From Gelidibacter salicanalis (GTDB lineage: Bacteria > Bacteroidota > Bacteroidia > Flavobacteriales > Flavobacteriaceae): a stretch of 64,000 nt of DNA. Of this stretch, positions 1-64,000 are shown piece by piece (positions within the stretch are counted from its first letter, which is position 1; each line of letters begins with the position of its first letter). The notes beneath the pieces were generated by a model. The model saw only the letters and a list, made by a program, of their open reading frames with translations. It had not been told where the DNA came from and ran no database searches. The position numbers were made by a program, and so were the translations under genes. The stretch covers positions 1 to 64,000 of the forward strand of contig NZ_JAEHJZ010000009.1 of NCBI RefSeq assembly GCF_016469035.1. The letters run 5' to 3'.

Positions 1-64
1 TAAGTTCTCGAACCAGATCATGCTTAAGGGGATAGCAAACTTTTCACCTGTTTTACCGGACACT
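1..64 (+). repeat. Right end of a 250-bp non-coding repeat element, truncated by the window
   Basis: These bases match the last 64 bp of the elements at 22969-23220 and 44075-44324, and the reverse complement of 19840-20086. The copy ends in TTTTACCGGACACT, the right terminal inverted repeat of the family. The left part lies outside the window. It contains no coding sequence. Confidence 0.8.
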
Positions 65-161
65 GATGTTTAAATTAATAGGTCTTATTTTGAATGCTAA
101 GTTTAGAAGATAGTATAGCCCCGCACCCCTAAATTAACAGTCTTGGCTTCTCACCAAGATA

Positions 162-175
162 ATGACCCAGATCAT
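162..175 (+). promoter_or_regulatory. Upstream (second) Crp/Fnr-type operator for the histidine kinase gene
   Basis: ATGACCCAGATCAT is an ATGA-N6-TCAT palindrome. It lies 19 bp, centre to centre, upstream of the promoter-proximal copy at 181-194. No -10-like element sits at the usual 22-nt spacing, so it is probably an auxiliary site rather than a second promoter. Confidence 0.5.
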
Positions 176-180
176 TTATT

Positions 181-222
181 ATGATGAATATCATGTTAAA
201 TGATTTCTAAGTCCATTAACTT
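181..222 (+). promoter_or_regulatory. Crp/Fnr-type operator and -10 element of the kinase/regulator operon (autoregulation)
   Basis: ATGATGAATATCAT (181-194) is followed after exactly 22 nt by TAACTTTA at 217. This is the same geometry as at the other candidate promoters in the window and puts the operator centre near -41.5. The start would be near 229, giving a leader of about 140 nt before the ATG at 372. If the site is bound by the REC-Crp regulator encoded at 4047-5117, the operon is autoregulated. Confidence 0.6.
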
Positions 223-371
223 TACATAGTTATAAGTGGTTATAAATCAATGTTTTCATTGCTAAATTTATAGTTAAATATTTTGCCAGGTAGATTTCTT
301 AGACTCTGGTGGTCATTATTCATCTTAAATGAATGTAGTATTTTTCTGTTCTTTCAAAATATTTAATACGG

Positions 372-3300
372 ATGAAAAACACAACTCACAATAAAGATTT
401 GTTTCAGAATATTTTTGAAGCCTCGGTAGAAGGTATTATTGTAGTGAATGAAAAAGGGCTTATTTTGATAGCAAATCCTGCGTGCGAACTACTATTTGGT
501 TATGGATCCGGTGAATTACTAGGTCAGAATATCGAAATTCTTATTCCCGAAAAACTCAAGCGTCAATATAAAATTCATATCAAAAAGCATGTCACTCACC
601 CAGAAAAAAATACTGATATGTTGGGGACGAAAAAGGATGGCAGCACGTTTAGTGTCAACATCGGCTTGAGTCCTACTGCAATTGACGGTAAAAATGCAAC
701 CATCGCTTTTTTTTGTGATGCTACGCAACAGAAAAACGATTTAAAAACAATTAAAGAAACAAACGCCAAGCTGATAGAAAGTAACCGAAAGTTTGATGCT
801 TTGATCAATAACCAAAAGGGAATTGTGTTCCGTTCTAAAAACAACAGGAATTATGATATAGAATATATCAGCGAAGGCTGTTTAGAAATTACCGGCTATC
901 CTTTTGAGTCATTTAAAGACTACACTATAGCTTATGGTCAACTCATTTTGGTAGAAGAACGTGATACTGTTTGGGAAAGAATACAAAGTGCAGTAAAGCT
1001 GAAAAAACCGTACAGTGTTGAGTATCACATTACCCATAAAAATGGCACCAATAAATATGTTTGGGAAAGAGGCGAGGCAGTTTATAATGACCAAGGTGGA
1101 GTTGTAGCATTGGAAGGTTTTATAAGTGATATTACACCACAGAAAGAAACTGAATTGGAATTACGCAGTAGCGAAGCAAAAATAAAAGCTTTATTAGAGG
1201 CTGTTCCTGATATGATGTTTATCCAAGATCACAAAGGTGTGTATCTTGATTGGTATGCCAACAGTCCTCAAAAATTGTTTATGATACCAGAAAAATTTAT
1301 TGGTCTAAACATGAAAGACCTATTACCGTCTTATATCTATAAAAAAATAAAAATATCCCATCAAAATGTCATAACTTCTGGTGACTTACAGACTACAGAG
1401 TATAGCGTTCAAGGAAAAAATGGAATTGAACATTATGAGGCACGTGTGGTGCTTATGAACGACCATAAGCTTTTAACCATTGTTAGAGATACGACAGAGA
1501 AACAAAAGCTAAAAGATAAAATAGAGGAGGAAGAATTAAAAAGTAAAGCTATTTTAAACGCACTTCCAGATTTGTTTTCTGTACAAGATGAACACCAAAA
1601 CATCCTTGAATTGCATGCCCCAAACCCTATGTGGTTGCCGAAGCCTAAAGAACAGATGCTTGGCAAAAATATCATGGAAATAGCACCATTGATAGTCTCA
1701 AAACAACTTATTGAAGCTTTTAGGAGAGTCGGGTCAACGAAAACCATGGAAATTATTGAGATAGAAAGAGATACTTTATCTGGACTCATGATTTTTGAAG
1801 CCCGTTTAGTTCCATTTGGTAAGAATAAAACACTGTGCATTGCACGTAATATTACAAATAAAAAAGCTCAAGAAGAAGAATTGCTCATTAAAGACCGAGC
1901 TTTAGCTTCTGCAGGTAATAGTATCATAATTGCTGATGCACAAAAACTAGGGATACCCATAATTTATTGTAACGAAGCGTTTGAAAAACTAACAGGATTT
2001 AACAAAGAAGAAATATTGGGTAGAAACTGCAATATGTTGCAATCTGATGACAGAGATCAAAAAGAGATTGACATAATGAAAAAAGCGATTGCAAATGGCG
2101 AAGCTTGTCATGTGGTTTTACGTAATTATAAAAAAAATGGAACACTTTTTTGGAATGATGTAACCATTACACCAGTATATAACAAAGAAGTTAAATTAAC
2201 ACACTTTATAGGGATACAAAGCGATGTTACAAGTAAGGCTAAAGCAGAAGATCTTAAAGATAGAATGCAAAAAATATTAGAATTAATTGCCCAATACAAG
2301 CCTTTAAAAACTATTGCTAAAACAATTATTGATACGGCAGAAATACATCTTAAAGATTGTGTTGGTTCTATTTTACTATTGGATCAGGAAACTAAAACAT
2401 TACACAAATTGGCAGCACCAAATTTGCCAAAAGCATACTGCGAATACATTGAAGGGGGCGCTATTGGTCCTAAAATAGGTTCGTGCGGTACTGCATCATT
2501 CTTAAAAAAAGAGGTCATCGTTTCTAATATAGAAACAAGTGCACTTTGGGAAGATTATAGAGAAGAGGCCTTGAAAAATGGGTTAAAATCATGTTGGGCA
2601 TTTCCTATTATGTCATCTTCAGATCAAGTGCTGGGAACATTTTGTGTTTATAGTGCATTTGTAAGGCAACCTTTGGCTAACGAAAAAAAGATGCTTTTAG
2701 ATATGACCTATCTGGCAAGTATTGCCATAGAAAATTATAATCACACTATAATCCTGCAAAAAAATAAAAAGCAGTTAGAACTATACGCTCAAGAATTGGA
2801 AGACAAAGTGCAAGAGCGCACACAAGAAGTTGTGGCAACCGTAAAAGAATTGGTAGCATCCAATCTTAATCTGGAAGATCAAGTACTCATTACCAAACAA
2901 ATAGAAAGTGAGGCGATTACCAGTAGAAATATTGCTTCAGAAATTGCTAAAAATTTTCCAAATGGTTTTGTTGTTGTTGTGGACAAAGATTTAACAGTGC
3001 TGTTTGCTGAAGGTGAAGCATTGGCTCAATTAGGATTAAAACAGTTTATTACTAACGGTACAATTGTTAATGATATCACTGTTTTTTCTGAAAAACGAAA
3101 ATCTCGAATTAAGGAAAATTTCAGAAAAACACTTAGTGGGCAGTATCTCGCTTTTGAAGTTTGTTATAAAAGCAGATATTTTGCTACAAATACAGCCCCT
3201 TTATTTAATGAAAATAATCAAATAAGCTGCGCACTGCATGTATATAACGATATTTCTCACCAAAAAGAAATTGAGTTCAAAATTCAAAATGCCTTAAAAA

Positions 3301-4001
3301 AAGAGCAAGAATTAAATGAATTGAAGTCGCGCTTTGTGGCTATGGCATCTCATGAATTTAGAACCCCATTGAGTGCTATACTTACATCGGCAATTTTAAT
3401 TGGTAGGCAAAATGAACATGGAAAAGAGGCTAAACGACAAAAATATGTGAGTCAAATTGAAAAAAATGTAAATAATCTTGTGGTTATCCTTAATGACTTT
3501 CTCTCATTAAGCAAATTAGAAGAAGGAAAAGTTGTTTCAACACCAGAACGGATTGACTTAGTTTCCTTTTCTAAACAAATAATAAAAGGAATTAATCCAA
3601 CTTTAAAAAAAGGACAAGATATTGTTTTAAAGAGTGATAGAAAATTGCTTTTTGTGTCTTTAGATAAAAAATTATTACGTCATATCCTCAATAACCTTTT
3701 GTCTAATGCTTCAAAATATGCATCAGATGCCAACCAGATAGATTTTAAAATATTCCAAACCCAAGAAAAAGTAGTCATAGAAATTTCAGATCAAGGAATT
3801 GGCATTCCAGAAGAAGAGCAAGGGCATTTATTTAACCGTTTTTTTAGAGCTAAAAATGCGGTCAATATTGAAGGTACAGGGTTGGGTTTAAATATTGTGA
3901 AAAACTATACTGAATTAATGAATGGGACCATTCGTTTAAAAAGTAAATTAAATAGTGGCACAACCTTTTGGGTTGAGTTTCCAATAGGTAAGAAGGAATG
4001 A
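372..4001 (+). CDS. Soluble multi-PAS/LOV/GAF sensor histidine kinase
   Basis: This 1209-aa kinase has no membrane segment or signal peptide, so it should sense cytoplasmic signals. Approximate order: PAS 8-120, PAS 140-262, PAS 270-382, PAS 392-500, a LOV-type PAS 508-625, GAF 640-795, a coiled coil to 850, a last PAS 860-965, HisKA with phospho-acceptor His994 in ASHEFRTPLS, and HATPase_c 1090-1205 with N box (NNLLSNASKYA), G1 (DQGIGIP) and G2 (GTGLGLNI). The LOV-type domain carries GRNCNMLQ with Cys553, plus Asn585, Asn595 and Gln616. Their spacing equals that of Cys450, Asn482, Asn492 and Gln513 in oat phototropin LOV2. The gene is followed after 45 bp by a response regulator, its likely partner. 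The signal is not provable from sequence; flavin photochemistry or redox is the best guess for the LOV module. Confidence 0.93.
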   Translation: MKNTTHNKDLFQNIFEASVEGIIVVNEKGLILIANPACELLFGYGSGELLGQNIEILIPEKLKRQYKIHIKKHVTHPEKNTDMLGTKKDGSTFSVNIGLSPTAIDGKNATIAFFCDATQQKNDLKTIKETNAKLIESNRKFDALINNQKGIVFRSKNNRNYDIEYISEGCLEITGYPFESFKDYTIAYGQLILVEERDTVWERIQSAVKLKKPYSVEYHITHKNGTNKYVWERGEAVYNDQGGVVALEGFISDITPQKETELELRSSEAKIKALLEAVPDMMFIQDHKGVYLDWYANSPQKLFMIPEKFIGLNMKDLLPSYIYKKIKISHQNVITSGDLQTTEYSVQGKNGIEHYEARVVLMNDHKLLTIVRDTTEKQKLKDKIEEEELKSKAILNALPDLFSVQDEHQNILELHAPNPMWLPKPKEQMLGKNIMEIAPLIVSKQLIEAFRRVGSTKTMEIIEIERDTLSGLMIFEARLVPFGKNKTLCIARNITNKKAQEEELLIKDRALASAGNSIIIADAQKLGIPIIYCNEAFEKLTGFNKEEILGRNCNMLQSDDRDQKEIDIMKKAIANGEACHVVLRNYKKNGTLFWNDVTITPVYNKEVKLTHFIGIQSDVTSKAKAEDLKDRMQKILELIAQYKPLKTIAKTIIDTAEIHLKDCVGSILLLDQETKTLHKLAAPNLPKAYCEYIEGGAIGPKIGSCGTASFLKKEVIVSNIETSALWEDYREEALKNGLKSCWAFPIMSSSDQVLGTFCVYSAFVRQPLANEKKMLLDMTYLASIAIENYNHTIILQKNKKQLELYAQELEDKVQERTQEVVATVKELVASNLNLEDQVLITKQIESEAITSRNIASEIAKNFPNGFVVVVDKDLTVLFAEGEALAQLGLKQFITNGTIVNDITVFSEKRKSRIKENFRKTLSGQYLAFEVCYKSRYFATNTAPLFNENNQISCALHVYNDISHQKEIEFKIQNALKKEQELNELKSRFVAMASHEFRTPLSAILTSAILIGRQNEHGKEAKRQKYVSQIEKNVNNLVVILNDFLSLSKLEEGKVVSTPERIDLVSFSKQIIKGINPTLKKGQDIVLKSDRKLLFVSLDKKLLRHILNNLLSNASKYASDANQIDFKIFQTQEKVVIEISDQGIGIPEEEQGHLFNRFFRAKNAVNIEGTGLGLNIVKNYTELMNGTIRLKSKLNSGTTFWVEFPIGKKE

Positions 4002-4046
4002 ACTAATGAGATTCCCTATAACTTGGTGATAAAAAATAACTGTTCT

Positions 4047-5117
4047 ATGAAAAAAGTACTAATTATTGAAGACAATGCAGATGTGCGTGAGAACACAGCT
4101 GACATTTTAGAGCTTGCAGGTTATAAAGTTGCTACAGCCGAAAACGGAAAAGTAGGGGTTGCGATTGCCAAACAACTTCTCCCTGATATTATTGTATGTG
4201 ATATTATGATGCCAGAATTAGATGGTTATGAGGTATTGCAAGATTTAAACAAGAACACCAAAACAGCCAGTATTCCATTTATTTTTCTGACTGCCAAAAC
4301 AGAAAAAATAGACATACGAAAAGGTATGAATTTAGGTGCGGACGATTATTTGACCAAACCATTTAGTGAAAATGAATTATTGGAGGCTATAGAATGCCGA
4401 TTGAAAAAACATGACTTTTTAAAAAAAGAGTACTCTCAAACCATTGAAGGCGTTTCCCAATTTATTGAAGCCGCTTCAAACTATTTGGATTTAGACCATT
4501 TATCCAGAGATTATACGCCAAAAAAATACAATAGGAGAGAGGTAATCTATATGGAAGGCAATACGGCCAATTCCTTATATTATATACAAAATGGTGCTGT
4601 AAAAACTTACAAAACGACCGAAAAAGGGAAGGAGTTTGTGACAGGTTTGAGTGGCGCCGGTCATTTTGTGGGGCAGTTATCGCTATTATCAGATCATGGC
4701 ATCTATATTGAATCTGCTGCAATACTTGAAGATGCTGACCTTTATGAAATTCCCAAATTAGATTTTATAACGCTTCTAAATTCAAACAAAGATGTGGCTA
4801 ATAAGTTTGTAAGTTTAATATCCTGCAATTTGGTAGATGTACAGGACCAAATGGTAAATGTGGCATATGCCACCGTAAGACAGCGTGTTGCAAAAGCATT
4901 ATTGGACATACATAATAAAGGTATTTTAATGAATAAGGAAGATAATGGGATAAGCATCGCTAGAGAAGATTTTGCAGGTATTATTGGTACTGCAACAGAA
5001 ACAGCCATCCGTATGCTTACTGAATTTAAGGATGAAGGTTTAATAACCATAGGCAATGCCAGAAAAATAGTATTAGAAGATAAAGAGGCCCTTAAGGCTA
5101 TTGCACTATTTGGGTAA
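4047..5117 (+). CDS. Response regulator: receiver domain fused to Crp/Fnr cyclic-nucleotide-binding and HTH domains
   Basis: This 356-aa protein has a CheY-like receiver at about 1-120 (phospho-acceptor Asp52 in CDIMMPELDGYE, Lys in LTKPF). A helical linker follows, then a cNMP-binding-type beta-roll at about 150-265 and a Crp-type winged helix at about 280-345. The recognition helix contains GTATETAIRML; the E-x-x-x-R pattern is the one by which Crp/Fnr proteins read TGA half-sites. I chose the ATG at 4047; an in-frame TTG at 4023 is possible but adds residues not typical of receivers. It is probably phosphorylated by the upstream kinase. The ATGA-N6-TCAT sites in the window, including the one in front of its own operon, are its likely targets. 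That link is inference from motif, family and proximity. Confidence 0.93.
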   Translation: MKKVLIIEDNADVRENTADILELAGYKVATAENGKVGVAIAKQLLPDIIVCDIMMPELDGYEVLQDLNKNTKTASIPFIFLTAKTEKIDIRKGMNLGADDYLTKPFSENELLEAIECRLKKHDFLKKEYSQTIEGVSQFIEAASNYLDLDHLSRDYTPKKYNRREVIYMEGNTANSLYYIQNGAVKTYKTTEKGKEFVTGLSGAGHFVGQLSLLSDHGIYIESAAILEDADLYEIPKLDFITLLNSNKDVANKFVSLISCNLVDVQDQMVNVAYATVRQRVAKALLDIHNKGILMNKEDNGISIAREDFAGIIGTATETAIRMLTEFKDEGLITIGNARKIVLEDKEALKAIALFG

Positions 5118-5400
5118 AACTATCATGATTGAGACCTTTCAAAGCTCTAATTTGGATAGCTCCCAAAGCGAGCCGAGTTCTTATCCAGCAAGGCCTTAAA
5201 TGCCTTTTAAGTATTGATAATTTATTCAAAAGCTCTTAAAAGATAACCAAAATTATTTTAAAATCTGACAACTCTGGAGCATCTAAGCTTGTCCTTTTCT
5301 TCAAAACGATGGTGTTGTTTTGGGGTCATAATCCATCAAAATACCATGTAGAGAAAAAAAGCCTGATTATGGGTTTGTTAAGTGGTCTCAAATTTAGTTA
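5118..5400. other. Convergent intergenic region without a recognisable gene
   Basis: Between the regulator gene and the oppositely oriented YtxH-like gene I see no ORF with recognisable protein similarity and no operator of the ATGA-N6-TCAT type. The terminator at 5401-5431 closes the interval. Confidence 0.5.
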
Positions 5401-5431
5401 AAGCGATGTCCGTTAGTGCATCGCGTTTTTT
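5401..5431 (+). terminator. Rho-independent terminator after the kinase/regulator operon
   Basis: A GCGATG / CATCGC stem (5403-5408 and 5419-5424) with a 10-nt loop is followed by G and six T on the plus strand. It may also slow minus-strand transcripts, but the T-run there is poor. Confidence 0.65.
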
Positions 5432-5455
5432 AAATTCAACAGAAGCAATATAGCT

Positions 5456-5797
5456 CTATTTTTGTAGTTGCGCGTTTTTCTTTTTAAGATCTTCGAGTTT
5501 AGCTTCTAAGGATGTAATGATATCTTCTGCTTTATAGCTCATGCTAGAAACAGTCTCATCTAATTTTTTAGCAAAGGCTTCCTTTTTTTCGTGTGCAGTT
5601 TTGGTGAGTTCATCTTTGGCATGTTTCAACCAGTTTGAAACGTCATGCTTAGTACCTACTGCTGAATGTCTTATTATTCTTCTGGTTTTACTGCCTTTGC
5701 GTGGAGCAAAAAGAACTCCCATTCCTGCGCCAATTACTGCACCAACAGCTGCACCTGTTAACAGGACCAGCGCCATTTTTCTGTTTCTGTTTTCCAT
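5456..5797 (-). CDS. YtxH-like membrane-anchored stress protein
   Basis: The 113-aa product begins with one glycine/alanine-rich membrane segment at about 9-30, followed by LFAPRKGSKTR, the signature of the YtxH family (small GxxGxLFAPxxGxxTR proteins, many of them stress-induced). The rest is a charged, probably helical tail of about 75 residues. The biochemical role of the family is not established. It is transcribed divergently from the gene at 6018. Its start lies about 67 bp downstream of an operator (5865-5878), and the putative -10 TACATT is exactly 22 nt from the palindrome, which places it in the REC-Crp regulon. Confidence 0.85.
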   Translation of the reverse strand: MENRNRKMALVLLTGAAVGAVIGAGMGVLFAPRKGSKTRRIIRHSAVGTKHDVSNWLKHAKDELTKTAHEKKEAFAKKLDETVSSMSYKAEDIITSLEAKLEDLKKKNAQLQK

Positions 5798-5836
5798 GAT
5801 ATTGATTATTTAAGTTATGGTAATTTCTGTACGGTA

Positions 5837-5878
5837 AATGTATGAAGAGATGGTTTGGTATAAAATGATGTAGATCAG
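5837..5878 (-). promoter_or_regulatory. Crp/Fnr-type operator and -10 of the YtxH-like gene
   Basis: On the minus strand CTGATCTACATCAT (5865-5878) is followed after 22 nt by TACATTTA (hexamer 5837-5842). This class II geometry is shared with the other candidate promoters of the window. Confidence 0.65.
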
Positions 5879-5937
5879 TTGTTAATGTTGGGTAGGTTAT
5901 TTTTTAACCATATGAGTATAGACTGGTTTTTGGGCGA

Positions 5938-5979
5938 TTGACCTACATCATTTTTAATATTTTTAGTTTAGGTTATATT
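5938..5979 (+). promoter_or_regulatory. Crp/Fnr-type operator and -10 of the gene at 6018
   Basis: TTGACCTACATCAT (5938-5951) is followed after exactly 22 nt by TATATT (5974-5979). Together with the operator at 5865-5878 it forms a back-to-back pair serving two divergent genes, each operator 66-67 bp from its start codon. Confidence 0.65.
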
Positions 5980-6017
5980 CGATTGATATTTGGTTCAATA
6001 CATATTTTTTTATAAGG

Positions 6018-6524
6018 ATGACAGATAATTGCAACATAGAGCAAAAACAGATTTATTTAAGAGCTTATCAAGATCTTTCACAACTAGAGAATGATTTAAA
6101 ACACTTAGAAGAAAAGACTTCTCACTTTCAGGTTTCAGTACTGGGAAGCGTGGCTCAATTTTATGGTGATAAAAACATAGAAATCTCAAAGGATACCAAT
6201 ATGATAAAAGCGTATTGGGAAGATTTATTAGGAGAGAGGGTGAATTTTGGAAGTTTTTACAATCCAGAAAGTGGTTCTGTATTTATTGCAGGCGCTTTAG
6301 TAACCACATTTCTTCATAAAATAAACGGGAAGTGTCTCGCTACCTTATCTTCTGGACCATATGGTATTTTTAGAGGAATGGGTGGGAGTGAAGCACAAGC
6401 AACAACATATCTGAAACAGTTGAATAGTGGACAATACTTATTGATTTTAAGAGGTTTTGAAGATAAAACACAAGAATTGGATGAGCTACTAAATAATCCT
6501 ATAGAATATGCGAAATTTAAATAA
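6018..6524 (+). CDS. Putative general-stress protein, resembling the DUF1269/YflT group
   Basis: The 168-aa protein has no signal peptide. The N-terminal third is helical and charged. The middle is glycine-rich and hydrophobic, and a segment around GGSEAQATTYLKQLNSGQYL resembles the 'xxEAxxYxxxLxxGxxLV' stretch of general-stress proteins of the DUF1269/YflT type. That family call is tentative. The start at 6018 is the only one that preserves the 5' spacing to the promoter at 5938-5979. Its regulation by the same palindrome as the YtxH-like gene supports a stress role. Its molecular function is unknown. Confidence 0.75.
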   Translation: MTDNCNIEQKQIYLRAYQDLSQLENDLKHLEEKTSHFQVSVLGSVAQFYGDKNIEISKDTNMIKAYWEDLLGERVNFGSFYNPESGSVFIAGALVTTFLHKINGKCLATLSSGPYGIFRGMGGSEAQATTYLKQLNSGQYLLILRGFEDKTQELDELLNNPIEYAKFK

Positions 6525-6552
6525 CTCAAAATAGTTTTGCTGCTTTACACAG

Positions 6553-6591
6553 CATAAAAACAAAAAACGAGAAGCCCAAACTTCTCGTTTC
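6553..6591 (-). terminator. Terminator of small-RNA unit 1
   Basis: Read on the minus strand, AAACGAGAAG / CTTCTCGTTT (6565-6590) forms a 10-bp stem with a 6-nt loop followed by a T-rich tail (CGTTTTTTGTTTTT). On the plus strand only three T follow, so the main direction is minus, although it could also end the convergent transcript of the gene at 6018. Confidence 0.7.
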
Positions 6592-6923
6592 TTATGAAGC
6601 ACTCTCATATGTTTACCAATTTTTAAGTGTTTAAAATAATATCTTTCCAGACTACTAAAACAAATTAAAATGTTGATGATCTATAAGAGATGCTTCATAT
6701 TGATTATAGCATAAATAATCAATGTTTTTAAGATCATCTGAGACATTTTACTGCCCCAGATTCTTGGTACAACGCATTCTCTAAAACCTTTAGGTATTGC
6801 ATACACTTAATAAAAAGTCAATACGATACGCTTAAAGCTTTTAAGAACGCTTTGCCAACTAGGTCTGTTGCTCGATCTCACACCAGGAACCTGTATGTTT
6901 TCAAATTACTATCTCGGTAATTA
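6555..6923 (-). ncRNA. Putative small RNA unit 1 of a three-copy tandem family (most diverged copy)
   Basis: The unit runs from a predicted start near 6923 to the terminator at 6565-6590. Its layout equals that of units 2 and 3 downstream, but primary sequence is much more diverged. The internal hairpin (about 6736-6763) retains CCCCAGATTC but pairs imperfectly. No ORF of meaningful length is present, and the 16-codon frame seen in units 2 and 3 has neither its ATG nor an open frame here. The promoter operator is also degenerate, so this copy may be weaker or inactive. Confidence 0.45.
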
Positions 6924-6929
6924 GGTTGT

Positions 6930-6971
6930 CATTTAACGCTATAAGATAAATGGACAAATGACGTAAAATAG
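6930..6971 (-). promoter_or_regulatory. Degenerate Crp/Fnr-type operator and -10 of small-RNA unit 1
   Basis: On the minus strand CTATTTTACGTCAT (6958-6971) keeps the promoter-proximal TCAT half but has lost the distal TGA. The -10 TAAATG (6930-6935) is still exactly 22 nt away. A longer palindrome TGACGT-N7-ACGTCA (6959-6977) overlaps it. Confidence 0.45.
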
Positions 6972-6977
6972 ACGTCA

Positions 6978-7377
6978 AATTTTTAAAAATAGAAACTGGA
7001 AGCCGAGACTTCCAGTTTCCTGTTGAGACGATTCATTTTATTTATACGTCCAATCAATTCTTTACGCATTTTATTTTCTAAAATACTTGGACAAATCAAT
7101 CTTAGTAAAACAAATTCAATCGCTTCATACTGGTTACACTTGCTTTACAGTAGTTTATAACCAATTTTTTAAAAGAATCTGGAACTTTTCACCGTCCCAG
7201 ATTCTTGGTGCAAATTATTCTTTAGAATTTAGTGATATCATATACACTTTATAAAAAGTCAACATAATAACTTCAACCTTTAAGAATTTTTTGACACCTG
7301 CGATTCCTCTGTACAGCTACAGCAAGGAACCTTTGTTTATATTTTCAAATTCAAAGAACTATCCAATCTTTAATTAA
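6978..7377 (-). ncRNA. Putative small RNA unit 2 of the tandem family
   Basis: Predicted transcript of about 395 nt from near 7377 to the terminator hairpin at 6992-7019. It contains a near-perfect hairpin at 7175-7204 (GAATCTGG.AC / GTCCCAGATTC) and a compound stem near 7290-7335 built from GATTCC / GGAACC-type arms and CTGTA / TACAG. These are shared with unit 3. A 16-codon ORF starting ATGTTGACT also occurs at the same place in unit 3, but its substitutions are not clearly silent, so I treat the unit as non-coding. Confidence 0.5.
6992..7019 (-). terminator. Terminator of small-RNA unit 2
   Basis: A GAAACTGGAAG / CTTCCAGTTTC stem with a 6-nt loop; on the minus strand it is followed by TATTTTT. 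It is nearly identical to the hairpin at 7447-7472. Confidence 0.7.
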
Positions 7378-7383
7378 ATTGCT

Positions 7384-7425
7384 AATTTAAAGCAGTTTAC
7401 CCCCATATAAAATGACCTGAATCAG
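7384..7425 (-). promoter_or_regulatory. Crp/Fnr-type operator and -10 of small-RNA unit 2
   Basis: On the minus strand CTGATTCAGGTCAT (7412-7425) is followed after 22 nt by TAAATT (7384-7389). The -10 and the following bases (TAAATTAGCA) are identical to unit 3, although the 22-nt spacer is not conserved, which points to selection on the promoter elements. Confidence 0.65.
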
Positions 7426-7439
7426 TTTGGATCTTTTTT

Positions 7440-7823
7440 TTAATAAAAACTGGAAGCCGAAACTTCCAGTTTCTTTTTGAGACGATTCATTTTATCTCTA
7501 CCAAACAACCAATCAAATCTTCCATTTCTAGAATTTTAGAAATCGTCGATTCTGGTAAAATAAATTCAATGGCCTCATACTGGTTACACTTGCTTTACAG
7601 TAGTTTATAATCAATTTTTTAAAAAGAATCTGGGACATTTTACCGTCCCAGATTCTTGGTGCAAATTATTCTTTAGAATCTTTTAATGTTATATGCACCT
7701 TATAGAAAGTCAACATAGTAACTTCAATCCTTAAGAATTTTTTGACACCTGCGATTCCTCTGTACAGCTACAGCAAGGAATCTCTATTTTATATCATCAA
7801 AGAACATTGTAATCTTTAATTCT
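7440..7823 (-). ncRNA. Putative small RNA unit 3 of the tandem family
   Basis: Predicted transcript of about 385 nt from near 7823 to the terminator at 7447-7472. The central hairpin at 7626-7655 has a perfect 11-bp stem (GAATCTGGGAC / GTCCCAGATTC) and an 8-nt loop. A second structure near 7750-7785 combines GATTCC / GGAATC with CTGTA / TACAG around a CAGC loop. No convincing ORF is present. The unit lies just upstream, in transcription order, of units 2 and 1. It is separated from the stop codon of the glucan synthase gene (7973) by its own operator-promoter, so it should be independently transcribed. Confidence 0.5.
7447..7472 (-). terminator. Terminator of small-RNA unit 3
   Basis: AAACTGGAAG / CTTCCAGTTT with a 6-nt loop, followed on the minus strand by TTATT and an A-rich stretch, and on the plus strand by CTTTTT. 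It can work in both directions. Confidence 0.65.
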
Positions 7824-7829
7824 ACTGCT

Positions 7830-7871
7830 AATTTACGATGGTTTGTTGCTTTTGGAAATGACCCAGGTCAG
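7830..7871 (-). promoter_or_regulatory. Crp/Fnr-type operator and -10 of small-RNA unit 3
   Basis: On the minus strand CTGACCTGGGTCAT (7858-7871) is followed after 22 nt by TAAATT (7830-7835). It is one of the best matches to the shared operator. Confidence 0.65.
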
Positions 7872-7972
7872 TGTCGCCATTTTATAACTGCTTTTATGTT
7901 ATTGAACTTTCTGTTTTATGGTAATGAGTGACAACCTTCAGTATTGAAAAGGTTAGGAAGATGGGGCATCTC

Positions 7973-10900
7973 CTAAATCGAGATATGAACCTCGACCTCA
8001 TGGAGTATACCATCATCTTTTAGTGGGAAAATATTCCCTTTGCCCTGCTCATTTTCCATTTTCCACCACGATCCTTCAGTGTCTTTTTCCTGAAATACTG
8101 TGATATTGTACGGAGTAGTTTTAAAACGGTAACTAATAGTTACTGAAGGCCATTCTTCAGGGTAGCAGGGTGTGAACTTCAGTTTATCCACGAGAAGTTC
8201 CATACCTAACAAGGAACCAATAATAAATTGATTCATCCAACCTGAGGAACCGGTGTACCAGGTCCATCCGCCACGGCCTCGATGGGTTTCATTGGCGTAA
8301 ACATCAGCAGCCATCACATAAGGCTCGACTTTATAAGTCTGCACATCCTCCTGATTTAAGGCATGATTAACAGGTTGTACCATACTAAAGAGTTCATAGG
8401 CTGTCTTCCTGTCTCCCAGCGCTGCAAAAGCCATTAAAGTCCAGATAGCAGCATGCGAATATTGCCCTCCATTTTCTCTTACGCCTGGCACATATCCTTT
8501 GATATATCCCGGGTTCAAATCAGAGGTGTCAAACGGCGGATCTAAAAGCTGGATGATTTTCATATCTCTTTTGACCAGGTTTTTATTTAAGGAATCCATG
8601 GCTTGGTTCCTTCTGTCTTCTGGTGCAGCGCCAGTCAATACAGACCAACTTTGGGAGATGGCATCAATGCGACATTCTTCATTTACTTTTGATCCTAGAG
8701 GTGTTCCGTCATCAAACCAGGCGCGTTTATACCATTCACCGTCCCAAGCAGACTTCTCAATATTGGATTGTAATTTAATGGCTTCTTCTTTACAGGTTGA
8801 AGCAAATTTAGTATCACCATATTTAGTGGCGACTTGCTCAAAATTGGTTAGAATATCATAAAGGAAAAATGCCAGCCAAACACTTTCTCCTTTGCCTTCA
8901 TTCCCTACTTGATCCATGCCGTCATTCCAATCACCAGAACCGATTAGCGGCAAGCCGTGTTTTCCAAAACGGAAGCTATGATTTATAGCGAGACGACAAT
9001 GGTGGTACAAGTTGGAACTTGAAGTTCCACTGATTGGTAAATCATATAGGGAGTCTTCGCCTTCAAGCAACAGTCTGGATTCTAAAAATCCGGTTTGCTC
9101 ATTCAGTATTTCCAAATCACCAGTAGCATTTAAATATCTATAAACCACAAATGGCAGCCATAACAAATCATCAGAACAATTGGTGCGCACGCCTCTTCCT
9201 ACCGGTGGATGCCACCAATGCTGGACATCACCTTCCGTAAATTGTCGGGAGGCATTTAAAAGAATTTGTTTACGGGCAAACTCAGGTTTATTGTGCAATA
9301 AGGACAGCACATCCTGAATTTGGTCTCTGAAACCAAAGGCGCCTCCGGATTGATAGAATCCACTACGTGCAAACAATCTAGAAGCGATGGTTTGATAGGT
9401 AAGCCATCCATTGGCCAAAAGATTTAAAGACTCATTTGGGGTTTGAACCTGCACCGTAGTTACGATCTCATTCCAGTAGTCCTTCATCTGGTCATAAGAT
9501 TGTTTAATTACATTCAGGTTTGAAAAATCCTGAGTGAGTTTTATAGCTGAGGCCTTGTCCTCGCCACTACCAATAAGAAAAACAACCTCTCTTTCTTCTC
9601 CTGCCAATAAATTAAATTTTCCTTGTAAACCAGCGCAGGTGTCTCGTCCGGCCCCAATTTTCCCTCTAAGATCTTGACGGTATAAAGCCTGGGGATTGGA
9701 AAGATTCCTGTTTCGGCCAATAAACTTCGAACGGTCAGTGGTATTACTGTATTTATTCACACCAATAATCTTAAAAAACACTACCCGGTTGGCAAAAGCA
9801 TCATTGTAATTGTTACGAAAGAACAAAGCGCCACACTGTACATCATACTCTGAAAGAACATGCATGTTGGTTTTAGAGCGGACATCACCCAATATAATTT
9901 CTAGGTAGCCTGTAGCAGAAAGTTTTCGTAATCGGTCTGTATTGTTTTTTATGGTAAGCACTACAAACTTTACGGGTGCCTCCTTGTCCACAAACACTTT
10001 CATTTTGGATGCTATGCCGTTTTCTATATGTTCATAACCGGTATAACCAAAGCCATGTGTCGTCATATAATTCGATTCGCTTTTTATAGGAAATGGCGCC
10101 GGCGACCAAAATAGTCCGGTATCCTCATCACGCAGGTAAAAAGCTTCACCTCCCATGTCTGTCACCGGATCATTATGCCAGGGAGTAATGCGATATTCAT
10201 GTGCATTCACGGCCCAAGTGTAGGCTGAGCCACTTTCAGAAACTACTGTTCCAATAGTAGGATTTGCAATAACGTTCACCCAGGGTGCCGGCGTAGTTAC
10301 CTCTTTATCAATTAGAATTTTATATTCTTTTCCATCTGACGTAAAACCTCCCGTTCCATTGAAAAATTTAAGGTCTTGTGGCATCACTACATTTTCAACA
10401 CTAATTTTTTCGGAAGTTTGGTGTTTAACATCTAATAAAGGTGACGAACCTATTTCTCTGTACTGCCTTGATATTTGCTTTGATAGGGAGCCATCAGTAT
10501 CGGTAATAATGATTTTGGCAACGCTTTCAAATAAGATACGGTCCTCTGAGGAAATTTGATCGGTTGATTTTACATATATTTTTCCTGGGATATGGCTGGT
10601 CAATGAGTCACCAGCTGAAATCATTCCTAAGATCTGGTCTTGCAATTCGTGTCGGTATGAACCATGGTCCTCATTCCAGATCACGAGATCTACGGTCAAG
10701 CCTTTTAGTTGCCAATACCCGTGAGCCTTAATCATTTGTGTAACCAAATCCAGATTTTCCGAGTTGAATATTTGTAACAAAACGATCGGCAAGTCGCCGG
10801 ATACTGAATGGCTCCAAAGTCCTGACTGACCTCTGAAATTGTTTTTGATCACGGTCTCATTGGCGCGCAGAGCCGGATTTGAATAAATAATCGAAGCGGC

Positions 10901-13900
10901 TAATTTTCCAAATAGTTGGGCATCCACTTCCGTGGCATTTATTTGCCTTAACAAAACCTGACTATGCGTCCAGGAAAGATCCAGTGCTCGTTTTTTAAGA
11001 TTCTTATCCCTGTATTTATGCATGAGCGATTCACTTTCTTCGCGACTTTCACAAATACCATATATAAGGTCGATGGTTGCAGTGCTGAATGGCTTAATGG
11101 TGATCCGGTATTTTGTAGCCATTACAGGATCTAAAACGGCACCTTGGTTGCCAGCTAATTTACCGATATCAAGCGCCTGAGGATTAGCCAAGGTTCTTCC
11201 CCTACCAATAAATTGCATGCGGTCTGTTTCAAACGACACTTCTTCCACTTCCGCTCCATAGGCATCCATTAAATGGAATAAATGGGGTGGCATTTCATCT
11301 TTGGAACGCGGTCTTCTTGTGGCAAAAACAGCATTATATTCAGGTTGGATATCTGTTTGAACAAAAAGATTACTGAATGCAGGATGAGCTTCGTCAGAGG
11401 CCTGGGTTGCCAAAACAATCTCTGTATAACTCGTAACTTCCAGAATTTTTGAGGATTTCGACCGGTTCGTAATTTTTATTTTTCTTATTTCTACATTATC
11501 TTCAGGGGAAACCACAATTTGGGTTTTAGTTTCAAAACCAAAATCCTGCCGTCGAAACTCGATGGTTCCCTGAGAAAATATAGTTTCATAATTTTCGGAA
11601 GACTGAAGGGTGGGATGGTAGGTGTTAGACCAGAAATTCCCACTATCGACATCTTTTATATAACAAAAAATGCCGTAATTATCTTTAATAGCATCTTCAC
11701 GCCATCTTGTTACTGATATGTTTTTCCAGCGGCTGTAGCCTCCTCCTGAATTGGTTACCATGACCTGGTATTTACCATTACTGAGTAATTGTACTTCGGG
11801 TATAGGTGTATTGGGTGTATTTATGACTCTTAATTGTGCATGTGCTTCCGTAGTGTGTATCTCAGTAATTTTAGCCGTATGCGCATGAAAAATGGATCGC
11901 TTAGGAATCCGTTCCTGCAATAGTGGCAATGTCGCCTGAAAGCGCAATTCCGCTGCAAATCGATTTTGCATTGGTTTGTTTAATAAGACATACGCAAAAG
12001 ATAAGAATCCCATCCCCTGATGATGAGCCATAAAGGAATTGATCAGCACATGGTTTTCGCCACGAGGTAAACGTGTTTTGGTATAATCAATGGCTTCTAA
12101 AAAACCGTATTCCCCTTCTAAACCTTTCTCCGATAAAAGTTCTAAATTAGATGCGGCTTTTTTAGGCGCAACCATTAAAGCCAGCATGCTAGCATACGGT
12201 GCTATGACTAGATCTTCCTCTAATCCGCGCTTCAATCCCAACCCTGGCACCCCGAAAGCGTGGTATTGATAATTCAAGCTGGCATCCACACTGTTATAAC
12301 CAGATTCGGAGATGCCCCAAGGCACATCACGTTTTTTAGCGTATTCTATCTGCCGTTTTACCATAGCAATATTGGTAGCATGTAATAACGTGTTTTCATA
12401 GGTTGGCATAACTAATTGAGGCATCAAATATTCGAACATCGATCCGCTCCAAGAGAGTAAAATAGCCCCATCTTTCGAATCGGTGAGTAAACGGCCCAAG
12501 GAGAACCAGCTTTCCTGAGATAATAGTCCCTGTGCAATGCCCACAAAAACGCCCATTCTCGCTTCTGAAGCCAGCATATCATAAAAGCTATCATCTCTCC
12601 GCAACTCATCCACATTATAACCTATGGAAAGATGATAAGTGTTTTTATCTATTAAAAATTCATAATCCACAATGCTCAATTGCTCCAATTGCTCGGCCAA
12701 TTCTTCAATATAAGTGAGTTTTTCCGGAATAAAATCGACTCCATTTTTTAAAGCAGTTTCTACTTTTATCAGCCAGTCAGCCTCCCCGCTTGTTTCATTT
12801 TTGTATTGATCAATTTGTTGACTTAACTCACCATTTATTTCTCGAAGAGAGAGAAGCGAATGATTAAAGTCCAATTTTGATAAACCAGTAAATGATTCCG
12901 GAATGGGCAATAGATGCAACCAAGGAATTTGTCTGTATAAATCTTCTCGAGTGTTTTCAATTTGATTTTTTAATTGAAGCATCCATTTACCGATTTCCAA
13001 ATGCTCATCAAACACTGTGAGATTCTCGCCGAGAGCCATCAGGTCATCGAAATTTCTCTTTATTACTGACAAAGATTTGTTCTTTTCACGAATAGCATTG
13101 CCTAGTAAATTTTCTATAGTTTCTATAGTTTCATCCTTTTCATCTTTCAGCAAATCCTTTATAACTCCTATTGTAGAGTAAAGACCATTATAGCTTTCAA
13201 TATTGAAAATTGGATTGGATTTAAACGCTAAAATACCTTGTCGCAAAATAAGAAGATGCCCCACCAGATTGCCACTATCCACTGTGGATACATACGCGGG
13301 TCTCATGATAGCTAAGGATTGGGTGTCATACCAATTATAAAAATGGCCCTTGTAGCGCTCCATCTCATGTAATGTTTTGAGGGTGCTGTTGCATCTAGAA
13401 AGCATTTGCCCCATTGTGATATACCCAAAATCATATGCTGTAAGATTAGCCAGCAAAGAGAGGCCTATATTGGTAGGCGAGGTACGGTGGGCGATTACTG
13501 GATTAGGATGCTGTTGGAAATTGTCCGGTGGCAACCAGTTTTCGCCTTTATTCACAAAGTGTTCAAAAAAGCGCCATGTTTTTCTGGCCGCTTTATGAAG
13601 AAATATTTTTTGTGTCCGGGTAAGATCGGGAACTTCTTCTTTTTCCGTCAGACTTAATCCCCAGGCAATAGTGGGCGAAAGAAACCATAAAGTAAGAATA
13701 GGAATGGAAACAAAAAACGCCGGTAAATTTGAATATAGAAATAATACAAGGCAGATAAAAGACAACACTGGCCCAATCCACATTTTTCGATAAATGAACC
13801 AGTAATTATTTTTTGATTCTTTGGAAGCGGCGGCAGATGGTGTCCATTCCAAAAGTTTTTTACCGCTAACAATCATTCTCCAGTTGGTTTGGATGATCGC

Positions 13901-16660
13901 ATTTGTGAACCGATACGATTCATACGGCAATACAGCTATCCCAAATATAAAGCGCAATAATACTTCCTTGACAGAGTTACCTACTTCGGAAAGATGGGCT
14001 TTAAAGTCTATATCTTCCGGACGACGTATTAACCGCAGAAAAGCTGCAGCCATTACTGGTAATAGGATAATAATAGTAACGGTAAGTGTCCAAAACCATG
14101 GTTTGGGCAAGATGAACCAGCCAAGAATAAAAATCAATAAAAGAGAAAGAGGCAACACGCTTCTGCGCAGATTATCCACAATTTTCCAACGCGATAAAAG
14201 AGAAAGGTTGTTTCTGACAAACTCACCCTTTTTATTTCTCGCAAAGGGCAATATCCACGCGGCTATTTGCCAATCGCCCCTGATCCAGCGATGATGGCGC
14301 TTTATATCCTCTTCATAGCTGGAAGGATTCTTTTCATATAATATAACATCGCTTAACAAACCTGATCGCGTATAGCATCCTTCTAATAGATCATGACTAA
14401 GGATCCGGTTGTCGGGAAAAAGGTTGCCCACAACTTTTTCAAATATATCGACATCGTAGATACCCTTCCCAATAAAAGAGCCTTCTTCAAAGATGTCCTG
14501 GTAAACGTCAGAAGACGCCCGGGTGTAAGGATCTATCCCTTTCATGTCCCCTTGTAGGCGCAAATAAAGAGACGTTTTACTTTTAGGAAAATCTGAGGCT
14601 ACTCTTGGTTGCAAAATTCCATACCCTTGTACCACCCGCTTTTTTCTTTCGTCATAGACCGCAATATTCAACGGATGCACCATAGTGGCAATTAATTTCC
14701 AAGCGGTATCCCTTGGCAACTTAGTATCTGTATCAAGAGTGATTATATATTTTATACTTTTTAGATCTCCGTAATCTCCAACAATCCGACTAAAATCATT
14801 TTTATCTTCATCTCTTAACAGTGCATTTAAGGCGGACAGTTTCCCTCTTTTTCGCTCATACCCCATCCATTTATCTTCTTTTGGGTTCCATTTTCTCGCA
14901 CGGTGGAAAAGATAAAAAATATCCGGCTGTCCTGGCTGGTTGTATTTCTCATTCAATTGTTGGATTCTTTCACTCACCAGATTTAGAAACGACTGGTCAT
15001 CGGGTTTTGTTTCAGAGTCCGCATCGGTAAAATCGGTTAAAAGACTGAAGTGTAAGTTTTCGCCACGATTTGCCAAAAAGCGTATTTCGAGTGCTTCCAC
15101 GTTATCTTCAATTTCCTTTTTGCTTGAAAGCATTGACGGAATTGTTACCAAAGTGCGGTATTCAACAGGGATTCCTTTTGAAAAATCCAGTCTAGGTAAA
15201 ATTTTTGGTTTTATCCATAAAGTTGCCAGCCAGTTGGAGAAGGAAATAGCCAAATGAGCCGAGCCAACCATACATAAAAGCGCTAACAGAATAAGGAATT
15301 GCCAGCTAAAATCGCCATGGATCCAAGCTACCGAGAGCAACCCAAAAGCAAAAGCCAATGTAAGAAAGGATATTAAAGAAAGATAAATGAAAACTGGTCT
15401 TTTTTCCATGAAACTGGTCAGACTTTGCTTTAAATTAAAGCGCATCTTCGTGGCATCCTTTAATTGGTAAAAGCCTTCACCTATCAGGTAATAACCTACA
15501 TGATTTTGTCTGTCAGGATGTATAGCTGTTGCATGGGATTTTTTAGTTAATTCAATAGTTTTCTCTGCAATTTCTATTTCAGAAAGAGCACTGTGCGCAG
15601 CAATACTTTCAATCACATGCCTGTATCTGTCTCGTGTAGTAAAATCCAATTGTGGGTAAATACCTGTGATGTCTTTCCGTAAGGTTTGCTCTACTATACT
15701 TGAGGTTTCTACAAATTTACGCCAGTCAGTTGTTCCGATGAAGCGCAACGTGCCAATGCTATTTTTAACGGATACCTGATCAGCGGCCTGTTTTTGGTTT
15801 TCGTGATAAACCAGGTCAGCACCAACAATCCCCTCCTTGGATAATTGTTGCTCCATCCAGCTTAGCGGTAAAGCAAAGGCGGGGCCTTTTCCTTGCAGTT
15901 TTCGGATAAATCCCGCAACAAACGGACTATTTAAAATAATGTCGGATTTGGCCATATTTGCAATGGTCAATACCAAATCGACAGGATCTTTTTTTACTGT
16001 TTCGATCATTTTATCGCTCCAATAATCTGCTATGTTATGGTCAATCATATCAAGAGCTATTTTTTCAGCAATCCTTCTAAGATTTTCGATAACAGCAAGC
16101 TTCATCATGATCGGGATAGCCCATAATTCTCCTAGGGTCAGAATTTTTTCTGATTGATAAGCCGAGATAAAACCTTTTAATCCATTTGAGTCGATGCGGC
16201 AATCACTGTGTGCAATTATTTCGAGAGCGATATCATACACCCGGGGCATACCTTTGGAGCTTCCATTGGCCAGATAAGGCAAACCTTCGCTATATTTTTT
16301 AGGTAGGTGTTTTTTAGAAGTAACAATCTGTTCCTCAATTAAATAAAAATTATCTAGGAGCCATTCTGCCGCAGGTGTGATTACCTGGCCTAATTGAATG
16401 CTTTCAACCAATAAGTTCCGGACCTCAATGAGGGTGCTTTCATTGTCATCCAATCTTTTTAAAAGCTTATCACTGCGCTTGCCCTTGAAGGTTTTATGAG
16501 ACCGTGCCACTATACTGGCATGGGTTATCATTTGGTCGAAGTTGTATAATTCTGAGCGAATGGGATCTGACGCAGTAGAATTTAAAAAGGCATTGCGCTT
16601 TTGAAAATATTTACGCATTCGAGATAACATTTCAATAACTGTAGTGCTTTTAACTTTCAT
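7973..16660 (-). CDS. ndvB-like: Cyclic beta-1,2-glucan synthase family protein (NdvB/Cgs-like: GT84 plus GH94)
   Basis: At 2895 aa it has the size of Brucella Cgs and Rhizobium NdvB. Order: a helical N-terminal region; membrane segments near 425-490; a GT84 glycosyltransferase domain (LDTDT near 642, the RHHRW motif near 792); more membrane segments near 850-900 and 990-1040; a glucoamylase-like domain; tandem beta-sandwich parts; and a C-terminal GH94 phosphorylase-like (alpha/alpha)6 domain with GSGDWNDGMD near 2572 and NGGQYSHAAIW. In proteobacteria such enzymes make and size periplasmic cyclic beta-1,2-glucan from UDP-glucose at the inner membrane. Here the product is inferred and could be a linear or different beta-glucan. 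The gene starts 42 bp after the PEP synthase stop codon and is probably co-transcribed with it from the operator at 19150-19163. Confidence 0.9.
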   Translation of the reverse strand: MKVKSTTVIEMLSRMRKYFQKRNAFLNSTASDPIRSELYNFDQMITHASIVARSHKTFKGKRSDKLLKRLDDNESTLIEVRNLLVESIQLGQVITPAAEWLLDNFYLIEEQIVTSKKHLPKKYSEGLPYLANGSSKGMPRVYDIALEIIAHSDCRIDSNGLKGFISAYQSEKILTLGELWAIPIMMKLAVIENLRRIAEKIALDMIDHNIADYWSDKMIETVKKDPVDLVLTIANMAKSDIILNSPFVAGFIRKLQGKGPAFALPLSWMEQQLSKEGIVGADLVYHENQKQAADQVSVKNSIGTLRFIGTTDWRKFVETSSIVEQTLRKDITGIYPQLDFTTRDRYRHVIESIAAHSALSEIEIAEKTIELTKKSHATAIHPDRQNHVGYYLIGEGFYQLKDATKMRFNLKQSLTSFMEKRPVFIYLSLISFLTLAFAFGLLSVAWIHGDFSWQFLILLALLCMVGSAHLAISFSNWLATLWIKPKILPRLDFSKGIPVEYRTLVTIPSMLSSKKEIEDNVEALEIRFLANRGENLHFSLLTDFTDADSETKPDDQSFLNLVSERIQQLNEKYNQPGQPDIFYLFHRARKWNPKEDKWMGYERKRGKLSALNALLRDEDKNDFSRIVGDYGDLKSIKYIITLDTDTKLPRDTAWKLIATMVHPLNIAVYDERKKRVVQGYGILQPRVASDFPKSKTSLYLRLQGDMKGIDPYTRASSDVYQDIFEEGSFIGKGIYDVDIFEKVVGNLFPDNRILSHDLLEGCYTRSGLLSDVILYEKNPSSYEEDIKRHHRWIRGDWQIAAWILPFARNKKGEFVRNNLSLLSRWKIVDNLRRSVLPLSLLLIFILGWFILPKPWFWTLTVTIIILLPVMAAAFLRLIRRPEDIDFKAHLSEVGNSVKEVLLRFIFGIAVLPYESYRFTNAIIQTNWRMIVSGKKLLEWTPSAAASKESKNNYWFIYRKMWIGPVLSFICLVLFLYSNLPAFFVSIPILTLWFLSPTIAWGLSLTEKEEVPDLTRTQKIFLHKAARKTWRFFEHFVNKGENWLPPDNFQQHPNPVIAHRTSPTNIGLSLLANLTAYDFGYITMGQMLSRCNSTLKTLHEMERYKGHFYNWYDTQSLAIMRPAYVSTVDSGNLVGHLLILRQGILAFKSNPIFNIESYNGLYSTIGVIKDLLKDEKDETIETIENLLGNAIREKNKSLSVIKRNFDDLMALGENLTVFDEHLEIGKWMLQLKNQIENTREDLYRQIPWLHLLPIPESFTGLSKLDFNHSLLSLREINGELSQQIDQYKNETSGEADWLIKVETALKNGVDFIPEKLTYIEELAEQLEQLSIVDYEFLIDKNTYHLSIGYNVDELRRDDSFYDMLASEARMGVFVGIAQGLLSQESWFSLGRLLTDSKDGAILLSWSGSMFEYLMPQLVMPTYENTLLHATNIAMVKRQIEYAKKRDVPWGISESGYNSVDASLNYQYHAFGVPGLGLKRGLEEDLVIAPYASMLALMVAPKKAASNLELLSEKGLEGEYGFLEAIDYTKTRLPRGENHVLINSFMAHHQGMGFLSFAYVLLNKPMQNRFAAELRFQATLPLLQERIPKRSIFHAHTAKITEIHTTEAHAQLRVINTPNTPIPEVQLLSNGKYQVMVTNSGGGYSRWKNISVTRWREDAIKDNYGIFCYIKDVDSGNFWSNTYHPTLQSSENYETIFSQGTIEFRRQDFGFETKTQIVVSPEDNVEIRKIKITNRSKSSKILEVTSYTEIVLATQASDEAHPAFSNLFVQTDIQPEYNAVFATRRPRSKDEMPPHLFHLMDAYGAEVEEVSFETDRMQFIGRGRTLANPQALDIGKLAGNQGAVLDPVMATKYRITIKPFSTATIDLIYGICESREESESLMHKYRDKNLKKRALDLSWTHSQVLLRQINATEVDAQLFGKLAASIIYSNPALRANETVIKNNFRGQSGLWSHSVSGDLPIVLLQIFNSENLDLVTQMIKAHGYWQLKGLTVDLVIWNEDHGSYRHELQDQILGMISAGDSLTSHIPGKIYVKSTDQISSEDRILFESVAKIIITDTDGSLSKQISRQYREIGSSPLLDVKHQTSEKISVENVVMPQDLKFFNGTGGFTSDGKEYKILIDKEVTTPAPWVNVIANPTIGTVVSESGSAYTWAVNAHEYRITPWHNDPVTDMGGEAFYLRDEDTGLFWSPAPFPIKSESNYMTTHGFGYTGYEHIENGIASKMKVFVDKEAPVKFVVLTIKNNTDRLRKLSATGYLEIILGDVRSKTNMHVLSEYDVQCGALFFRNNYNDAFANRVVFFKIIGVNKYSNTTDRSKFIGRNRNLSNPQALYRQDLRGKIGAGRDTCAGLQGKFNLLAGEEREVVFLIGSGEDKASAIKLTQDFSNLNVIKQSYDQMKDYWNEIVTTVQVQTPNESLNLLANGWLTYQTIASRLFARSGFYQSGGAFGFRDQIQDVLSLLHNKPEFARKQILLNASRQFTEGDVQHWWHPPVGRGVRTNCSDDLLWLPFVVYRYLNATGDLEILNEQTGFLESRLLLEGEDSLYDLPISGTSSSNLYHHCRLAINHSFRFGKHGLPLIGSGDWNDGMDQVGNEGKGESVWLAFFLYDILTNFEQVATKYGDTKFASTCKEEAIKLQSNIEKSAWDGEWYKRAWFDDGTPLGSKVNEECRIDAISQSWSVLTGAAPEDRRNQAMDSLNKNLVKRDMKIIQLLDPPFDTSDLNPGYIKGYVPGVRENGGQYSHAAIWTLMAFAALGDRKTAYELFSMVQPVNHALNQEDVQTYKVEPYVMAADVYANETHRGRGGWTWYTGSSGWMNQFIIGSLLGMELLVDKLKFTPCYPEEWPSVTISYRFKTTPYNITVFQEKDTEGSWWKMENEQGKGNIFPLKDDGILHEVEVHISI

Positions 16661-16702
16661 ATGAGTTGGATTGATTGGTGAAAATGATAGTCGTTTAATT
16701 CT

Positions 16703-19099
16703 CTAACCATGAACCATATTTTTGTTAGCCATTTGTTTTTCAGCTTTATTGATGTTTTCTATGCCTTGCAAAAGAGCATCTGGATTGAAAGAAATGCTAT
16801 CAATGCCTTCATTGACCAAAAATGAGGCAAATTCGGGGTAGTCACTTGGTGCTTCACCGCATAACCCTATTTTAGTATTTGTTTTTTTAGCAGACTGGAT
16901 GGCCATTTTAATAAACTGCTTTGGTGCTTCATTATTCTCATCAAAGAGGTTCATCAATAATTCAGAATCTCTGTCAATACCCAGTGTAAGTTGTGTGAGA
17001 TCATTGGAGCCAATTGAGAACCCGTCAAAGATCTCGGCAAATTGTTCGGCTAAAATCACATTGCTAGGGAGTTCTACCATTGTATATATTTCAAGGTTAT
17101 TGACACCGCGTTTTAATCCATTTTCTTCCATTACAGTCAATACCTTTTTGCCTTCTTCAATGGTTCTACAAAAAGGAACCATCACCTTTAAGTTAGTTAA
17201 TCCCATTTGCTCGCGTACTCTTTTAATGGCTTTACATTCCAATGCAAAACCTTCTTTGTACAAATCGCTATAATACCGTGCTGCACCTCTAAAACCTAGC
17301 ATCGGGTTTTCTTCATGAGGTTCAAAATCTTTTCCACCAATGAGGTTTGCATATTCATTGGTTTTAAAATCGCTTAAACGTACAATCACTTCTTTTGGAT
17401 AAAAGGCCGCAGCGATAGTGGCGATACCTTGCGATAATTTATCGACAAAATAATCCTCCTTATCTGGGTATGTTTCGGTAATTTTTTTAATTTCTTTCTG
17501 TATTGAATTGTCTGTGATCTTATTAAATTTTACCAATGCCATAGGATGTACTTTAACATGATGGGTAATGATAAATTCCATACGTAATAAACCTACACCA
17601 CTATTAGGATATTGGGATAGTTGGAAAGCACTATCGGGATTTGCGAGTATTAGTTTTGCTTCAGTTTTAGGCGTTTTAATATTGGAAAAATTTATTTCCT
17701 TTTTGCTATATGTGCCTTTTCCCTGATATATATACCCAACATTCCCCTCTGCACATGAAATAGTAATATCTTCACCTTCTGCAATGGCTCTTGTGGCATT
17801 ACCACAGCCTACAATTGCGGGGACACCTAACTCACGAGCCACAATGGCGGCATGGCTTGTTCGGCCACCTTTATTGGTAACGATGCCGGCTACTTGTTTT
17901 AACAATGGATCCCAATCTGGAGTTAAGGTATCGGTTACAATAATGGTATCGACCGGTAAGATGCCTACATTTCTTGGAGATTTTAACAGTTGGGCTTTAC
18001 CGATGCTTATTTTTGACCCTACGGCATTGCCTTGAGATAATAATTGCCCCTTCTTTAAAAGTGTATATTCAATAATGAGTTTTTTACTCCCTGTCTGGTG
18101 TACTGTTTCTGGACGGGCTTGTGTTATGAACATCTCATCTGTGATGCCATCTTTTGCCCACTCTATATCCATCGGTTTTTTATAGTGGTCTTCGATTATT
18201 TTTGCCCACCTTGACAATTCGATGATTTCATTGTCTGACAAGACAAATCGCAGCTGTTTCTTTTTTGTTGTTTTTATGTTTACAATGGTTGTTTTTTCCT
18301 TTTCATTAGCATACACCATGGTTAACTTTTTATCACCCATATTCTTTTGAACAATTGGGTAATAACCTTGTGCCAAACTCGGTTTAAAAATATAGAATTC
18401 GTCGGGGGTAACAACACCTTGAACAATATTCTCTCCCAATCCCCAAACCCCGGACAGTAGCATAATGTTTTCAAATCCTGATTCCGGATCGATGGTAAAC
18501 CCAACTCCAGAACATCCTTTATCTGCTCTTACCATAAGTTGCACACCAACAGACAAAGCAACATCGTGGTGTTTGAAACCTTTATCCTCTCTATATTTTA
18601 AGGCGCGATTGGTATACAAAGAAGCAAAACATTTTTTAACAGTCTGAATTAAGGCGTCGTTTCCTTTTATATTCAAATAGGTGTCGTGCTGTCCAGCAAA
18701 ACTGGCATCTGGAAGATCTTCGGCTGTAGCACTGCTTCGCACGGCAACCTCTTTTAATTCTTTACCACATAAAGTAGTATATTCAGATATAATCTCTTCT
18801 TTAAAATTTGAGGAAATAGTAGCCCCTAAGATAAGATCTCTTGTCCGTTTTCCGATGTCTTCGAGATTAGAATAGGCATTTTTGTCCAATTCATTTAAAA
18901 TGTTTTCTATTTGTGTTTGAATATCGTTCTTCTTCAGAAATTCCCAAAAAGCAAACGAGGTTGTTGCAAAACCATTTGGAATACGGACACCTTTTGAGGT
19001 TAATTCATTATACATTTCTCCTAAAGATGCGTTTTTGCCTCCAACACTACCAACATCCTTAATACCAACTTCGCCGAATTTTTTTATACGTGTCTCCAT
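16703..19099 (-). CDS. ppsA: Phosphoenolpyruvate synthase
   Basis: The 798-aa protein matches the length of E. coli PpsA (792 aa). An N-terminal ATP-grasp domain opens with GGKNASLGEMY. The swivelling phosphohistidine domain carries His416 in GGRTSHAAIVAREL, equivalent to the catalytic His of the family. The C-terminal PEP/pyruvate barrel shows SIGSNDLTQLTLGIDRDS and LCGEAPSDYPEF with the catalytic Cys; E replaces the more usual Q. It makes PEP from pyruvate and ATP (AMP and phosphate released) in the cytoplasm and so feeds gluconeogenesis. It is the first gene of a two-gene operon with the glucan synthase, which could be supplied with sugar nucleotides this way. Its promoter has the class II Crp/Fnr-type operator. 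Confidence 0.95.
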   Translation of the reverse strand: METRIKKFGEVGIKDVGSVGGKNASLGEMYNELTSKGVRIPNGFATTSFAFWEFLKKNDIQTQIENILNELDKNAYSNLEDIGKRTRDLILGATISSNFKEEIISEYTTLCGKELKEVAVRSSATAEDLPDASFAGQHDTYLNIKGNDALIQTVKKCFASLYTNRALKYREDKGFKHHDVALSVGVQLMVRADKGCSGVGFTIDPESGFENIMLLSGVWGLGENIVQGVVTPDEFYIFKPSLAQGYYPIVQKNMGDKKLTMVYANEKEKTTIVNIKTTKKKQLRFVLSDNEIIELSRWAKIIEDHYKKPMDIEWAKDGITDEMFITQARPETVHQTGSKKLIIEYTLLKKGQLLSQGNAVGSKISIGKAQLLKSPRNVGILPVDTIIVTDTLTPDWDPLLKQVAGIVTNKGGRTSHAAIVARELGVPAIVGCGNATRAIAEGEDITISCAEGNVGYIYQGKGTYSKKEINFSNIKTPKTEAKLILANPDSAFQLSQYPNSGVGLLRMEFIITHHVKVHPMALVKFNKITDNSIQKEIKKITETYPDKEDYFVDKLSQGIATIAAAFYPKEVIVRLSDFKTNEYANLIGGKDFEPHEENPMLGFRGAARYYSDLYKEGFALECKAIKRVREQMGLTNLKVMVPFCRTIEEGKKVLTVMEENGLKRGVNNLEIYTMVELPSNVILAEQFAEIFDGFSIGSNDLTQLTLGIDRDSELLMNLFDENNEAPKQFIKMAIQSAKKTNTKIGLCGEAPSDYPEFASFLVNEGIDSISFNPDALLQGIENINKAEKQMANKNMVHG

Positions 19100-19121
19100 A
19101 CTTTTAGTTTTAATAAGGTTA

Positions 19122-19163
19122 AAAATACTTCAATATTGGATGTCTTAAAATGATGCAGGTCAG
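19122..19163 (-). promoter_or_regulatory. Crp/Fnr-type operator and -10 of the ppsA / glucan synthase operon
   Basis: On the minus strand CTGACCTGCATCAT (19150-19163) is followed after exactly 22 nt by TATTTT (19122-19127); the ppsA start codon is about 22 nt further on, so the leader is very short. Confidence 0.65.
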
Positions 19164-19839
19164 TGGATTAATATTTTGCTGCGTGAATCAAGTTACATAT
19201 GGATAGTTAAACTTATAAGCTACGTCAGTTCTAAAAGTAAAAGTGGTATTAGGAAACTCTTCCGAAAGTTTGAGTGATACGGTAAGGTAGGGGTTTGTAA
19301 AAGCCTCTAAAACGATAAATCATATTAAACCTGTTGATAGTCAAAGAGGTGCTAGCTACTGTTGAAAACAATAAGATTGTGAAATATAGAACCATTACCA
19401 AAGCGTGTTTTGGTATTATGGATAAGAACTATTAACATCAATAATGACTATAAGAGGTATCTGTATTAATAGTGTGGATTTTATAACTTCATATAACTAA
19501 ACTACGTTCTTCATACCTTTAGTACGGGCCTGATTTCTTTTAGCCTGTTTGTTTGGATCCATCCTGAAATGCAAAATCTAAACCTGATTTTTCTAGTTTC
19601 CTTTGGTTCAGGAACGTTGAGCCTTTGGAACGCAGAGGTTATTGCTTTTTGACTGATGAGCACTATCAGGTGATGTGGGGCTTCGTAGAAATGGATTTGT
19701 ATCGAGCAATACCTCCTTTCTAGTGGCAAATTCTCAAAATTTTAAACTGGAAAAAAGAAGGTAGAATAATCATAGTGCCATCTCCTTCGAATACTTCTTT
19801 AGGATAGGTAAAAAATATAGTTTTTCTCTGTTAATCATC
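19164..19839. other. Intergenic region without a supported gene
   Basis: About 675 bp with short, stop-interrupted frames only. A 72-codon minus-strand frame at 19511-19729 resembles nothing I know and has no sensible promoter. The region may hold eroded coding DNA, because some frames look protein-like over 30-40 codons, but no family could be named. Confidence 0.4.
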
Positions 19840-20086
19840 AGTGTCCGGTAAAACAGGTGAAAAGTTTGCAAACCCCCTTAAAGCATGATCTGGTTCAAGA
19901 ACTTAAAAATGACACCTTGTTTTTGAAACCAATTTCACTTAGAGTGATTGGGCAAATTTAATTTATAATAACGACTGTTTATCAGTCAGTTACAATTAAG
20001 TCTTTGTTCTTTTCCCGATAGCTCGGGACTATAAGCGCAGCGCCTGCCTGCCGGCGAGGCAGGATCTTAATTCTTTATCGGACAAT
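19840..20086 (-). repeat. 250-bp MITE-like element, inverted copy
   Basis: Full copy in minus orientation, bounded by AGTGTCCGGTAAAA on the left and TTTATCGGACAAT on the right (imperfect terminal inverted repeats TGTCCGRTAAA). It contains the GC-rich CTGCCTGCCGGCGAGGCAG palindrome and a CCCGATAGCTCGGG hairpin. No ORF is present. It is nearly identical, base for base, to the copy at 22969-23220. Confidence 0.8.
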
Positions 20087-20150
20087 AATGTTTTAAAATA
20101 TCATAAAACGATCAATCACAGGCTAACACGTTTTAAAACACTTTTTCGAT

Positions 20151-21224
20151 TTATTTAGGGTCTTTATAGGTTTCATACATAGATCCGAAATGCGACTGTA
20201 AAAACATATCGAGAGGAATGTCTTCCTGCTTTATAAAACCTTTATTTTTTAATTTACCTTCAGAAATCAGGTCGACAACTGCCGAAATGCTGCAGGCAGT
20301 GGTCCAACTAATAGCGCGCCAATCTTTACCATCCAAATTGATTTTGCGGTAAGATTCGCTAAATTCTTTTCTTCTTAACTTGCCATTTATCGTTCCTTCA
20401 ACAGCAGCATAAACTAAAACAATATCATCATCAACTAGAGGCAAGGCATTATTTAAGATTTCCTTTGCCAACTTTCGATCATTTTTTAACAGGAGGTCGT
20501 AAAGCAACAATTTCATGGCGTCCCGATGTCCTGGGTATCTCATGGTTTTATAATTTAAGGTATCCACTTTACCGTCTAATGTTTCGCACATAGTCCCCAG
20601 CCCACCTGAAGTGGAGAAAGCCTCGTATTGGCGTCCGTTTATGTTGATCGATTCCACATCGTCGAGGGAACTTACCATTTTACGCTGGCTATTGTGAATC
20701 ACTTCGGCATCGTTAAGGTATTCATTGATAACGCCTTCCGCACTCCACGTAAAACTATAGCCCAATTGCCCCATAGGGTGAAGGGGAAGGGCTCCGACCC
20801 TCAGCTTCACAGATCTAATTTCAGAAAACTGGGCATACAATCCGGCCCCGAGAATTCCTATAAAACCGGGCGCCAAACCACATTGTGGCGCCAAAACAGC
20901 TTTACTGCCTTTTGACAATTTGCGAATAGCGTTCAGTGTGGGCACATCTTCGGTTAAATCGAAGTAATGCACACCCATGTCGGCCGCTGTTTGGGCTATT
21001 TTTATATTGAGAAAATAAGGCAAGCAAGAAACTACCGCTTGCTTGTTTTTAAGAAATTTGCGAATGGTTTCGTCTTTGGAAACATCTCCTTTTATCATTT
21101 TAAAAGGAAACGTATTATCAGGTTCACCCCGATCCATCCCTTCTACTATATATTTTGTGCTTAGCAAGGTAGCCACAAGACTACCAACTTTCCCTAAGCC
21201 TAGAACACCTATTTTATCAATCAT
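20151..21224 (-). CDS. Saccharopine dehydrogenase family NAD(P)-dependent oxidoreductase
   Basis: The 357-aa protein has an N-terminal Rossmann fold with GVLGLGKVGSLVA (residues 6-18) and an acidic/basic turn (MDRGE) after strand 2. The C-terminal saccharopine-dehydrogenase-type domain shows APQCGLAPGFIGILG and GALPLHPMGQLGYS. Members of this family include saccharopine reductase, lysine 6-dehydrogenase and carboxynorspermidine synthase; the exact substrate cannot be fixed from sequence. The gene is isolated: its neighbours are two mobile-like repeats and an unrelated WG-repeat gene, and I see no operator of the Crp/Fnr type in front of it. Confidence 0.88.
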   Translation of the reverse strand: MIDKIGVLGLGKVGSLVATLLSTKYIVEGMDRGEPDNTFPFKMIKGDVSKDETIRKFLKNKQAVVSCLPYFLNIKIAQTAADMGVHYFDLTEDVPTLNAIRKLSKGSKAVLAPQCGLAPGFIGILGAGLYAQFSEIRSVKLRVGALPLHPMGQLGYSFTWSAEGVINEYLNDAEVIHNSQRKMVSSLDDVESININGRQYEAFSTSGGLGTMCETLDGKVDTLNYKTMRYPGHRDAMKLLLYDLLLKNDRKLAKEILNNALPLVDDDIVLVYAAVEGTINGKLRRKEFSESYRKINLDGKDWRAISWTTACSISAVVDLISEGKLKNKGFIKQEDIPLDMFLQSHFGSMYETYKDPK

Positions 21225-21699
21225 ATTTATTGACTTATTTTAAATTGAAAGACTGTTTATTTTATTTGTATCTCCGCTTTTTGTCATACTAGTAAGAAAA
21301 GGAAAATCAAAAATCTTCTTACTTTGAATCAACTCAAAATATAACGCTTAAAATCCAATGTTGCAATGGCTAATATTTAGGAAAAACGTTAGTGTTTATC
21401 ATTATCGGACAATAATGAATTTTAATCAAAGTTTAAATATGGAGTATTGAGCAAACCATTTATTAAATAAAGACTTGTCTGTCGTCTAAGTAAACCTCAG
21501 AAGTATTTTCATTAGAAATAAACATGGATAATCCTTAGGTATTGAAAAACATGAATATGGATTTTTCATCAGAGGAGAAGGAATCAAGATGAGTAACTTT
21601 AGTTGAAACTTGAGAGCTTGGATTTTTAAGTTTTAAATTTTGTTTTTCATGATCACCAAAAACCCTTTTACCTTAATTTTACTATTCTCTTCAACCTAT
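21225..21699. other. Intergenic region with a solo repeat end
   Basis: The only recognisable structure is TTATCGGACAAT at about 21402-21413, identical to the left terminus of the 250-bp element family but without the rest of the element. No gene or clear promoter was seen. Confidence 0.45.
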
Positions 21700-22320
21700 T
21701 TACAGTTCTTGTTTGACCTTAATAATATTCCATGTTTTGTTTTTGCCCATAACTGCATAAAGCTCGTCCGTTAGAAGTTTAGAAGTAATTTGAGGTGCTG
21801 CTCTCAAAAAACTTTTGTCTAAAACAATATTAACAGCGTCTTGAGTAAGATAATATGTAATTTCTCCTTCTGTGTTTATAAGCACTTCAAAATATCTATA
21901 ATTTACCATATCCTTATCTAAAGCCGTGTTTCTGGAAATGATTTGTTTGTCCAGCTTTAAGGCAATCGCATTATTTTTATTAAAGTTGGTGATATTTAAA
22001 AATTGGGGCTCAATAACTGTTTTTCCAGATGTATCTATAAATCCGAAATATGAGATTCCAGCTTTAACCTCAACTATTTTGCATCTTTCGTAAGAAAACA
22101 TTGGATACTCACCGTCATCAGTTTTTGTATTGACCAAATCGGTTCTAAAATCTATAACGAGATTACCTTGCTTATCAATAAAGCCCCATTTTCCATCTTT
22201 TTTAATGGCTGCAACATCATCATGAAATGGTGAAATGAATTCCACATTTTCAAGAGATTGTCCAACTATAAGAAGTGGAGCAATGATGAACATAAAACAT
22301 AAAATTACTACCTTTTTCAT
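21700..22320 (-). CDS. Exported WG-repeat protein
   Basis: The 206-aa product starts with a signal peptide (MKKVVILCFMFIIAPLLIVG, cleavage near 20-22). It then carries two WG-type repeats: KWGFIDKQGNLVI at about 44-56 and YFGFIDTSGKTVIEP at about 91-105. The C-terminal 90 residues have no recognised motif. WG-repeat proteins of Bacteroidota are mostly of unknown function and probably sit in the periplasm or on the surface. It is separated from its upstream neighbour by about 170 bp and has no shared operator. Confidence 0.8.
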   Translation of the reverse strand: MKKVVILCFMFIIAPLLIVGQSLENVEFISPFHDDVAAIKKDGKWGFIDKQGNLVIDFRTDLVNTKTDDGEYPMFSYERCKIVEVKAGISYFGFIDTSGKTVIEPQFLNITNFNKNNAIALKLDKQIISRNTALDKDMVNYRYFEVLINTEGEITYYLTQDAVNIVLDKSFLRAAPQITSKLLTDELYAVMGKNKTWNIIKVKQEL

Positions 22321-22494
22321 AATGATTTTATTTTAAGGGTTAATAATCAAAATTAGTATTAGCCTTTCCCATTGAAATGGTTTTTTATCAGACTGCTTAA
22401 TTATGTAAATTTTAAATTGAAGCCTTTTGAATATGATGGGTTTAGATGAATTTTAGTTTAGAAAAGCTTAGCGCTATTAATTGTAATCATTGCT

Positions 22495-22881
22495 TTACAT
22501 ATACTTTTCAAGAAATCTAAAAAACTTTTTTTTAAGTTCTGCATATATATCCCTTTGCGTTTCGATGTCATTTCTAAACTCATAATGTTGTTTCGCTAAT
22601 CGTGTGTCTAAAACATCCGAACCTGCTTCGCTTAGTCCAGCAATACGTGTTTCGTGCTTTTCAATGGTTTCTTCTAAATCTTCAATTACACCTCCATGAA
22701 GGATAAATTGATTTTGGTAATGTTCTAGTTGTACAAGGATGTCTTTGTCTGTCCAGCGTGTCACCAACTCACTCAATCTATGGTTAAAGGATTTCAACTC
22801 ATCCTTCCAAAAATCGAGTTCTCCTTTCCATTGTTGGTGTTCAAAATGCATATTGTCGTTGTATAAAATTTTTGTTGTCAT
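22495..22881 (-). CDS. Coiled-coil protein of unknown function under the Crp/Fnr-type operator
   Basis: A 128-aa protein without signal peptide or membrane segment. Heptad-like charged helices dominate (for example QWKGELDFWKDELKSFNHRL and LEETIEKHETRIAGL), suggesting a helical bundle or a dimeric coiled coil. I do not recognise a family. The start at 22881 is preceded by the operator at 22939-22952 with the -10-like CAACTTTA at the standard 22-nt distance, which makes it a candidate stress-regulon member. A copy of the 250-bp element begins only 16 bp beyond the operator. Confidence 0.72.
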   Translation of the reverse strand: MTTKILYNDNMHFEHQQWKGELDFWKDELKSFNHRLSELVTRWTDKDILVQLEHYQNQFILHGGVIEDLEETIEKHETRIAGLSEAGSDVLDTRLAKQHYEFRNDIETQRDIYAELKKKFFRFLEKYM

Positions 22882-22910
22882 TATAATTTGTCTTAAGCGG
22901 TTATTCTATA

Positions 22911-22952
22911 AAGTTGGCATTTTAGTTGCATATTTAAAATGACGTAGGTCAT
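22911..22952 (-). promoter_or_regulatory. Crp/Fnr-type operator and -10 of the coiled-coil protein gene
   Basis: ATGACCTACGTCAT on the minus strand (22939-22952) has both TGA/TCA halves intact. It is followed after 22 nt by CAACTTTATAG, which closely matches the CAATTTTATAG found at the same place behind the operator at 63473. Confidence 0.6.
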
Positions 22953-22968
22953 TTCATAAAAATCCATT

Positions 22969-23220
22969 ATTGTCCGATAAAGAATTAAGATCCTGCCTCG
23001 CCGGCAGGCAGGCGCTGCGCTTATAGTCCCGATAGCTATATCGGGAAAAGAACAAAGACTTGATTTTAACTGACTGATAAACGGTCGTTATTCTAAATTA
23101 AATTTGCCCAATCACTCTAAGTGAAATTGCTTTCAAAAACAAGTTGTCATTTTTAAGTTCTCTTACCAGGTCATGCTTTAATGGGTGTTTGCAAACTTTT
23201 TACCTGTTTTACCGGACACT
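22969..23220 (+). repeat. 250-bp MITE-like element, direct copy
   Basis: Full copy bounded by ATTGTCCGATAAA and TTTTACCGGACACT. It has the internal CTGCCTCGCCGGCAGGCAG palindrome and a CCCGATAGC..ATCGGG hairpin. With the inverted copy at 19840-20086 it brackets 2.9 kb holding three genes. Confidence 0.8.
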
Positions 23221-23565
23221 GATGATAAAAATCATGTTTTAAATTAATCTCGTCTTGAAGGCCCTAATTTGACTTTACTTTCGGTTGGATTGGGATGATG
23301 TTTGAGAACTGTAATCAGTCAGTAACTTTTAAGTTTAAAAGTTTGATATTGTAGGGTGTTTAATCGACTGGTCATTTTTATGATTGGCATTTTAGTTTTT
23401 TATTTAAGTAACTTATTGTATGTTTTATAACCCTTGACAAAAACAATTCTTTTAAATAGACCTTCGCTAAACTCTTATTTTTGTGTTGATTATGACTTAT
23501 AGTTAATAGTTGGATCTATTTTTTTCGTTAGCTTTATGAGATAAACAATAAATAACTGTAAGATT
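23221..23565. other. Upstream region of the HTCS gene
   Basis: The region contains an ATGATAAAAATCAT palindrome at 23222-23235 directly next to the repeat end, but no -10 element at the expected 22-nt distance. Otherwise it is AT-rich with no ORF. Confidence 0.4.
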
Positions 23566-26500
23566 TTGAAGTCTAACTTATTAATAAAGACTATTATTTT
23601 TATTGCAATTATTGGTTGTAATAGAAAAAATGATACTGTTTTAATAAGCTATCCTTCAGGAAATGATGTGGTCTCATATTCTTCCCAATTATCAGCTCCT
23701 CTGGAAAACCCTTCTTTTGATCTCACCTATTCAACGGAACAATTAGATAACACCAATGGACTTTCCAATAGTTCAGTGAACACTATTTTTCAAGATTCGA
23801 ACAATTTATTATGGATCGGTACGTGGGATGGCTTAAACAGATATGACGGGAATAGTTTTAAGATATTTAGACCGGAATTGAACAATGAGAATAGTCTTAC
23901 CAACCAAGTCATACTTAAAATTGATGAAGATAAGTCTGGGTTTATTTGGGTATTGACCATTCATGGATTAAATAAATACCATAAAAAGTCGAACACCTTT
24001 AAAAGATACTTCTTCTCGAGAGATGACAAACCGCCACTGTCAGAATCAGAATTCCATATGGCACTTGACGCTTCCAAAAATGTCTATTGTGCCGTTAAAG
24101 ATTGGGGCATTGGTTATTATGATGGTACGGCATTTCAAAAACTGAAGGGTGAGGGGCTTCCGAAACATTCCGTTAAGAAAATGGCATTTGCTCCAACCGG
24201 GAAACTGCTTATCTTACTGAACAACAATCGGTTTTTTGCCGTTCAAATTGAAACGTCTTCTGATGGCGTTAAAAAAGCGACCCAAATTGATGAGATTTCT
24301 AATCGTGCAACGGACTTTGAGCTGTTCTCCAAAAATGAAATTTGCTATATTACGGAATCCAAAAATTTAGTGTTGTACTCCATTCAAGTTGAAACACACC
24401 AACTGCTAGAAGAAATCCATTCCGAAAGTATCATCTCCAAAATTAAAGAGGGCGTTTTGTTACATAATGCTTCAGGCTATATTATGGTAAATAATCTTGG
24501 TGAAATTGTTTCTAATACATGGATTGAGAAACTTAAAAAACAAAAAATAACAACGGTTTTACAGGGCACTGAAAATATTATTTGGACAGGAACAGATGGC
24601 GACGGACTTTTTAAATCCTATCCACAAAAAAAAGTATTCCATTTAATTTCCAAATCACAAGTCCCTGAAATAGAAGGCGGCATCATACGTTCTTTTCTGG
24701 AAATAGAAGGGCATTCATTTTGGATAGGGACAAAAGGAAATGGTTTGCTCCGTTTCCCCAGTAACTTTTATTTAAACCCCAATGCAACTTTAAACTATCA
24801 AAATTACAATGAAAGTAATAGCTCCATAAACAACGCTGTGTTTTCGCTTTGTAAAGGTCAAGATGATCTTGTTTTTATTGGTACTGATGGCAATGGCATT
24901 AGTGTTTTTGATCTGAAAAGGGATAAGCTCATCAGTTGGGCAGAGATCATAGGGAGTGTATCTTGTTCCTTTTTTAAATCTACCTATGCTATCTATCAAG
25001 ACGAACATGGATTTATTTGGGTGGGTACCAATGGTTATGGGATGATTCGTTTTAAGTTATCCCGTTTTGGGGATGATCTAAAAATAGCTGATTTTAAACA
25101 TTATTTGGCTCAAGGCAACTTAGAGGGGGCTTTAAGTAGCAACATCGTTTTTTCAATTGTGCCTAAAAATAATGATGAACTTTGGATTGGTACCAGATTG
25201 GGTGGATTACATCTTTTTGATAAGGATACCCATCTATTTAGAACCTTCAAACATATTAAAGACAATTCACAAAGTTTATCAAACAATGATATTTTATACC
25301 TCCATACAGATTCAGAAAAAAGACTCTGGGTCGGGACGAGTTTAGGACTCAATTTGCTAAAGGAAATTAAGGGAGATTCCGCTCCTATATTTCAAAATTT
25401 CACAACTAAAGACGGACTTCGCAATAATACGGTTCATGGTATTGTGTCAGACAAAAGCTCCAATCTTTGGCTAAGTACAAATTCCGGGTTGTCTAATTTC
25501 ATTGTAAAAGATTCAAAATTCATTAATTATACAAAGAACGAAGGCTTACAGGATAATGAGTTTTCAGATGGTGCCATCTATCAACCTCCCGGGTCTGATT
25601 ATATTTTTGCTGGAGGTGTTAAAGGCTTTAATTACTTTAGATCCTCCCGTATTAAAGAGTCAGACGTTATTCCTAACATCCTAATTGATCAAATTAGCGG
25701 ACAGAATGAGGACGTTCCCTACTATCAAGGCTTGGTAATAGCTCCAAATTCAAATACAAGTCCTTCTATTGTTTTAAACCATGATCAAAATTTCTTTGAT
25801 CTCGAATTATCGGCTTTAACCTATATCAATAATGAAAAGAGCCAATACGCTTACAAACTGGATAATTTTGACCAAGACTGGAATGTCATAAATAATAGAC
25901 GCACTTTTTCGTTTACCAACGTTCCAAAGGGAGACTATGCGTTATGGCTTAAATGGTCCAATAGCGATGGTGTTTGGGGGGCGCCAGTTCGCGCGATCAA
26001 TATTCAAATTAGGCCTGTGTTTTGGCAATCTAATGTAGCAATAGTGGGCTACGGTGTTTTACTGCTCCTTTTTCTTCTTTTCGTGTGGAGCTATTTTAGA
26101 AAGCAGTATAAATTGAGACAAAACATTGTTTCTCAACAGAGAGAAGAAGAAATTCATCAAAACAGACTTAATTTCTTCACCAATGTTGCCCACGAATTTC
26201 AAACACCCCTCACATTGATTTTGGGCCCCATTCAGAAGCTTTCAAAATCTACAAATATGGTCAGCACAGATCAAAAGTTTGTCAGGATGATTGAAAGAAA
26301 CGCTTCAAGATTACTGTTTTTGACCCAACAGCTGCTCGAATTTAGAAAGGCGGAATTTGGACATTTGGGAGTATCCATAAAGCAGTTTGACCTTGTGAAT
26401 CTGGCTGAGCAAATTGCTGAATTGTTTGATGAATGGGCATTTCAAAAGAATATAGACTACAACGTGGAAATTCCTTCAGAATTATGGGGTTGGTATGATA

Positions 26501-27759
26501 AAGATAAAATTGAAATCATTCTATTCAATCTGTTGTCCAATGCCTTTAAATATACTCCTGAAAACGGAAAGATCACTTTGATCTTAGCTCTGGAAGGGAG
26601 TGAACAAAACACTTTGTACATTAAAGTGATCAATTCAGGAAAGGGCATTCCTAAAGATAAATTAGAATCCATATTTGACCGCTTCTTCTTGGCTGATAAT
26701 ACAGCGGGTACTGAGAAGTTCAGAACAGGAATTGGATTGGCGTACTTAAAAAAATTGGTGAACCTATTGGGAGGAGACGTAAGTGTTTCAAGCGAAGAAT
26801 TTAGAGACACTACGTTTAAAGTTTGGCTGCCTTGTAGTCAATCTGCTTTTAAGGATCAAGAATTGGATTATGATGAAGCTCAGGTGTTGATTTCGGACCA
26901 TTTACAAAATATGATAGAAGATGTAACCGGAAGGTCTCATTTGGGTCTCAAAAAAATATCTGCTCTCGAAAACCTTTTAAATAGAAAAAGATCTATTTTG
27001 ATTGTCGAAGACGAGAAAGAAATCCATGGGTTTTTAAATGAATTATTAAAGGACCACTATAACATAGTTACTGCTTTTAATGGCGTGGAGGCCATGAAAA
27101 TTATACAAGATGATGAACCTGATCTCATAATTAGTGACGTCATGATGCCCGGAATGGATGGGATAGAACTTTGTTGTAAAATTAAAAGCGATATCAAAAC
27201 CTGCCATATTCCTTTTATTATGCTCACGGCAAAAACCAACGTGATACACCGCATACAAGGCCTAGAAAGTGGGGCAAATGCTTATATTCCAAAACCGTTC
27301 CATCCGGACCATTTATTAGTTAGAATTGATAAGCTTCTTGAGGAAAAAGAAATGATTTTAAAACATTTTACTCGAGATACTATCGTCGAAAGCCTTATTA
27401 AACTCCCTGTAGATACTGATGATAAGGAGTTTTTAGTTCAGGTTATTGACATTATTCGTGATAATATCGAGAATGAACACTTGCACGCCTCCTATATTGA
27501 AGAAAAATTAGCCATAAGTAGTTCGCAATTATATTGAAGGATCAAACAAATATTTGGATTTTCGCCAGGAGATTTAATCAGGACCATTCGCTTAAAGCAT
27601 GCGGCAGAACTCCTAATAAAAAGCAATCTTACCGTATCTGAAGTGTGTTATCAATCCGGATTTAATAACCGATCTTACTTCTATCGGGAATTCAAAAAAA
27701 CCTATAATACGACGCCCAAAGAATTTCAACTTCGCAACAAACACATCAGTGACACATAG
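23566..27759 (+). pseudogene. Hybrid two-component regulator (HTCS) with a nonsense codon before its AraC domain
   Basis: The intact frame encodes a lipoprotein-like N-terminus (IIFIAIIGC), two-bladed-repeat propellers (LSNSSVNTIFQDSNNLLWIG and many similar), a Y_Y_Y domain near 740-815, and one membrane helix near 826-845. A HisKA with His876 in VAHEFQTPLTLIL and an HATPase domain follow, then a receiver with Asp1191 (ISDVMMPGMDG). Codon 1324 is TGA (27535-27537), in the middle of the first AraC helix (SSSQLY-stop-RIKQIFGFSPG). The same frame continues for 73 codons (VSEVCYQSGFNNRSYFYREF) to a TAG at 27757-27759. One substitution would restore the protein. The start is a TTG at 23566; no ATG fits the signal peptide. 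It stands upstream of, and would regulate, the SusC/SusD locus. Truncation should abolish DNA binding unless readthrough occurs or the base is wrong. Confidence 0.85.
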
Positions 27760-27794
27760 TTAACTATCTTAATTTTAGAGTATTAAATATTTGG

Positions 27795-27821
27795 TGTACA
27801 CTTTTGATTAAATAGTGTACA
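27795..27821. promoter_or_regulatory. Inverted repeat upstream of susC, candidate operator
   Basis: TGTACACT and AGTGTACA are perfect 8-bp arms separated by 11 bp, located between the end of the HTCS frame and susC. Position and symmetry fit a regulator site, but which protein binds is unknown. It could also be a hairpin in the leader RNA. Confidence 0.4.
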
Positions 27822-27921
27822 GTATTTCTTAGGACTCCCATATATCTTTAGGTAACGCTTTGTTCTCTCAATTGATAAACAACAATAGTGGTTATGTCAA
27901 ATCACCTATATCTCTAAAATC

Positions 27922-27972
27922 ATGAAAAAGAATACTCAAATTATTAACTGGTTTAATTCACTTTTATTATGA
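27922..27972 (+). CDS. Putative 16-residue leader ORF translationally coupled to susC
   Basis: ATG at 27922 opens MKKNTQIINWFNSLLL. Its TGA stop (27970-27972) overlaps the susC ATG (27969) as ATGA. Such an overlap can couple translation. There is no conservation data, and it is short enough to be chance. Confidence 0.3.
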   Translation: MKKNTQIINWFNSLLL

Positions 27973-30900
27973 AAACGCAAATTAAGTATTGCCTACAAAT
28001 AATTGTGGTCTTGTGCTTTGGAAGTGCTATATATGCACAAACTGTTACAGGTGTTGTTTCAGGAGCTGACGGTCCATTGCCCGGGGTAAATATTATTGTA
28101 AAAGGAACTACCAATGGTGCAGCCACCGATTTTGATGGAAGTTATAGCATTACCATCATTGACCCTCAGGCTATTTTAGTGTTTAGCCAATTGGGGTATG
28201 AGACCAAGGAGGTTGCTGTAAATGGGCAGACTGTAATTAACGTTTTAATGACAGAAGATTTACAGGCCTTGGATGAGGTGGTTCTTGTGGGCTATTCCTC
28301 AAGAAAGAAATCAACCTTAACTGGTGCTGTTTCTGTGGTAGATATGACCGATCTTGAAAAAACGAGAGTTGTCAATGTTACACAAGCCCTGCAAGGTCAA
28401 GTTGCCGGGGTTCAGGTAACTGCCAGTACAGGAGCTCCTGGAGACCCCATAGAAGTGCGTATTCGTGGCGAAGGGACCATAGGGAATAACGATCCGTTAT
28501 ATGTTATAGATGGGATTCCTACGCGTGACATCAGTTTTTTAAACCAAGCGGATATCAAGTCCATGTCCATCTTAAAGGATGCTTCTGCGGCCGCTATTTA
28601 TGGATCGCGGGCCTCTGGTGGCGTCGTGTTGATTACCACCAAAAGCGGCCAGGTAGGGAAAGTGAGTTTTGATGTGGATTATTATACTGGGATCCATTAT
28701 GTTTCTAATCTTCCAAAAATGCTCAATACAGAACAGTATATCAATACGGTGGAAAAAGCTTGGAATAATTCCAGTAGAACGGGCACCAATCCTTATACTG
28801 CAGATCGAGGAAGGGCTGATTTCTCAGATACAGACTGGCTCGATGAATTGTTTGAAACAGGAAAATCCCAAAACTTGCAATTTACAGCAAGTGGCGGAAG
28901 TGATAAAATTCAATTTTTGACCTCATTGGGGTATTATCATCAAGATGGTATTGTGGTATATGATCATGACAGCTATAAGCGATTAAACTATAGAACCAAC
29001 CTCAATGTGAATCTCACAGAACGTTTGAAAATTGGAACGAATCTTCAATTGACTTACGCTACCCAAGATAAATTATCGTCTAAAGGTGATGAACCTGGTA
29101 TTATCAGGCATGCCTTATTAAGACCGCCGGTATTAGGCGTCTATAAGGATATCAATGACCCAACCTATTCTGTAAGAGATCCGTTTACTGATTTGCCTTT
29201 TTATGTCCATAAAAATAGAGATAATGGCGGCTGGGAAAGTGATAAGTATGAATGGTCTCAAAATCCGATTGCATTGGCATATTTTACAGACGATGTACGA
29301 CGTAATTTTAGAACTTTCGGAAATATTTACGCTGAATATGCATTCTTAAAAGAGAAGTAACTCACTTTTAGAACCAACATTGGGGTTGATCTATCGTTTT
29401 TTCACAATAAAATATTTAATGAAAACTTTGGCGATGACGATGGCGGCGGAAATGAAACAGACCAAGGTTTGGGAAGACAGAACCGTCCAAATAATTTAAA
29501 TGAAGACCGTGGCGAATCCCGTACCATTACCTTTAACAATACGCTTAATTATGCAAAAACCATCAATGACAAACATGACATTAGTGTATTGGTGGGGACT
29601 GAGTTTATTGATAATTATGACTCCTCAATTGGAGCCAGTAGAATGCGGTTTGATATTACGGACAAAACCTTTAGATATATAGATTACGGGGGTACGGAAA
29701 CTGATTTGTGGAATGGTGGAAGTGCTTCAGAATGGGCCTTGTTTTCATTTTTTGGATCGGGCACTTATGTGTATGACAGCAAATATATGGTGACGGCAAA
29801 CTTTAGGGCTGATGCCTCTTCGCGTTTTTCTGAGAATAATAGATGGGGGTATTTCCCTTCTGTTTCGGCAGGTTGGAAAATATCAGATGAGAACTTTTTA
29901 AAAGATGTGTCATGGCTATCGAATTTAAAGTTGAGAGCAGGGTGGGGTCGATTGGGAAATCAGGAAATTGATAATTATGCCTTTTTAACGTTAATAAGTC
30001 AAACAGATGGTAAAGTTGTTGTAAAACGCTACGGAAATGACGATTTAAAATGGGAAACTTCTGAATCGAGCAACTTTGGTATTGACTTTGGTTTTTTTGA
30101 TAACAAATTATCCATCTCTACGGATTATTTCGTAAAAAGAACAACAGATATTTTGTTGCCCGTGGGCCTCCCAAGTATTGTTGGAGATGTCTCACCTACT
30201 ATTGTAAATGCGGGTGAAGTGCTCAATAAAGGCTTCGAATTTACCTTAAACTATAGAAATTCAGATAACGAATTTAAATATGGCATCAATGCAAACTTTG
30301 GAACCTTGATCAACAGTGTTGAACGATTGCAGACGAGAGAGGTTGGACAATCATTAAATTCTTTTTTCGGTTATAAAATGGTTGGTATTTACCAAAATCA
30401 GGCCGAAATTAATAGCTATTTGAGCGGCACCCCAAACCCAACTGCAAAGCCTGGAGATATTAAATTTGCCGATCTAAATAATGATGGTATCATCAATTCG
30501 GTTGATAGAACATTTACAGGTGACGCCATTCCAGATCTTACCTATGGACTGTCTTTATCGGCAAAATATAAACGCTTTGATTTTTCGTGTCTTTTTCAAG
30601 GCGTAGAAGGCGTTGACAAATATAATGATGCTAGGAAAATAGTGGATTATGATACCAGACCCTTCAATTATACCACAAATATTTTAGGAGCTTGGGATGG
30701 TGAAGGCAGTAGTAATACAATACCAAGAGTGACGTTTGAAGATAACGGCAGTAGCAAGGAATCCAGTATTTATGTTGAAGACGCCTCGTATTTCCGACTT
30801 AAAAATGCGGAAATTGGGTATACCTTAAATGGGATGATGGGGGTACAGGATATCCGTCTCTATATATCTGGTCAAAATCTATTCACAGTAACCAACTATA

Positions 30901-30992
30901 CAGGTTTAGATCCAGAATCTACTGATACGGTTGATAAGGGCACTTATCCATCCTCATCATCGGTCTTATTTGGCGTAAATGTTAAGTTTTAA
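27969..30992 (+). pseudogene. susC-like: SusC-family TonB-dependent transporter, interrupted by one nonsense codon
   Basis: The frame spans 1007 codons, the usual SusC size. It starts with a signal peptide ending near AIYAQ, a carboxypeptidase-regulatory-like domain (GVNIIVKGTTNGAATDFDG), and a TonB box region (LDEVVLVGYSS). The plug (PLYVIDGIP, SILKDASAAAIYGSRASGG) and a long beta-barrel ending in ...NVKF follow. Codon 464 is TAA (29358-29360, in KEK-stop-LTFRTNIGVD). Downstream the frame is open and barrel-like to 30992, so this is one gene with a single stop and not two genes. A fragment starting at the TTG 29469 would lack signal and plug. Outer-membrane glycan import should be lost. SusD follows at once. 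Confidence 0.88.
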
Positions 30993-31011
30993 TATTTTAA
31001 AAATACGAGTT

Positions 31012-32499
31012 ATGAAAACAATATATAAAAGTTTAATTGCTGTAGGTGCCTTTTTAATAGTTGTGGGGTGTAATGACGAATTAACAAAGGATCCCATCGG
31101 GCTTTTGACCTTAGATCAGGTGGACACCAATCCTACCATAAACACTTTGGAATCTTCGGTAAATTCTTCTTACCAGTTGCTTTCCAGCACCTTAAACATT
31201 GTGGGCGAATGGCAGTGGGATGATGGAACGGTTACTCGGAATGATTTTATTTTGCATGACATTGCCTCAGGAGACATGAACAAAAAATGGAATCCAGATG
31301 GAGATCAAGCCTGGATGGATGAAATAAGTGCTTATAGTTTTACGGCAGATAACGGTGCTTTTAATGGGATCTGGCTTTATGATTATGAGGGGATTAACAG
31401 AATCAACCTGGCAGTAAGTTATTTGACAAATCCAGAAATAATCCAGTCGGTTGGGATTAGCGAAGCACGCAAAAACCAATTGCTGGGCGAGTCGTATTTT
31501 TTAAGAGCTTTTTATTATTTTGATTTGGTAAACAATTTTGGCGGAGTGCCACTGTTAACAGAGCCTCTTACTTCTTTTGCTCAGGCTTATGAGGCGGCGG
31601 TCAGAGTCCCCGAGACTGAAGTTTGGGAACAGATAAATGCTGATTTGGTTGCCGCCAAAGCCTTGTTGCCAAATGCTAAATATCCATCCCCCGCTGAACC
31701 TTGGAGAGTCTCAAAAGGAGCAGTCATTGCCTTGCAGGCCAAAGCGGCTTTGTATAATAAAGACTGGGGAAGCGTCATTAGCTTCGTAAACGAATTGGAG
31801 GCGCTTGGTTTTTATAGTCTGAATGCCAATTATTTTGACAATTTTGATGTGGATAAAGAATTTTCCGATAACGAAGTGATTTTCGCTTACGATCATATTT
31901 CAAATCAAAATCCGAGAAAAGGAAATGGTTTGAATGCATTGATAGGGTGGGGATTTGTTGCGCCAACAGAAAGTTTTATAAATGAATTTGAGCCCAACGA
32001 TCCGAGATTGCTGTATACCGTAGACGTACCTAACCAGAATGTTTCAAAATTATTGGGAAATACTGTGGGGGATGACAAAGGGAATGATGATGCACCAAGC
32101 AATAAAATATTTATACGTTATGCAGATGTTTTACTCTGGAAAGCAGAAGCTCTGAATGAAACAGGCGACTATAGCGGCGCCATCGCGGTGATAAATGATA
32201 TAAGAAATAGAGCCAGAACGACACCCACTGCTGATGGCTCTGTAACACCTCCCGGAACCTTGGCGGCCAGACCAAATTCTACTGACCCTGTACAAATAAA
32301 AAATTGGTTAATGCATGAGAGACGCGTGGAACTCGGTTTTGAATCGCAACGATTCAATGATCTAAAAAGATGGGGAATTGCCCAAGCATTTTTAACAGGA
32401 CTTGGAAAAAACTTTCAGGACAAAAATTATCTGTATCCAATTCCACAGGGCGAAGTTGACAAGTCGGCAGGCACCATTACCCAGAACCCAGGTTACTAA
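31012..32499 (+). CDS. susD-like: SusD/RagB-family outer-membrane glycan-binding lipoprotein
   Basis: The 495-aa protein starts at 31012; an in-frame upstream start at 30979 would overlap susC and displace the signal peptide. MKTIYKSLIAVGAFLIVVGC ends in the lipobox Cys20. SusD hallmarks are visible: an N-terminal TPR-rich part with LLGESYFLRAFYYFDLVNNF and VPLLTEP, and the C-terminal motifs IRYADVLLWKAEALNETGD and HERRVELGFESQRFNDLKRW. It would sit on the outer face as the lid of the SusC barrel and bind the target glycan. It is intact although its SusC partner carries a stop codon. A terminator follows at 32546. Confidence 0.95.
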   Translation: MKTIYKSLIAVGAFLIVVGCNDELTKDPIGLLTLDQVDTNPTINTLESSVNSSYQLLSSTLNIVGEWQWDDGTVTRNDFILHDIASGDMNKKWNPDGDQAWMDEISAYSFTADNGAFNGIWLYDYEGINRINLAVSYLTNPEIIQSVGISEARKNQLLGESYFLRAFYYFDLVNNFGGVPLLTEPLTSFAQAYEAAVRVPETEVWEQINADLVAAKALLPNAKYPSPAEPWRVSKGAVIALQAKAALYNKDWGSVISFVNELEALGFYSLNANYFDNFDVDKEFSDNEVIFAYDHISNQNPRKGNGLNALIGWGFVAPTESFINEFEPNDPRLLYTVDVPNQNVSKLLGNTVGDDKGNDDAPSNKIFIRYADVLLWKAEALNETGDYSGAIAVINDIRNRARTTPTADGSVTPPGTLAARPNSTDPVQIKNWLMHERRVELGFESQRFNDLKRWGIAQAFLTGLGKNFQDKNYLYPIPQGEVDKSAGTITQNPGY

Positions 32500-32545
32500 A
32501 TGAACAAAGATTAAGGATTATTTGAGTTAGTTATAGGTAATCTTA

Positions 32546-32584
32546 AAGAAGTAGTTTATCTACCATATTCTACTTCTTTTTTTT
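32546..32584 (+). terminator. Terminator after susD
   Basis: AAGAAGTAG / CTACTTCTT (32546-32554 and 32570-32578) with a 15-nt loop, followed by a run of T. Confidence 0.75.
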
Positions 32585-32628
32585 CGAGTGAAATTCGATT
32601 TTTGGAATCGCGCTAAAACCAATACTTG

Positions 32629-32676
32629 ATTGTCCGTAAACCATCATAATGATATCAATTGATTCATTACACTAAC
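32629..32676 (+). mobile_element. Solo end of an IS5-type insertion sequence
   Basis: About 48 bp beginning ATTGTCCGTAAACCATCATA match the terminus at 55597-55644, which is attached to the decayed transposase of the element there. No transposase is left at this place. Confidence 0.55.
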
Positions 32677-32970
32677 ATGTATATATCATCAAAAAAAAAC
32701 AAATATTTGATTTTTTTCCGCGTAAATCTGCGAGATCTGTGGGTTAATTTTTCCATACGCTTAGTTGTATTTCCCGCTGATTACGGAGATGTCCGCAGAT
32801 TTTTTTACTAGTATGGCAAAAAACGAATATACAAAACTGATCACACCAAAAGATCTAAGTTGTCCCGATAGGGATTAGGAGAATCTGGATTTTTAGAGGG
32901 ATCTGGGTGTAATACTTTAGACTTAGGCCATCTTAAAAACCATTTCAATAACCAATAAACCACATATGAA
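32677..32970. other. Intergenic region before the GH130 gene
   Basis: Two short degenerate repeats related to CGCGTAAATCTGCGAGATC and CCGCTGATTACGGAGATGTC (32717-32815) are of the kind scattered in Bacteroidota intergenic DNA. No ORF was seen. The promoter of the GH130 operon should lie here, but I cannot name its -33/-7 elements with certainty. Confidence 0.4.
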
Positions 32971-34020
32971 ATGAGCGACATTGCAATGAGATACAAGCAA
33001 AATCCAATTTTATCTCCTCAAGATCTAAACCCCAGCAATCCAAAGATGATGATTGAGTGTTTGCTCAATCCGGGTGTTTTTAAATTTAAGGGCAAAATAG
33101 GATTGGTGGTTAGGGTAGCCGAAAGGACCATTCAAAAAGAGGGTTTTCTGTCGGTACCCATATATGATAATTTCGGCAAAGTTGAACTGTTGAACTTCAA
33201 ACTGGATGACCCCAAATTGGAGGCCTCAGATGCCCGCGTGATCAACTACGATGGCGTTGATTATCTCACCACCATCTCGCATTTAAGGGTTGTATGGAGT
33301 GACGATGGCATCAATTTCTCTAAGCATACGTCGTATCCATCGCTTTTTGGAGAAGGAGAATACGAATCGTATGGTATTGAAGATTGCAGAGTCTCGCAAC
33401 TTGAGGATACTTACCATTTAACGTATACCATGGTCTCACCAAACGGGGTTGGGGTAGGGCTTCGCATTACAAAAGATTGGAAGCATTTTGATAAGAAAGG
33501 CATGATTTTTAGTCCCCACAATAAAGATTGCGCCATTTTTGAAAAGAAAATAAACGGTACATATTACGCACTCCACAGGCCCAGCAGTCCGGAATTGGGA
33601 GGCAATTATGTTTGGTTGGCAGAATCGCTAGACGGTCTTCATTGGGGGAATCATAAATGCATTGCAAAAACTCGTACCGGAAAGTTTGATAGTAAACGAT
33701 TGGGCGCTGGTGCAGCTCCTATAAAAACAGAAAAAGGCTGGCTGGAAATTTATCATGGGGCCACTGAAAAAAATAGATATTGCTTGGGTGCTATGTTGTT
33801 GGATTTAAATGATCCTTCCATCGTCCTTGCGCGTTCCGAGGCACCCATCATGGAACCCATTGCCGATTACGAACAAACGGGATTTTTTGGGAACGTGGTT
33901 TTCACCAATGGCCATGTGGTTGATGGAGATACTATTAGAATGTATTATGGGGCATCAGACCAACATGTGTGTTTGGCCAACTTTTCAATAAGACAAATAC
34001 TAAAAACACTAGAACACTAA
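32971..34020 (+). CDS. Glycoside hydrolase family 130 protein (beta-mannoside phosphorylase or beta-mannosidase)
   Basis: The 349-aa protein lacks a signal peptide and shows the five-bladed propeller pattern of GH130. Examples are SDARVINYDGVDYLTTISHL, YGIEDCRVSQLEDTYHLTYT with the conserved Asp, ALHRPSSPELGG and WLEIYHGATEKNRYCLGAML. Family members phosphorolyse or hydrolyse beta-1,4- or beta-1,2-mannosides; subgroup assignment needs alignment. Being cytoplasmic, it would act on imported oligosaccharides. Its TAA overlaps the ATG of the MFS gene (TAATG), so the two are translationally coupled, which fits transport followed by intracellular cleavage. Confidence 0.9.
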   Translation: MSDIAMRYKQNPILSPQDLNPSNPKMMIECLLNPGVFKFKGKIGLVVRVAERTIQKEGFLSVPIYDNFGKVELLNFKLDDPKLEASDARVINYDGVDYLTTISHLRVVWSDDGINFSKHTSYPSLFGEGEYESYGIEDCRVSQLEDTYHLTYTMVSPNGVGVGLRITKDWKHFDKKGMIFSPHNKDCAIFEKKINGTYYALHRPSSPELGGNYVWLAESLDGLHWGNHKCIAKTRTGKFDSKRLGAGAAPIKTEKGWLEIYHGATEKNRYCLGAMLLDLNDPSIVLARSEAPIMEPIADYEQTGFFGNVVFTNGHVVDGDTIRMYYGASDQHVCLANFSIRQILKTLEH

Positions 34021-35327
34021 TGATAGATTTAGCAAGGGTAGGTTTAAGGGATTTTACACGAAGTGCGAAAATATTAATTATCACCAATACAATTTATGCA
34101 TTTGTACTGCCGGTGATTGATATTTTCGTGGCTTCCTATATTATGCGAAATTCAAATGATCCTTCCAAGGTCATCCTATACCAATTGGCCATCTATGTTG
34201 GTATTCCCATTACCTTTCTCATCAATGGGTATTTGTTGAATAAAGTCAATGTTAAAAAACTGTTCTCATTAGGGATGCTTCTCAGCGGTGTATCCATGGT
34301 GTTTATGATGTCTTTAAAGGAAATCGATTACTTTGGGTTGATAGGTGCAGGACTGATTATGGGGATGTCCTTTGGTCTGTATTGGGCTAACCGCGACTAT
34401 TTGGTGCTTTCCACCACACAGGACAGAACCCGGAATTTTTATTATGGTCTGGAAACTTTTATTTATACCATCATCGCATCAACGGTGCCGTTTTTAATTG
34501 GTTGGTATTTGATGAAAGGCCATGCAGATTCAGACACCATGTCTAATGAAGCCGTAAATTCTGGCTACCGAGTGATCACCACTATCGTGTTTTTGATTAC
34601 GCTTCTCGCCTCCATTGTATTTCATTTTGGTACTTATGATAAGCCAAAGAGTGAAAAATTTCTGTATTTTAAATTTCACAAGCTTTGGAAAAAAATGCTT
34701 CAGTTATCCGTGTTAAAAGGACTGGCTCAAGGTTTTATTGTTACAGCACCAGCCATGTTGATGATGAAATTCTTCCATTCTGAAGGCGCCTTAGGGTCTG
34801 CCATTTCTATAGGTGCTATTATTGCGGCAGTCATCATGCTAATCTTGGGGAAATACTCAAAACCCAAACACCGATTGGTTATTTTTAGTATTGGACTGAT
34901 CTCTTTTTTTCTCGCTGCGTTCTTTAATGGTCTGCTGTTCAATACCACTGGGGTGATTTTATTTATGTTTTTATTGTTGATTGCTCGACCTATTTTGGAT
35001 ATTGCTTACTTTCCTATTCAGCTAAAAGTTATTGATGTCCTATCAAAATTGGAAAATAGAAATGAATTTTCCTATATCTTGAATCATGAATTTGGCCTGT
35101 TTGTTGGACGTTTTATAGGAGCGGGAACCTTTTTGGGTATCGCCTTTTTTGTTAATGCCGATATTGCTTTAAGATACGCTTTACTCATTATCGGAAGTCT
35201 ACAATTGCTTTCAATACTGATTGCCAAGCAACTCTTAAAACAGCAAGCAACTTTGGAAAAGGAGCTGTTGGATAAAGAGGTTTTGGAAGAAACCCCAGTA
35301 ATTTCTAACCCTATAAGCACAAAATAA
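34020..35327 (+). CDS. MFS transporter
   Basis: The 435-aa protein has about 12 hydrophobic helices arranged as 6+6 and the loop-2/3 region NGYLLNKVNVKKLFSLGM typical of the major facilitator superfamily. The start at 34020 overlaps the GH130 stop codon by one base; an earlier in-frame start at 33969 lies inside GH130 and lacks membrane character. It probably imports mono- or oligosaccharides across the inner membrane for GH130. The gene downstream begins two bases after its stop. Confidence 0.88.
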   Translation: MIDLARVGLRDFTRSAKILIITNTIYAFVLPVIDIFVASYIMRNSNDPSKVILYQLAIYVGIPITFLINGYLLNKVNVKKLFSLGMLLSGVSMVFMMSLKEIDYFGLIGAGLIMGMSFGLYWANRDYLVLSTTQDRTRNFYYGLETFIYTIIASTVPFLIGWYLMKGHADSDTMSNEAVNSGYRVITTIVFLITLLASIVFHFGTYDKPKSEKFLYFKFHKLWKKMLQLSVLKGLAQGFIVTAPAMLMMKFFHSEGALGSAISIGAIIAAVIMLILGKYSKPKHRLVIFSIGLISFFLAAFFNGLLFNTTGVILFMFLLLIARPILDIAYFPIQLKVIDVLSKLENRNEFSYILNHEFGLFVGRFIGAGTFLGIAFFVNADIALRYALLIIGSLQLLSILIAKQLLKQQATLEKELLDKEVLEETPVISNPISTK

Positions 35328-35328
35328 A

Positions 35329-37068
35329 ATGATTGATAAAAAATTCATTCTAATTCTATTCATTGGATTACAGTTTCTGTCTTGTAAAACGGGATCTTCT
35401 AAGTTTGTTAGTGAACATTCAATCCATCAAATTCAGTTAAGTAGAGTAGAGGCGATGCCTAATTTACCAGAACCTTTTAAGATCATGGATTTTAAGGAAA
35501 TGGCAAAAAAGTTTGACGCCTTGGTGTATGATGAGACACAAACGGGAGACTATTGGCCCCTCATTTGGACGGATGACTCCCGTAAAAACTTTGATCAAGA
35601 GACCTTTGGGATTTATACCGCGATGGGCGATTTAAGACAGGGACCCCAACATAACGAGGGTATCTTTCATGAATCCTTGGCAACGGTAGGCTCTGTATTT
35701 GGAGCAACTTTGGTAGGAATCGATAAGTCAGATCAGCACGGTAAGAATTATGTTGCCATGCTGAAGAATTATTATAATTCTGAAACCAAATGGAATATTG
35801 TAATGAACAACACGTCTCCAGAGGTGGCAATGCTGGGTGGGGGCTATGGACGGGATTGGTGGTATGATGTCTATCCAAATGTGTTGTTTTATGGTCTGGC
35901 AAATTTTTATCCTGACGAAAAGGATTATAACGAAATTTTGCGCTCGGTGGCTGATAAATTTTATGAAGCCGATGCGGTTTTAGCCGGAAACTATTCGCAT
36001 TCCTTTTTTGATTACGCCACATTAGCGCCTCAAGATAATTGGATCTGTAAACAAGAAGATGCTGCCGCAGGCCATGCCTACGTATTGTATGCGGCCTATC
36101 AGAAATTTAAGGAGCCAAAGTATTTGGAGGGTGCCAAAAATGCGTTAGAAGCACTTCTCGCACAGGAAGATAACAGATTTTATGAAATTTTAATGCCATT
36201 TGGAGCCTATGTGGCAGCACGTTTAAATGCTGAACAAGGAACAGATTACAATTACACTAAAATTCTGGATTGGACTTTTAACGGTACCTCCGTTTGTAGG
36301 GAAGGTTGGGGTGTGTTGGTGGGCAATTGGAACGGGTATGATGTTTCTGGAATTGTGGGAAGTACGGTGGATCATGGCGGATTTGGTTTTTTGATGAACA
36401 CTTATGACACTATGTGGCCACTGGTGCCTATGGTCAGATACGACCAGCGTTACGCCAATGCGATAGGCAAATGGATGTTAAACGCCAGCAATGCCTTAAA
36501 ATTATTTTATCCTTACGAAATGCCTGACCAACATCAATCCATCCCCGAATTAAAACACCATACCAAAGGGGTTATCGCTTATGAAGGTCTGATTAAAAAC
36601 TCACATTTTGAGCAATATGAACAAATCGCCGCCCCCATCGCCATTGGTGATGGTCCCCATTGGGTAGAGGGTAATCCAGATGTATCGCAGTTTAGCGTTT
36701 ATGGAAGCGGGCACGTGGGTATTGCTGGTGCCATTATTTCCAAAACGAATGTGGAAAATATACTGCAATTGGATGTATTGGCGACTGATTTCTACCGAGA
36801 AGCAGCATTCCCGTCGTATCTCTATTATAATCCCAATCCGGAAACTAAAACGGTTACCATTTCTGTCGGCAAACAATCCTTAAAGATCTATGATGCCGTA
36901 CAAAGAAAGTTTCTTAAAGAAAATGTAAAAGGTGATTTCACATTTAATATCCCAAAGGAACATGCAGCGCTCTTGGTGATGGTACCTCAAACCGCCATCT
37001 TATTAGAAAAGAACGGTAAATTATATGCCGATGATGTTGTGATAGATTATAGATATTCAGAAAACTAA
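35329..37068 (+). CDS. Lipoprotein with alpha/alpha-barrel-like sequence, possible glycoside hydrolase or lyase
   Basis: The 579-aa protein begins IDKKFILILFIGLQFLSC (lipobox Cys near 19), so it is anchored to a membrane, probably the outer one. The body is rich in aromatic helical repeats (YGRDWWYDVYPNVLFYGLAN, NWICKQEDAAAGHAYVLYAA, EGWGVLVGNWNGYDVSG, GSTVDHGGFGFLMNTYDTMW). This resembles (alpha/alpha)6-barrel carbohydrate enzymes. A beta-rich C-terminus follows (from about 500). I cannot place it in a numbered family. Its genetic coupling with GH130, MFS and the 822-aa protein argues for glycan degradation. Confidence 0.75.
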   Translation: MIDKKFILILFIGLQFLSCKTGSSKFVSEHSIHQIQLSRVEAMPNLPEPFKIMDFKEMAKKFDALVYDETQTGDYWPLIWTDDSRKNFDQETFGIYTAMGDLRQGPQHNEGIFHESLATVGSVFGATLVGIDKSDQHGKNYVAMLKNYYNSETKWNIVMNNTSPEVAMLGGGYGRDWWYDVYPNVLFYGLANFYPDEKDYNEILRSVADKFYEADAVLAGNYSHSFFDYATLAPQDNWICKQEDAAAGHAYVLYAAYQKFKEPKYLEGAKNALEALLAQEDNRFYEILMPFGAYVAARLNAEQGTDYNYTKILDWTFNGTSVCREGWGVLVGNWNGYDVSGIVGSTVDHGGFGFLMNTYDTMWPLVPMVRYDQRYANAIGKWMLNASNALKLFYPYEMPDQHQSIPELKHHTKGVIAYEGLIKNSHFEQYEQIAAPIAIGDGPHWVEGNPDVSQFSVYGSGHVGIAGAIISKTNVENILQLDVLATDFYREAAFPSYLYYNPNPETKTVTISVGKQSLKIYDAVQRKFLKENVKGDFTFNIPKEHAALLVMVPQTAILLEKNGKLYADDVVIDYRYSEN

Positions 37069-37080
37069 ACGGCTTGAAAG

Positions 37081-39549
37081 ATGATCGCGTTTTATATTAA
37101 AATAAGAACCCTATGGCTATTATTAGTGTTCTGTTTTATAGGAACCATAGGGTGGAGCCAAGACCTTAACCTCAAAGTTATTGGAAATGCTCAGGAAGGC
37201 TTTATGGTGGATATTTATAAGGGTAGCCAATTAATGCTTCGTAACACCGAAGAATTTCAACTTAAAGTCACCAATTTGGATTTTAGTGAAACCACCGAAA
37301 TCAAAGATTGGAAAGGTTCAGAATGGACGGGTGATGCCAATTTGATAATCCTCTCAAAAGAGACCTATTTATCAGATTTCGATTTGAATGTATCCATGAC
37401 GGTCACTTATGAAGTTATCAATGCCAATGTCGTCAAAAAGACCATTGATTTATTTCAATCGGGGATGCCAACCTTATATTATACGCTTAAAGAAAATTTT
37501 AAACCGGCACATCAACCCATTAAATATGTCACTTTTGAACATGATGATTTTCCGGGTGGATTTGCCCATGAATTGTTCCCATCCGCTGGCTTTGTGACTT
37601 CTAACAATCTGTTGGTAGGCATTTTGATGGACGCTGGGTATAAAAACCATTATACACGCTCCACACGGAGACGATTTAACGGTCATGGGGGTGGGTTTGT
37701 TGGCATGCGAAAATTACCTGATCCAGAATTGGTTTCCGTAGCCACAATGGATGAAAGAGCATATGGGAATCATTATATCCAACAGAAATTTGGGGAATGC
37801 TACGATTTGGATCAGGGAACGAAAATCGACTTAAAAATCACTTCCGATTTACAAAATGTTGAAGGTGTTGAGATGGAACAGCAATCAGAATCCCTGACAC
37901 TGCATGGTAAACCTGGCAGTCGTTCTGGTTTTGAAGTCATCGTGCCTTTTGAAGATCAAAAGACCTATACTATCTCATTTCTTTCCAAGGGAAATGCTCC
38001 CATAGCTCTGAAACTGTTCAGAATTAAAAACGGTCAAAAGACAGTAGAATTAGAGCATGGTATTAAATACATCGATCAATTTCCCATTAAAGAAAATGAA
38101 TGGATACTTTTTAAAGGCAGCGTATTGGTTCCTTATATTGAAAATGATAGTGTCTCCCTGTTTCTTGGAACCCAATCTGAAAAAGAAGCCACTATACAGG
38201 TTAAAGATTTACAAATTGTAGAACATGAACCTTTAAAACGACCCTACAACAAAATGGAAATGGGTGAGAAGGCCACAAAAACAAGTTATGTGTTTGTTGA
38301 GCCCTGGGTGGACCATCATGATTTTGTGATTTCTTCACAATCCCGTCTTGCCGAAGGAAAAGGATTTAAAGGGTCGTTAATTGAGAAACTATTGTACGCC
38401 AACTTAAATATGCTCACATGGATCACTTCTATTGCTGATGTTACGCCTTTGAATGTTCCTAATATGAATTATGCCCCGGACATGTATAATCGGGATGCGT
38501 TCTTTTCCATAGTGTCCACTTATAATGAAGACTTAAATTTGAAAATTTGGGGGCAATGGGCAAAAACCCAAAATTCCAAGGGTGCCGTAGCGACCATCAT
38601 AACCCCCTATATGGGAACGATTGAAGCTAAAGACAATGAAGCCACGATTCACTTTCTAATTTGGGCCTTGCTCAATAAAAGACGTTTTGATGTGACCTTG
38701 CCTAAAGACAAAATCGATAAAGCTGTGTCGTATGTCCTCAATGAATTTGACCCAGATCGAGATGGGATCTGTGAGTCGCATTTCACTTTAAGTCAAATCG
38801 ATATTAATATATACGAACCTAAAACGGATAAACTGGCGGTCAATCAGGGGATGTTTGCCATTGCATTAAAAACCATTAGGGAACTGGGCTACGAACTATC
38901 CGATGAATATATTCAGAAAGCTGTGGCAGGCTATCTCAATTTTTATGATGTAGAACGCAAACATTTAATATTTGATCGCGATTTTCCCGATATCATAACC
39001 ATGACCGATTTAGAACCCGAATTTTTCTCGTTATGGTTGTTCAATGAACCTATGTTGACGGACGACATGGTGATCCATCATTTGGAGCAGATGCCCATCT
39101 TAAATAAAGTGCCAAATTCGCCGCACCCTGAGTTTGGAACCACGGCGCCCGTATGTATTCGATTGGATAACAGTGACAAGGGTTACTCTTATATGACCGC
39201 AGATTATCAGCCGTTTAGAGAATTTGGAGAAGCTAATTATAAAGACGGTGCCAGAGATGGCTTCTATTATAACGGCGGGAGTTGGCTACGACCGGAATAT
39301 TGCGCGTATGTGGTTGGACACAGACACGGCTGGAAGAAGGCAAAAGCCCTCATGGAAAACCGGGCTTGGGCAGAAATCAACCTCAATCCGAATTGGCCCT
39401 ATAGCAAAGAGTTTATTCCCACAAAATGGAAAACTACCGATTCTTGGTGGCCCACCACCCGAGGCTTGAGTTGGAATGTATTTATCCTCATGGCCAATGA
39501 AGTTGCTGGACTACGCACTTCGGATATGGATCCAGATTATAAAAAATAG
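37081..39549 (+). CDS. Secreted large protein with beta-sandwich and alpha/alpha-barrel-like regions, unassigned
   Basis: The 822-aa protein has a signal peptide (LWLLLVFCFIGTIGWSQ, cleavage near 26). The N-terminal 270 residues look like a large beta-sandwich, residues 270-390 like a carbohydrate-binding jelly roll (FEVIVPFEDQKTYTISFLSK), and residues 430-815 like a helical barrel. The barrel has YAPDMYNRDAFFSIVSTYNE, FDPDRDGICESHFT and SWWPTTRGLSWNVFILM. The beta-plus-barrel architecture is common to GH families such as GH63, GH94 and GH127, but I cannot assign one. It begins 12 bp after the preceding lipoprotein gene and is the last gene of this operon. Confidence 0.72.
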   Translation: MIAFYIKIRTLWLLLVFCFIGTIGWSQDLNLKVIGNAQEGFMVDIYKGSQLMLRNTEEFQLKVTNLDFSETTEIKDWKGSEWTGDANLIILSKETYLSDFDLNVSMTVTYEVINANVVKKTIDLFQSGMPTLYYTLKENFKPAHQPIKYVTFEHDDFPGGFAHELFPSAGFVTSNNLLVGILMDAGYKNHYTRSTRRRFNGHGGGFVGMRKLPDPELVSVATMDERAYGNHYIQQKFGECYDLDQGTKIDLKITSDLQNVEGVEMEQQSESLTLHGKPGSRSGFEVIVPFEDQKTYTISFLSKGNAPIALKLFRIKNGQKTVELEHGIKYIDQFPIKENEWILFKGSVLVPYIENDSVSLFLGTQSEKEATIQVKDLQIVEHEPLKRPYNKMEMGEKATKTSYVFVEPWVDHHDFVISSQSRLAEGKGFKGSLIEKLLYANLNMLTWITSIADVTPLNVPNMNYAPDMYNRDAFFSIVSTYNEDLNLKIWGQWAKTQNSKGAVATIITPYMGTIEAKDNEATIHFLIWALLNKRRFDVTLPKDKIDKAVSYVLNEFDPDRDGICESHFTLSQIDINIYEPKTDKLAVNQGMFAIALKTIRELGYELSDEYIQKAVAGYLNFYDVERKHLIFDRDFPDIITMTDLEPEFFSLWLFNEPMLTDDMVIHHLEQMPILNKVPNSPHPEFGTTAPVCIRLDNSDKGYSYMTADYQPFREFGEANYKDGARDGFYYNGGSWLRPEYCAYVVGHRHGWKKAKALMENRAWAEINLNPNWPYSKEFIPTKWKTTDSWWPTTRGLSWNVFILMANEVAGLRTSDMDPDYKK

Positions 39550-39708
39550 AAAAATTAATGTACTGAGAAGAGGAGGAGGAGGAGTTTTTAAGGGATCACT
39601 TCAAGACTTGATTACCAGATATTTTAATTTGGAAAGCACCATTAGTAATTCCTCATAAAATAACTCTATTAATTGACGGGTTGAGCTTAACGCCAAATAA
39701 TGATGTCA

Positions 39709-41412
39709 TTATAAATCTTTTTCCAGCACTTCGATAAAATGATAAAATGTTTTTTTAGAGATGCTCCAGTCCGGCGGTTTAATATCACCCCAAGCTTTGG
39801 GAGTGTCCGACATGTTAAAATAGTTCACTCCAATTATCTGTTCATGTTTACGGATGACTTTTGCAGCGTCTTCTAGCCAGTTGGTCTGAAAGTCTTCTGG
39901 CCCCTTTACCCCAAATTCCGTAATAAAAATAGGCTTATTTATAAAACGCATACGCCGGTATTTACGTTTAAAAATGGTTGCAAAAGTTTCTTGTTTTTTA
40001 GGGTCGGTAATGTTTTTATCGGGTAGGCCGTATATGGCAATACTGATGTAGTCAACAACATCATTTCCAGGCCACCATTCAATAGAACCCCTGTCTCCAG
40101 CGGGACCCCAAACTCTCTTTATATTGGATGGAAGTGGATTTTTAAAATTCATGAAATAACGAAATGACTTGATGTAATCAACCGGATTCTGACTTTGCCA
40201 TGGGTAGCGGGTAATTGGAATTTCCATTTCGTGGGCATAACGCAAATACACCTTTCTTTTTGTGGCTAAAATGATGTCATACAAATGGCTGATGTCCTTA
40301 TCGTATTCTCCCTTAGTTACCTGCTGCAGAACGTTTAGGTCCGTTTCTCCATTGGTGTTTCGAAACGGTTCAAAAGTAACTATGATATCATGTTCGCGTT
40401 TTTCCACATTGTTAAAACTTTCTTGGAACGAGCCATTGCTAAGATTACTGAAATCGGCAAAAAGATGCTCTACAGTTACTGGTTTTTCTTCATTTAAGAG
40501 TGATTGTGGATCGTAAAGTCCTATTTCAATATGCCGCTGTTGCTCAAGTTCATCATCCAATTCAAACCGCTGGAAATTATCATTTGAATAGATGATGTCT
40601 CTGTTTTCACGAATGTGAGTGGACAGCTCAGCAAACAGTTGATCATTAACAGCATCCTTTACACTTGGGTTTGACCCTAACACAAAGATGGGTTTATCAA
40701 TAAATCTTAAGCGATGTACGCGTCTCATGATATCGTAGTGAATAGGATAATCGTTTGGATAGACCTGAAGTAACTTTTCCGAAGCACTGTTTAGGGTTAC
40801 GGTAGCCGCATCCACAAACTCGTCGCCTGGGTAATATTCCATGGCACCTGGATAGGAAGCTGGTGCCCAAACTATCTTTGCCTGCGGAGCATAGGTTTTA
40901 CACAATTTTGAAAAATGTTGAAAAGCTTCTATATACTTTGCTTCCAGTTGCCAAGGATATAATTTTACAGGTACTTCCATTTCAGGATTAAACCTGAAGT
41001 AAATATTTGATCGATTTCCAATTAAATCAGTACACATTTTTTGGAGAATTTTGTCATACTTCCCGTTGACCACATCTGACAGCGGATTGTTTCCGTAAGT
41101 AAAGTGTTTCTTCGCCCAGGTTTCAACAGTAATCATGACAGGAGTATGTTCAGGAATTTGAGCTAACGCTTCCTTTTGAATAGGCCATTGTTTTTTATTA
41201 TAAAGCTTTAAAGTAAAATGAGAAAAAGCTTCAGCAGTTTGGAAAGGCGTTTCTGATGTAAACGAAACTTCCGCTATAGGTACCGAAAGATTTGCTTTAA
41301 GGGTATTATCTTTTCCAAAGAGATTAGAGATAATATTGAAATGGATGGCCAAGTAGCCTATAAGCAATAGGAGTGCACCAACAGTGAGTATGTATAGAAA
41401 AATTTTCTTCAT
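39709..41412 (-). CDS. Tandem GH26-like protein: degenerate first domain, complete second domain
   Basis: The 567-aa protein has an N-terminal membrane anchor (residues 5-25) and two copies of a GH26-type (beta/alpha)8 domain. The second copy (about 330-565) has both catalytic glutamates: acid/base Glu395 in RYAHEMEIP and nucleophile Glu499 in PIFITEFG. In the first copy (about 50-300) the acid/base position is retained as Glu144 (FNPEMEVP), but the nucleophile motif reads PIFVLGSN with Gly246 in place of Glu, so it should be inactive and perhaps binds glycan. GH26 members are mainly beta-mannanases, which agrees with GH130 in the facing operon. It is probably co-transcribed with the upstream sulfatase-fold gene. 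Confidence 0.85.
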   Translation of the reverse strand: MKKIFLYILTVGALLLLIGYLAIHFNIISNLFGKDNTLKANLSVPIAEVSFTSETPFQTAEAFSHFTLKLYNKKQWPIQKEALAQIPEHTPVMITVETWAKKHFTYGNNPLSDVVNGKYDKILQKMCTDLIGNRSNIYFRFNPEMEVPVKLYPWQLEAKYIEAFQHFSKLCKTYAPQAKIVWAPASYPGAMEYYPGDEFVDAATVTLNSASEKLLQVYPNDYPIHYDIMRRVHRLRFIDKPIFVLGSNPSVKDAVNDQLFAELSTHIRENRDIIYSNDNFQRFELDDELEQQRHIEIGLYDPQSLLNEEKPVTVEHLFADFSNLSNGSFQESFNNVEKREHDIIVTFEPFRNTNGETDLNVLQQVTKGEYDKDISHLYDIILATKRKVYLRYAHEMEIPITRYPWQSQNPVDYIKSFRYFMNFKNPLPSNIKRVWGPAGDRGSIEWWPGNDVVDYISIAIYGLPDKNITDPKKQETFATIFKRKYRRMRFINKPIFITEFGVKGPEDFQTNWLEDAAKVIRKHEQIIGVNYFNMSDTPKAWGDIKPPDWSISKKTFYHFIEVLEKDL

Positions 41413-41469
41413 AAAAGGGGTGTTTTAAATTAAATAGCTTCAACAATTAAGAGGGCATGGTTGTATACT

Positions 41470-43953
41470 TTATTGGTCTTCTTTTAAGAGTTGTTTCATA
41501 AACTTATCCTGAAACTGGACCCAGGCAGCTACTTTACTTCTCGCATTAATCAGTTCTACTTCCATTTCAGTAGTGTAAAGATTATTGAGCTCTTTGGGAT
41601 CTTTTTTTAGATTATAGACTTCAACCGTATTTTCAGTTTCATTAAAAATATATTTGAGGTCCCCATTTCTATAGCCAAACAGATAATCAGACCACGGTGC
41701 AAAATAAAAACCTTCAGTTGAAGAGGTGCTCAATAGATCACGTCCTTGCCAAGTTTCAGGTATGTCAACGCCAATCACAGGAAGTACCGTTGTAGCCAGA
41801 TCTTTCATGCTTGCAATATCTGTAACGCGCTCACCATTAAACAAGGTGGAATTTATAAAATACAATGGCACCTTTAAATTTTCTTCGTAAATACCGCTTC
41901 CATGTCCGTATTGTGAATGCTGTCCAAAGGCCTCCCCATGATCGCCCGTAACCACAACTAGGGTGCTTTCTGCCAATCCTCTATCTTCCAACATTTGCAT
42001 CACCATACCAACAAGTTCATCATTGCGCTTCAAACAATTAAGATACCTGTTGAAACTAAGGTTCGACACGCCAAAATCCTGTTCTTCATCTTCAAAGAAA
42101 TAAGGGTAATGACCTTGTACGGTCCAAAGCATGGAGAAAAAGTTTTGGGTTGTATCTGTGTCGAGCCAACTTGATAATCGGTCTGCTAAACATAAATCGT
42201 TGATTCCATTGCCTTCCGTAAAGGTTTTATCAGCTAAATGGAATTGGTCGTCACAGCTAATCTTTGAGAAATCTTCGACGGTGTCGAACCCCCGATGGGC
42301 CAAATACGCGTCGCAATTTTGAAATCGGAGATCAGCGGATGTGAAAAAAGAGGTTCTGTAACCCTTATCATTAAGTAAAGAAGATAGTGTTGGATGATCA
42401 ATATCTGGATTTTCTTGCGTAATGCTTTTAAAGGATAAATCAGGATACATTGACGCAAGAATTGAAACCAGGGAGAAATTTGTTGCGGGACTGTGCGCAT
42501 ACATCTGATCGAAAATTAAGGCTTGTTTGGCGTACTTGTTCAAATTTGGGCTTAATTGGAAGTTTCCGCCATAAGCATCAAAATACGCAGACCCGGCAGA
42601 TTCAAGTACAATAAACAGTACGTTCTTTACTTGATGATCTTTTGCAAGGATCAGCGGCGTTTTTAGAGGCGTACTTTTGGCAGGATCAAAAGGCGCTTCA
42701 TCTGCACTGAGATCTGTAACGAAAAAAGAGGCATTTGAATTGGCGGTTACCATGGAATGAACAAATGCTGTGATAGGATTTTCTGCCTGTCCTTTCGACC
42801 AAATGACTTGGGTTTTAAATGAAAAAAACACTAATACCACCATCGTTAAGCCCAGAAGTGATAGTGTAATGTATTTTAAATTCTTTTTTGCAGTCAATAG
42901 TTTATACGAGCCATGTAATATTTTCGCCAATAGAAATAGTGAAATGCAATAGGCTATTAAATTTACAATAATGCTAATGGATATATTCTCCTGTAAAGCG
43001 GTTTTTGCTTCATCACTACCCAAAAAATCCGAATAATAGAGCCATTGGTAAGTAAAAGGTTTTCCTAATAAAATAACAGTGGTAATATTTGAAAATGCTG
43101 CAACCGTTGCAAGAACGGCAAACAGTATAAATAGGACTCTAATTGCATTTTTGATTTTAGTACTCTTTATCAATAGTGTGGCCAGACCAACTACAATTGT
43201 AATACTGACCACAAAATTAAAATCACTAAAACTAGCTCTAATAACTTTAACAATAAGTTTCGGGTTTTTGGTATAACTCACTGGATCAAACCCAACAATT
43301 TCAGAACGCGCAAGCGCTTGAAGTAGGATTAAACTAATGCTAAGAAACACGATAGTTTCAAAATGAGATGGTGGCTTTATATGACCCATCCTTTTTTTCT
43401 GTATGATATACAACACAAGCAAAACCACTGTAAAGAAAATTAGTACCAGCCAACCTTTTGTTAAGAGTTTTGATTCAGTTTTATGACGCACCTCAGCATA
43501 GTGGGCAGTCTTTGTGAGGGGAGCATCATCCACAATTAGGATCTGTCCATTGGACTTTAAATCCCAATAATCAATATAATGGCCTTGTTTGTTTTTAGTA
43601 ATCCAAAAATTATAGTTGAGTTTATAATTTTGTGGAATTTTTATTTTTATTTTAAAGGTATCTCCAGAAGCATACATGGGAGTGTATAAAAGTCCGTCAG
43701 TAAGTTTTGTGTTATCATTTAACGCAGCAAGCTCACCCAATGGGAGATCTTCAATAGACCATGCCAGATAAACCGAACCGGATTGTGGAGCGATGTAATT
43801 GATTTCCTTTTCAAGGATGGAAAGCTTAGAATTTAAGCCCGCCAATGAATCCTGAGCCAATACCTTGGTGTTTTGAGCAGAACTAGAGTGATGAACACTT
43901 CCTAAAAAGAAAAATATAATAGTGATTATTAGTAGCCGGCATTTTGTATTCAT
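41470..43953 (-). CDS. LtaS/sulfatase-fold membrane protein (alkaline phosphatase superfamily)
   Basis: The 827-aa protein has a signal peptide, a beta-rich extracytoplasmic part (30-160), then a block of about six membrane helices (165-400), and a C-terminal alkaline-phosphatase-superfamily domain (about 440-815). Visible motifs are VLFIVLESAGS, HSPATNFSL with candidate nucleophile Thr491, TVQGHYPY and VVVTGDHGEAFGQHS. There is no C-x-P-S-R formylglycine motif, so it is not a classical sulfatase. The threonine nucleophile and membrane block point to a phosphoglycerol or phosphoethanolamine transferase of the LtaS/MdoB/EptA type. It is encoded 57 bp upstream of the tandem GH26 gene. It may modify a surface or periplasmic glycan, possibly a glucan as MdoB does. 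Confidence 0.85.
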   Translation of the reverse strand: MNTKCRLLIITIIFFFLGSVHHSSSAQNTKVLAQDSLAGLNSKLSILEKEINYIAPQSGSVYLAWSIEDLPLGELAALNDNTKLTDGLLYTPMYASGDTFKIKIKIPQNYKLNYNFWITKNKQGHYIDYWDLKSNGQILIVDDAPLTKTAHYAEVRHKTESKLLTKGWLVLIFFTVVLLVLYIIQKKRMGHIKPPSHFETIVFLSISLILLQALARSEIVGFDPVSYTKNPKLIVKVIRASFSDFNFVVSITIVVGLATLLIKSTKIKNAIRVLFILFAVLATVAAFSNITTVILLGKPFTYQWLYYSDFLGSDEAKTALQENISISIIVNLIAYCISLFLLAKILHGSYKLLTAKKNLKYITLSLLGLTMVVLVFFSFKTQVIWSKGQAENPITAFVHSMVTANSNASFFVTDLSADEAPFDPAKSTPLKTPLILAKDHQVKNVLFIVLESAGSAYFDAYGGNFQLSPNLNKYAKQALIFDQMYAHSPATNFSLVSILASMYPDLSFKSITQENPDIDHPTLSSLLNDKGYRTSFFTSADLRFQNCDAYLAHRGFDTVEDFSKISCDDQFHLADKTFTEGNGINDLCLADRLSSWLDTDTTQNFFSMLWTVQGHYPYFFEDEEQDFGVSNLSFNRYLNCLKRNDELVGMVMQMLEDRGLAESTLVVVTGDHGEAFGQHSQYGHGSGIYEENLKVPLYFINSTLFNGERVTDIASMKDLATTVLPVIGVDIPETWQGRDLLSTSSTEGFYFAPWSDYLFGYRNGDLKYIFNETENTVEVYNLKKDPKELNNLYTTEMEVELINARSKVAAWVQFQDKFMKQLLKEDQ

Positions 43954-44074
43954 AATCTTATTTAAAGGATCTGACGGTAATAAGTTACCCGCCGGATGGG
44001 CAGATGGGACATGTCTGGTATTTTGTAGGCTAAAGATAAATGTATTCTTATATCATTATATAAATTAATTCATT
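43954..44074. other. Divergent intergenic region upstream of the LtaS-like gene
   Basis: AT-rich spacer; it should contain the promoter of the minus-strand operon, but no element is clear enough to name. Confidence 0.3.
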
Positions 44075-44324
44075 ATTGTCCGATAAAGAATAAAGATCCT
44101 GCCTCGCCGGCAGGCAGGCGCTGCGCTTATAGTCCCGATGGCTATCGGGAAAAGAACAGAGATTTGATTATAACTGACTGATAAACAATCGTTATTCTAA
44201 ATTAAATTTGCCCAATCACTCTAAGTGAGATTGATTTCAAATAGCAAGGTACCATTTTTAATATCTCTTACCAGGTCTTACCTTAATGGGCTTTGTAAAC
44301 TTTTTACTTGTTTTACCGGACACT
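44075..44324 (+). repeat. 250-bp MITE-like element, third full copy
   Basis: Bounded by ATTGTCCGATAAA and TTTTACCGGACACT, with the same internal palindromes as the copies at 19840 and 22969 and a few scattered substitutions. It carries no ORF. Confidence 0.8.
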
Positions 44325-44554
44325 CATGAATTAATTGTATTTTTTGTAGCTTTTTTCGCCTGATCTGGTTGGTAAAGATCTGATCTTGATTAAAATCGTT
44401 TTTTCGGACTTTGTTTACAGGTTCGGGATGCCGTTTTTTAACCAGGAGTTTTATGGTTATACTGAACCTGATCTTTTTTATGATCTAGTTAAAGGTTAAA
44501 ACCCTGTAATTTGAGTGCAGTTGCTTTAGTTTTTATAAGCTTTTAAGCGTATGT

Positions 44555-44634
44555 TGTCATATCGACAGTGCGAGGAACGAGTGACGAGAAATCTTATAAT
44601 AATATGATTCCTCTTCGTGCCTCATTCGGAATGA
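44555..44634. repeat. Imperfect inverted repeat of the intergenic GTCAT...GAGGAACGAG type
   Basis: GTCATATCGACAGTGCGAGG pairs imperfectly with CCTCATTCGGAATGAC about 45 bp downstream (inner arms GAGAAATC and GATTCCTC). Hairpin repeats of this kind recur in Bacteroidota intergenic DNA. Apart from it, 44325-44896 shows no gene. Confidence 0.55.
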
Positions 44635-44896
44635 CAAACTATTTTCAGAAAAGAATTTCATTCTTTTGTTTAAAACTATGGATTTCTAATCCATAGTGGT
44701 TTATTTTGAGTGGCTATTGATGTATTGTACTGCAACACTGTGACTTCTTTTAGCGTGTGAGAATGGGAAGCGGGGTTGTCCTTATTTATTATCAAGTAGT
44801 TTTTTGTTGAGTATGTATAAATGCCGTCAAAAGTTTACCTATAATCTGTAGGTTTGTTTATATGCTTTTATAATTTGCAGGTACCAATTAACGGTT

Positions 44897-45574
44897 ATGA
44901 AAAAGAAAGCCCATATCACTAAAAAAGTAAAAACCCCTTGGCCAACTAAGAAGGCTATGGAACAGGTGTATGCCATGAAACTGTGGGGCAACAATCACTC
45001 TGAATTTTATTCTGGTGAAGGGTCGCATCAGCCAGATTTAGTGAATCCGTATATCGATGTTTTAACACGGTTTTTAATTTCTTTTGAAACTCCGCTGGTG
45101 GTATGCGATTTAGGCTGTGGCGATTTTAATGTTGGCAAGGACTTGGTCAAGTTTACTGATCAATACATTGCGGTAGACATTGTAGCAGATCTTATTGAGC
45201 ACAATAAAGAACAGTTTAAAGAAGATAATTTGGACTTTCAGTGTCTGGATATCGCCGTAGATGCTTTGCCCGTTGCGGATTGTGCTATAATAAGACAAGT
45301 ACTGCAACATTTATCCAATGCTGAAATACAGCGTATCGTACCCAAATTAGCTAATTTTAAAAATATTGTTGTTACAGAACATCTGCCGGAAGGCGATTTC
45401 ATCCCCAATAAGGACATTATATCAGGACAAGGCACGCGACTCAAAAAAGAAAGCGGCCTGAACCTCGTGGTCTCACCATTTAATTTTAAGGTTAAGGCAG
45501 AAAAAATATTGAGTTCTGTAAAGTTAAATCAGGGTAGAGGGGTGATTGTAACCACACTGTATACTGTTTTTTAG
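44897..45574 (+). CDS. Class I SAM-dependent methyltransferase
   Basis: The 225-aa protein has the SAM-binding motif I VVCDLGCGDFNVGKDLV at about 72-88, an acidic residue after strand 2 (AVDIV), motif III-like CLDIAVDALPVADCAII and IRQVLQHLSNAEI typical of small class I methyltransferases. The N-terminus (KKAHITKKVKTPWPTKKAME) is unusually basic. The substrate is unknown. The next gene on the same strand begins about 100 bp downstream and may belong to the same unit. Confidence 0.88.
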   Translation: MKKKAHITKKVKTPWPTKKAMEQVYAMKLWGNNHSEFYSGEGSHQPDLVNPYIDVLTRFLISFETPLVVCDLGCGDFNVGKDLVKFTDQYIAVDIVADLIEHNKEQFKEDNLDFQCLDIAVDALPVADCAIIRQVLQHLSNAEIQRIVPKLANFKNIVVTEHLPEGDFIPNKDIISGQGTRLKKESGLNLVVSPFNFKVKAEKILSSVKLNQGRGVIVTTLYTVF

Positions 45575-45677
45575 CGCCTGTTAACTAGTGGTTGATTCTT
45601 ATGGTTCTCATAATTGTGTTCTGACTTATAAACGTTACTTTTGAAATCCTAAATTGTTTGTTATTAATCTATAGTGT

Positions 45678-46067
45678 ATGCCGTATCGAGATGTGTTTGT
45701 TCTTTTCTGGGAGCAAGTAAAAGAAAGTATTGAAGAAGGCCGCTTTGCCAAATTAACCATGGCCAAAACCATAGGTAAGCCTGACTTAAAAAATATATTT
45801 GTCCGACCAATCTATTCAGAGGAGGGCTTTAAGGTATTAGTGAAAATGCGCTACAAATTAAAAGAAACGGAAGATGTAGAAAACGAAATGACCTTAGATG
45901 AGGCGTTTGTGTTTTTAAAATCGCATCTTAAAATGTCTTTTTGGTCTGTGCTTTTATTTACCACCACAAAGGATGTCACTTTTAAAATCAATAAAAAGGA
46001 TGCGGGCAGAATTACCGAGAATTTGCCAACTTTTCGCGATGTGACGCAAGCCAAGAATGATGTCTAG
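45678..46067 (+). CDS. Conserved-looking hypothetical protein
   Basis: A 129-aa protein without signal peptide. It contains aromatic, mixed alpha/beta sequence such as FVLFWEQVKESIEEGRFAKL and FLKSHLKMSFWSVLLFTT. I do not recognise the family. Codon use is like that of its neighbours. It follows the methyltransferase gene on the same strand and may act with it. Confidence 0.65.
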   Translation: MPYRDVFVLFWEQVKESIEEGRFAKLTMAKTIGKPDLKNIFVRPIYSEEGFKVLVKMRYKLKETEDVENEMTLDEAFVFLKSHLKMSFWSVLLFTTTKDVTFKINKKDAGRITENLPTFRDVTQAKNDV

Positions 46068-46232
46068 CAACGTTCGCTTTGGTAGTGCGTTTATTTATAT
46101 CGCCTTAATCGACCTAATCAAATAGGATTGTAGGCAGATAATGCTGCGATAACAATTCGTCAAGTAGATCGTCTTTATAACACCACTTCCCATTTAACTT
46201 TGAGGGATTTTAAATATTAAAATCGACCTGTT

Positions 46233-46262
46233 ATTTATATTCATTCTAAATTGTTATCTTTG
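46233..46262 (+). promoter_or_regulatory. Candidate iron box overlapping the promoter of the ferric-iron ABC operon
   Basis: ATTTATATTCATTCTAAAT (46233-46251) is an imperfect palindrome around one C and resembles Fur/DtxR-type operators with TCTAAA-like arms. It ends three bases before TATCTTTG (46255-46262), a perfect Bacteroidota -7 element, so a bound repressor would block sigma access. The binding protein is not identified here. Confidence 0.5.
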
Positions 46263-46281
46263 TACTTCGAAAAAACATATT

Positions 46282-47334
46282 ATGAAGACAATATTAGCAG
46301 TAGCAATATTTTCGCTTTTGGTTGCTTGTGGAAACGAGAACAAAAAGACAGACAATACTGAAGGGCAAGAAGCCAATAAAGACCAAGTGGTCAATGTGTA
46401 CACGCACCGTCATTATGAGCCAGACCAGAATATCTTCAAAATGTTTGAAGAGAAGACGGGTATTAAAGTAAAGGTGATTAACGCCAGTGCAGATGAGTTG
46501 ATTCAGAAAATGAAAATGGAAGGCAAACAATCGCCTGCTGATGTATTGATAACCGTAGATGCAGGTAGATTGAGTCGTGCTAAAGATGAAGGTTTGTTAC
46601 AAAGTATTGACTCTGAACTCTTAGAAAATTCCATCCCGTCACATTTACAGGATATAGACAACCAATGGTTTGGGTTGACCAAAAGAGCGCGGATTATCGC
46701 GTACGCAAAAGACCGCGTGAACCCAGAAGATCTATCTACTTATGAAGATTTGGTCAATAAAAAATGGAAAGGTAAAATTTTGGTAAGGTCTTCATCAAAT
46801 ATATATAACCAATCTTTGATGGCGTCTATTATTGCCAATAATGGGGAGGCAGCTGCTAAAAGTTGGGCTGAAGGGATTGTTGCAAATTTGGCGCGTTCTC
46901 CAAAAGGTTCCGATAGAGACCAAGTTAAAGCCGTGGTAGCGGGTGAAGGCGATTTGGCAATTGTCAATTCCTATTATATTGGCAAAATGCTCAATTCACC
47001 TGATGCTGAAGAAGTAAAAACCGCGCAAAAAATTGGTTTGTTTTTCCCTAATCAAGAGGATAGAGGTACACACATTAATGTGAGTGGCGCAGGGGTTGCT
47101 AAATACGCTCCAAACAAAGAAAATGCTATTTTATTTATTGAATATTTAATTAGTGAAGAAGCGCAACAGGTATTTACGGATGCCAATTATGAATACCCAA
47201 TTTTAGAAAGTGTGTCACCGGTTGAGGACATTAGGGCATGGGGCGATTTTAAAGAAGATAACTTAGGGTTAAATAAGTTAGGCGAATATAACAAAAAAGC
47301 AGTTTTGATATTTGATGCAGCAGGGTGGAAATAA
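46282..47334 (+). CDS. fbpA-like: Ferric-iron ABC transporter substrate-binding lipoprotein
   Basis: The 350-aa protein starts with a lipobox (AIFSLLVAC, Cys near 16). It then shows the FbpA/FutA pattern: NVYTHRHYEPDQNIFKMFE near the N-terminus, where family members use His/Tyr ligands; LTKRARIIAYAKDRVNPEDL; and VNSYYIGKML with the Tyr pair that binds Fe(III). In a Gram-negative it would be tethered in the periplasm and deliver Fe(III) to the permease encoded next. Its reading frame overlaps the permease gene by 20 bp, which indicates an operon. Iron repression is plausible from the box upstream. Confidence 0.92.
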   Translation: MKTILAVAIFSLLVACGNENKKTDNTEGQEANKDQVVNVYTHRHYEPDQNIFKMFEEKTGIKVKVINASADELIQKMKMEGKQSPADVLITVDAGRLSRAKDEGLLQSIDSELLENSIPSHLQDIDNQWFGLTKRARIIAYAKDRVNPEDLSTYEDLVNKKWKGKILVRSSSNIYNQSLMASIIANNGEAAAKSWAEGIVANLARSPKGSDRDQVKAVVAGEGDLAIVNSYYIGKMLNSPDAEEVKTAQKIGLFFPNQEDRGTHINVSGAGVAKYAPNKENAILFIEYLISEEAQQVFTDANYEYPILESVSPVEDIRAWGDFKEDNLGLNKLGEYNKKAVLIFDAAGWK

Positions 47335-48979
47335 AGACGAAGCCTTTTCCTTAAAAACGAGGATTAAAAGACTTAAAAGAGATAGTAACAAGTGGTCAGT
47401 ATTTACACTGGCCATTGTTTTTTTCTTGGCGCTACCCATCATATTTATTGGTGTAGAGCTGTTTGCTGGTCCTGGTGAAACATGGGGGCATATTGTTGAA
47501 TACTTATTGCCAGATTATATTTGGAATTCGTTTTACCTGGTCTTCTTTTGTAGTATTCTCGTTTTGGTTTTTGGGGTGTCTTCGGCCTGGTTTGTGTCGC
47601 GGTTCGATTTTATGTTCCGCAAACAGATGGAATGGCTCTCAATCCTTCCGTTGGCCATCCCTTCCTATATTGTTGGCTATGCGTATGCTGGTATTTTTGA
47701 TTATGGAGGCAGTATGGATCTTCTGTTCAGACAGCTCGGCTTGGAATTTATCCGCATTGATATTATGAATAGGGCGGGACTCGCATTTGTATTAAGCATT
47801 TCATTATTTCCTTATGTATACGTCAGTGCCAGGGCCTTCTTTCTTAATCAGGCCAATAATCTATTGGAAGCTTCAAAAATGTTGGGAGTCAGTGAAGTGA
47901 AAACGTTCTTTAAACTGATGTTGCCACTTGCCAGACCTGCCATTGTTGCCGGGTTGGTTTTGGTCTTAATGGAAGTGCTTAACGATTACGGTGCGGCTAA
48001 ATATTATGGTGTAAATACGTTTACCACCGGAATTTTTAGATCGTGGTTTTCACTTGAAGAACCCCAAACGGCGGTGTATCTATCGGCCTTATTGATCATT
48101 ATTATTTTTGCTTTGATACTTTTTGAAAAATGGCAGGTGCGAAAGATAAAATTCACATCTTCAAAAACCAGTAGCACCCAAATTCAGAGAAGAGAAACAA
48201 AAGGATCGACGCATTGGCTTATATTTTCTGTGGTATTTCTACCTATTCTATTGGGGTTTGTGTTGCCTGTTGCACAGTTGATCTATTGGGCCGTATTAAC
48301 CGCATCGACCGTTTTTGACCTAGAATTTATTATTATTTCACTTCAAAGCTTCGCTATCGCCATCACCTCTGCCATTATAACCGTGTTCTTTGCACTGTTA
48401 CTGATCTATTTTTCAAAATGGAGCACGCTTAGTGCCATTAAAAATATTTCTAGAATTGGTGTGTTGGGATATGCCATTCCTGGGGCGGTCATTGCCATCG
48501 GGATTATGATTCCTACGCTCGCCTTAGACAAATGGCTGATTAAAATGCTTGGTAATTTTGGAATTGATTCGGGGTTGATCATTAACGGCACGTTGATTGC
48601 GCTATTGTATGCCTACGCCGTTCGATTCTTGGCGGTGGCGTATAATCCGATAGATTCCACAGCCTTAAAAGTGGACAATTCCATTCCGGATTCTTCCAAG
48701 GTTTTAGGCGTCGGAAATCTGAAAACCTTTTTTAAGATTGAATTCCCGCTAATTAAAACAGGCGTATTCAGTGCCGTTATTTTGGTGTTTATCGATGTTA
48801 TGAAAGAGTTGCCCTTAACACTCGTTTTAAAGCCCTATCATATTGATACTTTAGCGGTAAAAGCCTTTGAATACGCTAGTGATGAGATGGTTATGGAGGC
48901 CTCAATCCCGTCTCTTTTCATTATCTTTACAGCTATGATTCCCGTGATATTTTTAAATAAATTATTGATCAAAAAATAA
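47315..48979 (+). CDS. fbpB-like: Ferric-iron ABC transporter permease (fused, two-unit)
   Basis: The 554-aa protein contains about 12 membrane helices in two homologous halves. Each half has a cytoplasmic EAA-type loop: EASKMLGVSEVKTFFKLMLP near 190 and DSSKVLGVGNLKTFFKIEFP near 460. Both halves therefore contact the ATPase, as in FbpB-type permeases. I chose ATG 47315; the reading frame could also start at the TTG three bases earlier. The gene overlaps the substrate-binding protein gene and ends two bases before the ATPase gene. Confidence 0.92.
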   Translation: MQQGGNKDEAFSLKTRIKRLKRDSNKWSVFTLAIVFFLALPIIFIGVELFAGPGETWGHIVEYLLPDYIWNSFYLVFFCSILVLVFGVSSAWFVSRFDFMFRKQMEWLSILPLAIPSYIVGYAYAGIFDYGGSMDLLFRQLGLEFIRIDIMNRAGLAFVLSISLFPYVYVSARAFFLNQANNLLEASKMLGVSEVKTFFKLMLPLARPAIVAGLVLVLMEVLNDYGAAKYYGVNTFTTGIFRSWFSLEEPQTAVYLSALLIIIIFALILFEKWQVRKIKFTSSKTSSTQIQRRETKGSTHWLIFSVVFLPILLGFVLPVAQLIYWAVLTASTVFDLEFIIISLQSFAIAITSAIITVFFALLLIYFSKWSTLSAIKNISRIGVLGYAIPGAVIAIGIMIPTLALDKWLIKMLGNFGIDSGLIINGTLIALLYAYAVRFLAVAYNPIDSTALKVDNSIPDSSKVLGVGNLKTFFKIEFPLIKTGVFSAVILVFIDVMKELPLTLVLKPYHIDTLAVKAFEYASDEMVMEASIPSLFIIFTAMIPVIFLNKLLIKK

Positions 48980-48981
48980 CC

Positions 48982-49989
48982 ATGTTAACAATAAACTCGC
49001 TTTCTAAAAGTTTTGACAAAGGCAAGAATTACGCCATAGAAAATGTGACCTTTAATTTAAAGGCAGGACAGGTGTGTGCCATTGTAGGAGAGAGCGGAAG
49101 CGGGAAAACAACCTTGGTGCGCTTAATTGCAGGGCTAGAACGGCCAGACCATGGAAGCATCACCATGGAGGGGAAAGTCATTGCCTCTTTAAGTAAATTT
49201 GTACAACCGGAAAAACGCAAAATTGGATTGGTTTTTCAGGAATATGCATTATTTCCGCACTTAACGATTTTGGAAAATGTGTTATACGGGATTTCCAAAG
49301 TAAAGGACAAGAAAAATAGAGCCCAAGAGATGCTCGATTTGGTTGGTTTGAGCGATTTGGGCAAGCGTTACCCGCACCAGCTCTCGGGTGGACAGCAGCA
49401 GCGTGTTGCCTTAGCGAGGGCCCTTGCGCCAGAACCTTCTTTGTTAATTTTAGATGAGCCCTTTAGTAACCTCGATACCATGTTGCGTACGCAGCTGCGA
49501 AATGAAGTGTTCGATATTATAAAAAAAACAGAAGTTACCGTGTTATTCGTTACCCACGATACACAAGATGCGCTTTCTGTAGCCGATGAAATTTTGATTT
49601 TACAAAATGGTAAAGTCATTCAAAAAGATGTGGCTGCAAATTTATATGTAAACCCCAACACTTTATATGTTGCTTCATTATTTGGAAGCACCGTGCATAT
49701 TAATAAAAACCTACAAAATGCGTTCAGGTGTCCACTAAAGGAAACTTGTTGCCATGCCATCAGGAACGAGAAGATTAAAGTGAGTCCTTCGTCTGTCGAT
49801 TCTGATTGTGAATATCTCACAGCAGCCCAAGTCATCAAAAAAATTGAACTTGGAGATTCCATTCAGTTGCTACTAAAGCTTGAATCAGGAGAGCAGCTGA
49901 CCGTAATGACCCAAGATAAAAACATTGCAGATACCATCTATATTGGGTTCAACTCCAAAGATATTTTAGAATTTGATCAAGAGCACTAA
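48982..49989 (+). CDS. fbpC-like: Ferric-iron ABC transporter ATP-binding protein
   Basis: The 335-aa ATPase has Walker A GESGSGKTTL (about 37-46), Q-loop VFQEYALFPH, signature LSGGQQQRVALARAL, Walker B LLILDEPFSNLD and H-loop VTHD. An accessory regulatory (TOBE-like) domain follows from about 240. Two cysteines in CPLKETCCHA lie at its beginning. It would power ferric-iron import together with the two upstream gene products and is the last gene of the operon. Confidence 0.93.
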   Translation: MLTINSLSKSFDKGKNYAIENVTFNLKAGQVCAIVGESGSGKTTLVRLIAGLERPDHGSITMEGKVIASLSKFVQPEKRKIGLVFQEYALFPHLTILENVLYGISKVKDKKNRAQEMLDLVGLSDLGKRYPHQLSGGQQQRVALARALAPEPSLLILDEPFSNLDTMLRTQLRNEVFDIIKKTEVTVLFVTHDTQDALSVADEILILQNGKVIQKDVAANLYVNPNTLYVASLFGSTVHINKNLQNAFRCPLKETCCHAIRNEKIKVSPSSVDSDCEYLTAAQVIKKIELGDSIQLLLKLESGEQLTVMTQDKNIADTIYIGFNSKDILEFDQEH

Positions 49990-50121
49990 GAGAAGGAGTG
50001 TAGTGTTATTCTACAAATCTCAGGCAATTTTAGAACCATAGGTGTTTCCGTACTTTAAAATGCCGTTACAATTAAAGAGGGTTGCGCAACTTTTTCAGTT
50101 TGCCATCTTCATTGTGGTTTC

Positions 50122-51933
50122 TTAGTCCTGATATAAAGCGTCCATCTGATCTTTAAATTTTTCAATCACCAAGCGTCTTTTTAGTTTTAAGGTTTGGGTT
50201 AAAAATCCGTTTTCGACCGTAAAAGGTTCCTCAGAGAAGATAAATTTCTTCGGAATTTCATATCCGCCATATTTCTCCTTCAAACTTTTTCTAATTTCAA
50301 TCCCTACAAATTCCTGAACAAGTGGCGAATGGATCAACTTCTCAACCTCTGTTTTAAGATGGAGATGTTGGGCGGTTTTACGCAAAACATCCTGATCGGG
50401 TACCACAATGCAAATGTTATACGGTTTGCCATCACCATAAATCATTGCGGTTTCTATATAAGGCAATAAAACAATGTCTTCTTCAATAGCCGACGGAAAA
50501 ACGTATTTACCGTTCTCCAATTTAAACTGCTCTTTTAATCGGCCAGTGATGTACAGAAATCCATCGGCATCCAATTTTCCGCGATCTCCAGTTCTCAACC
50601 AACCATCTTTCGTAAACACTTGTTTGGTAATCTCGGGTTTGTTGTGATAGCCTACCATAAGGTTGGGGCCCATGACTTGAATTTCTCCATCGTCACTATG
50701 GTCATCAACTACCGATTTATCGATGCGGATTTTAATAAATTCCAGCGCACTCCCCACACTGCCTTGTCTGTTTAACTCAGGACTGTTCATGGTTATTGCA
50801 GGCGATGTTTCACTCAATCCATAGCAATTGTATACAAAAATACCAATGTCTGCAAAAAAGCTTGTCACTTCTTCATTCATTTGAGCACTGCCGGTAATGC
50901 TTCCTATTAATTGGCCTCCAAAGCGCTCTTTAATTTTAGAGAACACGAGTTTGGAGCCTATCCAATATCTCAATTTTGTGCCGAGATCCACTTTGCCATT
51001 GTTAAGACGGTATTTACGGGCAGCTTTTAAAGAACTTTTAAAAAGCTTCAACTTAAAACCACCTTCATCTTCCATTTTTTGATGAATACCAGCATAAATT
51101 TTGTTGAAGACGCGCGGTACCGCAATGAGAAATGTGGGCTTTACGTTTATAAAATCATCGGCAAGCGTTTCCATGCGTTGCATAAAACCAATGGAGCCTC
51201 CAACAAAGAACCAATTGTAAAGCTCGGCCGTTTGCCCGTAACTGTGTGCCCAAGGTAAAATGGACAGACTAACTGAATTTTGGTCGAGGTGATTACTGTA
51301 ACGGCGGTAACCGGCTCTTGCATTTGAAACAAAATTACCGTGGGTAAGCAATACACCTTTTGGCTCTGAGGTTGTGCCAGATGTATAGATGAGTGCTGCA
51401 ATATCTGTAGCGGCAGGAATCTTAGACGCAACCAAATGTTGTTCGCCTACAGATTCTAAAAGGCTCATGCTTTGCGCGCCAGTGGTATCAATAATGTAAA
51501 TATGTTCTAAGGAAGGGATTTTATCTTTTAAGGGTTTGATTTGCTCATAAATAGCAGGGGAGGAGACGAGTAAAAATTTAATTCCGGCATCTTTAATAAT
51601 ATACTCCCAAGTTCTGTAATTTTCACTTTCGTACATCGGTACAAATCGGGCGCCCAATCCGTAAGTAGCAAAAGCTGCTACAGCCCATTCCACGCGGTTG
51701 CTAGAAATAATGCCCACCGCATCTCCTTTTTGGATGTCAAGGTGTGCTAAACCACTTCTGAAATGATTGACGCGTGTACGAACATCACCATACGTGACCC
51801 ATTTAAACGCTCCAGATTGTGGATCCATAGTTCCAAAAAGTCTGTTGTTGGTAAACTTTGCTGTTGATGCCTCAAAGAGTTCAACAAGATTATCTGGCCT
51901 TTCTATAGTTATCTTTTTGTTAGTGTGCATCAT
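50122..51933 (-). CDS. fadD-like: AMP-dependent long-chain acyl-CoA synthetase
   Basis: The 603-aa enzyme shows the adenylation motifs IYTSGTTSEPKGVLLTHGN, NCYGLSETSPAITMN, GWLRTGDRGKLDADGFLYIT and a C-terminal GRLKEQFKLENGKYVFP. It activates a fatty acid to its acyl-AMP and then to acyl-CoA in the cytoplasm. I prefer the ATG at 51933. The frame is open upstream to a TTG at 51987, but the extra 18 residues are not family-like. It is convergent with the iron operon and has no partner genes. Confidence 0.9.
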   Translation of the reverse strand: MMHTNKKITIERPDNLVELFEASTAKFTNNRLFGTMDPQSGAFKWVTYGDVRTRVNHFRSGLAHLDIQKGDAVGIISSNRVEWAVAAFATYGLGARFVPMYESENYRTWEYIIKDAGIKFLLVSSPAIYEQIKPLKDKIPSLEHIYIIDTTGAQSMSLLESVGEQHLVASKIPAATDIAALIYTSGTTSEPKGVLLTHGNFVSNARAGYRRYSNHLDQNSVSLSILPWAHSYGQTAELYNWFFVGGSIGFMQRMETLADDFINVKPTFLIAVPRVFNKIYAGIHQKMEDEGGFKLKLFKSSLKAARKYRLNNGKVDLGTKLRYWIGSKLVFSKIKERFGGQLIGSITGSAQMNEEVTSFFADIGIFVYNCYGLSETSPAITMNSPELNRQGSVGSALEFIKIRIDKSVVDDHSDDGEIQVMGPNLMVGYHNKPEITKQVFTKDGWLRTGDRGKLDADGFLYITGRLKEQFKLENGKYVFPSAIEEDIVLLPYIETAMIYGDGKPYNICIVVPDQDVLRKTAQHLHLKTEVEKLIHSPLVQEFVGIEIRKSLKEKYGGYEIPKKFIFSEEPFTVENGFLTQTLKLKRRLVIEKFKDQMDALYQD

Positions 51934-52228
51934 ATGTATTGTATTGCTAAGACTTTTTTCTAATTTAGGGTCTACTGTTTTTTTCAAAAATCTAATTATG
52001 ACAATAATCCAAGACAGGTCAGTATAACCTAAGCGATCAAAGTACTCATCCTAATGCATTAATCAAATTATAATAGTGAAATGTTTTTTTTATAAGGGAA
52101 TTTCTTTTACTGGGATGTGCTTTATTTTGAAATAGACTCCCCATCTACTTATATACCAATTGAATGTTCTCCTTCAAATTTAGTATTCTAAATCTACTTT
52201 CATGGCTTTTACTTTTAAAGTTTAAACG

Positions 52229-52272
52229 GTAACCTAGGTTACAGTTGGAACAATATGGATTATGTATCTTTG
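52229..52272 (+). promoter_or_regulatory. GTAAC-type Crp/Fnr-like operator and -7 element of the DsrE-like gene
   Basis: GTAACCTAGGTTAC (52229-52242) is a perfect palindrome. After exactly 22 nt follows TATCTTTG (52265-52272), a perfect TAnnTTTG. Geometry equals that of the ATGA-N6-TCAT promoters, but the half-site is GTAAC and not ATGAC, so a different Crp/Fnr paralogue may bind. Confidence 0.6.
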
Positions 52273-52322
52273 GTGATATCAATTCACCCAGTAATAATCA
52301 ATAATCCAAATTTTTTAAAAGT

Positions 52323-52763
52323 ATGAAAAACCAATTTTTAATGATCCTTTTTGTTTTTGTAGGATCTGTTATGTATACTCCAGCTACGGCACAATCCTTA
52401 AGTGTTTCAGCTATTGAAAATTCTGTTAAAAAGGACGGAAAATATGCCATTCTTGTTTCAAATGCGCGCTACTTTGAAGCAGCCGTAAGAACCGGAGAAG
52501 GACTAAAAGCCAAGTCTCCTGAAATGGATTTTGAAGTGGTATTGGTAGGTCCCGTAGTTAAAGATTTGGCTACTGATGAGAGTTTGAAGTCTTCTATAAA
52601 AACTAGTGAGGCATCAGGAATCAGGATTGTAGTTTGTGAAGCGGCTATGAATCACTTTAAATTGAAACAAACCGATTATGACGCTACGATCACGTTTACA
52701 CCTGATGGGTTTGTCTATATGTTTGGTTTGCAGGAAAGCGGCTATAAAACTATTACCCTATAG
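52323..52763 (+). CDS. Periplasmic DsrE/DsrF-like protein
   Basis: The 146-aa protein has a signal peptide (MILFVFVGSVMYTPATAQS, cleavage near 24). The rest has DsrE-fold features: KYAILVSNARYFEAAVRTGE, VVLVGPVV, and SGIRIVVCEAAMNHFKL with a Cys at the place where DsrE/Tus-type proteins often carry one. Cytoplasmic members pass sulfur; the role of exported members is unknown. It stands alone behind a class II GTAAC-type operator and is closed by a terminator at 52881. Confidence 0.82.
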   Translation: MKNQFLMILFVFVGSVMYTPATAQSLSVSAIENSVKKDGKYAILVSNARYFEAAVRTGEGLKAKSPEMDFEVVLVGPVVKDLATDESLKSSIKTSEASGIRIVVCEAAMNHFKLKQTDYDATITFTPDGFVYMFGLQESGYKTITL

Positions 52764-52880
52764 TTTAGAAGGAGTGTCTTAAAATAGATGTGCGAGCATT
52801 TAACATCTTAATTTAGATTACTTTTATTCTTAGCTCCGATGACACTCTTCACTTAATATGAAAGAACATAATTATACACG

Positions 52881-52912
52881 GCCTTTACAGAAATGTAGAG
52901 GCTTTGGTTTTT
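52881..52912 (+). terminator. Terminator after the DsrE-like gene
   Basis: GCCTTTACA / TGTAGAGGC with a GAAA loop (52881-52902) followed by TTTGGTTTTT. Confidence 0.65.
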
Positions 52913-52986
52913 AGATGCCTTAAATAGGTTGAAAACCTACATAAAAGTAGCTAATTAATCTAATTATTTTTGGTTGTAACATCTCT

Positions 52987-53217
52987 TTAAAAGCTTTTCG
53001 TCCATTTTATTCCATATTTAAATAGTAAGCCAATACCCAACACATAGGCTAGATTGATTCCTACTATAATGATGCTAAATGCGGTTCCAAAATAGCCACT
53101 AAAAAAGTTTGTAATTAATGGCGACCAATGTTGATAAGTGAAAACCTTATAAAGAATGGCTATTGTAAAATAGGATGCGACTAATAAAAAGTCAATTCCC
53201 AAAAGTTTTTTAATCAT
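52987..53217 (-). CDS. Small membrane protein of unknown function
   Basis: A 76-aa protein with two hydrophobic segments (about 5-25 and 42-68) and little else. No family is recognised. The start at 53217 is the only ATG that precedes both segments. It lies between two terminator-proximal regions and has no evident operon partner. Confidence 0.5.
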   Translation of the reverse strand: MIKKLLGIDFLLVASYFTIAILYKVFTYQHWSPLITNFFSGYFGTAFSIIIVGINLAYVLGIGLLFKYGIKWTKSF

Positions 53218-53470
53218 TTAATTAGGCGTTGAGAGTACGTTGCATCATGATTGGCAACGGTAATGTTTTAAGAATTATTAAGCAACTAAGCTACTATAAA
53301 CCATATGTAAATTTGGCCTCATGAAGACTGATGTAGGACAATTTTAAGTCCCTAATCTCTCCTGAAACCCATTTTTGTGTCTCCTATTTTCTCTAGTGGA
53401 AATATATGCAGAACTGCCTGTTTGTAAGAATTAATCAAGAGTAGGAGTTGCTCCTTAAAACAATGGCGCA

Positions 53471-54586
53471 TCAGTTCTTAATTATTTTCTTGACAATATG
53501 GGTATGATCGTTTAAATAAATCTTAAGCAAATATAAACCGCTATTAAATTTTGAAACATCTATTTCTTGCTTATTTCCTCGATACACGAGTTTAGATTTG
53601 ATATCATACATTTCAACTGACGCAAATTGTTGCACATCAATGTAAAAGATATTTTTAACGGGGTTTGGGTATAAACCAACAGTGTTGATGGTTGGTTCTA
53701 TTAGTGATAAAATTTTGTCATTGGTTGTAAATGAAACTAATTTAGCATAATCAGATATCGGAGGAATAGTAAAGGATTCGGACGTTATAAAATACTTGTT
53801 GGCTCCAATATGGCTTATAGACTCTGCTTGTTCAAACCCTAGGCTTGGAAGCAATGTTTGTGTGTTGGTGCCTGAAAAGATATCATTACTTGTAAAATTT
53901 TCACTCGCCCATACAAAGGGTTGTAATATGTTAGTGTAACCTATTAAATATACTTTTTTTGTTGATGGATTGTAGGTGGCCCCAGTTATCAATCCTCCAC
54001 TAGTTAAAGTTGTTGGTAATGGATCTACACTATAGGTTCCGGCATTTGGCGGAATGGCGTACGCTTTTGTAGTTCCGTTAACCCAATTTTTAGTGAATAA
54101 GATCAAGTTATCGGCATCCAAAGATATGAGAGCTTCAGCGTCCCATTCTGTAGTATTTGGGCTAGTGGTAAAATCTGTTTGATCTGAATAGCTAAAGTTT
54201 ATCACTTCTGCATTTATATTGGTAGAACTCAGATAATCACTTTTAATAATTTTGTAGATTTTTAAATCGGTTCTATTGCCGTTGTTATTACCTATATCGC
54301 CAATATAAATTGAGGTACTGTCTTGTGTAATATCTTCCCAATCTACATTAGTGGCGTTGGCAACAGTAACTGTTCTGCTTACTAACCCAGAAATTGTGTC
54401 CAACTCATAAAGTTTATTTTCATTACCTGAATCATTATGGATAATAAGTTTATCATTAAAAAATATTGTACCCGAGGATTCGTTCAAAACTTCCGGTAAT
54501 GGAAATTTTTCTTCAACATTGGTTATTTGACCAATGGCATTGAATGACCCTAAAATGAGGGCTGATATTATAATTAATTTTTTCAT
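53471..54586 (-). CDS. Exported protein with type IX secretion C-terminal sorting domain
   Basis: The 371-aa protein has a signal peptide (MKKLIIISALILGSFNAIGQ). Its body contains beta-propeller-like repeats that read like an SdiA-regulated or esterase-like propeller (DWEDITQDSTSIYIGDIGNN, EWDAEALISLDADNLILFTK, QAESISHIGANKYFITSE). The last 75 residues are a typical type A T9SS sorting domain (LYPNPVKNIFYIDV, SGLYLLKIYLN, KKIIKN). It is therefore secreted or surface-attached. Its ligand is not evident. Confidence 0.85.
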   Translation of the reverse strand: MKKLIIISALILGSFNAIGQITNVEEKFPLPEVLNESSGTIFFNDKLIIHNDSGNENKLYELDTISGLVSRTVTVANATNVDWEDITQDSTSIYIGDIGNNNGNRTDLKIYKIIKSDYLSSTNINAEVINFSYSDQTDFTTSPNTTEWDAEALISLDADNLILFTKNWVNGTTKAYAIPPNAGTYSVDPLPTTLTSGGLITGATYNPSTKKVYLIGYTNILQPFVWASENFTSNDIFSGTNTQTLLPSLGFEQAESISHIGANKYFITSESFTIPPISDYAKLVSFTTNDKILSLIEPTINTVGLYPNPVKNIFYIDVQQFASVEMYDIKSKLVYRGNKQEIDVSKFNSGLYLLKIYLNDHTHIVKKIIKN

Positions 54587-54768
54587 TGTGTTGATATGGG
54601 GTTTGTTTTGAAAGTTTCTTTTGGCGTAATATCTATAGTTTTTTATACGTTGGTTGCTGTTTGAATGTGTTTTTACAGTACATTATAAAAACCCAAGCAA
54701 GCATCATTCGCAATTTTGTTTAGGTAAAATAAGCACTTTTTTTATATACCTGGCCATATGACGGTTTT

Positions 54769-55371
54769 TTATTTTAAAAATGGTATTGCAGGGACATATA
54801 TGTTTTTTAATCCCTTGTGACTTTTTCTAATATTGACAATAATAAAAACTATATTATATAGATACAAAATTAAAAGTGCCAAACCTATAAATGAGAATTG
54901 GGTGATGAAGTTAAAAAAGGCATTTAATATACTAAAATTAAATGGTAAAAAGGCTCCTTTAAAGGCTATAATCAAGACAGTGTAGACTGTCAGTATCCAG
55001 GTAATTTGAAAGCTTATTAGTTTTTTGCCGGTATCATCTACAAATTTTATCTTTTCCCTTTTTAAAACCCACATGACAAGTGGAATTATGATCCCCAATA
55101 AAGGATGAATTAAAATGCTCATAGCACTTAAGTTCAGAAGCGTTAAATAGCCCTTGTCCTCAATATCGGTCCACTCTAATAGGTCGTCGGGCGTTACTCC
55201 AAGTGCTTGTGTTAATTTTAGTAATGTATCTCCTCTGGGAGTGGATTCGCCCTTTTCAATTCGTTGAATGGTTCTGAGACTCAATTTTGATTCTTCAGCT
55301 AATTGTTCTTGGGAAAAGCCTTTTCGGTTTCGTAGGTCTTTTATTTTAATTGATAAGTTCTGATTATTCAT
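54769..55371 (-). CDS. XRE-type HTH regulator with C-terminal membrane (DUF4870-like) domain
   Basis: The 200-aa protein carries an N-terminal HTH at about 6-62 (LRNRKGFSQEQLAEESKLSL, RTIQRIEKGESTPRG). It is joined to a membrane part with three or four helices (LNLSAMSILIHPLLGIIIPL, ISFQITWILTVYTVL) like DUF4870. A membrane-tethered transcription regulator is the natural reading; the signal and targets are unknown. No autoregulatory palindrome is obvious upstream. Confidence 0.85.
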   Translation of the reverse strand: MNNQNLSIKIKDLRNRKGFSQEQLAEESKLSLRTIQRIEKGESTPRGDTLLKLTQALGVTPDDLLEWTDIEDKGYLTLLNLSAMSILIHPLLGIIIPLVMWVLKREKIKFVDDTGKKLISFQITWILTVYTVLIIAFKGAFLPFNFSILNAFFNFITQFSFIGLALLILYLYNIVFIIVNIRKSHKGLKNIYVPAIPFLK

Positions 55372-55448
55372 TTCAATATGTTTTAATGATTACTCAGTAA
55401 AGATAGATTGATGTGTTTTAAGGTGTTGCGTCATTGCTATGCCAATCC

Positions 55449-55532
55449 TACGACATTTCTGCCATTGTGGCGATAGCATTGGGTTTGTTGGCGGTTGGGG
55501 TTTTTTATTCATTCATTATTAAAATAAACTAA
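55449..55532 (+). pseudogene. Remnant of the C-terminus of a membrane protein
   Basis: A 27-codon open stretch ending in TAA reads as a single hydrophobic helix (YDISAIVAIALGLLAVGV) and a short basic tail, like the end of a transporter. No start codon or upstream coding sequence exists. It is probably debris left beside the insertion sequences to its right. Confidence 0.3.
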
Positions 55533-55596
55533 TTTTAGGACTCTAAATATAATCTGATGAACAACAATAGTCTCGTAACCATAATTCATTATATTG

Positions 55597-56260
55597 ATTG
55601 TCCGTAAAACATCATAATTATATAAATTGATTCATTATAATAACCTGAACTGGTTTCAGCTTTTGTTTTAGGTTCTTCTTGGATCTTTTGAGTGCAATAA
55701 CGATGAAAGCCAAGTAATTAAATCCTTTCTAGCTCTGTGTTGTTGTATCACATCGGTTAAGCAATCAACGGAAACTGTCTATCTAGGCATTTGTTGGCTC
55801 TATGGAATATCTCTCTCTATATAGTTCTTGGTCAAAATATTCGGCCCTATCAGCACTTCCGTTGCGTTTGTTGAAGCAGATGTTCCCGTTAATTTCCTTT
55901 TTGAAGCAAGCTTTGTTGAATTCTTTGGAATCAAACCCTGCGTCAGCATTCCAAAACAATCCCGTCACAGAAATATCTGCCTTTTCAGGGATAGCCATTA
56001 CTATCTCAAACTGAACCTCGATATTGTAAAGGTCATTGTGGTTGCCCACTACGGGCTCTGACATTGCAAGGGGCAGTCCCTGTCTGTCGGAAAAATAGAG
56101 GGCATTGGTGGTTTTGCGCTTTTTCCGCCCTTTGTACCCGGCGCACTGGCCGCCCCTTATCACTGGGGTATGGCTTCCGTCGAGGTGGACACTGGAAAGA
56201 TCGGGTTCGCCCTTGTGCCCTTGAAGGTGCTTTGTGAAACAGTCCAGCCATGTCTTACTT
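55597..56260 (-). pseudogene. Decayed IS5-family transposase with its downstream IS end
   Basis: The main open part (to 55783) encodes the DDE transposase core: HLDGSHTPVIRGGQCAGYKG, KTTNALYFSDRQGLPLAMSE and a RYSIEPTNA segment near the C-terminus. The N-terminal part is missing beyond about 56260. After TNA the frame shifts, and the C-terminal remainder (DSFR..LLNRCDTTTQS..KGFNYLAFIVIALKR) carries two stops. The element then ends in an inverted-repeat-like TTTTACGGACAAT (complement of 55597-55609). It cannot make active transposase. Confidence 0.8.
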
Positions 56261-56357
56261 TTTTAAAAAAGATTAAATCACTTCAATATTAATATTGAAG
56301 GACTGAATCATTATTCAGTTAAAAAACATCTGCAAGCATCCCAGTAACTACATTTAG

Positions 56358-56867
56358 TTATTCATCATCATATGTTGTAGTAAATGTGATATCTTTTCCT
56401 TCATTTCTGGCTTGATGTACCATTTGTTGCATTTCTGTTGGAAGAGTATCTAGGGGTACGAACATCTCATCGACCATTACAATATTATTAAACGGATTAT
56501 TTTGTTGCATTGTTGCGGTAGAGAATTCTGGGCTATAATACCCTAAGTCAAACATATCCTTTATGATTCGAGTTTTATTGGATACTGTTGTGGCTTTGGT
56601 TCCAAAATAGTCATTGATCTGCTTTGAGTTAATGTAAGGTTCAAAAGATTTATCAAATAGGAAGTTGATAGAGCCTATTGTTTGTACTACTGCGGCTGCC
56701 CATATTTCGAGTTTACCTCTTTTAAAAGGTGCTTCTCTTTTTCTTCCCATTTTGTTGATGAGTTTCTCGCAAAGCTCAAAGTATTCATCATTAAGTTTTT
56801 GGGAACAAAACGCTCCCGTTAGTTCTATTAATTGATTCTGTTTTTCTTTGATTTCATTTTTGGTCAT
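56358..56867 (-). CDS. DUF6398-like protein
   Basis: The 169-aa protein has no signal peptide. The core FCSQKLNDEYFELCEKLINK, GKLEIWAAAVVQTIGSINFL, and the HTH-like QINDYFGTKATTVSNKTRII match my recollection of DUF6398, a domain found in proteins of unknown function, some linked to plasmids. It lies between a decayed IS5-type and a decayed IS66 element, so it may be cargo or simply genome backbone between insertions. It is intact, unlike its neighbours. Confidence 0.7.
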   Translation of the reverse strand: MTKNEIKEKQNQLIELTGAFCSQKLNDEYFELCEKLINKMGRKREAPFKRGKLEIWAAAVVQTIGSINFLFDKSFEPYINSKQINDYFGTKATTVSNKTRIIKDMFDLGYYSPEFSTATMQQNNPFNNIVMVDEMFVPLDTLPTEMQQMVHQARNEGKDITFTTTYDDE

Positions 56868-56878
56868 AAGGAGTGCTA

Positions 56879-57202
56879 TTATGGGTTGTTTTGATGGCCA
56901 GGCAATAGCTTTTCCAGTTTTCGGATGCTATGATCTGGTATTCTGTTAAGTGTATTGGCAGGCCATTCCCTTGGATTTATGTGCTGCCTTTTGCAGTTGC
57001 CAAAGAATGAATATGGCATGGAAGCATTTTGTACTGCTCTGTGTGAGCCGCAGAACAGATAATTCTTTCCGCCGATCGCCATCTGCTTTGGCATATTTTG
57101 GACGAATGGTCCTTCTTTTGACAAGTGATCCAATAATTTCTTGTGACCACCTAATAGTGGATGAAAATTTTGATTCTCGACAAGTAGTTCATTATAGGTC
57201 AT
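56879..57202 (-). pseudogene. tnpC remnant: IS66 transposase (TnpC) remnant with internal deletion
   Basis: The 107-codon frame joins what looks like the start of TnpC (MTYNELLVENQ) to its C-terminus (KNYLFCGSHRAVQNASMPYS, NCKRQHINPREWPANTLNRI). Most of the DDE catalytic domain is missing. It overlaps the end of tnpB by four bases (ATGA), the usual IS66 arrangement. Confidence 0.75.
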
Positions 57203-57575
57203 TGTAAAGCTAAAATAAAAACTATCTTGTAAAAAAGCAACCCAAAATCACGTTTTTTGTAACGTTTTCTCCTTGTGATGTTGGTAATGGCGATGCCGCC
57301 AACCCGTAAGATCAGATGGGCATAGCTTAAACGCAGACTTCCTACTTTCAAATCATATTTTGGCAGTTCAAAAGTGCCAGATTTTAGCCTCTTGTAGTAC
57401 AAGGCAAATCCATCAGATTGCCAGTGCCAGATTTTTGCCCTGTTTCTAACCTTGTTGATAAAGATATATACTGTGCCACCCGTAGGATCCTGAGCCAAAT
57501 CCCCTTTTAAAGCTCATAAAGGCTATCAAAGCTCTAGTGCATATCCGTTGGATGGTTATATAGCTGAAAATGGTG
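57199..57575 (-). pseudogene. tnpB remnant: IS66 accessory protein TnpB (Orf2) remnant
   Basis: The open part (57498 down to 57199) has the TnpB signature DPTGGTVYIFINKVRNRAKI and GFALYYKRLKSGTFELP. Upstream the homologous N-terminus (HHFQLYNHPTDMH-stop-SFDSLYEL-stop) is readable but carries two in-frame stops and then a frameshift. The gene is dead. Confidence 0.78.
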
Positions 57576-57597
57576 CGAAGTTCCTAATCCAAACATT

Positions 57598-57871
57598 TAA
57601 ACAGGTATTTCTATTTCTACCCCGCTGGCACATCGGATGCTAATACTACGGATTTCTTGTTCTTGTCCCGAAGGGAACGTGATGGGGACAAAATAGGAAG
57701 GCCGATCAGGTGATGTGATAGCCGATGATAACTTTTTTATCCAACAGTGAAGTTTTCCTTTACTGATGCCATTACTTCGGCAAAACGCTTTTGGTCTAAT
57801 CCAAAATCATGGAACTCCTTTACCAACTTACGCATCACAGAGGTGTTGCCTTTTTTTGTCATAACTCCCAT
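57598..57871 (-). pseudogene. tnpA remnant: IS66 TnpA (Orf1) remnant
   Basis: Reading from 57871, MRKLVKEFHDFGLDQKRFAE is followed by a frameshift. The second frame continues with ISKGKLHCWIKKL and ends with IRCASGVEIEIPV-stop, as in IS66 Orf1 proteins. The order tnpA-tnpB-tnpC on the minus strand is that of a complete IS66. Confidence 0.65.
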
Positions 57872-57935
57872 TTCTTTGTGACAAAGGTATGTTAGCTGCT
57901 AGCGCTATAAAAGATGTACTTGCCTGGAGGGATAG

Positions 57936-58208
57936 ATATCAGGAAGAATTAAAGAGATTAAATTAACACCTTACTTTAATGTAATTCATAACCAAATTGT
58001 CAGAGGATTACCAACTAAACCTACCGTTTTTATTGAAGCAACTTTTGCCCGACTCTATGTAAGTCAAGAAACAGATAATTCATCATTAGCAAAGCAATTA
58101 GGGTACATTGTATTAAGATCAAAAGATAATAAAACAAATAACCAAGTCTATAGGGCATTATGTGAACATGGGACTTTACATGATTCTTTGAAAATGTCAA
58201 ATAAGTAA
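57936..58208 (+). pseudogene. Unidentified open frame without start codon
   Basis: Ninety codons with protein-like composition (PTKPTVFIEATFARLYVSQE, SLAKQLGYIVLRSKDNKTNN, QVYRALCEHGTLHDSLKM) and no plausible start. A second short frame (57889-57966, MLAASAIKDVLAWRDRYQEE) overlaps its beginning. This looks like a C-terminal fragment of a gene cut by mobile elements. The family is not recognised. Confidence 0.35.
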
Positions 58209-58252
58209 TTAACTAAGTCGTAAAATTCATATTTGTATTTATTAGTAAAATT

Positions 58253-58336
58253 ATGGACAATCCACGACTTATACCGACACAAAAAATCATTGAACGTTTA
58301 CGATTCGAAAATCCTTGGTGGATAATATGTATGTAG
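58253..58336 (+). pseudogene. 5' fragment of a putative AAA ATPase gene
   Basis: ATG at 58253 opens 27 codons (MDNPRLIPTQKIIERLRFEN, then PWW) that resemble the N-terminus of large Bacteroidota ATP-binding proteins of the AAA/DUF4143 kind. A TAG ends it, and nothing related follows. From 58337 to 58563 I see no gene. Confidence 0.35.
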
Positions 58337-58563
58337 ATGGTGTACTCTTAAAAAATGTGTCCACTAGCCTGAACACTCTCGTTCATGTTGAAGTCAAGTT
58401 TGGCAATTAAGACAACATACAGGCAAATCAGAAAACGATACTTGCAATTTTAGAGCGTATGATCATTGCCAAAACTGTTCTGACCCTTTTAAGACTGTCA
58501 GTTAGTTGCGAATTGATCACACTGACACAACAAAGCGACCCTTAATTTGGCGTTTACTTCTTA

Positions 58564-59046
58564 CTAATTAAAACCTTCCATCGCCAATAGGGTGGTGGTC
58601 CACACGATAACACATGATATAAAAATGCCGATTGTATTGGCCAAAAAAGCGCGTTTACGTTCTACCCCAAACAAATATCCCGCAATAGTACCAGCGTAAA
58701 CACCAGTGCCCGGAAGTGGGATGAGCACAAATACAATCAATCCCCAAAACCCATATTTCCTTACATTATCGCCAGCCCCGATTTTGGCACGTCGGGCTAC
58801 AAAAATTGCTGCTTTTTTATAATAATAATATTTAAAGAAATAAATATTAATCACTTTAAGAAAGAACATCATTATAGGAAACACCAAGACATTCGCCAAA
58901 AAGCAGAACAAAAAGACTAAATATATATTGACACCATTCAACAGGGCATAAGGAATACCAACTTTAGCTTCTCCCAAAGGGGAAATGCTCCAAAGCACCG
59001 CAATGAATAATTCAGAAATCATTTTTTTCGTAATTTGATTCGGCAA
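58564..59046 (-). CDS. Small multidrug export family membrane protein (COG2426-like)
   Basis: The 160-aa protein has about four membrane helices and the family pattern SPLGEAKVGIPYAL near 20-35, FGLWGLIVFVLIPLPGTGVY-type sequence near 105-125 and AGTIAGYLFGVERKRAFLAN. Despite the family name, transport of drugs has not been shown for most members; the fold is related to DedA-like proteins. It is separated by about 180 bp from the cytochrome c maturation gene upstream. Confidence 0.82.
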   Translation of the reverse strand: MPNQITKKMISELFIAVLWSISPLGEAKVGIPYALLNGVNIYLVFLFCFLANVLVFPIMMFFLKVINIYFFKYYYYKKAAIFVARRAKIGAGDNVRKYGFWGLIVFVLIPLPGTGVYAGTIAGYLFGVERKRAFLANTIGIFISCVIVWTTTLLAMEGFN

Positions 59047-59224
59047 AAATAATCTATTTGGAGAGTGCTACAGTCAGGGAATATATTAAAGTTTAGCTAA
59101 AAACTTTACTTTAATCCCTTATTGAGGGTTTAATTCTCCGAGGCTTGCATCGAATTTTAAAAGTATTTTCTTGTTCATACCTTGCGGGCTTGCCCCGAGG
59201 TTCTTGATTATCGAACTCAGTCCA

Positions 59225-62200
59225 TTAAATTCCATGATTTTTTGATTTTTTGGCTTCTTTATAATAGTATTTTCTATACTTCCAGTAAGACAATGTTCCT
59301 AATATCATTACTCCTGCTATTGAGTAATACACAAAATTTGGGGTAATCACCTTATCCCCGCTAGCGTATGAGTGCAAACCGGATAAATAAAAGTTGACTC
59401 CAAAATAAGTCATCATAATACTTGAGAAAGACACAATTGCCATGAGATTAAAGAACCATCTACCCCGTAATCCCGGCACCAACCTCATATGGATCACAAA
59501 AGCATAAATCATAATACTTATAAGCGCCCAGGTCTCTTTGGGGTCCCAACCCCAGTATCGGCCCCAGCTTTCATTGGCCCATTGTCCCCCTAAAAAGTTG
59601 CCAATAGTAAGCATTACCAGGCCAACGGTTAGTGCCATTTCAGTAATAATGGTAATCTCTATGATATTCAATTCCATTTTTTCCTTGTTTCCAGAGTTGG
59701 TCATAATCATCAACAAAAGGGCAACAGCCCCTAAAATCATTCCCAGGGTAAACGGACCATAGCTCCCCACAATTACTGAAACGTGGATCATTAGCCAGTA
59801 AGAATCCAATACAGGCTGTAAATTTGCAATTGCGGGATCCATCCAGTTCCAATGTGCGACCATCAGGATCATGGCCGCCACAAATGCCGTAGATGCAATT
59901 GTGAGATTGCTTTTTCTGCCAAAGGCGAGACCAAAGAACATTGTTGCCCAGCCAACATAGATCATAGACTCGTAAGCATCGCTCCAGGGGGCATGGCCAG
60001 AAATGTACCACCGTGCTGCAAGACCAAGGGTATGAAGAATAAACAATAATAAGACAACACCCGCACTAAATTTTATAAGCCTCCTAAGAATTTTTGAATC
60101 CCTGAATATTTGGGCAATCACTAAAATAAACATCAACAGGCCTGCGTAAAGGTACCAGATAAAAAGGCTTTTGAATATGTCGTATTTGTTATAGAGTACT
60201 TCAGCATTGATTTTTTGTTGGGATGGCAATACCTCAGCACCAAATTTCATCTGAAAACTTTTAATACTTTCCAAAAACTCATCGGTTTGGGAATAATCCC
60301 CACTCTCTCTAGCATCTTTCAAGGAGTTTATATAAAGGGGAAGATTTTGTCCGGTTAAAACAGAATCCATTCTTTTATAATTGGCTCCTTTAACCTCTGG
60401 ATAAGATAGCCACTTATTATTTTTATCGCCGGGGACAGGAAAAATACGCAATAATTTACCCTGTAGGGTAGTGAAAAGCAGGTTTACCTTTTTGTCAGTT
60501 TCTATAAAATCCTTTTCAAATTGATCAGGAATTGAAACTTGGTAAGCCTTTTCCACATGCGATGATAATTTATAGATGCCGGTTTCTTCAAAGAAATCGC
60601 TCATGGCAAGATATTTCTGGTCTTCGGCCACGCCTGTAATATGCCGTATACTATCATTGCCAGGCTTTACGTAAATAATTGGGACATTATACCACAAAGC
60701 TGGATCTTCCATCATTGAAAGCAAAATCTGGTCGGCATTCAACCCCTTATAGGTGTCTTTTTTACTGAGTTTTCGTAATAATTCAGATGAAAAGGTATTC
60801 ACCGGTTTCATTCGGCCGCCACCATCCTGGGTCACAAGTTTTCCAAATTGGGCTGCATGTATGGGTTTTACCGCATCCATCTGTAAAATGGAATCTGCCT
60901 GTTTTTTTGAGGGCAAAAAATGTTCAGCTTCTTGTTCCTTGTCCTGCGCAAAACCTGTTCCTGAAAGTAGTAGGATACTTATAAAAGTAGCTAATCGCGA
61001 TTTTCGGGCCTTTACCTGGTCCAACTTTACCTTTAATTTTCCGAAACGGCTGCCCTTGTCAAACAAGATGAGCATCAAGCCCAAATACAACAAAGAATAT
61101 CCTATGTAGGTGATCCAAGTGCCCCAAAAATCATGGTTTACCGATAGGATAGTCCCTTTCTCACCAGGCAGGAAAGCTGATTGAAAAAACCTATAGCCTT
61201 CTTTATCCAGTACGTGGTTCATATATATTTCATATGGCTCCGATTTGCCGTCATCTACAATTTCCACTTTGCTCTTAAAAGAAGAATAACTTGGGGAAGG
61301 ATTGCTTTCGGTCCCCGGGTATTTTTCAGCAATAAAATCATTGAGTTTTATTGAAAAAGGCAATTCCATTTGTTTGGAACCGTAGCTTAATTGGATATCC
61401 AAGCCTCCCAATGCTACGTTTTTAGGTGGGATTATAAGCCCCTTTCCCCCAAATATGTTCACAGTTTTAGATTCCTCTTTCGTAGTAACTTTAATGCTAA
61501 TTGCGTCTGACAGGTTATTATTTTTTACCTGCGTGGATACAATATCATAACTTCCCCTTGCCACCGGCACAGGAATTACAAATTGCATTCCATCAAAATT
61601 GTACAAAGAGCTTAGCATTAGTGTTTGTGTGCTGTCGGGGAGAACTTCCCCTTCAAGCTGATCAGACATGCGCACATAAGTCCCTTTATACGGACTCTTT
61701 ATTTTATAGTTACTTTCCTTTTCATTAAAGGTAATATTTATGGCCCCCGTGGTTGGGACATTAAAGGCAATAAGCTTATTGTTTATTTTGGTGGCTTCGC
61801 CTTCCTTTAAATAATGTTCGCGACTATTTCCATCTCCCGCTGCCACTATTTGCAAATAATTCTCCCCTTGCTCACTTAAAACAAATTCTTCGTTGGCATC
61901 TTGAATAAAATTTTTCACCTCAATACTTACAGGTTGCTCGTTAAAATTGGTGTTGATCACCACATCATTTTTGGTCTCTTGGGCTAAAAGCACGGGTCTT
62001 TCAATAGTCCTTCTTCTAATTTCACCATTAATCTCCCCGTCTAAATGAATGGTGAGGTATGTTTTTCCCGAAAGGAACTTATTTGTGGTTTCTCCCTCTC
62101 GAATAGGCATGACACCTTCGTAACTGATATACCGGGTTACAAAAGCCCCCATCAATATTAAAACAAAGGAAAGATGGATTAAAAGAGAAGACCACTTTTC

Positions 62201-62422
62201 CCTTTTGTGAAGTTTATAACGATAAATATTTCCGGAGAAATTGATAACAAAAAACACCATGATCCCCTCAAACCACCAAGCGTCATAAATCAAAATTTTT
62301 GCAGTATCGATGTTATAACTGTTTTCTATAAAGGTTCCTAGTGCCATTGCTATGGCAAAACCAATGAACAATACGGCCATGATTCGGGTAGAAAACAAGA
62401 CAGCGGTTATTTTTTTTATCAT
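59225..62422 (-). CDS. ccsBA-like: Fused cytochrome c biogenesis protein CcsBA (ResB plus CcsA)
   Basis: The 1065-aa protein begins with ResB/CcsB-type helices (about 5-30, 45-65, 75-95) and a large periplasmic part (100-430). A helix follows near 440, then a second periplasmic region (500-740) containing a Met/Lys-rich HAAQFGKLVTQDGGGRMKPV stretch, and finally the CcsA part with about eight helices. The CcsA part has the tryptophan-rich heme-handling motif ESWGRYWGWDPKETWALI near 955, and histidines in HAPWSDAYESM and IHVSVIVGSYG. It exports heme and attaches it to apocytochrome c (System II). The heme-binding lipoprotein beginning at 63561 is a neighbouring user of heme-related biology. Confidence 0.92.
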   Translation of the reverse strand: MIKKITAVLFSTRIMAVLFIGFAIAMALGTFIENSYNIDTAKILIYDAWWFEGIMVFFVINFSGNIYRYKLHKREKWSSLLIHLSFVLILMGAFVTRYISYEGVMPIREGETTNKFLSGKTYLTIHLDGEINGEIRRRTIERPVLLAQETKNDVVINTNFNEQPVSIEVKNFIQDANEEFVLSEQGENYLQIVAAGDGNSREHYLKEGEATKINNKLIAFNVPTTGAINITFNEKESNYKIKSPYKGTYVRMSDQLEGEVLPDSTQTLMLSSLYNFDGMQFVIPVPVARGSYDIVSTQVKNNNLSDAISIKVTTKEESKTVNIFGGKGLIIPPKNVALGGLDIQLSYGSKQMELPFSIKLNDFIAEKYPGTESNPSPSYSSFKSKVEIVDDGKSEPYEIYMNHVLDKEGYRFFQSAFLPGEKGTILSVNHDFWGTWITYIGYSLLYLGLMLILFDKGSRFGKLKVKLDQVKARKSRLATFISILLLSGTGFAQDKEQEAEHFLPSKKQADSILQMDAVKPIHAAQFGKLVTQDGGGRMKPVNTFSSELLRKLSKKDTYKGLNADQILLSMMEDPALWYNVPIIYVKPGNDSIRHITGVAEDQKYLAMSDFFEETGIYKLSSHVEKAYQVSIPDQFEKDFIETDKKVNLLFTTLQGKLLRIFPVPGDKNNKWLSYPEVKGANYKRMDSVLTGQNLPLYINSLKDARESGDYSQTDEFLESIKSFQMKFGAEVLPSQQKINAEVLYNKYDIFKSLFIWYLYAGLLMFILVIAQIFRDSKILRRLIKFSAGVVLLLFILHTLGLAARWYISGHAPWSDAYESMIYVGWATMFFGLAFGRKSNLTIASTAFVAAMILMVAHWNWMDPAIANLQPVLDSYWLMIHVSVIVGSYGPFTLGMILGAVALLLMIMTNSGNKEKMELNIIEITIITEMALTVGLVMLTIGNFLGGQWANESWGRYWGWDPKETWALISIMIYAFVIHMRLVPGLRGRWFFNLMAIVSFSSIMMTYFGVNFYLSGLHSYASGDKVITPNFVYYSIAGVMILGTLSYWKYRKYYYKEAKKSKNHGI

Positions 62423-62882
62423 TTCAGGGAAGGTTTAGAAATTGCAAAATTAATTAATTTTAAATGGTTGATCAGCCTGAAAACAGAATAACAACAATAA
62501 AAGATATACTTCTATAAACTATATTCGCAATAAGGCCTAAAGAGATGGGATAGGTCTCTATTATAACTTTTGATCCACAGTTATTAATAAACTTTACTAA
62601 ATGCTTACGCTATAATCTGCTCATTTATGGTGCGTAGCTTTAACGATTCTGAAGAAATTTTTGCGATTTTAATGGGCTTGCTCCCTTTCTAAAAGAATTT
62701 TAGGCAGATGAGGATAGAAGGGGGTCTTAATTCTGCTAATGCCCTAATGATTGTTTATGCTTTTAGAAAGTATATGTACCGATCGTTTATTTATTCCCAT
62801 CAGATGAGAAGGGGCGGATACCAAACCAGGACAACACTCAAAATATTCACAATAAATTTTAGCCCCTATATTTTAGCCCACT
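62423..62882. other. Intergenic region without a supported gene
   Basis: Divergent spacer between ccsBA and the right-edge lipoprotein gene. The only long frame (62708-62974) runs into the repeat at 62883 and has no similarity to any family I know. No terminator is expected because the genes diverge. Confidence 0.4.
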
Positions 62883-63040
62883 ATTGTCCGGTAAAGGAGT
62901 CAAAGCTGCCTAAAGAACGGCAGGCAAGCGCTGCGCCGTTAGAACCAACCTACAGGAAGGAAACAAAGACTTGAGTGTAGCTGGCTGCTAATTAGTCGGA
63001 ATATATAGGCAAAATGTCTGCCCTTTCTCCAAAACATTTT
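62883..63040 (+). repeat. Divergent, partial copy of the 250-bp element
   Basis: Starts ATTGTCCGGTAAAG, then GGCAGGCAAGCGCTGCGC and GGAAACAAAGACTTGA in the same order as in the full copies. It has many differences and loses similarity before the right end. It appears to be an older insertion. Confidence 0.6.
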
Positions 63041-63472
63041 TTCTAAAAAGGTAGTTTTCATTTAAAGATACTTGCGAAATCCCTTATTAAGACAGGGCTT
63101 ATTAAACTATAATAGTATAACCGAAGACTAATGAATTAGAGTAATAGGTAGCTATACTGTAATGAATGCAACAATTAGCTTGTTAAGAAATAATCACTTT
63201 TTTCGGATCCCTTTATTCATTCACTCCAAAACCCATTTTCAGATAGTTGCTTTCGAAAAATAATTCTTCAGGACGTTGTCCCTCCTAATAAAAAAATATT
63301 ATTAGACAAAAATCGTCTTCCCTCGTATTAAATATTACCCAAATAAAGTGATTAATTCATTATGAATATGACAATATTTAGCCAGAATATTATTAATTTC
63401 TCAATATTAAGCGGTTGAATTCAGTAAATCACTTATTTATCTTGATTATAAATTATAATATGCATCCTGAAT

Positions 63473-63514
63473 ATGACTTATGTCATACTCTAAAGCGTTT
63501 TTATGTAGCAATTT
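63473..63514 (+). promoter_or_regulatory. Crp/Fnr-type operator and -10 of the heme-binding lipoprotein gene
   Basis: ATGACTTATGTCAT (63473-63486) is followed after exactly 22 nt by CAATTTTATAG (hexamer 63509-63514), nearly identical to the sequence at the same place behind the operator at 22939-22952. It is 58 kb from the regulator gene, which shows that the candidate regulon is not confined to one cluster. Confidence 0.6.
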
Positions 63515-63560
63515 TATAGTGTATTAAAACACCTTAAACTTTTAACTAATTAATTTAGCT

Positions 63561-64000
63561 ATGAAATCAATAAAAACAGGAATTGCAGCAGTTTTGCTAT
63601 CTTCAATAGCATTTATGAGTTGTACACATGACGACACGTCTACCTACAAGCCGGTACTTCCGGGAGTAAATCAAAGTTCAGATATTTTGCTGGTTAAAAA
63701 ATTCTCGACCGCACCAAATTTTGATGGAGATGTAGATGAAGTTTGGGGTGAGGCCAGGCCTTTGATAAATAAGGCTACTGTTACGCCCGCTGGGGACAGG
63801 GAGATCACTTTAAATCCATCTAGTGGAGGCGACTTATCATTAGAACCTACAGATTTAATGAATCCCTATACAGGTGAAGCTTACAACTACTCTCTAAGAG
63901 GTGGTCATGATGGTCAATATTTATACCTATTATTTGAATGGGAAGATGATACTGATAGTAAAGAAAGAGAATCTTGGTTCTTTAACCGTGATACAAGTAA
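63561..64000 (+). CDS. Lipoprotein with ethylbenzene-dehydrogenase-type heme-binding domain (partial)
   Basis: The first 146 residues are inside the window; the frame is open at the right edge. A signal with lipobox (LLSSIAFMSC, Cys near 25) is followed by a domain start SAP-like TAPNFDGDVDEVWGEARPL, then YNYSLRGGHDGQYLYLLFEW, EDDTDSKERESWFF. This arrangement is typical of Bacteroidota 'ethylbenzene dehydrogenase-related' proteins, whose domain is the heme b-binding gamma-subunit fold; the heme ligands lie further downstream and are not seen here. It is probably an envelope electron-transfer component. The gene has the REC-Crp-type operator. Confidence 0.78.
   Translation, partial: MKSIKTGIAAVLLSSIAFMSCTHDDTSTYKPVLPGVNQSSDILLVKKFSTAPNFDGDVDEVWGEARPLINKATVTPAGDREITLNPSSGGDLSLEPTDLMNPYTGEAYNYSLRGGHDGQYLYLLFEWEDDTDSKERESWFFNRDTS

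Follow-up and report, generated by a model that had tools for sequence, protein, structure and literature searches.

The window examined here, i.e. the whole stretch of 64,000 nucleotides from Gelidibacter salicanalis (Flavobacteriaceae), contains nine sites (at positions 181, 5865, 5938, 6958, 7412, 7858, 19150, 22939 and 63473) at which the palindrome ATGA-N6-TCAT, or a close variant of it, is found upstream of a -10-like hexamer. The question raised by this locus is whether these sites constitute one class of promoter, and which regulator or regulators would read it. In the preliminary description of this DNA, all nine were assigned to a single regulator, viz. the receiver-Crp fusion protein (REC-Crp) encoded next to several of them. 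The geometry of these promoters, their clustering and conservation, and the domains and recognition helices of the regulators are all seen directly in the sequences, and it is probable that the nine sites represent one class of Bacteroidota promoter, which is read mostly by the adjacent REC-Crp.

Spacing between the operator and the hexamer

At all nine places the letters reported earlier are present, and the distance from the end of the 14-nt operator to the A/T-rich hexamer named for it is exactly 22 nt, in agreement with the fixed spacing that had been claimed; the hexamers are TAnnTT in six cases, CAnnTT in two and TAAATG in one. Eight of the nine operators match HTGA-N6-TCAT, and the exception, at 6958, lacks the distal half (CTATTTTACGTCAT), as had been noted for one site. 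A promoter model from whose training set the window was excluded gives this site just 7.2 bits (E 0.91), and ranks the other eight as its top eight matches there (E between 9.3e-6 and 1.3e-3). The half-site TCAT, described earlier as invariant, is so in the nine window sites, but this invariance is partly a product of the search, as TCAG ends are found when TCA[TG] is allowed (in 8 of 134 type I promoters and in 3/3 ncRNA promoters of Winogradskyella thalassocola).

On the two strands of the window, HTGA-N6-TCAT has 28 matches versus 11.25 in 100 shuffles (sd 4.03, largest 27). TAnnTT follows 8 of the 28 at 22 nt and at most two at any other spacing between 10 and 35 nt (Poisson P of the peak, 6.5e-10). 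Two of these eight, at 46493 and 15408, are outside the nine sites and are taken as chance occurrences, because they are intragenic and score negatively for every operator type. For the palindrome found at 23222, no hexamer resembling a -10 element is present at a distance of 22 nt.

In stretches around 10 orthologues of this REC-Crp (type I), TAnnTT is at 22 nt in 69 of 150 HTGA-N6-TCAT sites (P 2e-83), and in 10 stretches of a second REC-Crp group (type II, 42-46% identity) in 51 of 110 (P 7e-57), with 0-5 sites at each of the remaining spacings between 10 and 35 nt; both sets exclude the window and were picked by the REC-Crp gene alone. Nineteen paralogue-centred loci of 4 kb (one of which, L031, is inside stretch L092) give 32/62, and the named loci (L143-L153) 44/124. 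The peak is weaker in L154-L222, which are mostly of other families (30/415, with 13 sites also at 23 nt). When loci are centred instead on the own genome's other receiver proteins (14 loci) the count is 0/10, and when they are centred on weaker Crp matches (13 loci) it is 1/16. The own genome has 264 strand matches, and of the 100 among these that are listed, none of which is on the window contig, 10 have the hexamer at 22 nt, versus a mean of 1.38 and a maximum of 4 for the other spacings (P 2e-6); the comparison with neighbouring spacings that had been suggested earlier favors 22 nt, among the matches listed. Promoters with this spacing surround the REC-Crp gene in 9 of the 10 orthologous stretches. 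The exception is L082, from genome G054, where the 20 kb around the REC-Crp gene (53% identity) are free of 22-nt promoters (L082 and L154, the latter from the same contig).

In total, 131 promoters were extracted from stretches of 12 genomes, of which 122 are in the promoter model and nine were left out; since the 22-nt spacing is built into this model, it is unfit as a test of spacing. The peak in L123-L132, from genomes without REC-Crp (20/95), is not independent, as these stretches were picked on model matches (14 of their sites).

Core promoter and position of the operator

The class II Crp/FNR promoters of E. coli have a TGA-N6-TCA core with the operator centre at -41.5. In PMC9723704, the sigma-A box TAnnTTTG of a flavobacterium is mapped at -12 to -5, which would place the operator centre of the present promoters at -41.5. 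The class II position assigned earlier is thus predicted from the exact spacing to the -7 box, with the position of the box itself taken from another flavobacterium. In a logo of the type I (84) and type II (53) promoters, T at -7 is seen in 100%, T at -6 in 67% and 89%, and G or A at -5 in 98% and 94%, respectively; the site search preset only [TC]A..T at -12 to -8. The TGA-N6-TCA dyad would seat a dimer of the Crp/Fnr family at -41.5, over the place of the -33 box, where the bound dimer would touch RNA polymerase at the TAnnTT[T][GA] -7 box, as in class II activation.

The REC-Crp operon and its regulator

The features at the left end of the window are as follows.

162-175, both strands: second operator, palindrome ATGACCCAGATCAT, resembling type I, centre about -60.5; type scores I 7.9, II -0.2, III -3.6
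181-222, plus strand: HK-REC-Crp operon promoter, with operator at 181-194, hexamer TAACTT at 217-222 and a start predicted near 229
372-4001, plus strand: PAS/GAF sensor histidine kinase (Pfam PAS, GAF, HisKA, HATPase_c)
4023-5117, plus strand: REC-Crp response regulator (type I), the proposed activator (Pfam Response_reg, cNMP_binding, HTH_Crp_2)

The palindrome at 162-175 (ATGA...TCAT on both strands) lies 19 bp upstream of 181 and was absent from the first list of sites. The operator at 181 is a near tie between the types (I 2.8, II 2.7, III 3.5). The receiver-Crp fusion reported beside the sites is indeed present with its receiver residues kept: the acidic pair E16 and D17, the phospho-acceptor D60, T90 and K112 are invariant in nine aligned proteins, inclusive of that of the window. 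Its Crp part belongs to the Crp/Fnr superfamily (PF00027, 4.3e-17; PF13545, 1e-13), and in its recognition helix, GTATETAIR, E326 and R330 (E-x-x-x-R) are invariant in 24 aligned proteins. At E <= 0.001 the sole families matching this protein are Response_reg, cNMP_binding, HTH_Crp_2 and Crp, with no LuxR domain of the DosR kind among them. The cAMP-contact residues of the Crp barrel are G-E-L...R-S-A; compared by eye with this motif, the window protein reads GQLSLL...YIESAA instead. Each of the best 60 of 290 matches to solved structures covers only one of the two domains.

We infer control by phosphorylation from the conservation of the receiver residues and from the kinase gene alongside. 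The PAS/GAF kinase would phosphorylate the receiver, and the Crp part would then bind DNA without cAMP or an Fe-S cluster. As the operon of the regulator has a promoter of the same kind, it is therefore proposed to be auto- or cross-regulated.

Targets in the window and in related genomes

The protein-coding targets and their promoters are listed below; conservation refers to upstream 22-nt promoters of homologues in the fetched loci.

5456-5797, minus strand: YtxH-like protein; promoter in 10/10 homologues
5837-5878, minus strand: its promoter; operator 5865-5878, hexamer 5842-5837, start about 5830; type I 9.7
5938-5979, plus strand: 168-aa gene promoter, with operator at 5938-5951, hexamer at 5974-5979 and start near 5986; type I 6.4
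6018-6524, plus strand: 168-aa protein without Pfam match; promoter in 12/13 homologues
7973-16660, minus strand: giant GH94 protein, putatively glucan synthase-like (Pfam GH94_b-supersand, Glyco_hydro_94, Glycoamylase)
16703-19099, minus strand: PEP synthase/PPDK-like protein; promoter in 4/6 homologues
19122-19163, minus strand: PPDK-GH94 promoter, with operator at 19150-19163, hexamer TATTTT at 19127-19122 and start near 19115; type I 7.5
22495-22881, minus strand: 128-aa protein without Pfam match; promoter in 3/9 homologues
22911-22952, minus strand: its promoter; operator 22939-22952, hexamer 22916-22911 (CAACTT), start about 22904; type I 12.1
63473-63514, plus strand: promoter of the ORF 63561-63998; operator 63473-63486, hexamer 63509-63514 (CAATTT), start about 63521

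The promoter at 22939 is the top model match in the window (22.7 bits), and the 128-aa gene is followed by a WG-repeat gene (21700-22320), for which an upstream 22-nt promoter is present in 3/6 homologues. Judged by its flanks and centre, the site at 63473 leans towards the FNR-like type (III 5.7, II 4.4, I 3.1), and the promoter of its gene is kept in 0/1 homologue. The GH94 gene starts 42 nt past the end of the PPDK-like gene and therefore presumably shares its operon and the promoter at 19150, so that the glucan member is not a separate promoter. For the first 600 aa of the GH94 protein no homologue was found in the fetched loci searched.

The functional spread that had been attributed to this regulon is borne out. 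The 82 type I targets include HSP20 (8), Patatin (7), kinase (7), YtxH (7) and Usp (3), and the 53 type II targets Usp (26) and HSP20 (1). HSP20, Patatin, YtxH and Usp are absent from the 25 families listed, of 111, for the 88 non-target neighbours in type I stretches, a listing in which families with fewer than three members are hidden. The products under REC-Crp control would be stress and envelope proteins, the PEP synthase-like/GH94 unit and three tandem ncRNAs, and in relatives also Hsp20, patatin and USP proteins.

Tandem noncoding RNAs

The members described earlier as small RNAs are three predicted noncoding genes of about 400 nt in tandem, an arrangement also present in Winogradskyella thalassocola, which has a type I regulator too, and in one other relative.

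6557-6923, minus strand: ncRNA copy 3 (predicted), terminator-like hairpin at the end
6930-6971, minus strand: degenerate promoter of copy 3; operator 6958-6971, hexamer 6935-6930 (TAAATG)
6988-7377, minus strand: ncRNA copy 2 (predicted), with boxA-like GTTCTTTGAA, mid hairpin and terminator-like hairpin
7384-7425, minus strand: promoter of copy 2; operator 7412-7425, hexamer 7389-7384 (TAAATT); type I 9.6
7445-7823, minus strand: ncRNA copy 1 (predicted), sharing 89% identity with copy 2 across 174 nt
7830-7871, minus strand: promoter of copy 1; operator 7858-7871, hexamer 7835-7830 (TAAATT); type I 9.2

Rfam has nothing in the window at gathering scores. In a DNA search of 397 genomes of the family, the ncRNA core was found in the own genome and, as short matches only (28-36 nt), in nine others; the match in genome G061 is within a homologous triplet and the other short matches are taken as chance. 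The ncRNAs contain a word, AGTTCTTTGAAAACATA, which we take to be boxA-like by resemblance. A 16S search in the own genome gave no match, and the rRNA leaders of two relatives (G056 and G061) were compared instead; these read AGTTCTTTAACATATTG, AGTTCATTGACATATTG or AGTTCATAAACATATTG, and the exact word TTCTTTG is not in them within 520 nt of 16S.

Three regulators and three operator types

The own genome encodes three relevant Crp/Fnr proteins, viz. the REC-Crp of the window (type I), a second one linked to USP (type II, C284) and an FNR-like protein (C176). Their recognition helices are closely similar (GTATETAIR, GIATETLIR and GTATESAIR), and the operator centres differ (CTGACCTAGGTCAT for type I, CTGATATTTATCAT and ATGACAWWTRTCAT). 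In a tree the type I group of 21 rows has support of 99/96. In 11 FNR-like proteins, cysteines at +0, +3, +49 and +102 from CxxC are present in 11/11, that at +25 in 9 and that at +55 in 10; in contrast, four REC-Crps examined for this N-terminal cluster have no CxxC, only scattered cysteines.

Six of the nine window sites score as type I, the exceptions being 181, 63473 and the degenerate 6958. Leave-one-genome-out typing is correct for 101/134 type I, 36/57 type II and 17/21 FNR-like sites, where the last type and its score rest on L123-L132. Binding, activation and the regulator acting at each site are predicted from such comparisons, by which 5865, 5938, 7412, 7858, 19150, 22939 and the extra site at 162 are most plausibly assigned to the REC-Crp encoded beside them. 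The type II REC-Crp and the FNR-like protein would read the same geometry through different operator centres.

The assignment of all nine sites to one regulator is not supported as stated: besides the similar helices of the C284 and C176 proteins and the sites 181 and 63473, which are not clearly type I, the promoter model has 5-44 matches per genome in 20 of 83 genomes without REC-Crp, versus 21-85 in 26 of 66 with it (Mann-Whitney P 4.7e-6), "without" meaning none at a threshold of 1e-60, so that weaker REC-Crps could be hidden. When those 20 genomes were searched with the Crp part, standalone-size frames (186-263 aa scale), not fusions, were among the matches. In view of these model matches and of the standalone Crps with a nearly identical helix, the single-regulator reading was dropped; by the model matches, the link to REC-Crp is quantitative and not exclusive.

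Alternative explanations

If the FNR-like protein, with six cysteines common to its relatives, were the main binder of all of the sites, as a low-oxygen regulon, then the REC-Crp would be only a passenger or modulator. We consider this unlikely, although there is evidence in its favor. Apart from the near identity of the helices and the model matches in genomes that lack REC-Crp, its type gives the top score at 181 and 63473, and model matches on its contig precede genes for a COX1-family oxidase subunit, a radical-SAM protein (presumably HemN-like) and cytochromes c. However, the promoters crowd at REC-Crp genes (in the orthologous, second-group and paralogue-centred sets given above), and the operator centres vary by cluster. 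In genomes that lack REC-Crp, 17 loci picked around the top standalone Crp show no clear peak, with just 4 of 41 sites at 22 nt, 6 at 8 nt and 5 at 10 nt.

More improbable still is a single regulon pooled between the type I and type II REC-Crps, in which the two would be redundant and operator types would not be distinguished. The typing does err for 33/134 type I sites, calling 23 of the 134 type II, and 13/57 sites of type II stretches are called type I. However, the target sets differ (Usp in 26/53 versus 3/82, HSP20 in 8/82 versus 1/53), and the sampled regulators form separate supported groups in the tree. Lastly, the palindromes would be chance occurrences in an A/T-rich genome, with the spacing picked by eye, only with a negligible probability: degenerate patterns of this length do occur often, two among the eight spaced window matches are intragenic and just a tenth of the matches listed elsewhere in the own genome have the hexamer at 22 nt, but a peak at a single spacing in independent stretches, with P down to 2e-83, argues strongly against this. 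The preferred interpretation remains one promoter class read mostly by the REC-Crp.

Relationship to known systems and significance

The DosR/DevR dormancy regulon of mycobacteria places USP, Hsp20 and similar stress proteins under two-component control through one-motif promoters, and the DNA-binding domain of DosR is of the LuxR type, whereas that of the window protein is of the Crp type. Compared with the class II promoters of E. coli, one spacing dominates here, the -7 box is the Bacteroidota TAnnTTTG and the input is likely through a receiver domain. A related HTH, the GTATE[ST]AIR helix and the half-site are common to REC-Crp, FNR and the FNR-like protein. PMC12531629 deals with class II activation by both FNR and Crp. 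Bacteroides BT4338, for which PMC3878776 describes a global regulon predicted by comparative genomics, is likewise a Crp-family protein of Bacteroidota, but the motif (TATGTTnTAnAACATA) and the sugar-utilisation targets given there differ. The titles and abstract openings searched include none that reports a regulon of REC-Crp in Bacteroidota, and little on activator-dependent promoters of this phylum, which is no proof of absence.

Most likely, the dyad found 22 nt upstream of the hexamer at many flavobacterial stress genes lets a signal-activated relative of Crp/FNR switch them on, together with the noncoding RNAs. More tentatively, and with somewhat less than even confidence, the three regulators may form a three-input network, in which FNR-like redox sensing and two phosphorylation-switched REC-Crps share one half-site and one -41.5 geometry and are discriminated by the centre and flanks; type I would then govern a dormancy-like stress programme and the boxA ncRNA triplet, with the kinase operon under mixed tandem sites. 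If this is true, the triplet would be a phosphorylation-controlled counterpart of FNR-controlled sRNAs. The single exact geometry of 131 promoters from 12 genomes provides a testable rule for predicting targets, it suggests a way for an FNR-type activator to come under the control of a receiver domain, and the regulon points to an undescribed family of noncoding RNAs.

Spacing of operators and promoters

In the preliminary description of this DNA, nine ATGA-N6-TCAT-like palindromes (at 181, 5865, 5938, 6958, 7412, 7858, 19150, 22939 and 63473) were each stated to precede a -10-like hexamer at a distance of exactly 22 nt, and all nine are confirmed as described. With both strands counted, the window contains the pattern HTGA-N6-TCAT 28 times, vs 11.25 in shuffles, and TAnnTT follows 22 nt after the operator in 8 of the 28, any other spacing of 10-35 nt occurring at most twice; 2 of these 8 matches are intragenic, lie outside the nine, and look like chance by their operator typing scores. 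Eight of the nine sites are also the eight best window hits of a promoter model trained on 122/131 promoters from other stretches, with the window excluded, and 6958 is weak. For a further palindrome, ATGATAAAAATCAT (23222-23235), neither strand shows a -10-like hexamer at the 22-nt distance.

Relatives of the receiver-Crp fusion protein (REC-Crp) encoded in the window were searched in 149 genomes of the family and matched in 66 (E <= 1e-60), viz. at >=53% identity in 11 of these, the own genome included, and at 39-46% in the remaining matches. Twenty 20-kb stretches served as an independent test set. In the ten around orthologues, TAnnTT is found at 22 nt in 69/150 sites (other spacings 0-5), and in the ten around a second REC-Crp group in 51/110 sites (other spacings 0-4). 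For loci from named genomes (the best 80 of 575), the hexamer is at 22 nt in 44/124 sites of L143-L153 and in 30/415 sites of L154-L222. The latter loci are mostly from outside Flavobacteriaceae and have 13 more sites at 23 nt, possibly a second spacing. Strand matches of the operator pattern number 264 in the own genome vs 82 for the reversed pattern; among the 100 of the 264 that were listed, none on the window's contig, 10 have the hexamer at 22 nt (other spacings: mean 1.38, maximum 4; P 2e-6). A 22-nt spacing no commoner than its neighbours, which would have told against the rule, was thus looked for and not found among these matches. Around other receiver proteins of this genome (14 loci), 0/10 sites are at 22 nt. 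The 22-nt promoter rule is real and holds generally across the sampled Flavobacteriaceae.

The Bacteroidota -7 box, TAnnTT[T][GA], begins with this hexamer; its positions -7, -6 and -5 were left free in the promoter search. Since this box is placed at -12 to -5 in Flavobacterium psychrophilum, in which starts were mapped (PMC9723704), the 22-nt gap predicts a dyad centre at -41.5, the class II position originally proposed. Type I promoters have a T-rich stretch at -34 to -32, after the operator, at the place of a would-be -33 box. Some dyads have a -7 box 22 nt away in each direction, as would fit an operator shared by two divergent class II promoters; this was seen in 8/72 cases in type I, 3/54 in type II and 2/18 in no-REC stretches (from genomes without REC-Crp at the threshold used), and in 0/10 in the window.

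Candidate regulators and operator types

Genes of the regulatory operon in the window
372-4001, + strand, PAS/GAF kinase
4023-5117, + strand, type I REC-Crp

Recognition helices of candidate regulators
type I REC-Crp: GTATETAIR
type II REC-Crp: GIATETLIR
C176 protein: GTATESAIR
C24 protein: GTAKEACIR

The window protein consists of receiver and Crp domains, and the receiver's acidic pair, D60, T90 and K112 are invariant in nine aligned proteins. A type II REC-Crp with 43% identity is also encoded in the own genome, on contig C284; contigs C176, C24 and C651 carry standalone Crps. The C176 protein and its relatives share CxxC and further cysteines, which are absent from the four REC-Crps examined, and the model hits on C176 precede genes for a COX1-family oxidase subunit, cytochrome c and a radical-SAM protein; due to these features, the protein looks like an FNR. 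In a midpoint-rooted tree of 71 rows, type I (21 rows, 99/96) and type II (13 rows, 100/99) each form a supported group of their own, and the protein of genome G054 lies outside both. Each of 26 genomes with REC-Crp gives 21-85 model hits, vs 5-44 in each of 20 genomes without it (P 4.7e-6). Based on the regulator groups, the helices and the hits in genomes without REC-Crp, the geometry is therefore shared and the regulators are several.

The operator centre is CTGACCTAGGTCAT, followed by TTT, near type I and CTGATATTTATCAT near type II; in the no-REC stretches, which were chosen on model hits, the operator reads AAAC-ATGACAWWTRTCAT-RTTTTA. A classifier using flanks and centre, with one genome left out each round, was correct for 101/134 type I, 36/57 type II and 17/21 no-REC (FNR-like) sites. 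It typed 5865, 5938, 7412, 7858, 19150 and 22939, plus an extra site at 162, as type I; for 181 the types nearly tie, and 6958, a tie of I and II, is counted with the sites that are not clearly type I. The operator at 63473 leans FNR-like, and an FNR-like protein might be proposed as the main binder of all these sites; we regard this as improbable. For most of the nine, the likeliest activator is the window REC-Crp.

Predicted target genes

Among 82 type I targets (window and L073-L081) are HSP20 (8), Patatin (7), kinase (7), YtxH (7) and Usp (3); HSP20, Patatin, YtxH and Usp are not among the 25 families listed, of 111, for 88 non-target neighbours in the type I stretches. Usp accounts for 26/53 type II targets, others including S30AE (HPF-type), DUF2267, FixS and DUF302. 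The upstream 22-nt promoter is kept in homologues of YtxH (10/10), the 168-aa protein (12/13), PPDK (4/6), the WG protein (3/6), the 128-aa protein (3/9) and the 63561 protein (0/1); for GH94, the search of the loci gave no homologue. Among own-genome model hits off the window are two Pfam-confirmed USPs, a short Hsp20-like ORF, a PNPOx-like protein, and NadA, FTHFS, CBS and MlaE genes.

A 22-nt promoter lies <=900 nt from the kinase start in 9/10 stretches scanned; in L073 and L081 it is 470-483 nt off, ahead of a preceding gene. Promoter extraction places one ahead of the preceding gene in L075. A second dyad occurs 18-42 bp upstream of the kinase-operon operator in 5 of the 9 stretches (window, 162-194; L073; L076; L077; L079). 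Promoter extraction found no 22-nt promoter in L082, which is outside the kinase-start scan.

Tandem noncoding RNA candidates

Candidate RNA repeats
window 6557-7823, - strand, three ~400-nt repeats, operator at the head and terminator-like hairpin at the end
W. thalassocola L143 15060-16400, - strand, three tandem homologues
G061 L073 7305-8540, + strand, three tandem homologues, two with degenerate promoters

The triplet is predicted to consist of tandem copies of an undescribed ~400-nt noncoding RNA gene. TAAATT is at exactly 22 nt in 3/3 W. thalassocola, 2/3 window and 1/3 G061 copies, and the word [GA]TTCTTT[GA]A occurs 45-53 nt past the operator core in 8/9 copies, window copy 3 lacking it. 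The only ORF of >=50 aa in the repeats (55 aa) is on the opposite strand. The consensus fold has 42 pairs, and in 14 of them both partners are changed in one or more sequences; due to the small covariation term (-0.87), all of the structure but the terminator and mid hairpins is tentative.

The repeated gene also has a boxA-like word close to its 5' end, and its mid hairpin is conserved. A similar layout of operator, hexamer and GTTCTTTGA head is present at L137 16498-16940, L079 7525-7775 and L047 3564, which suggests a wider, diverged RNA family. GTTCTTTGA has 54 occurrences in 5.3 million strand bases, several of the other listed ones looking like chance.

Interpretation of the regulon

The original proposal, in which the neighbouring REC-Crp controls a class II regulon, is correct as regards its promoter rule, but the helices and the hits in genomes without REC-Crp indicate that not one regulator but three are needed. 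In the window, the neighbouring kinase would phosphorylate the REC-Crp, which would then activate most of the nine promoters. Considered as a whole, one geometry used by three regulators, with the type I REC-Crp acting at most of the window's sites, is in our judgement quite probably the correct explanation.
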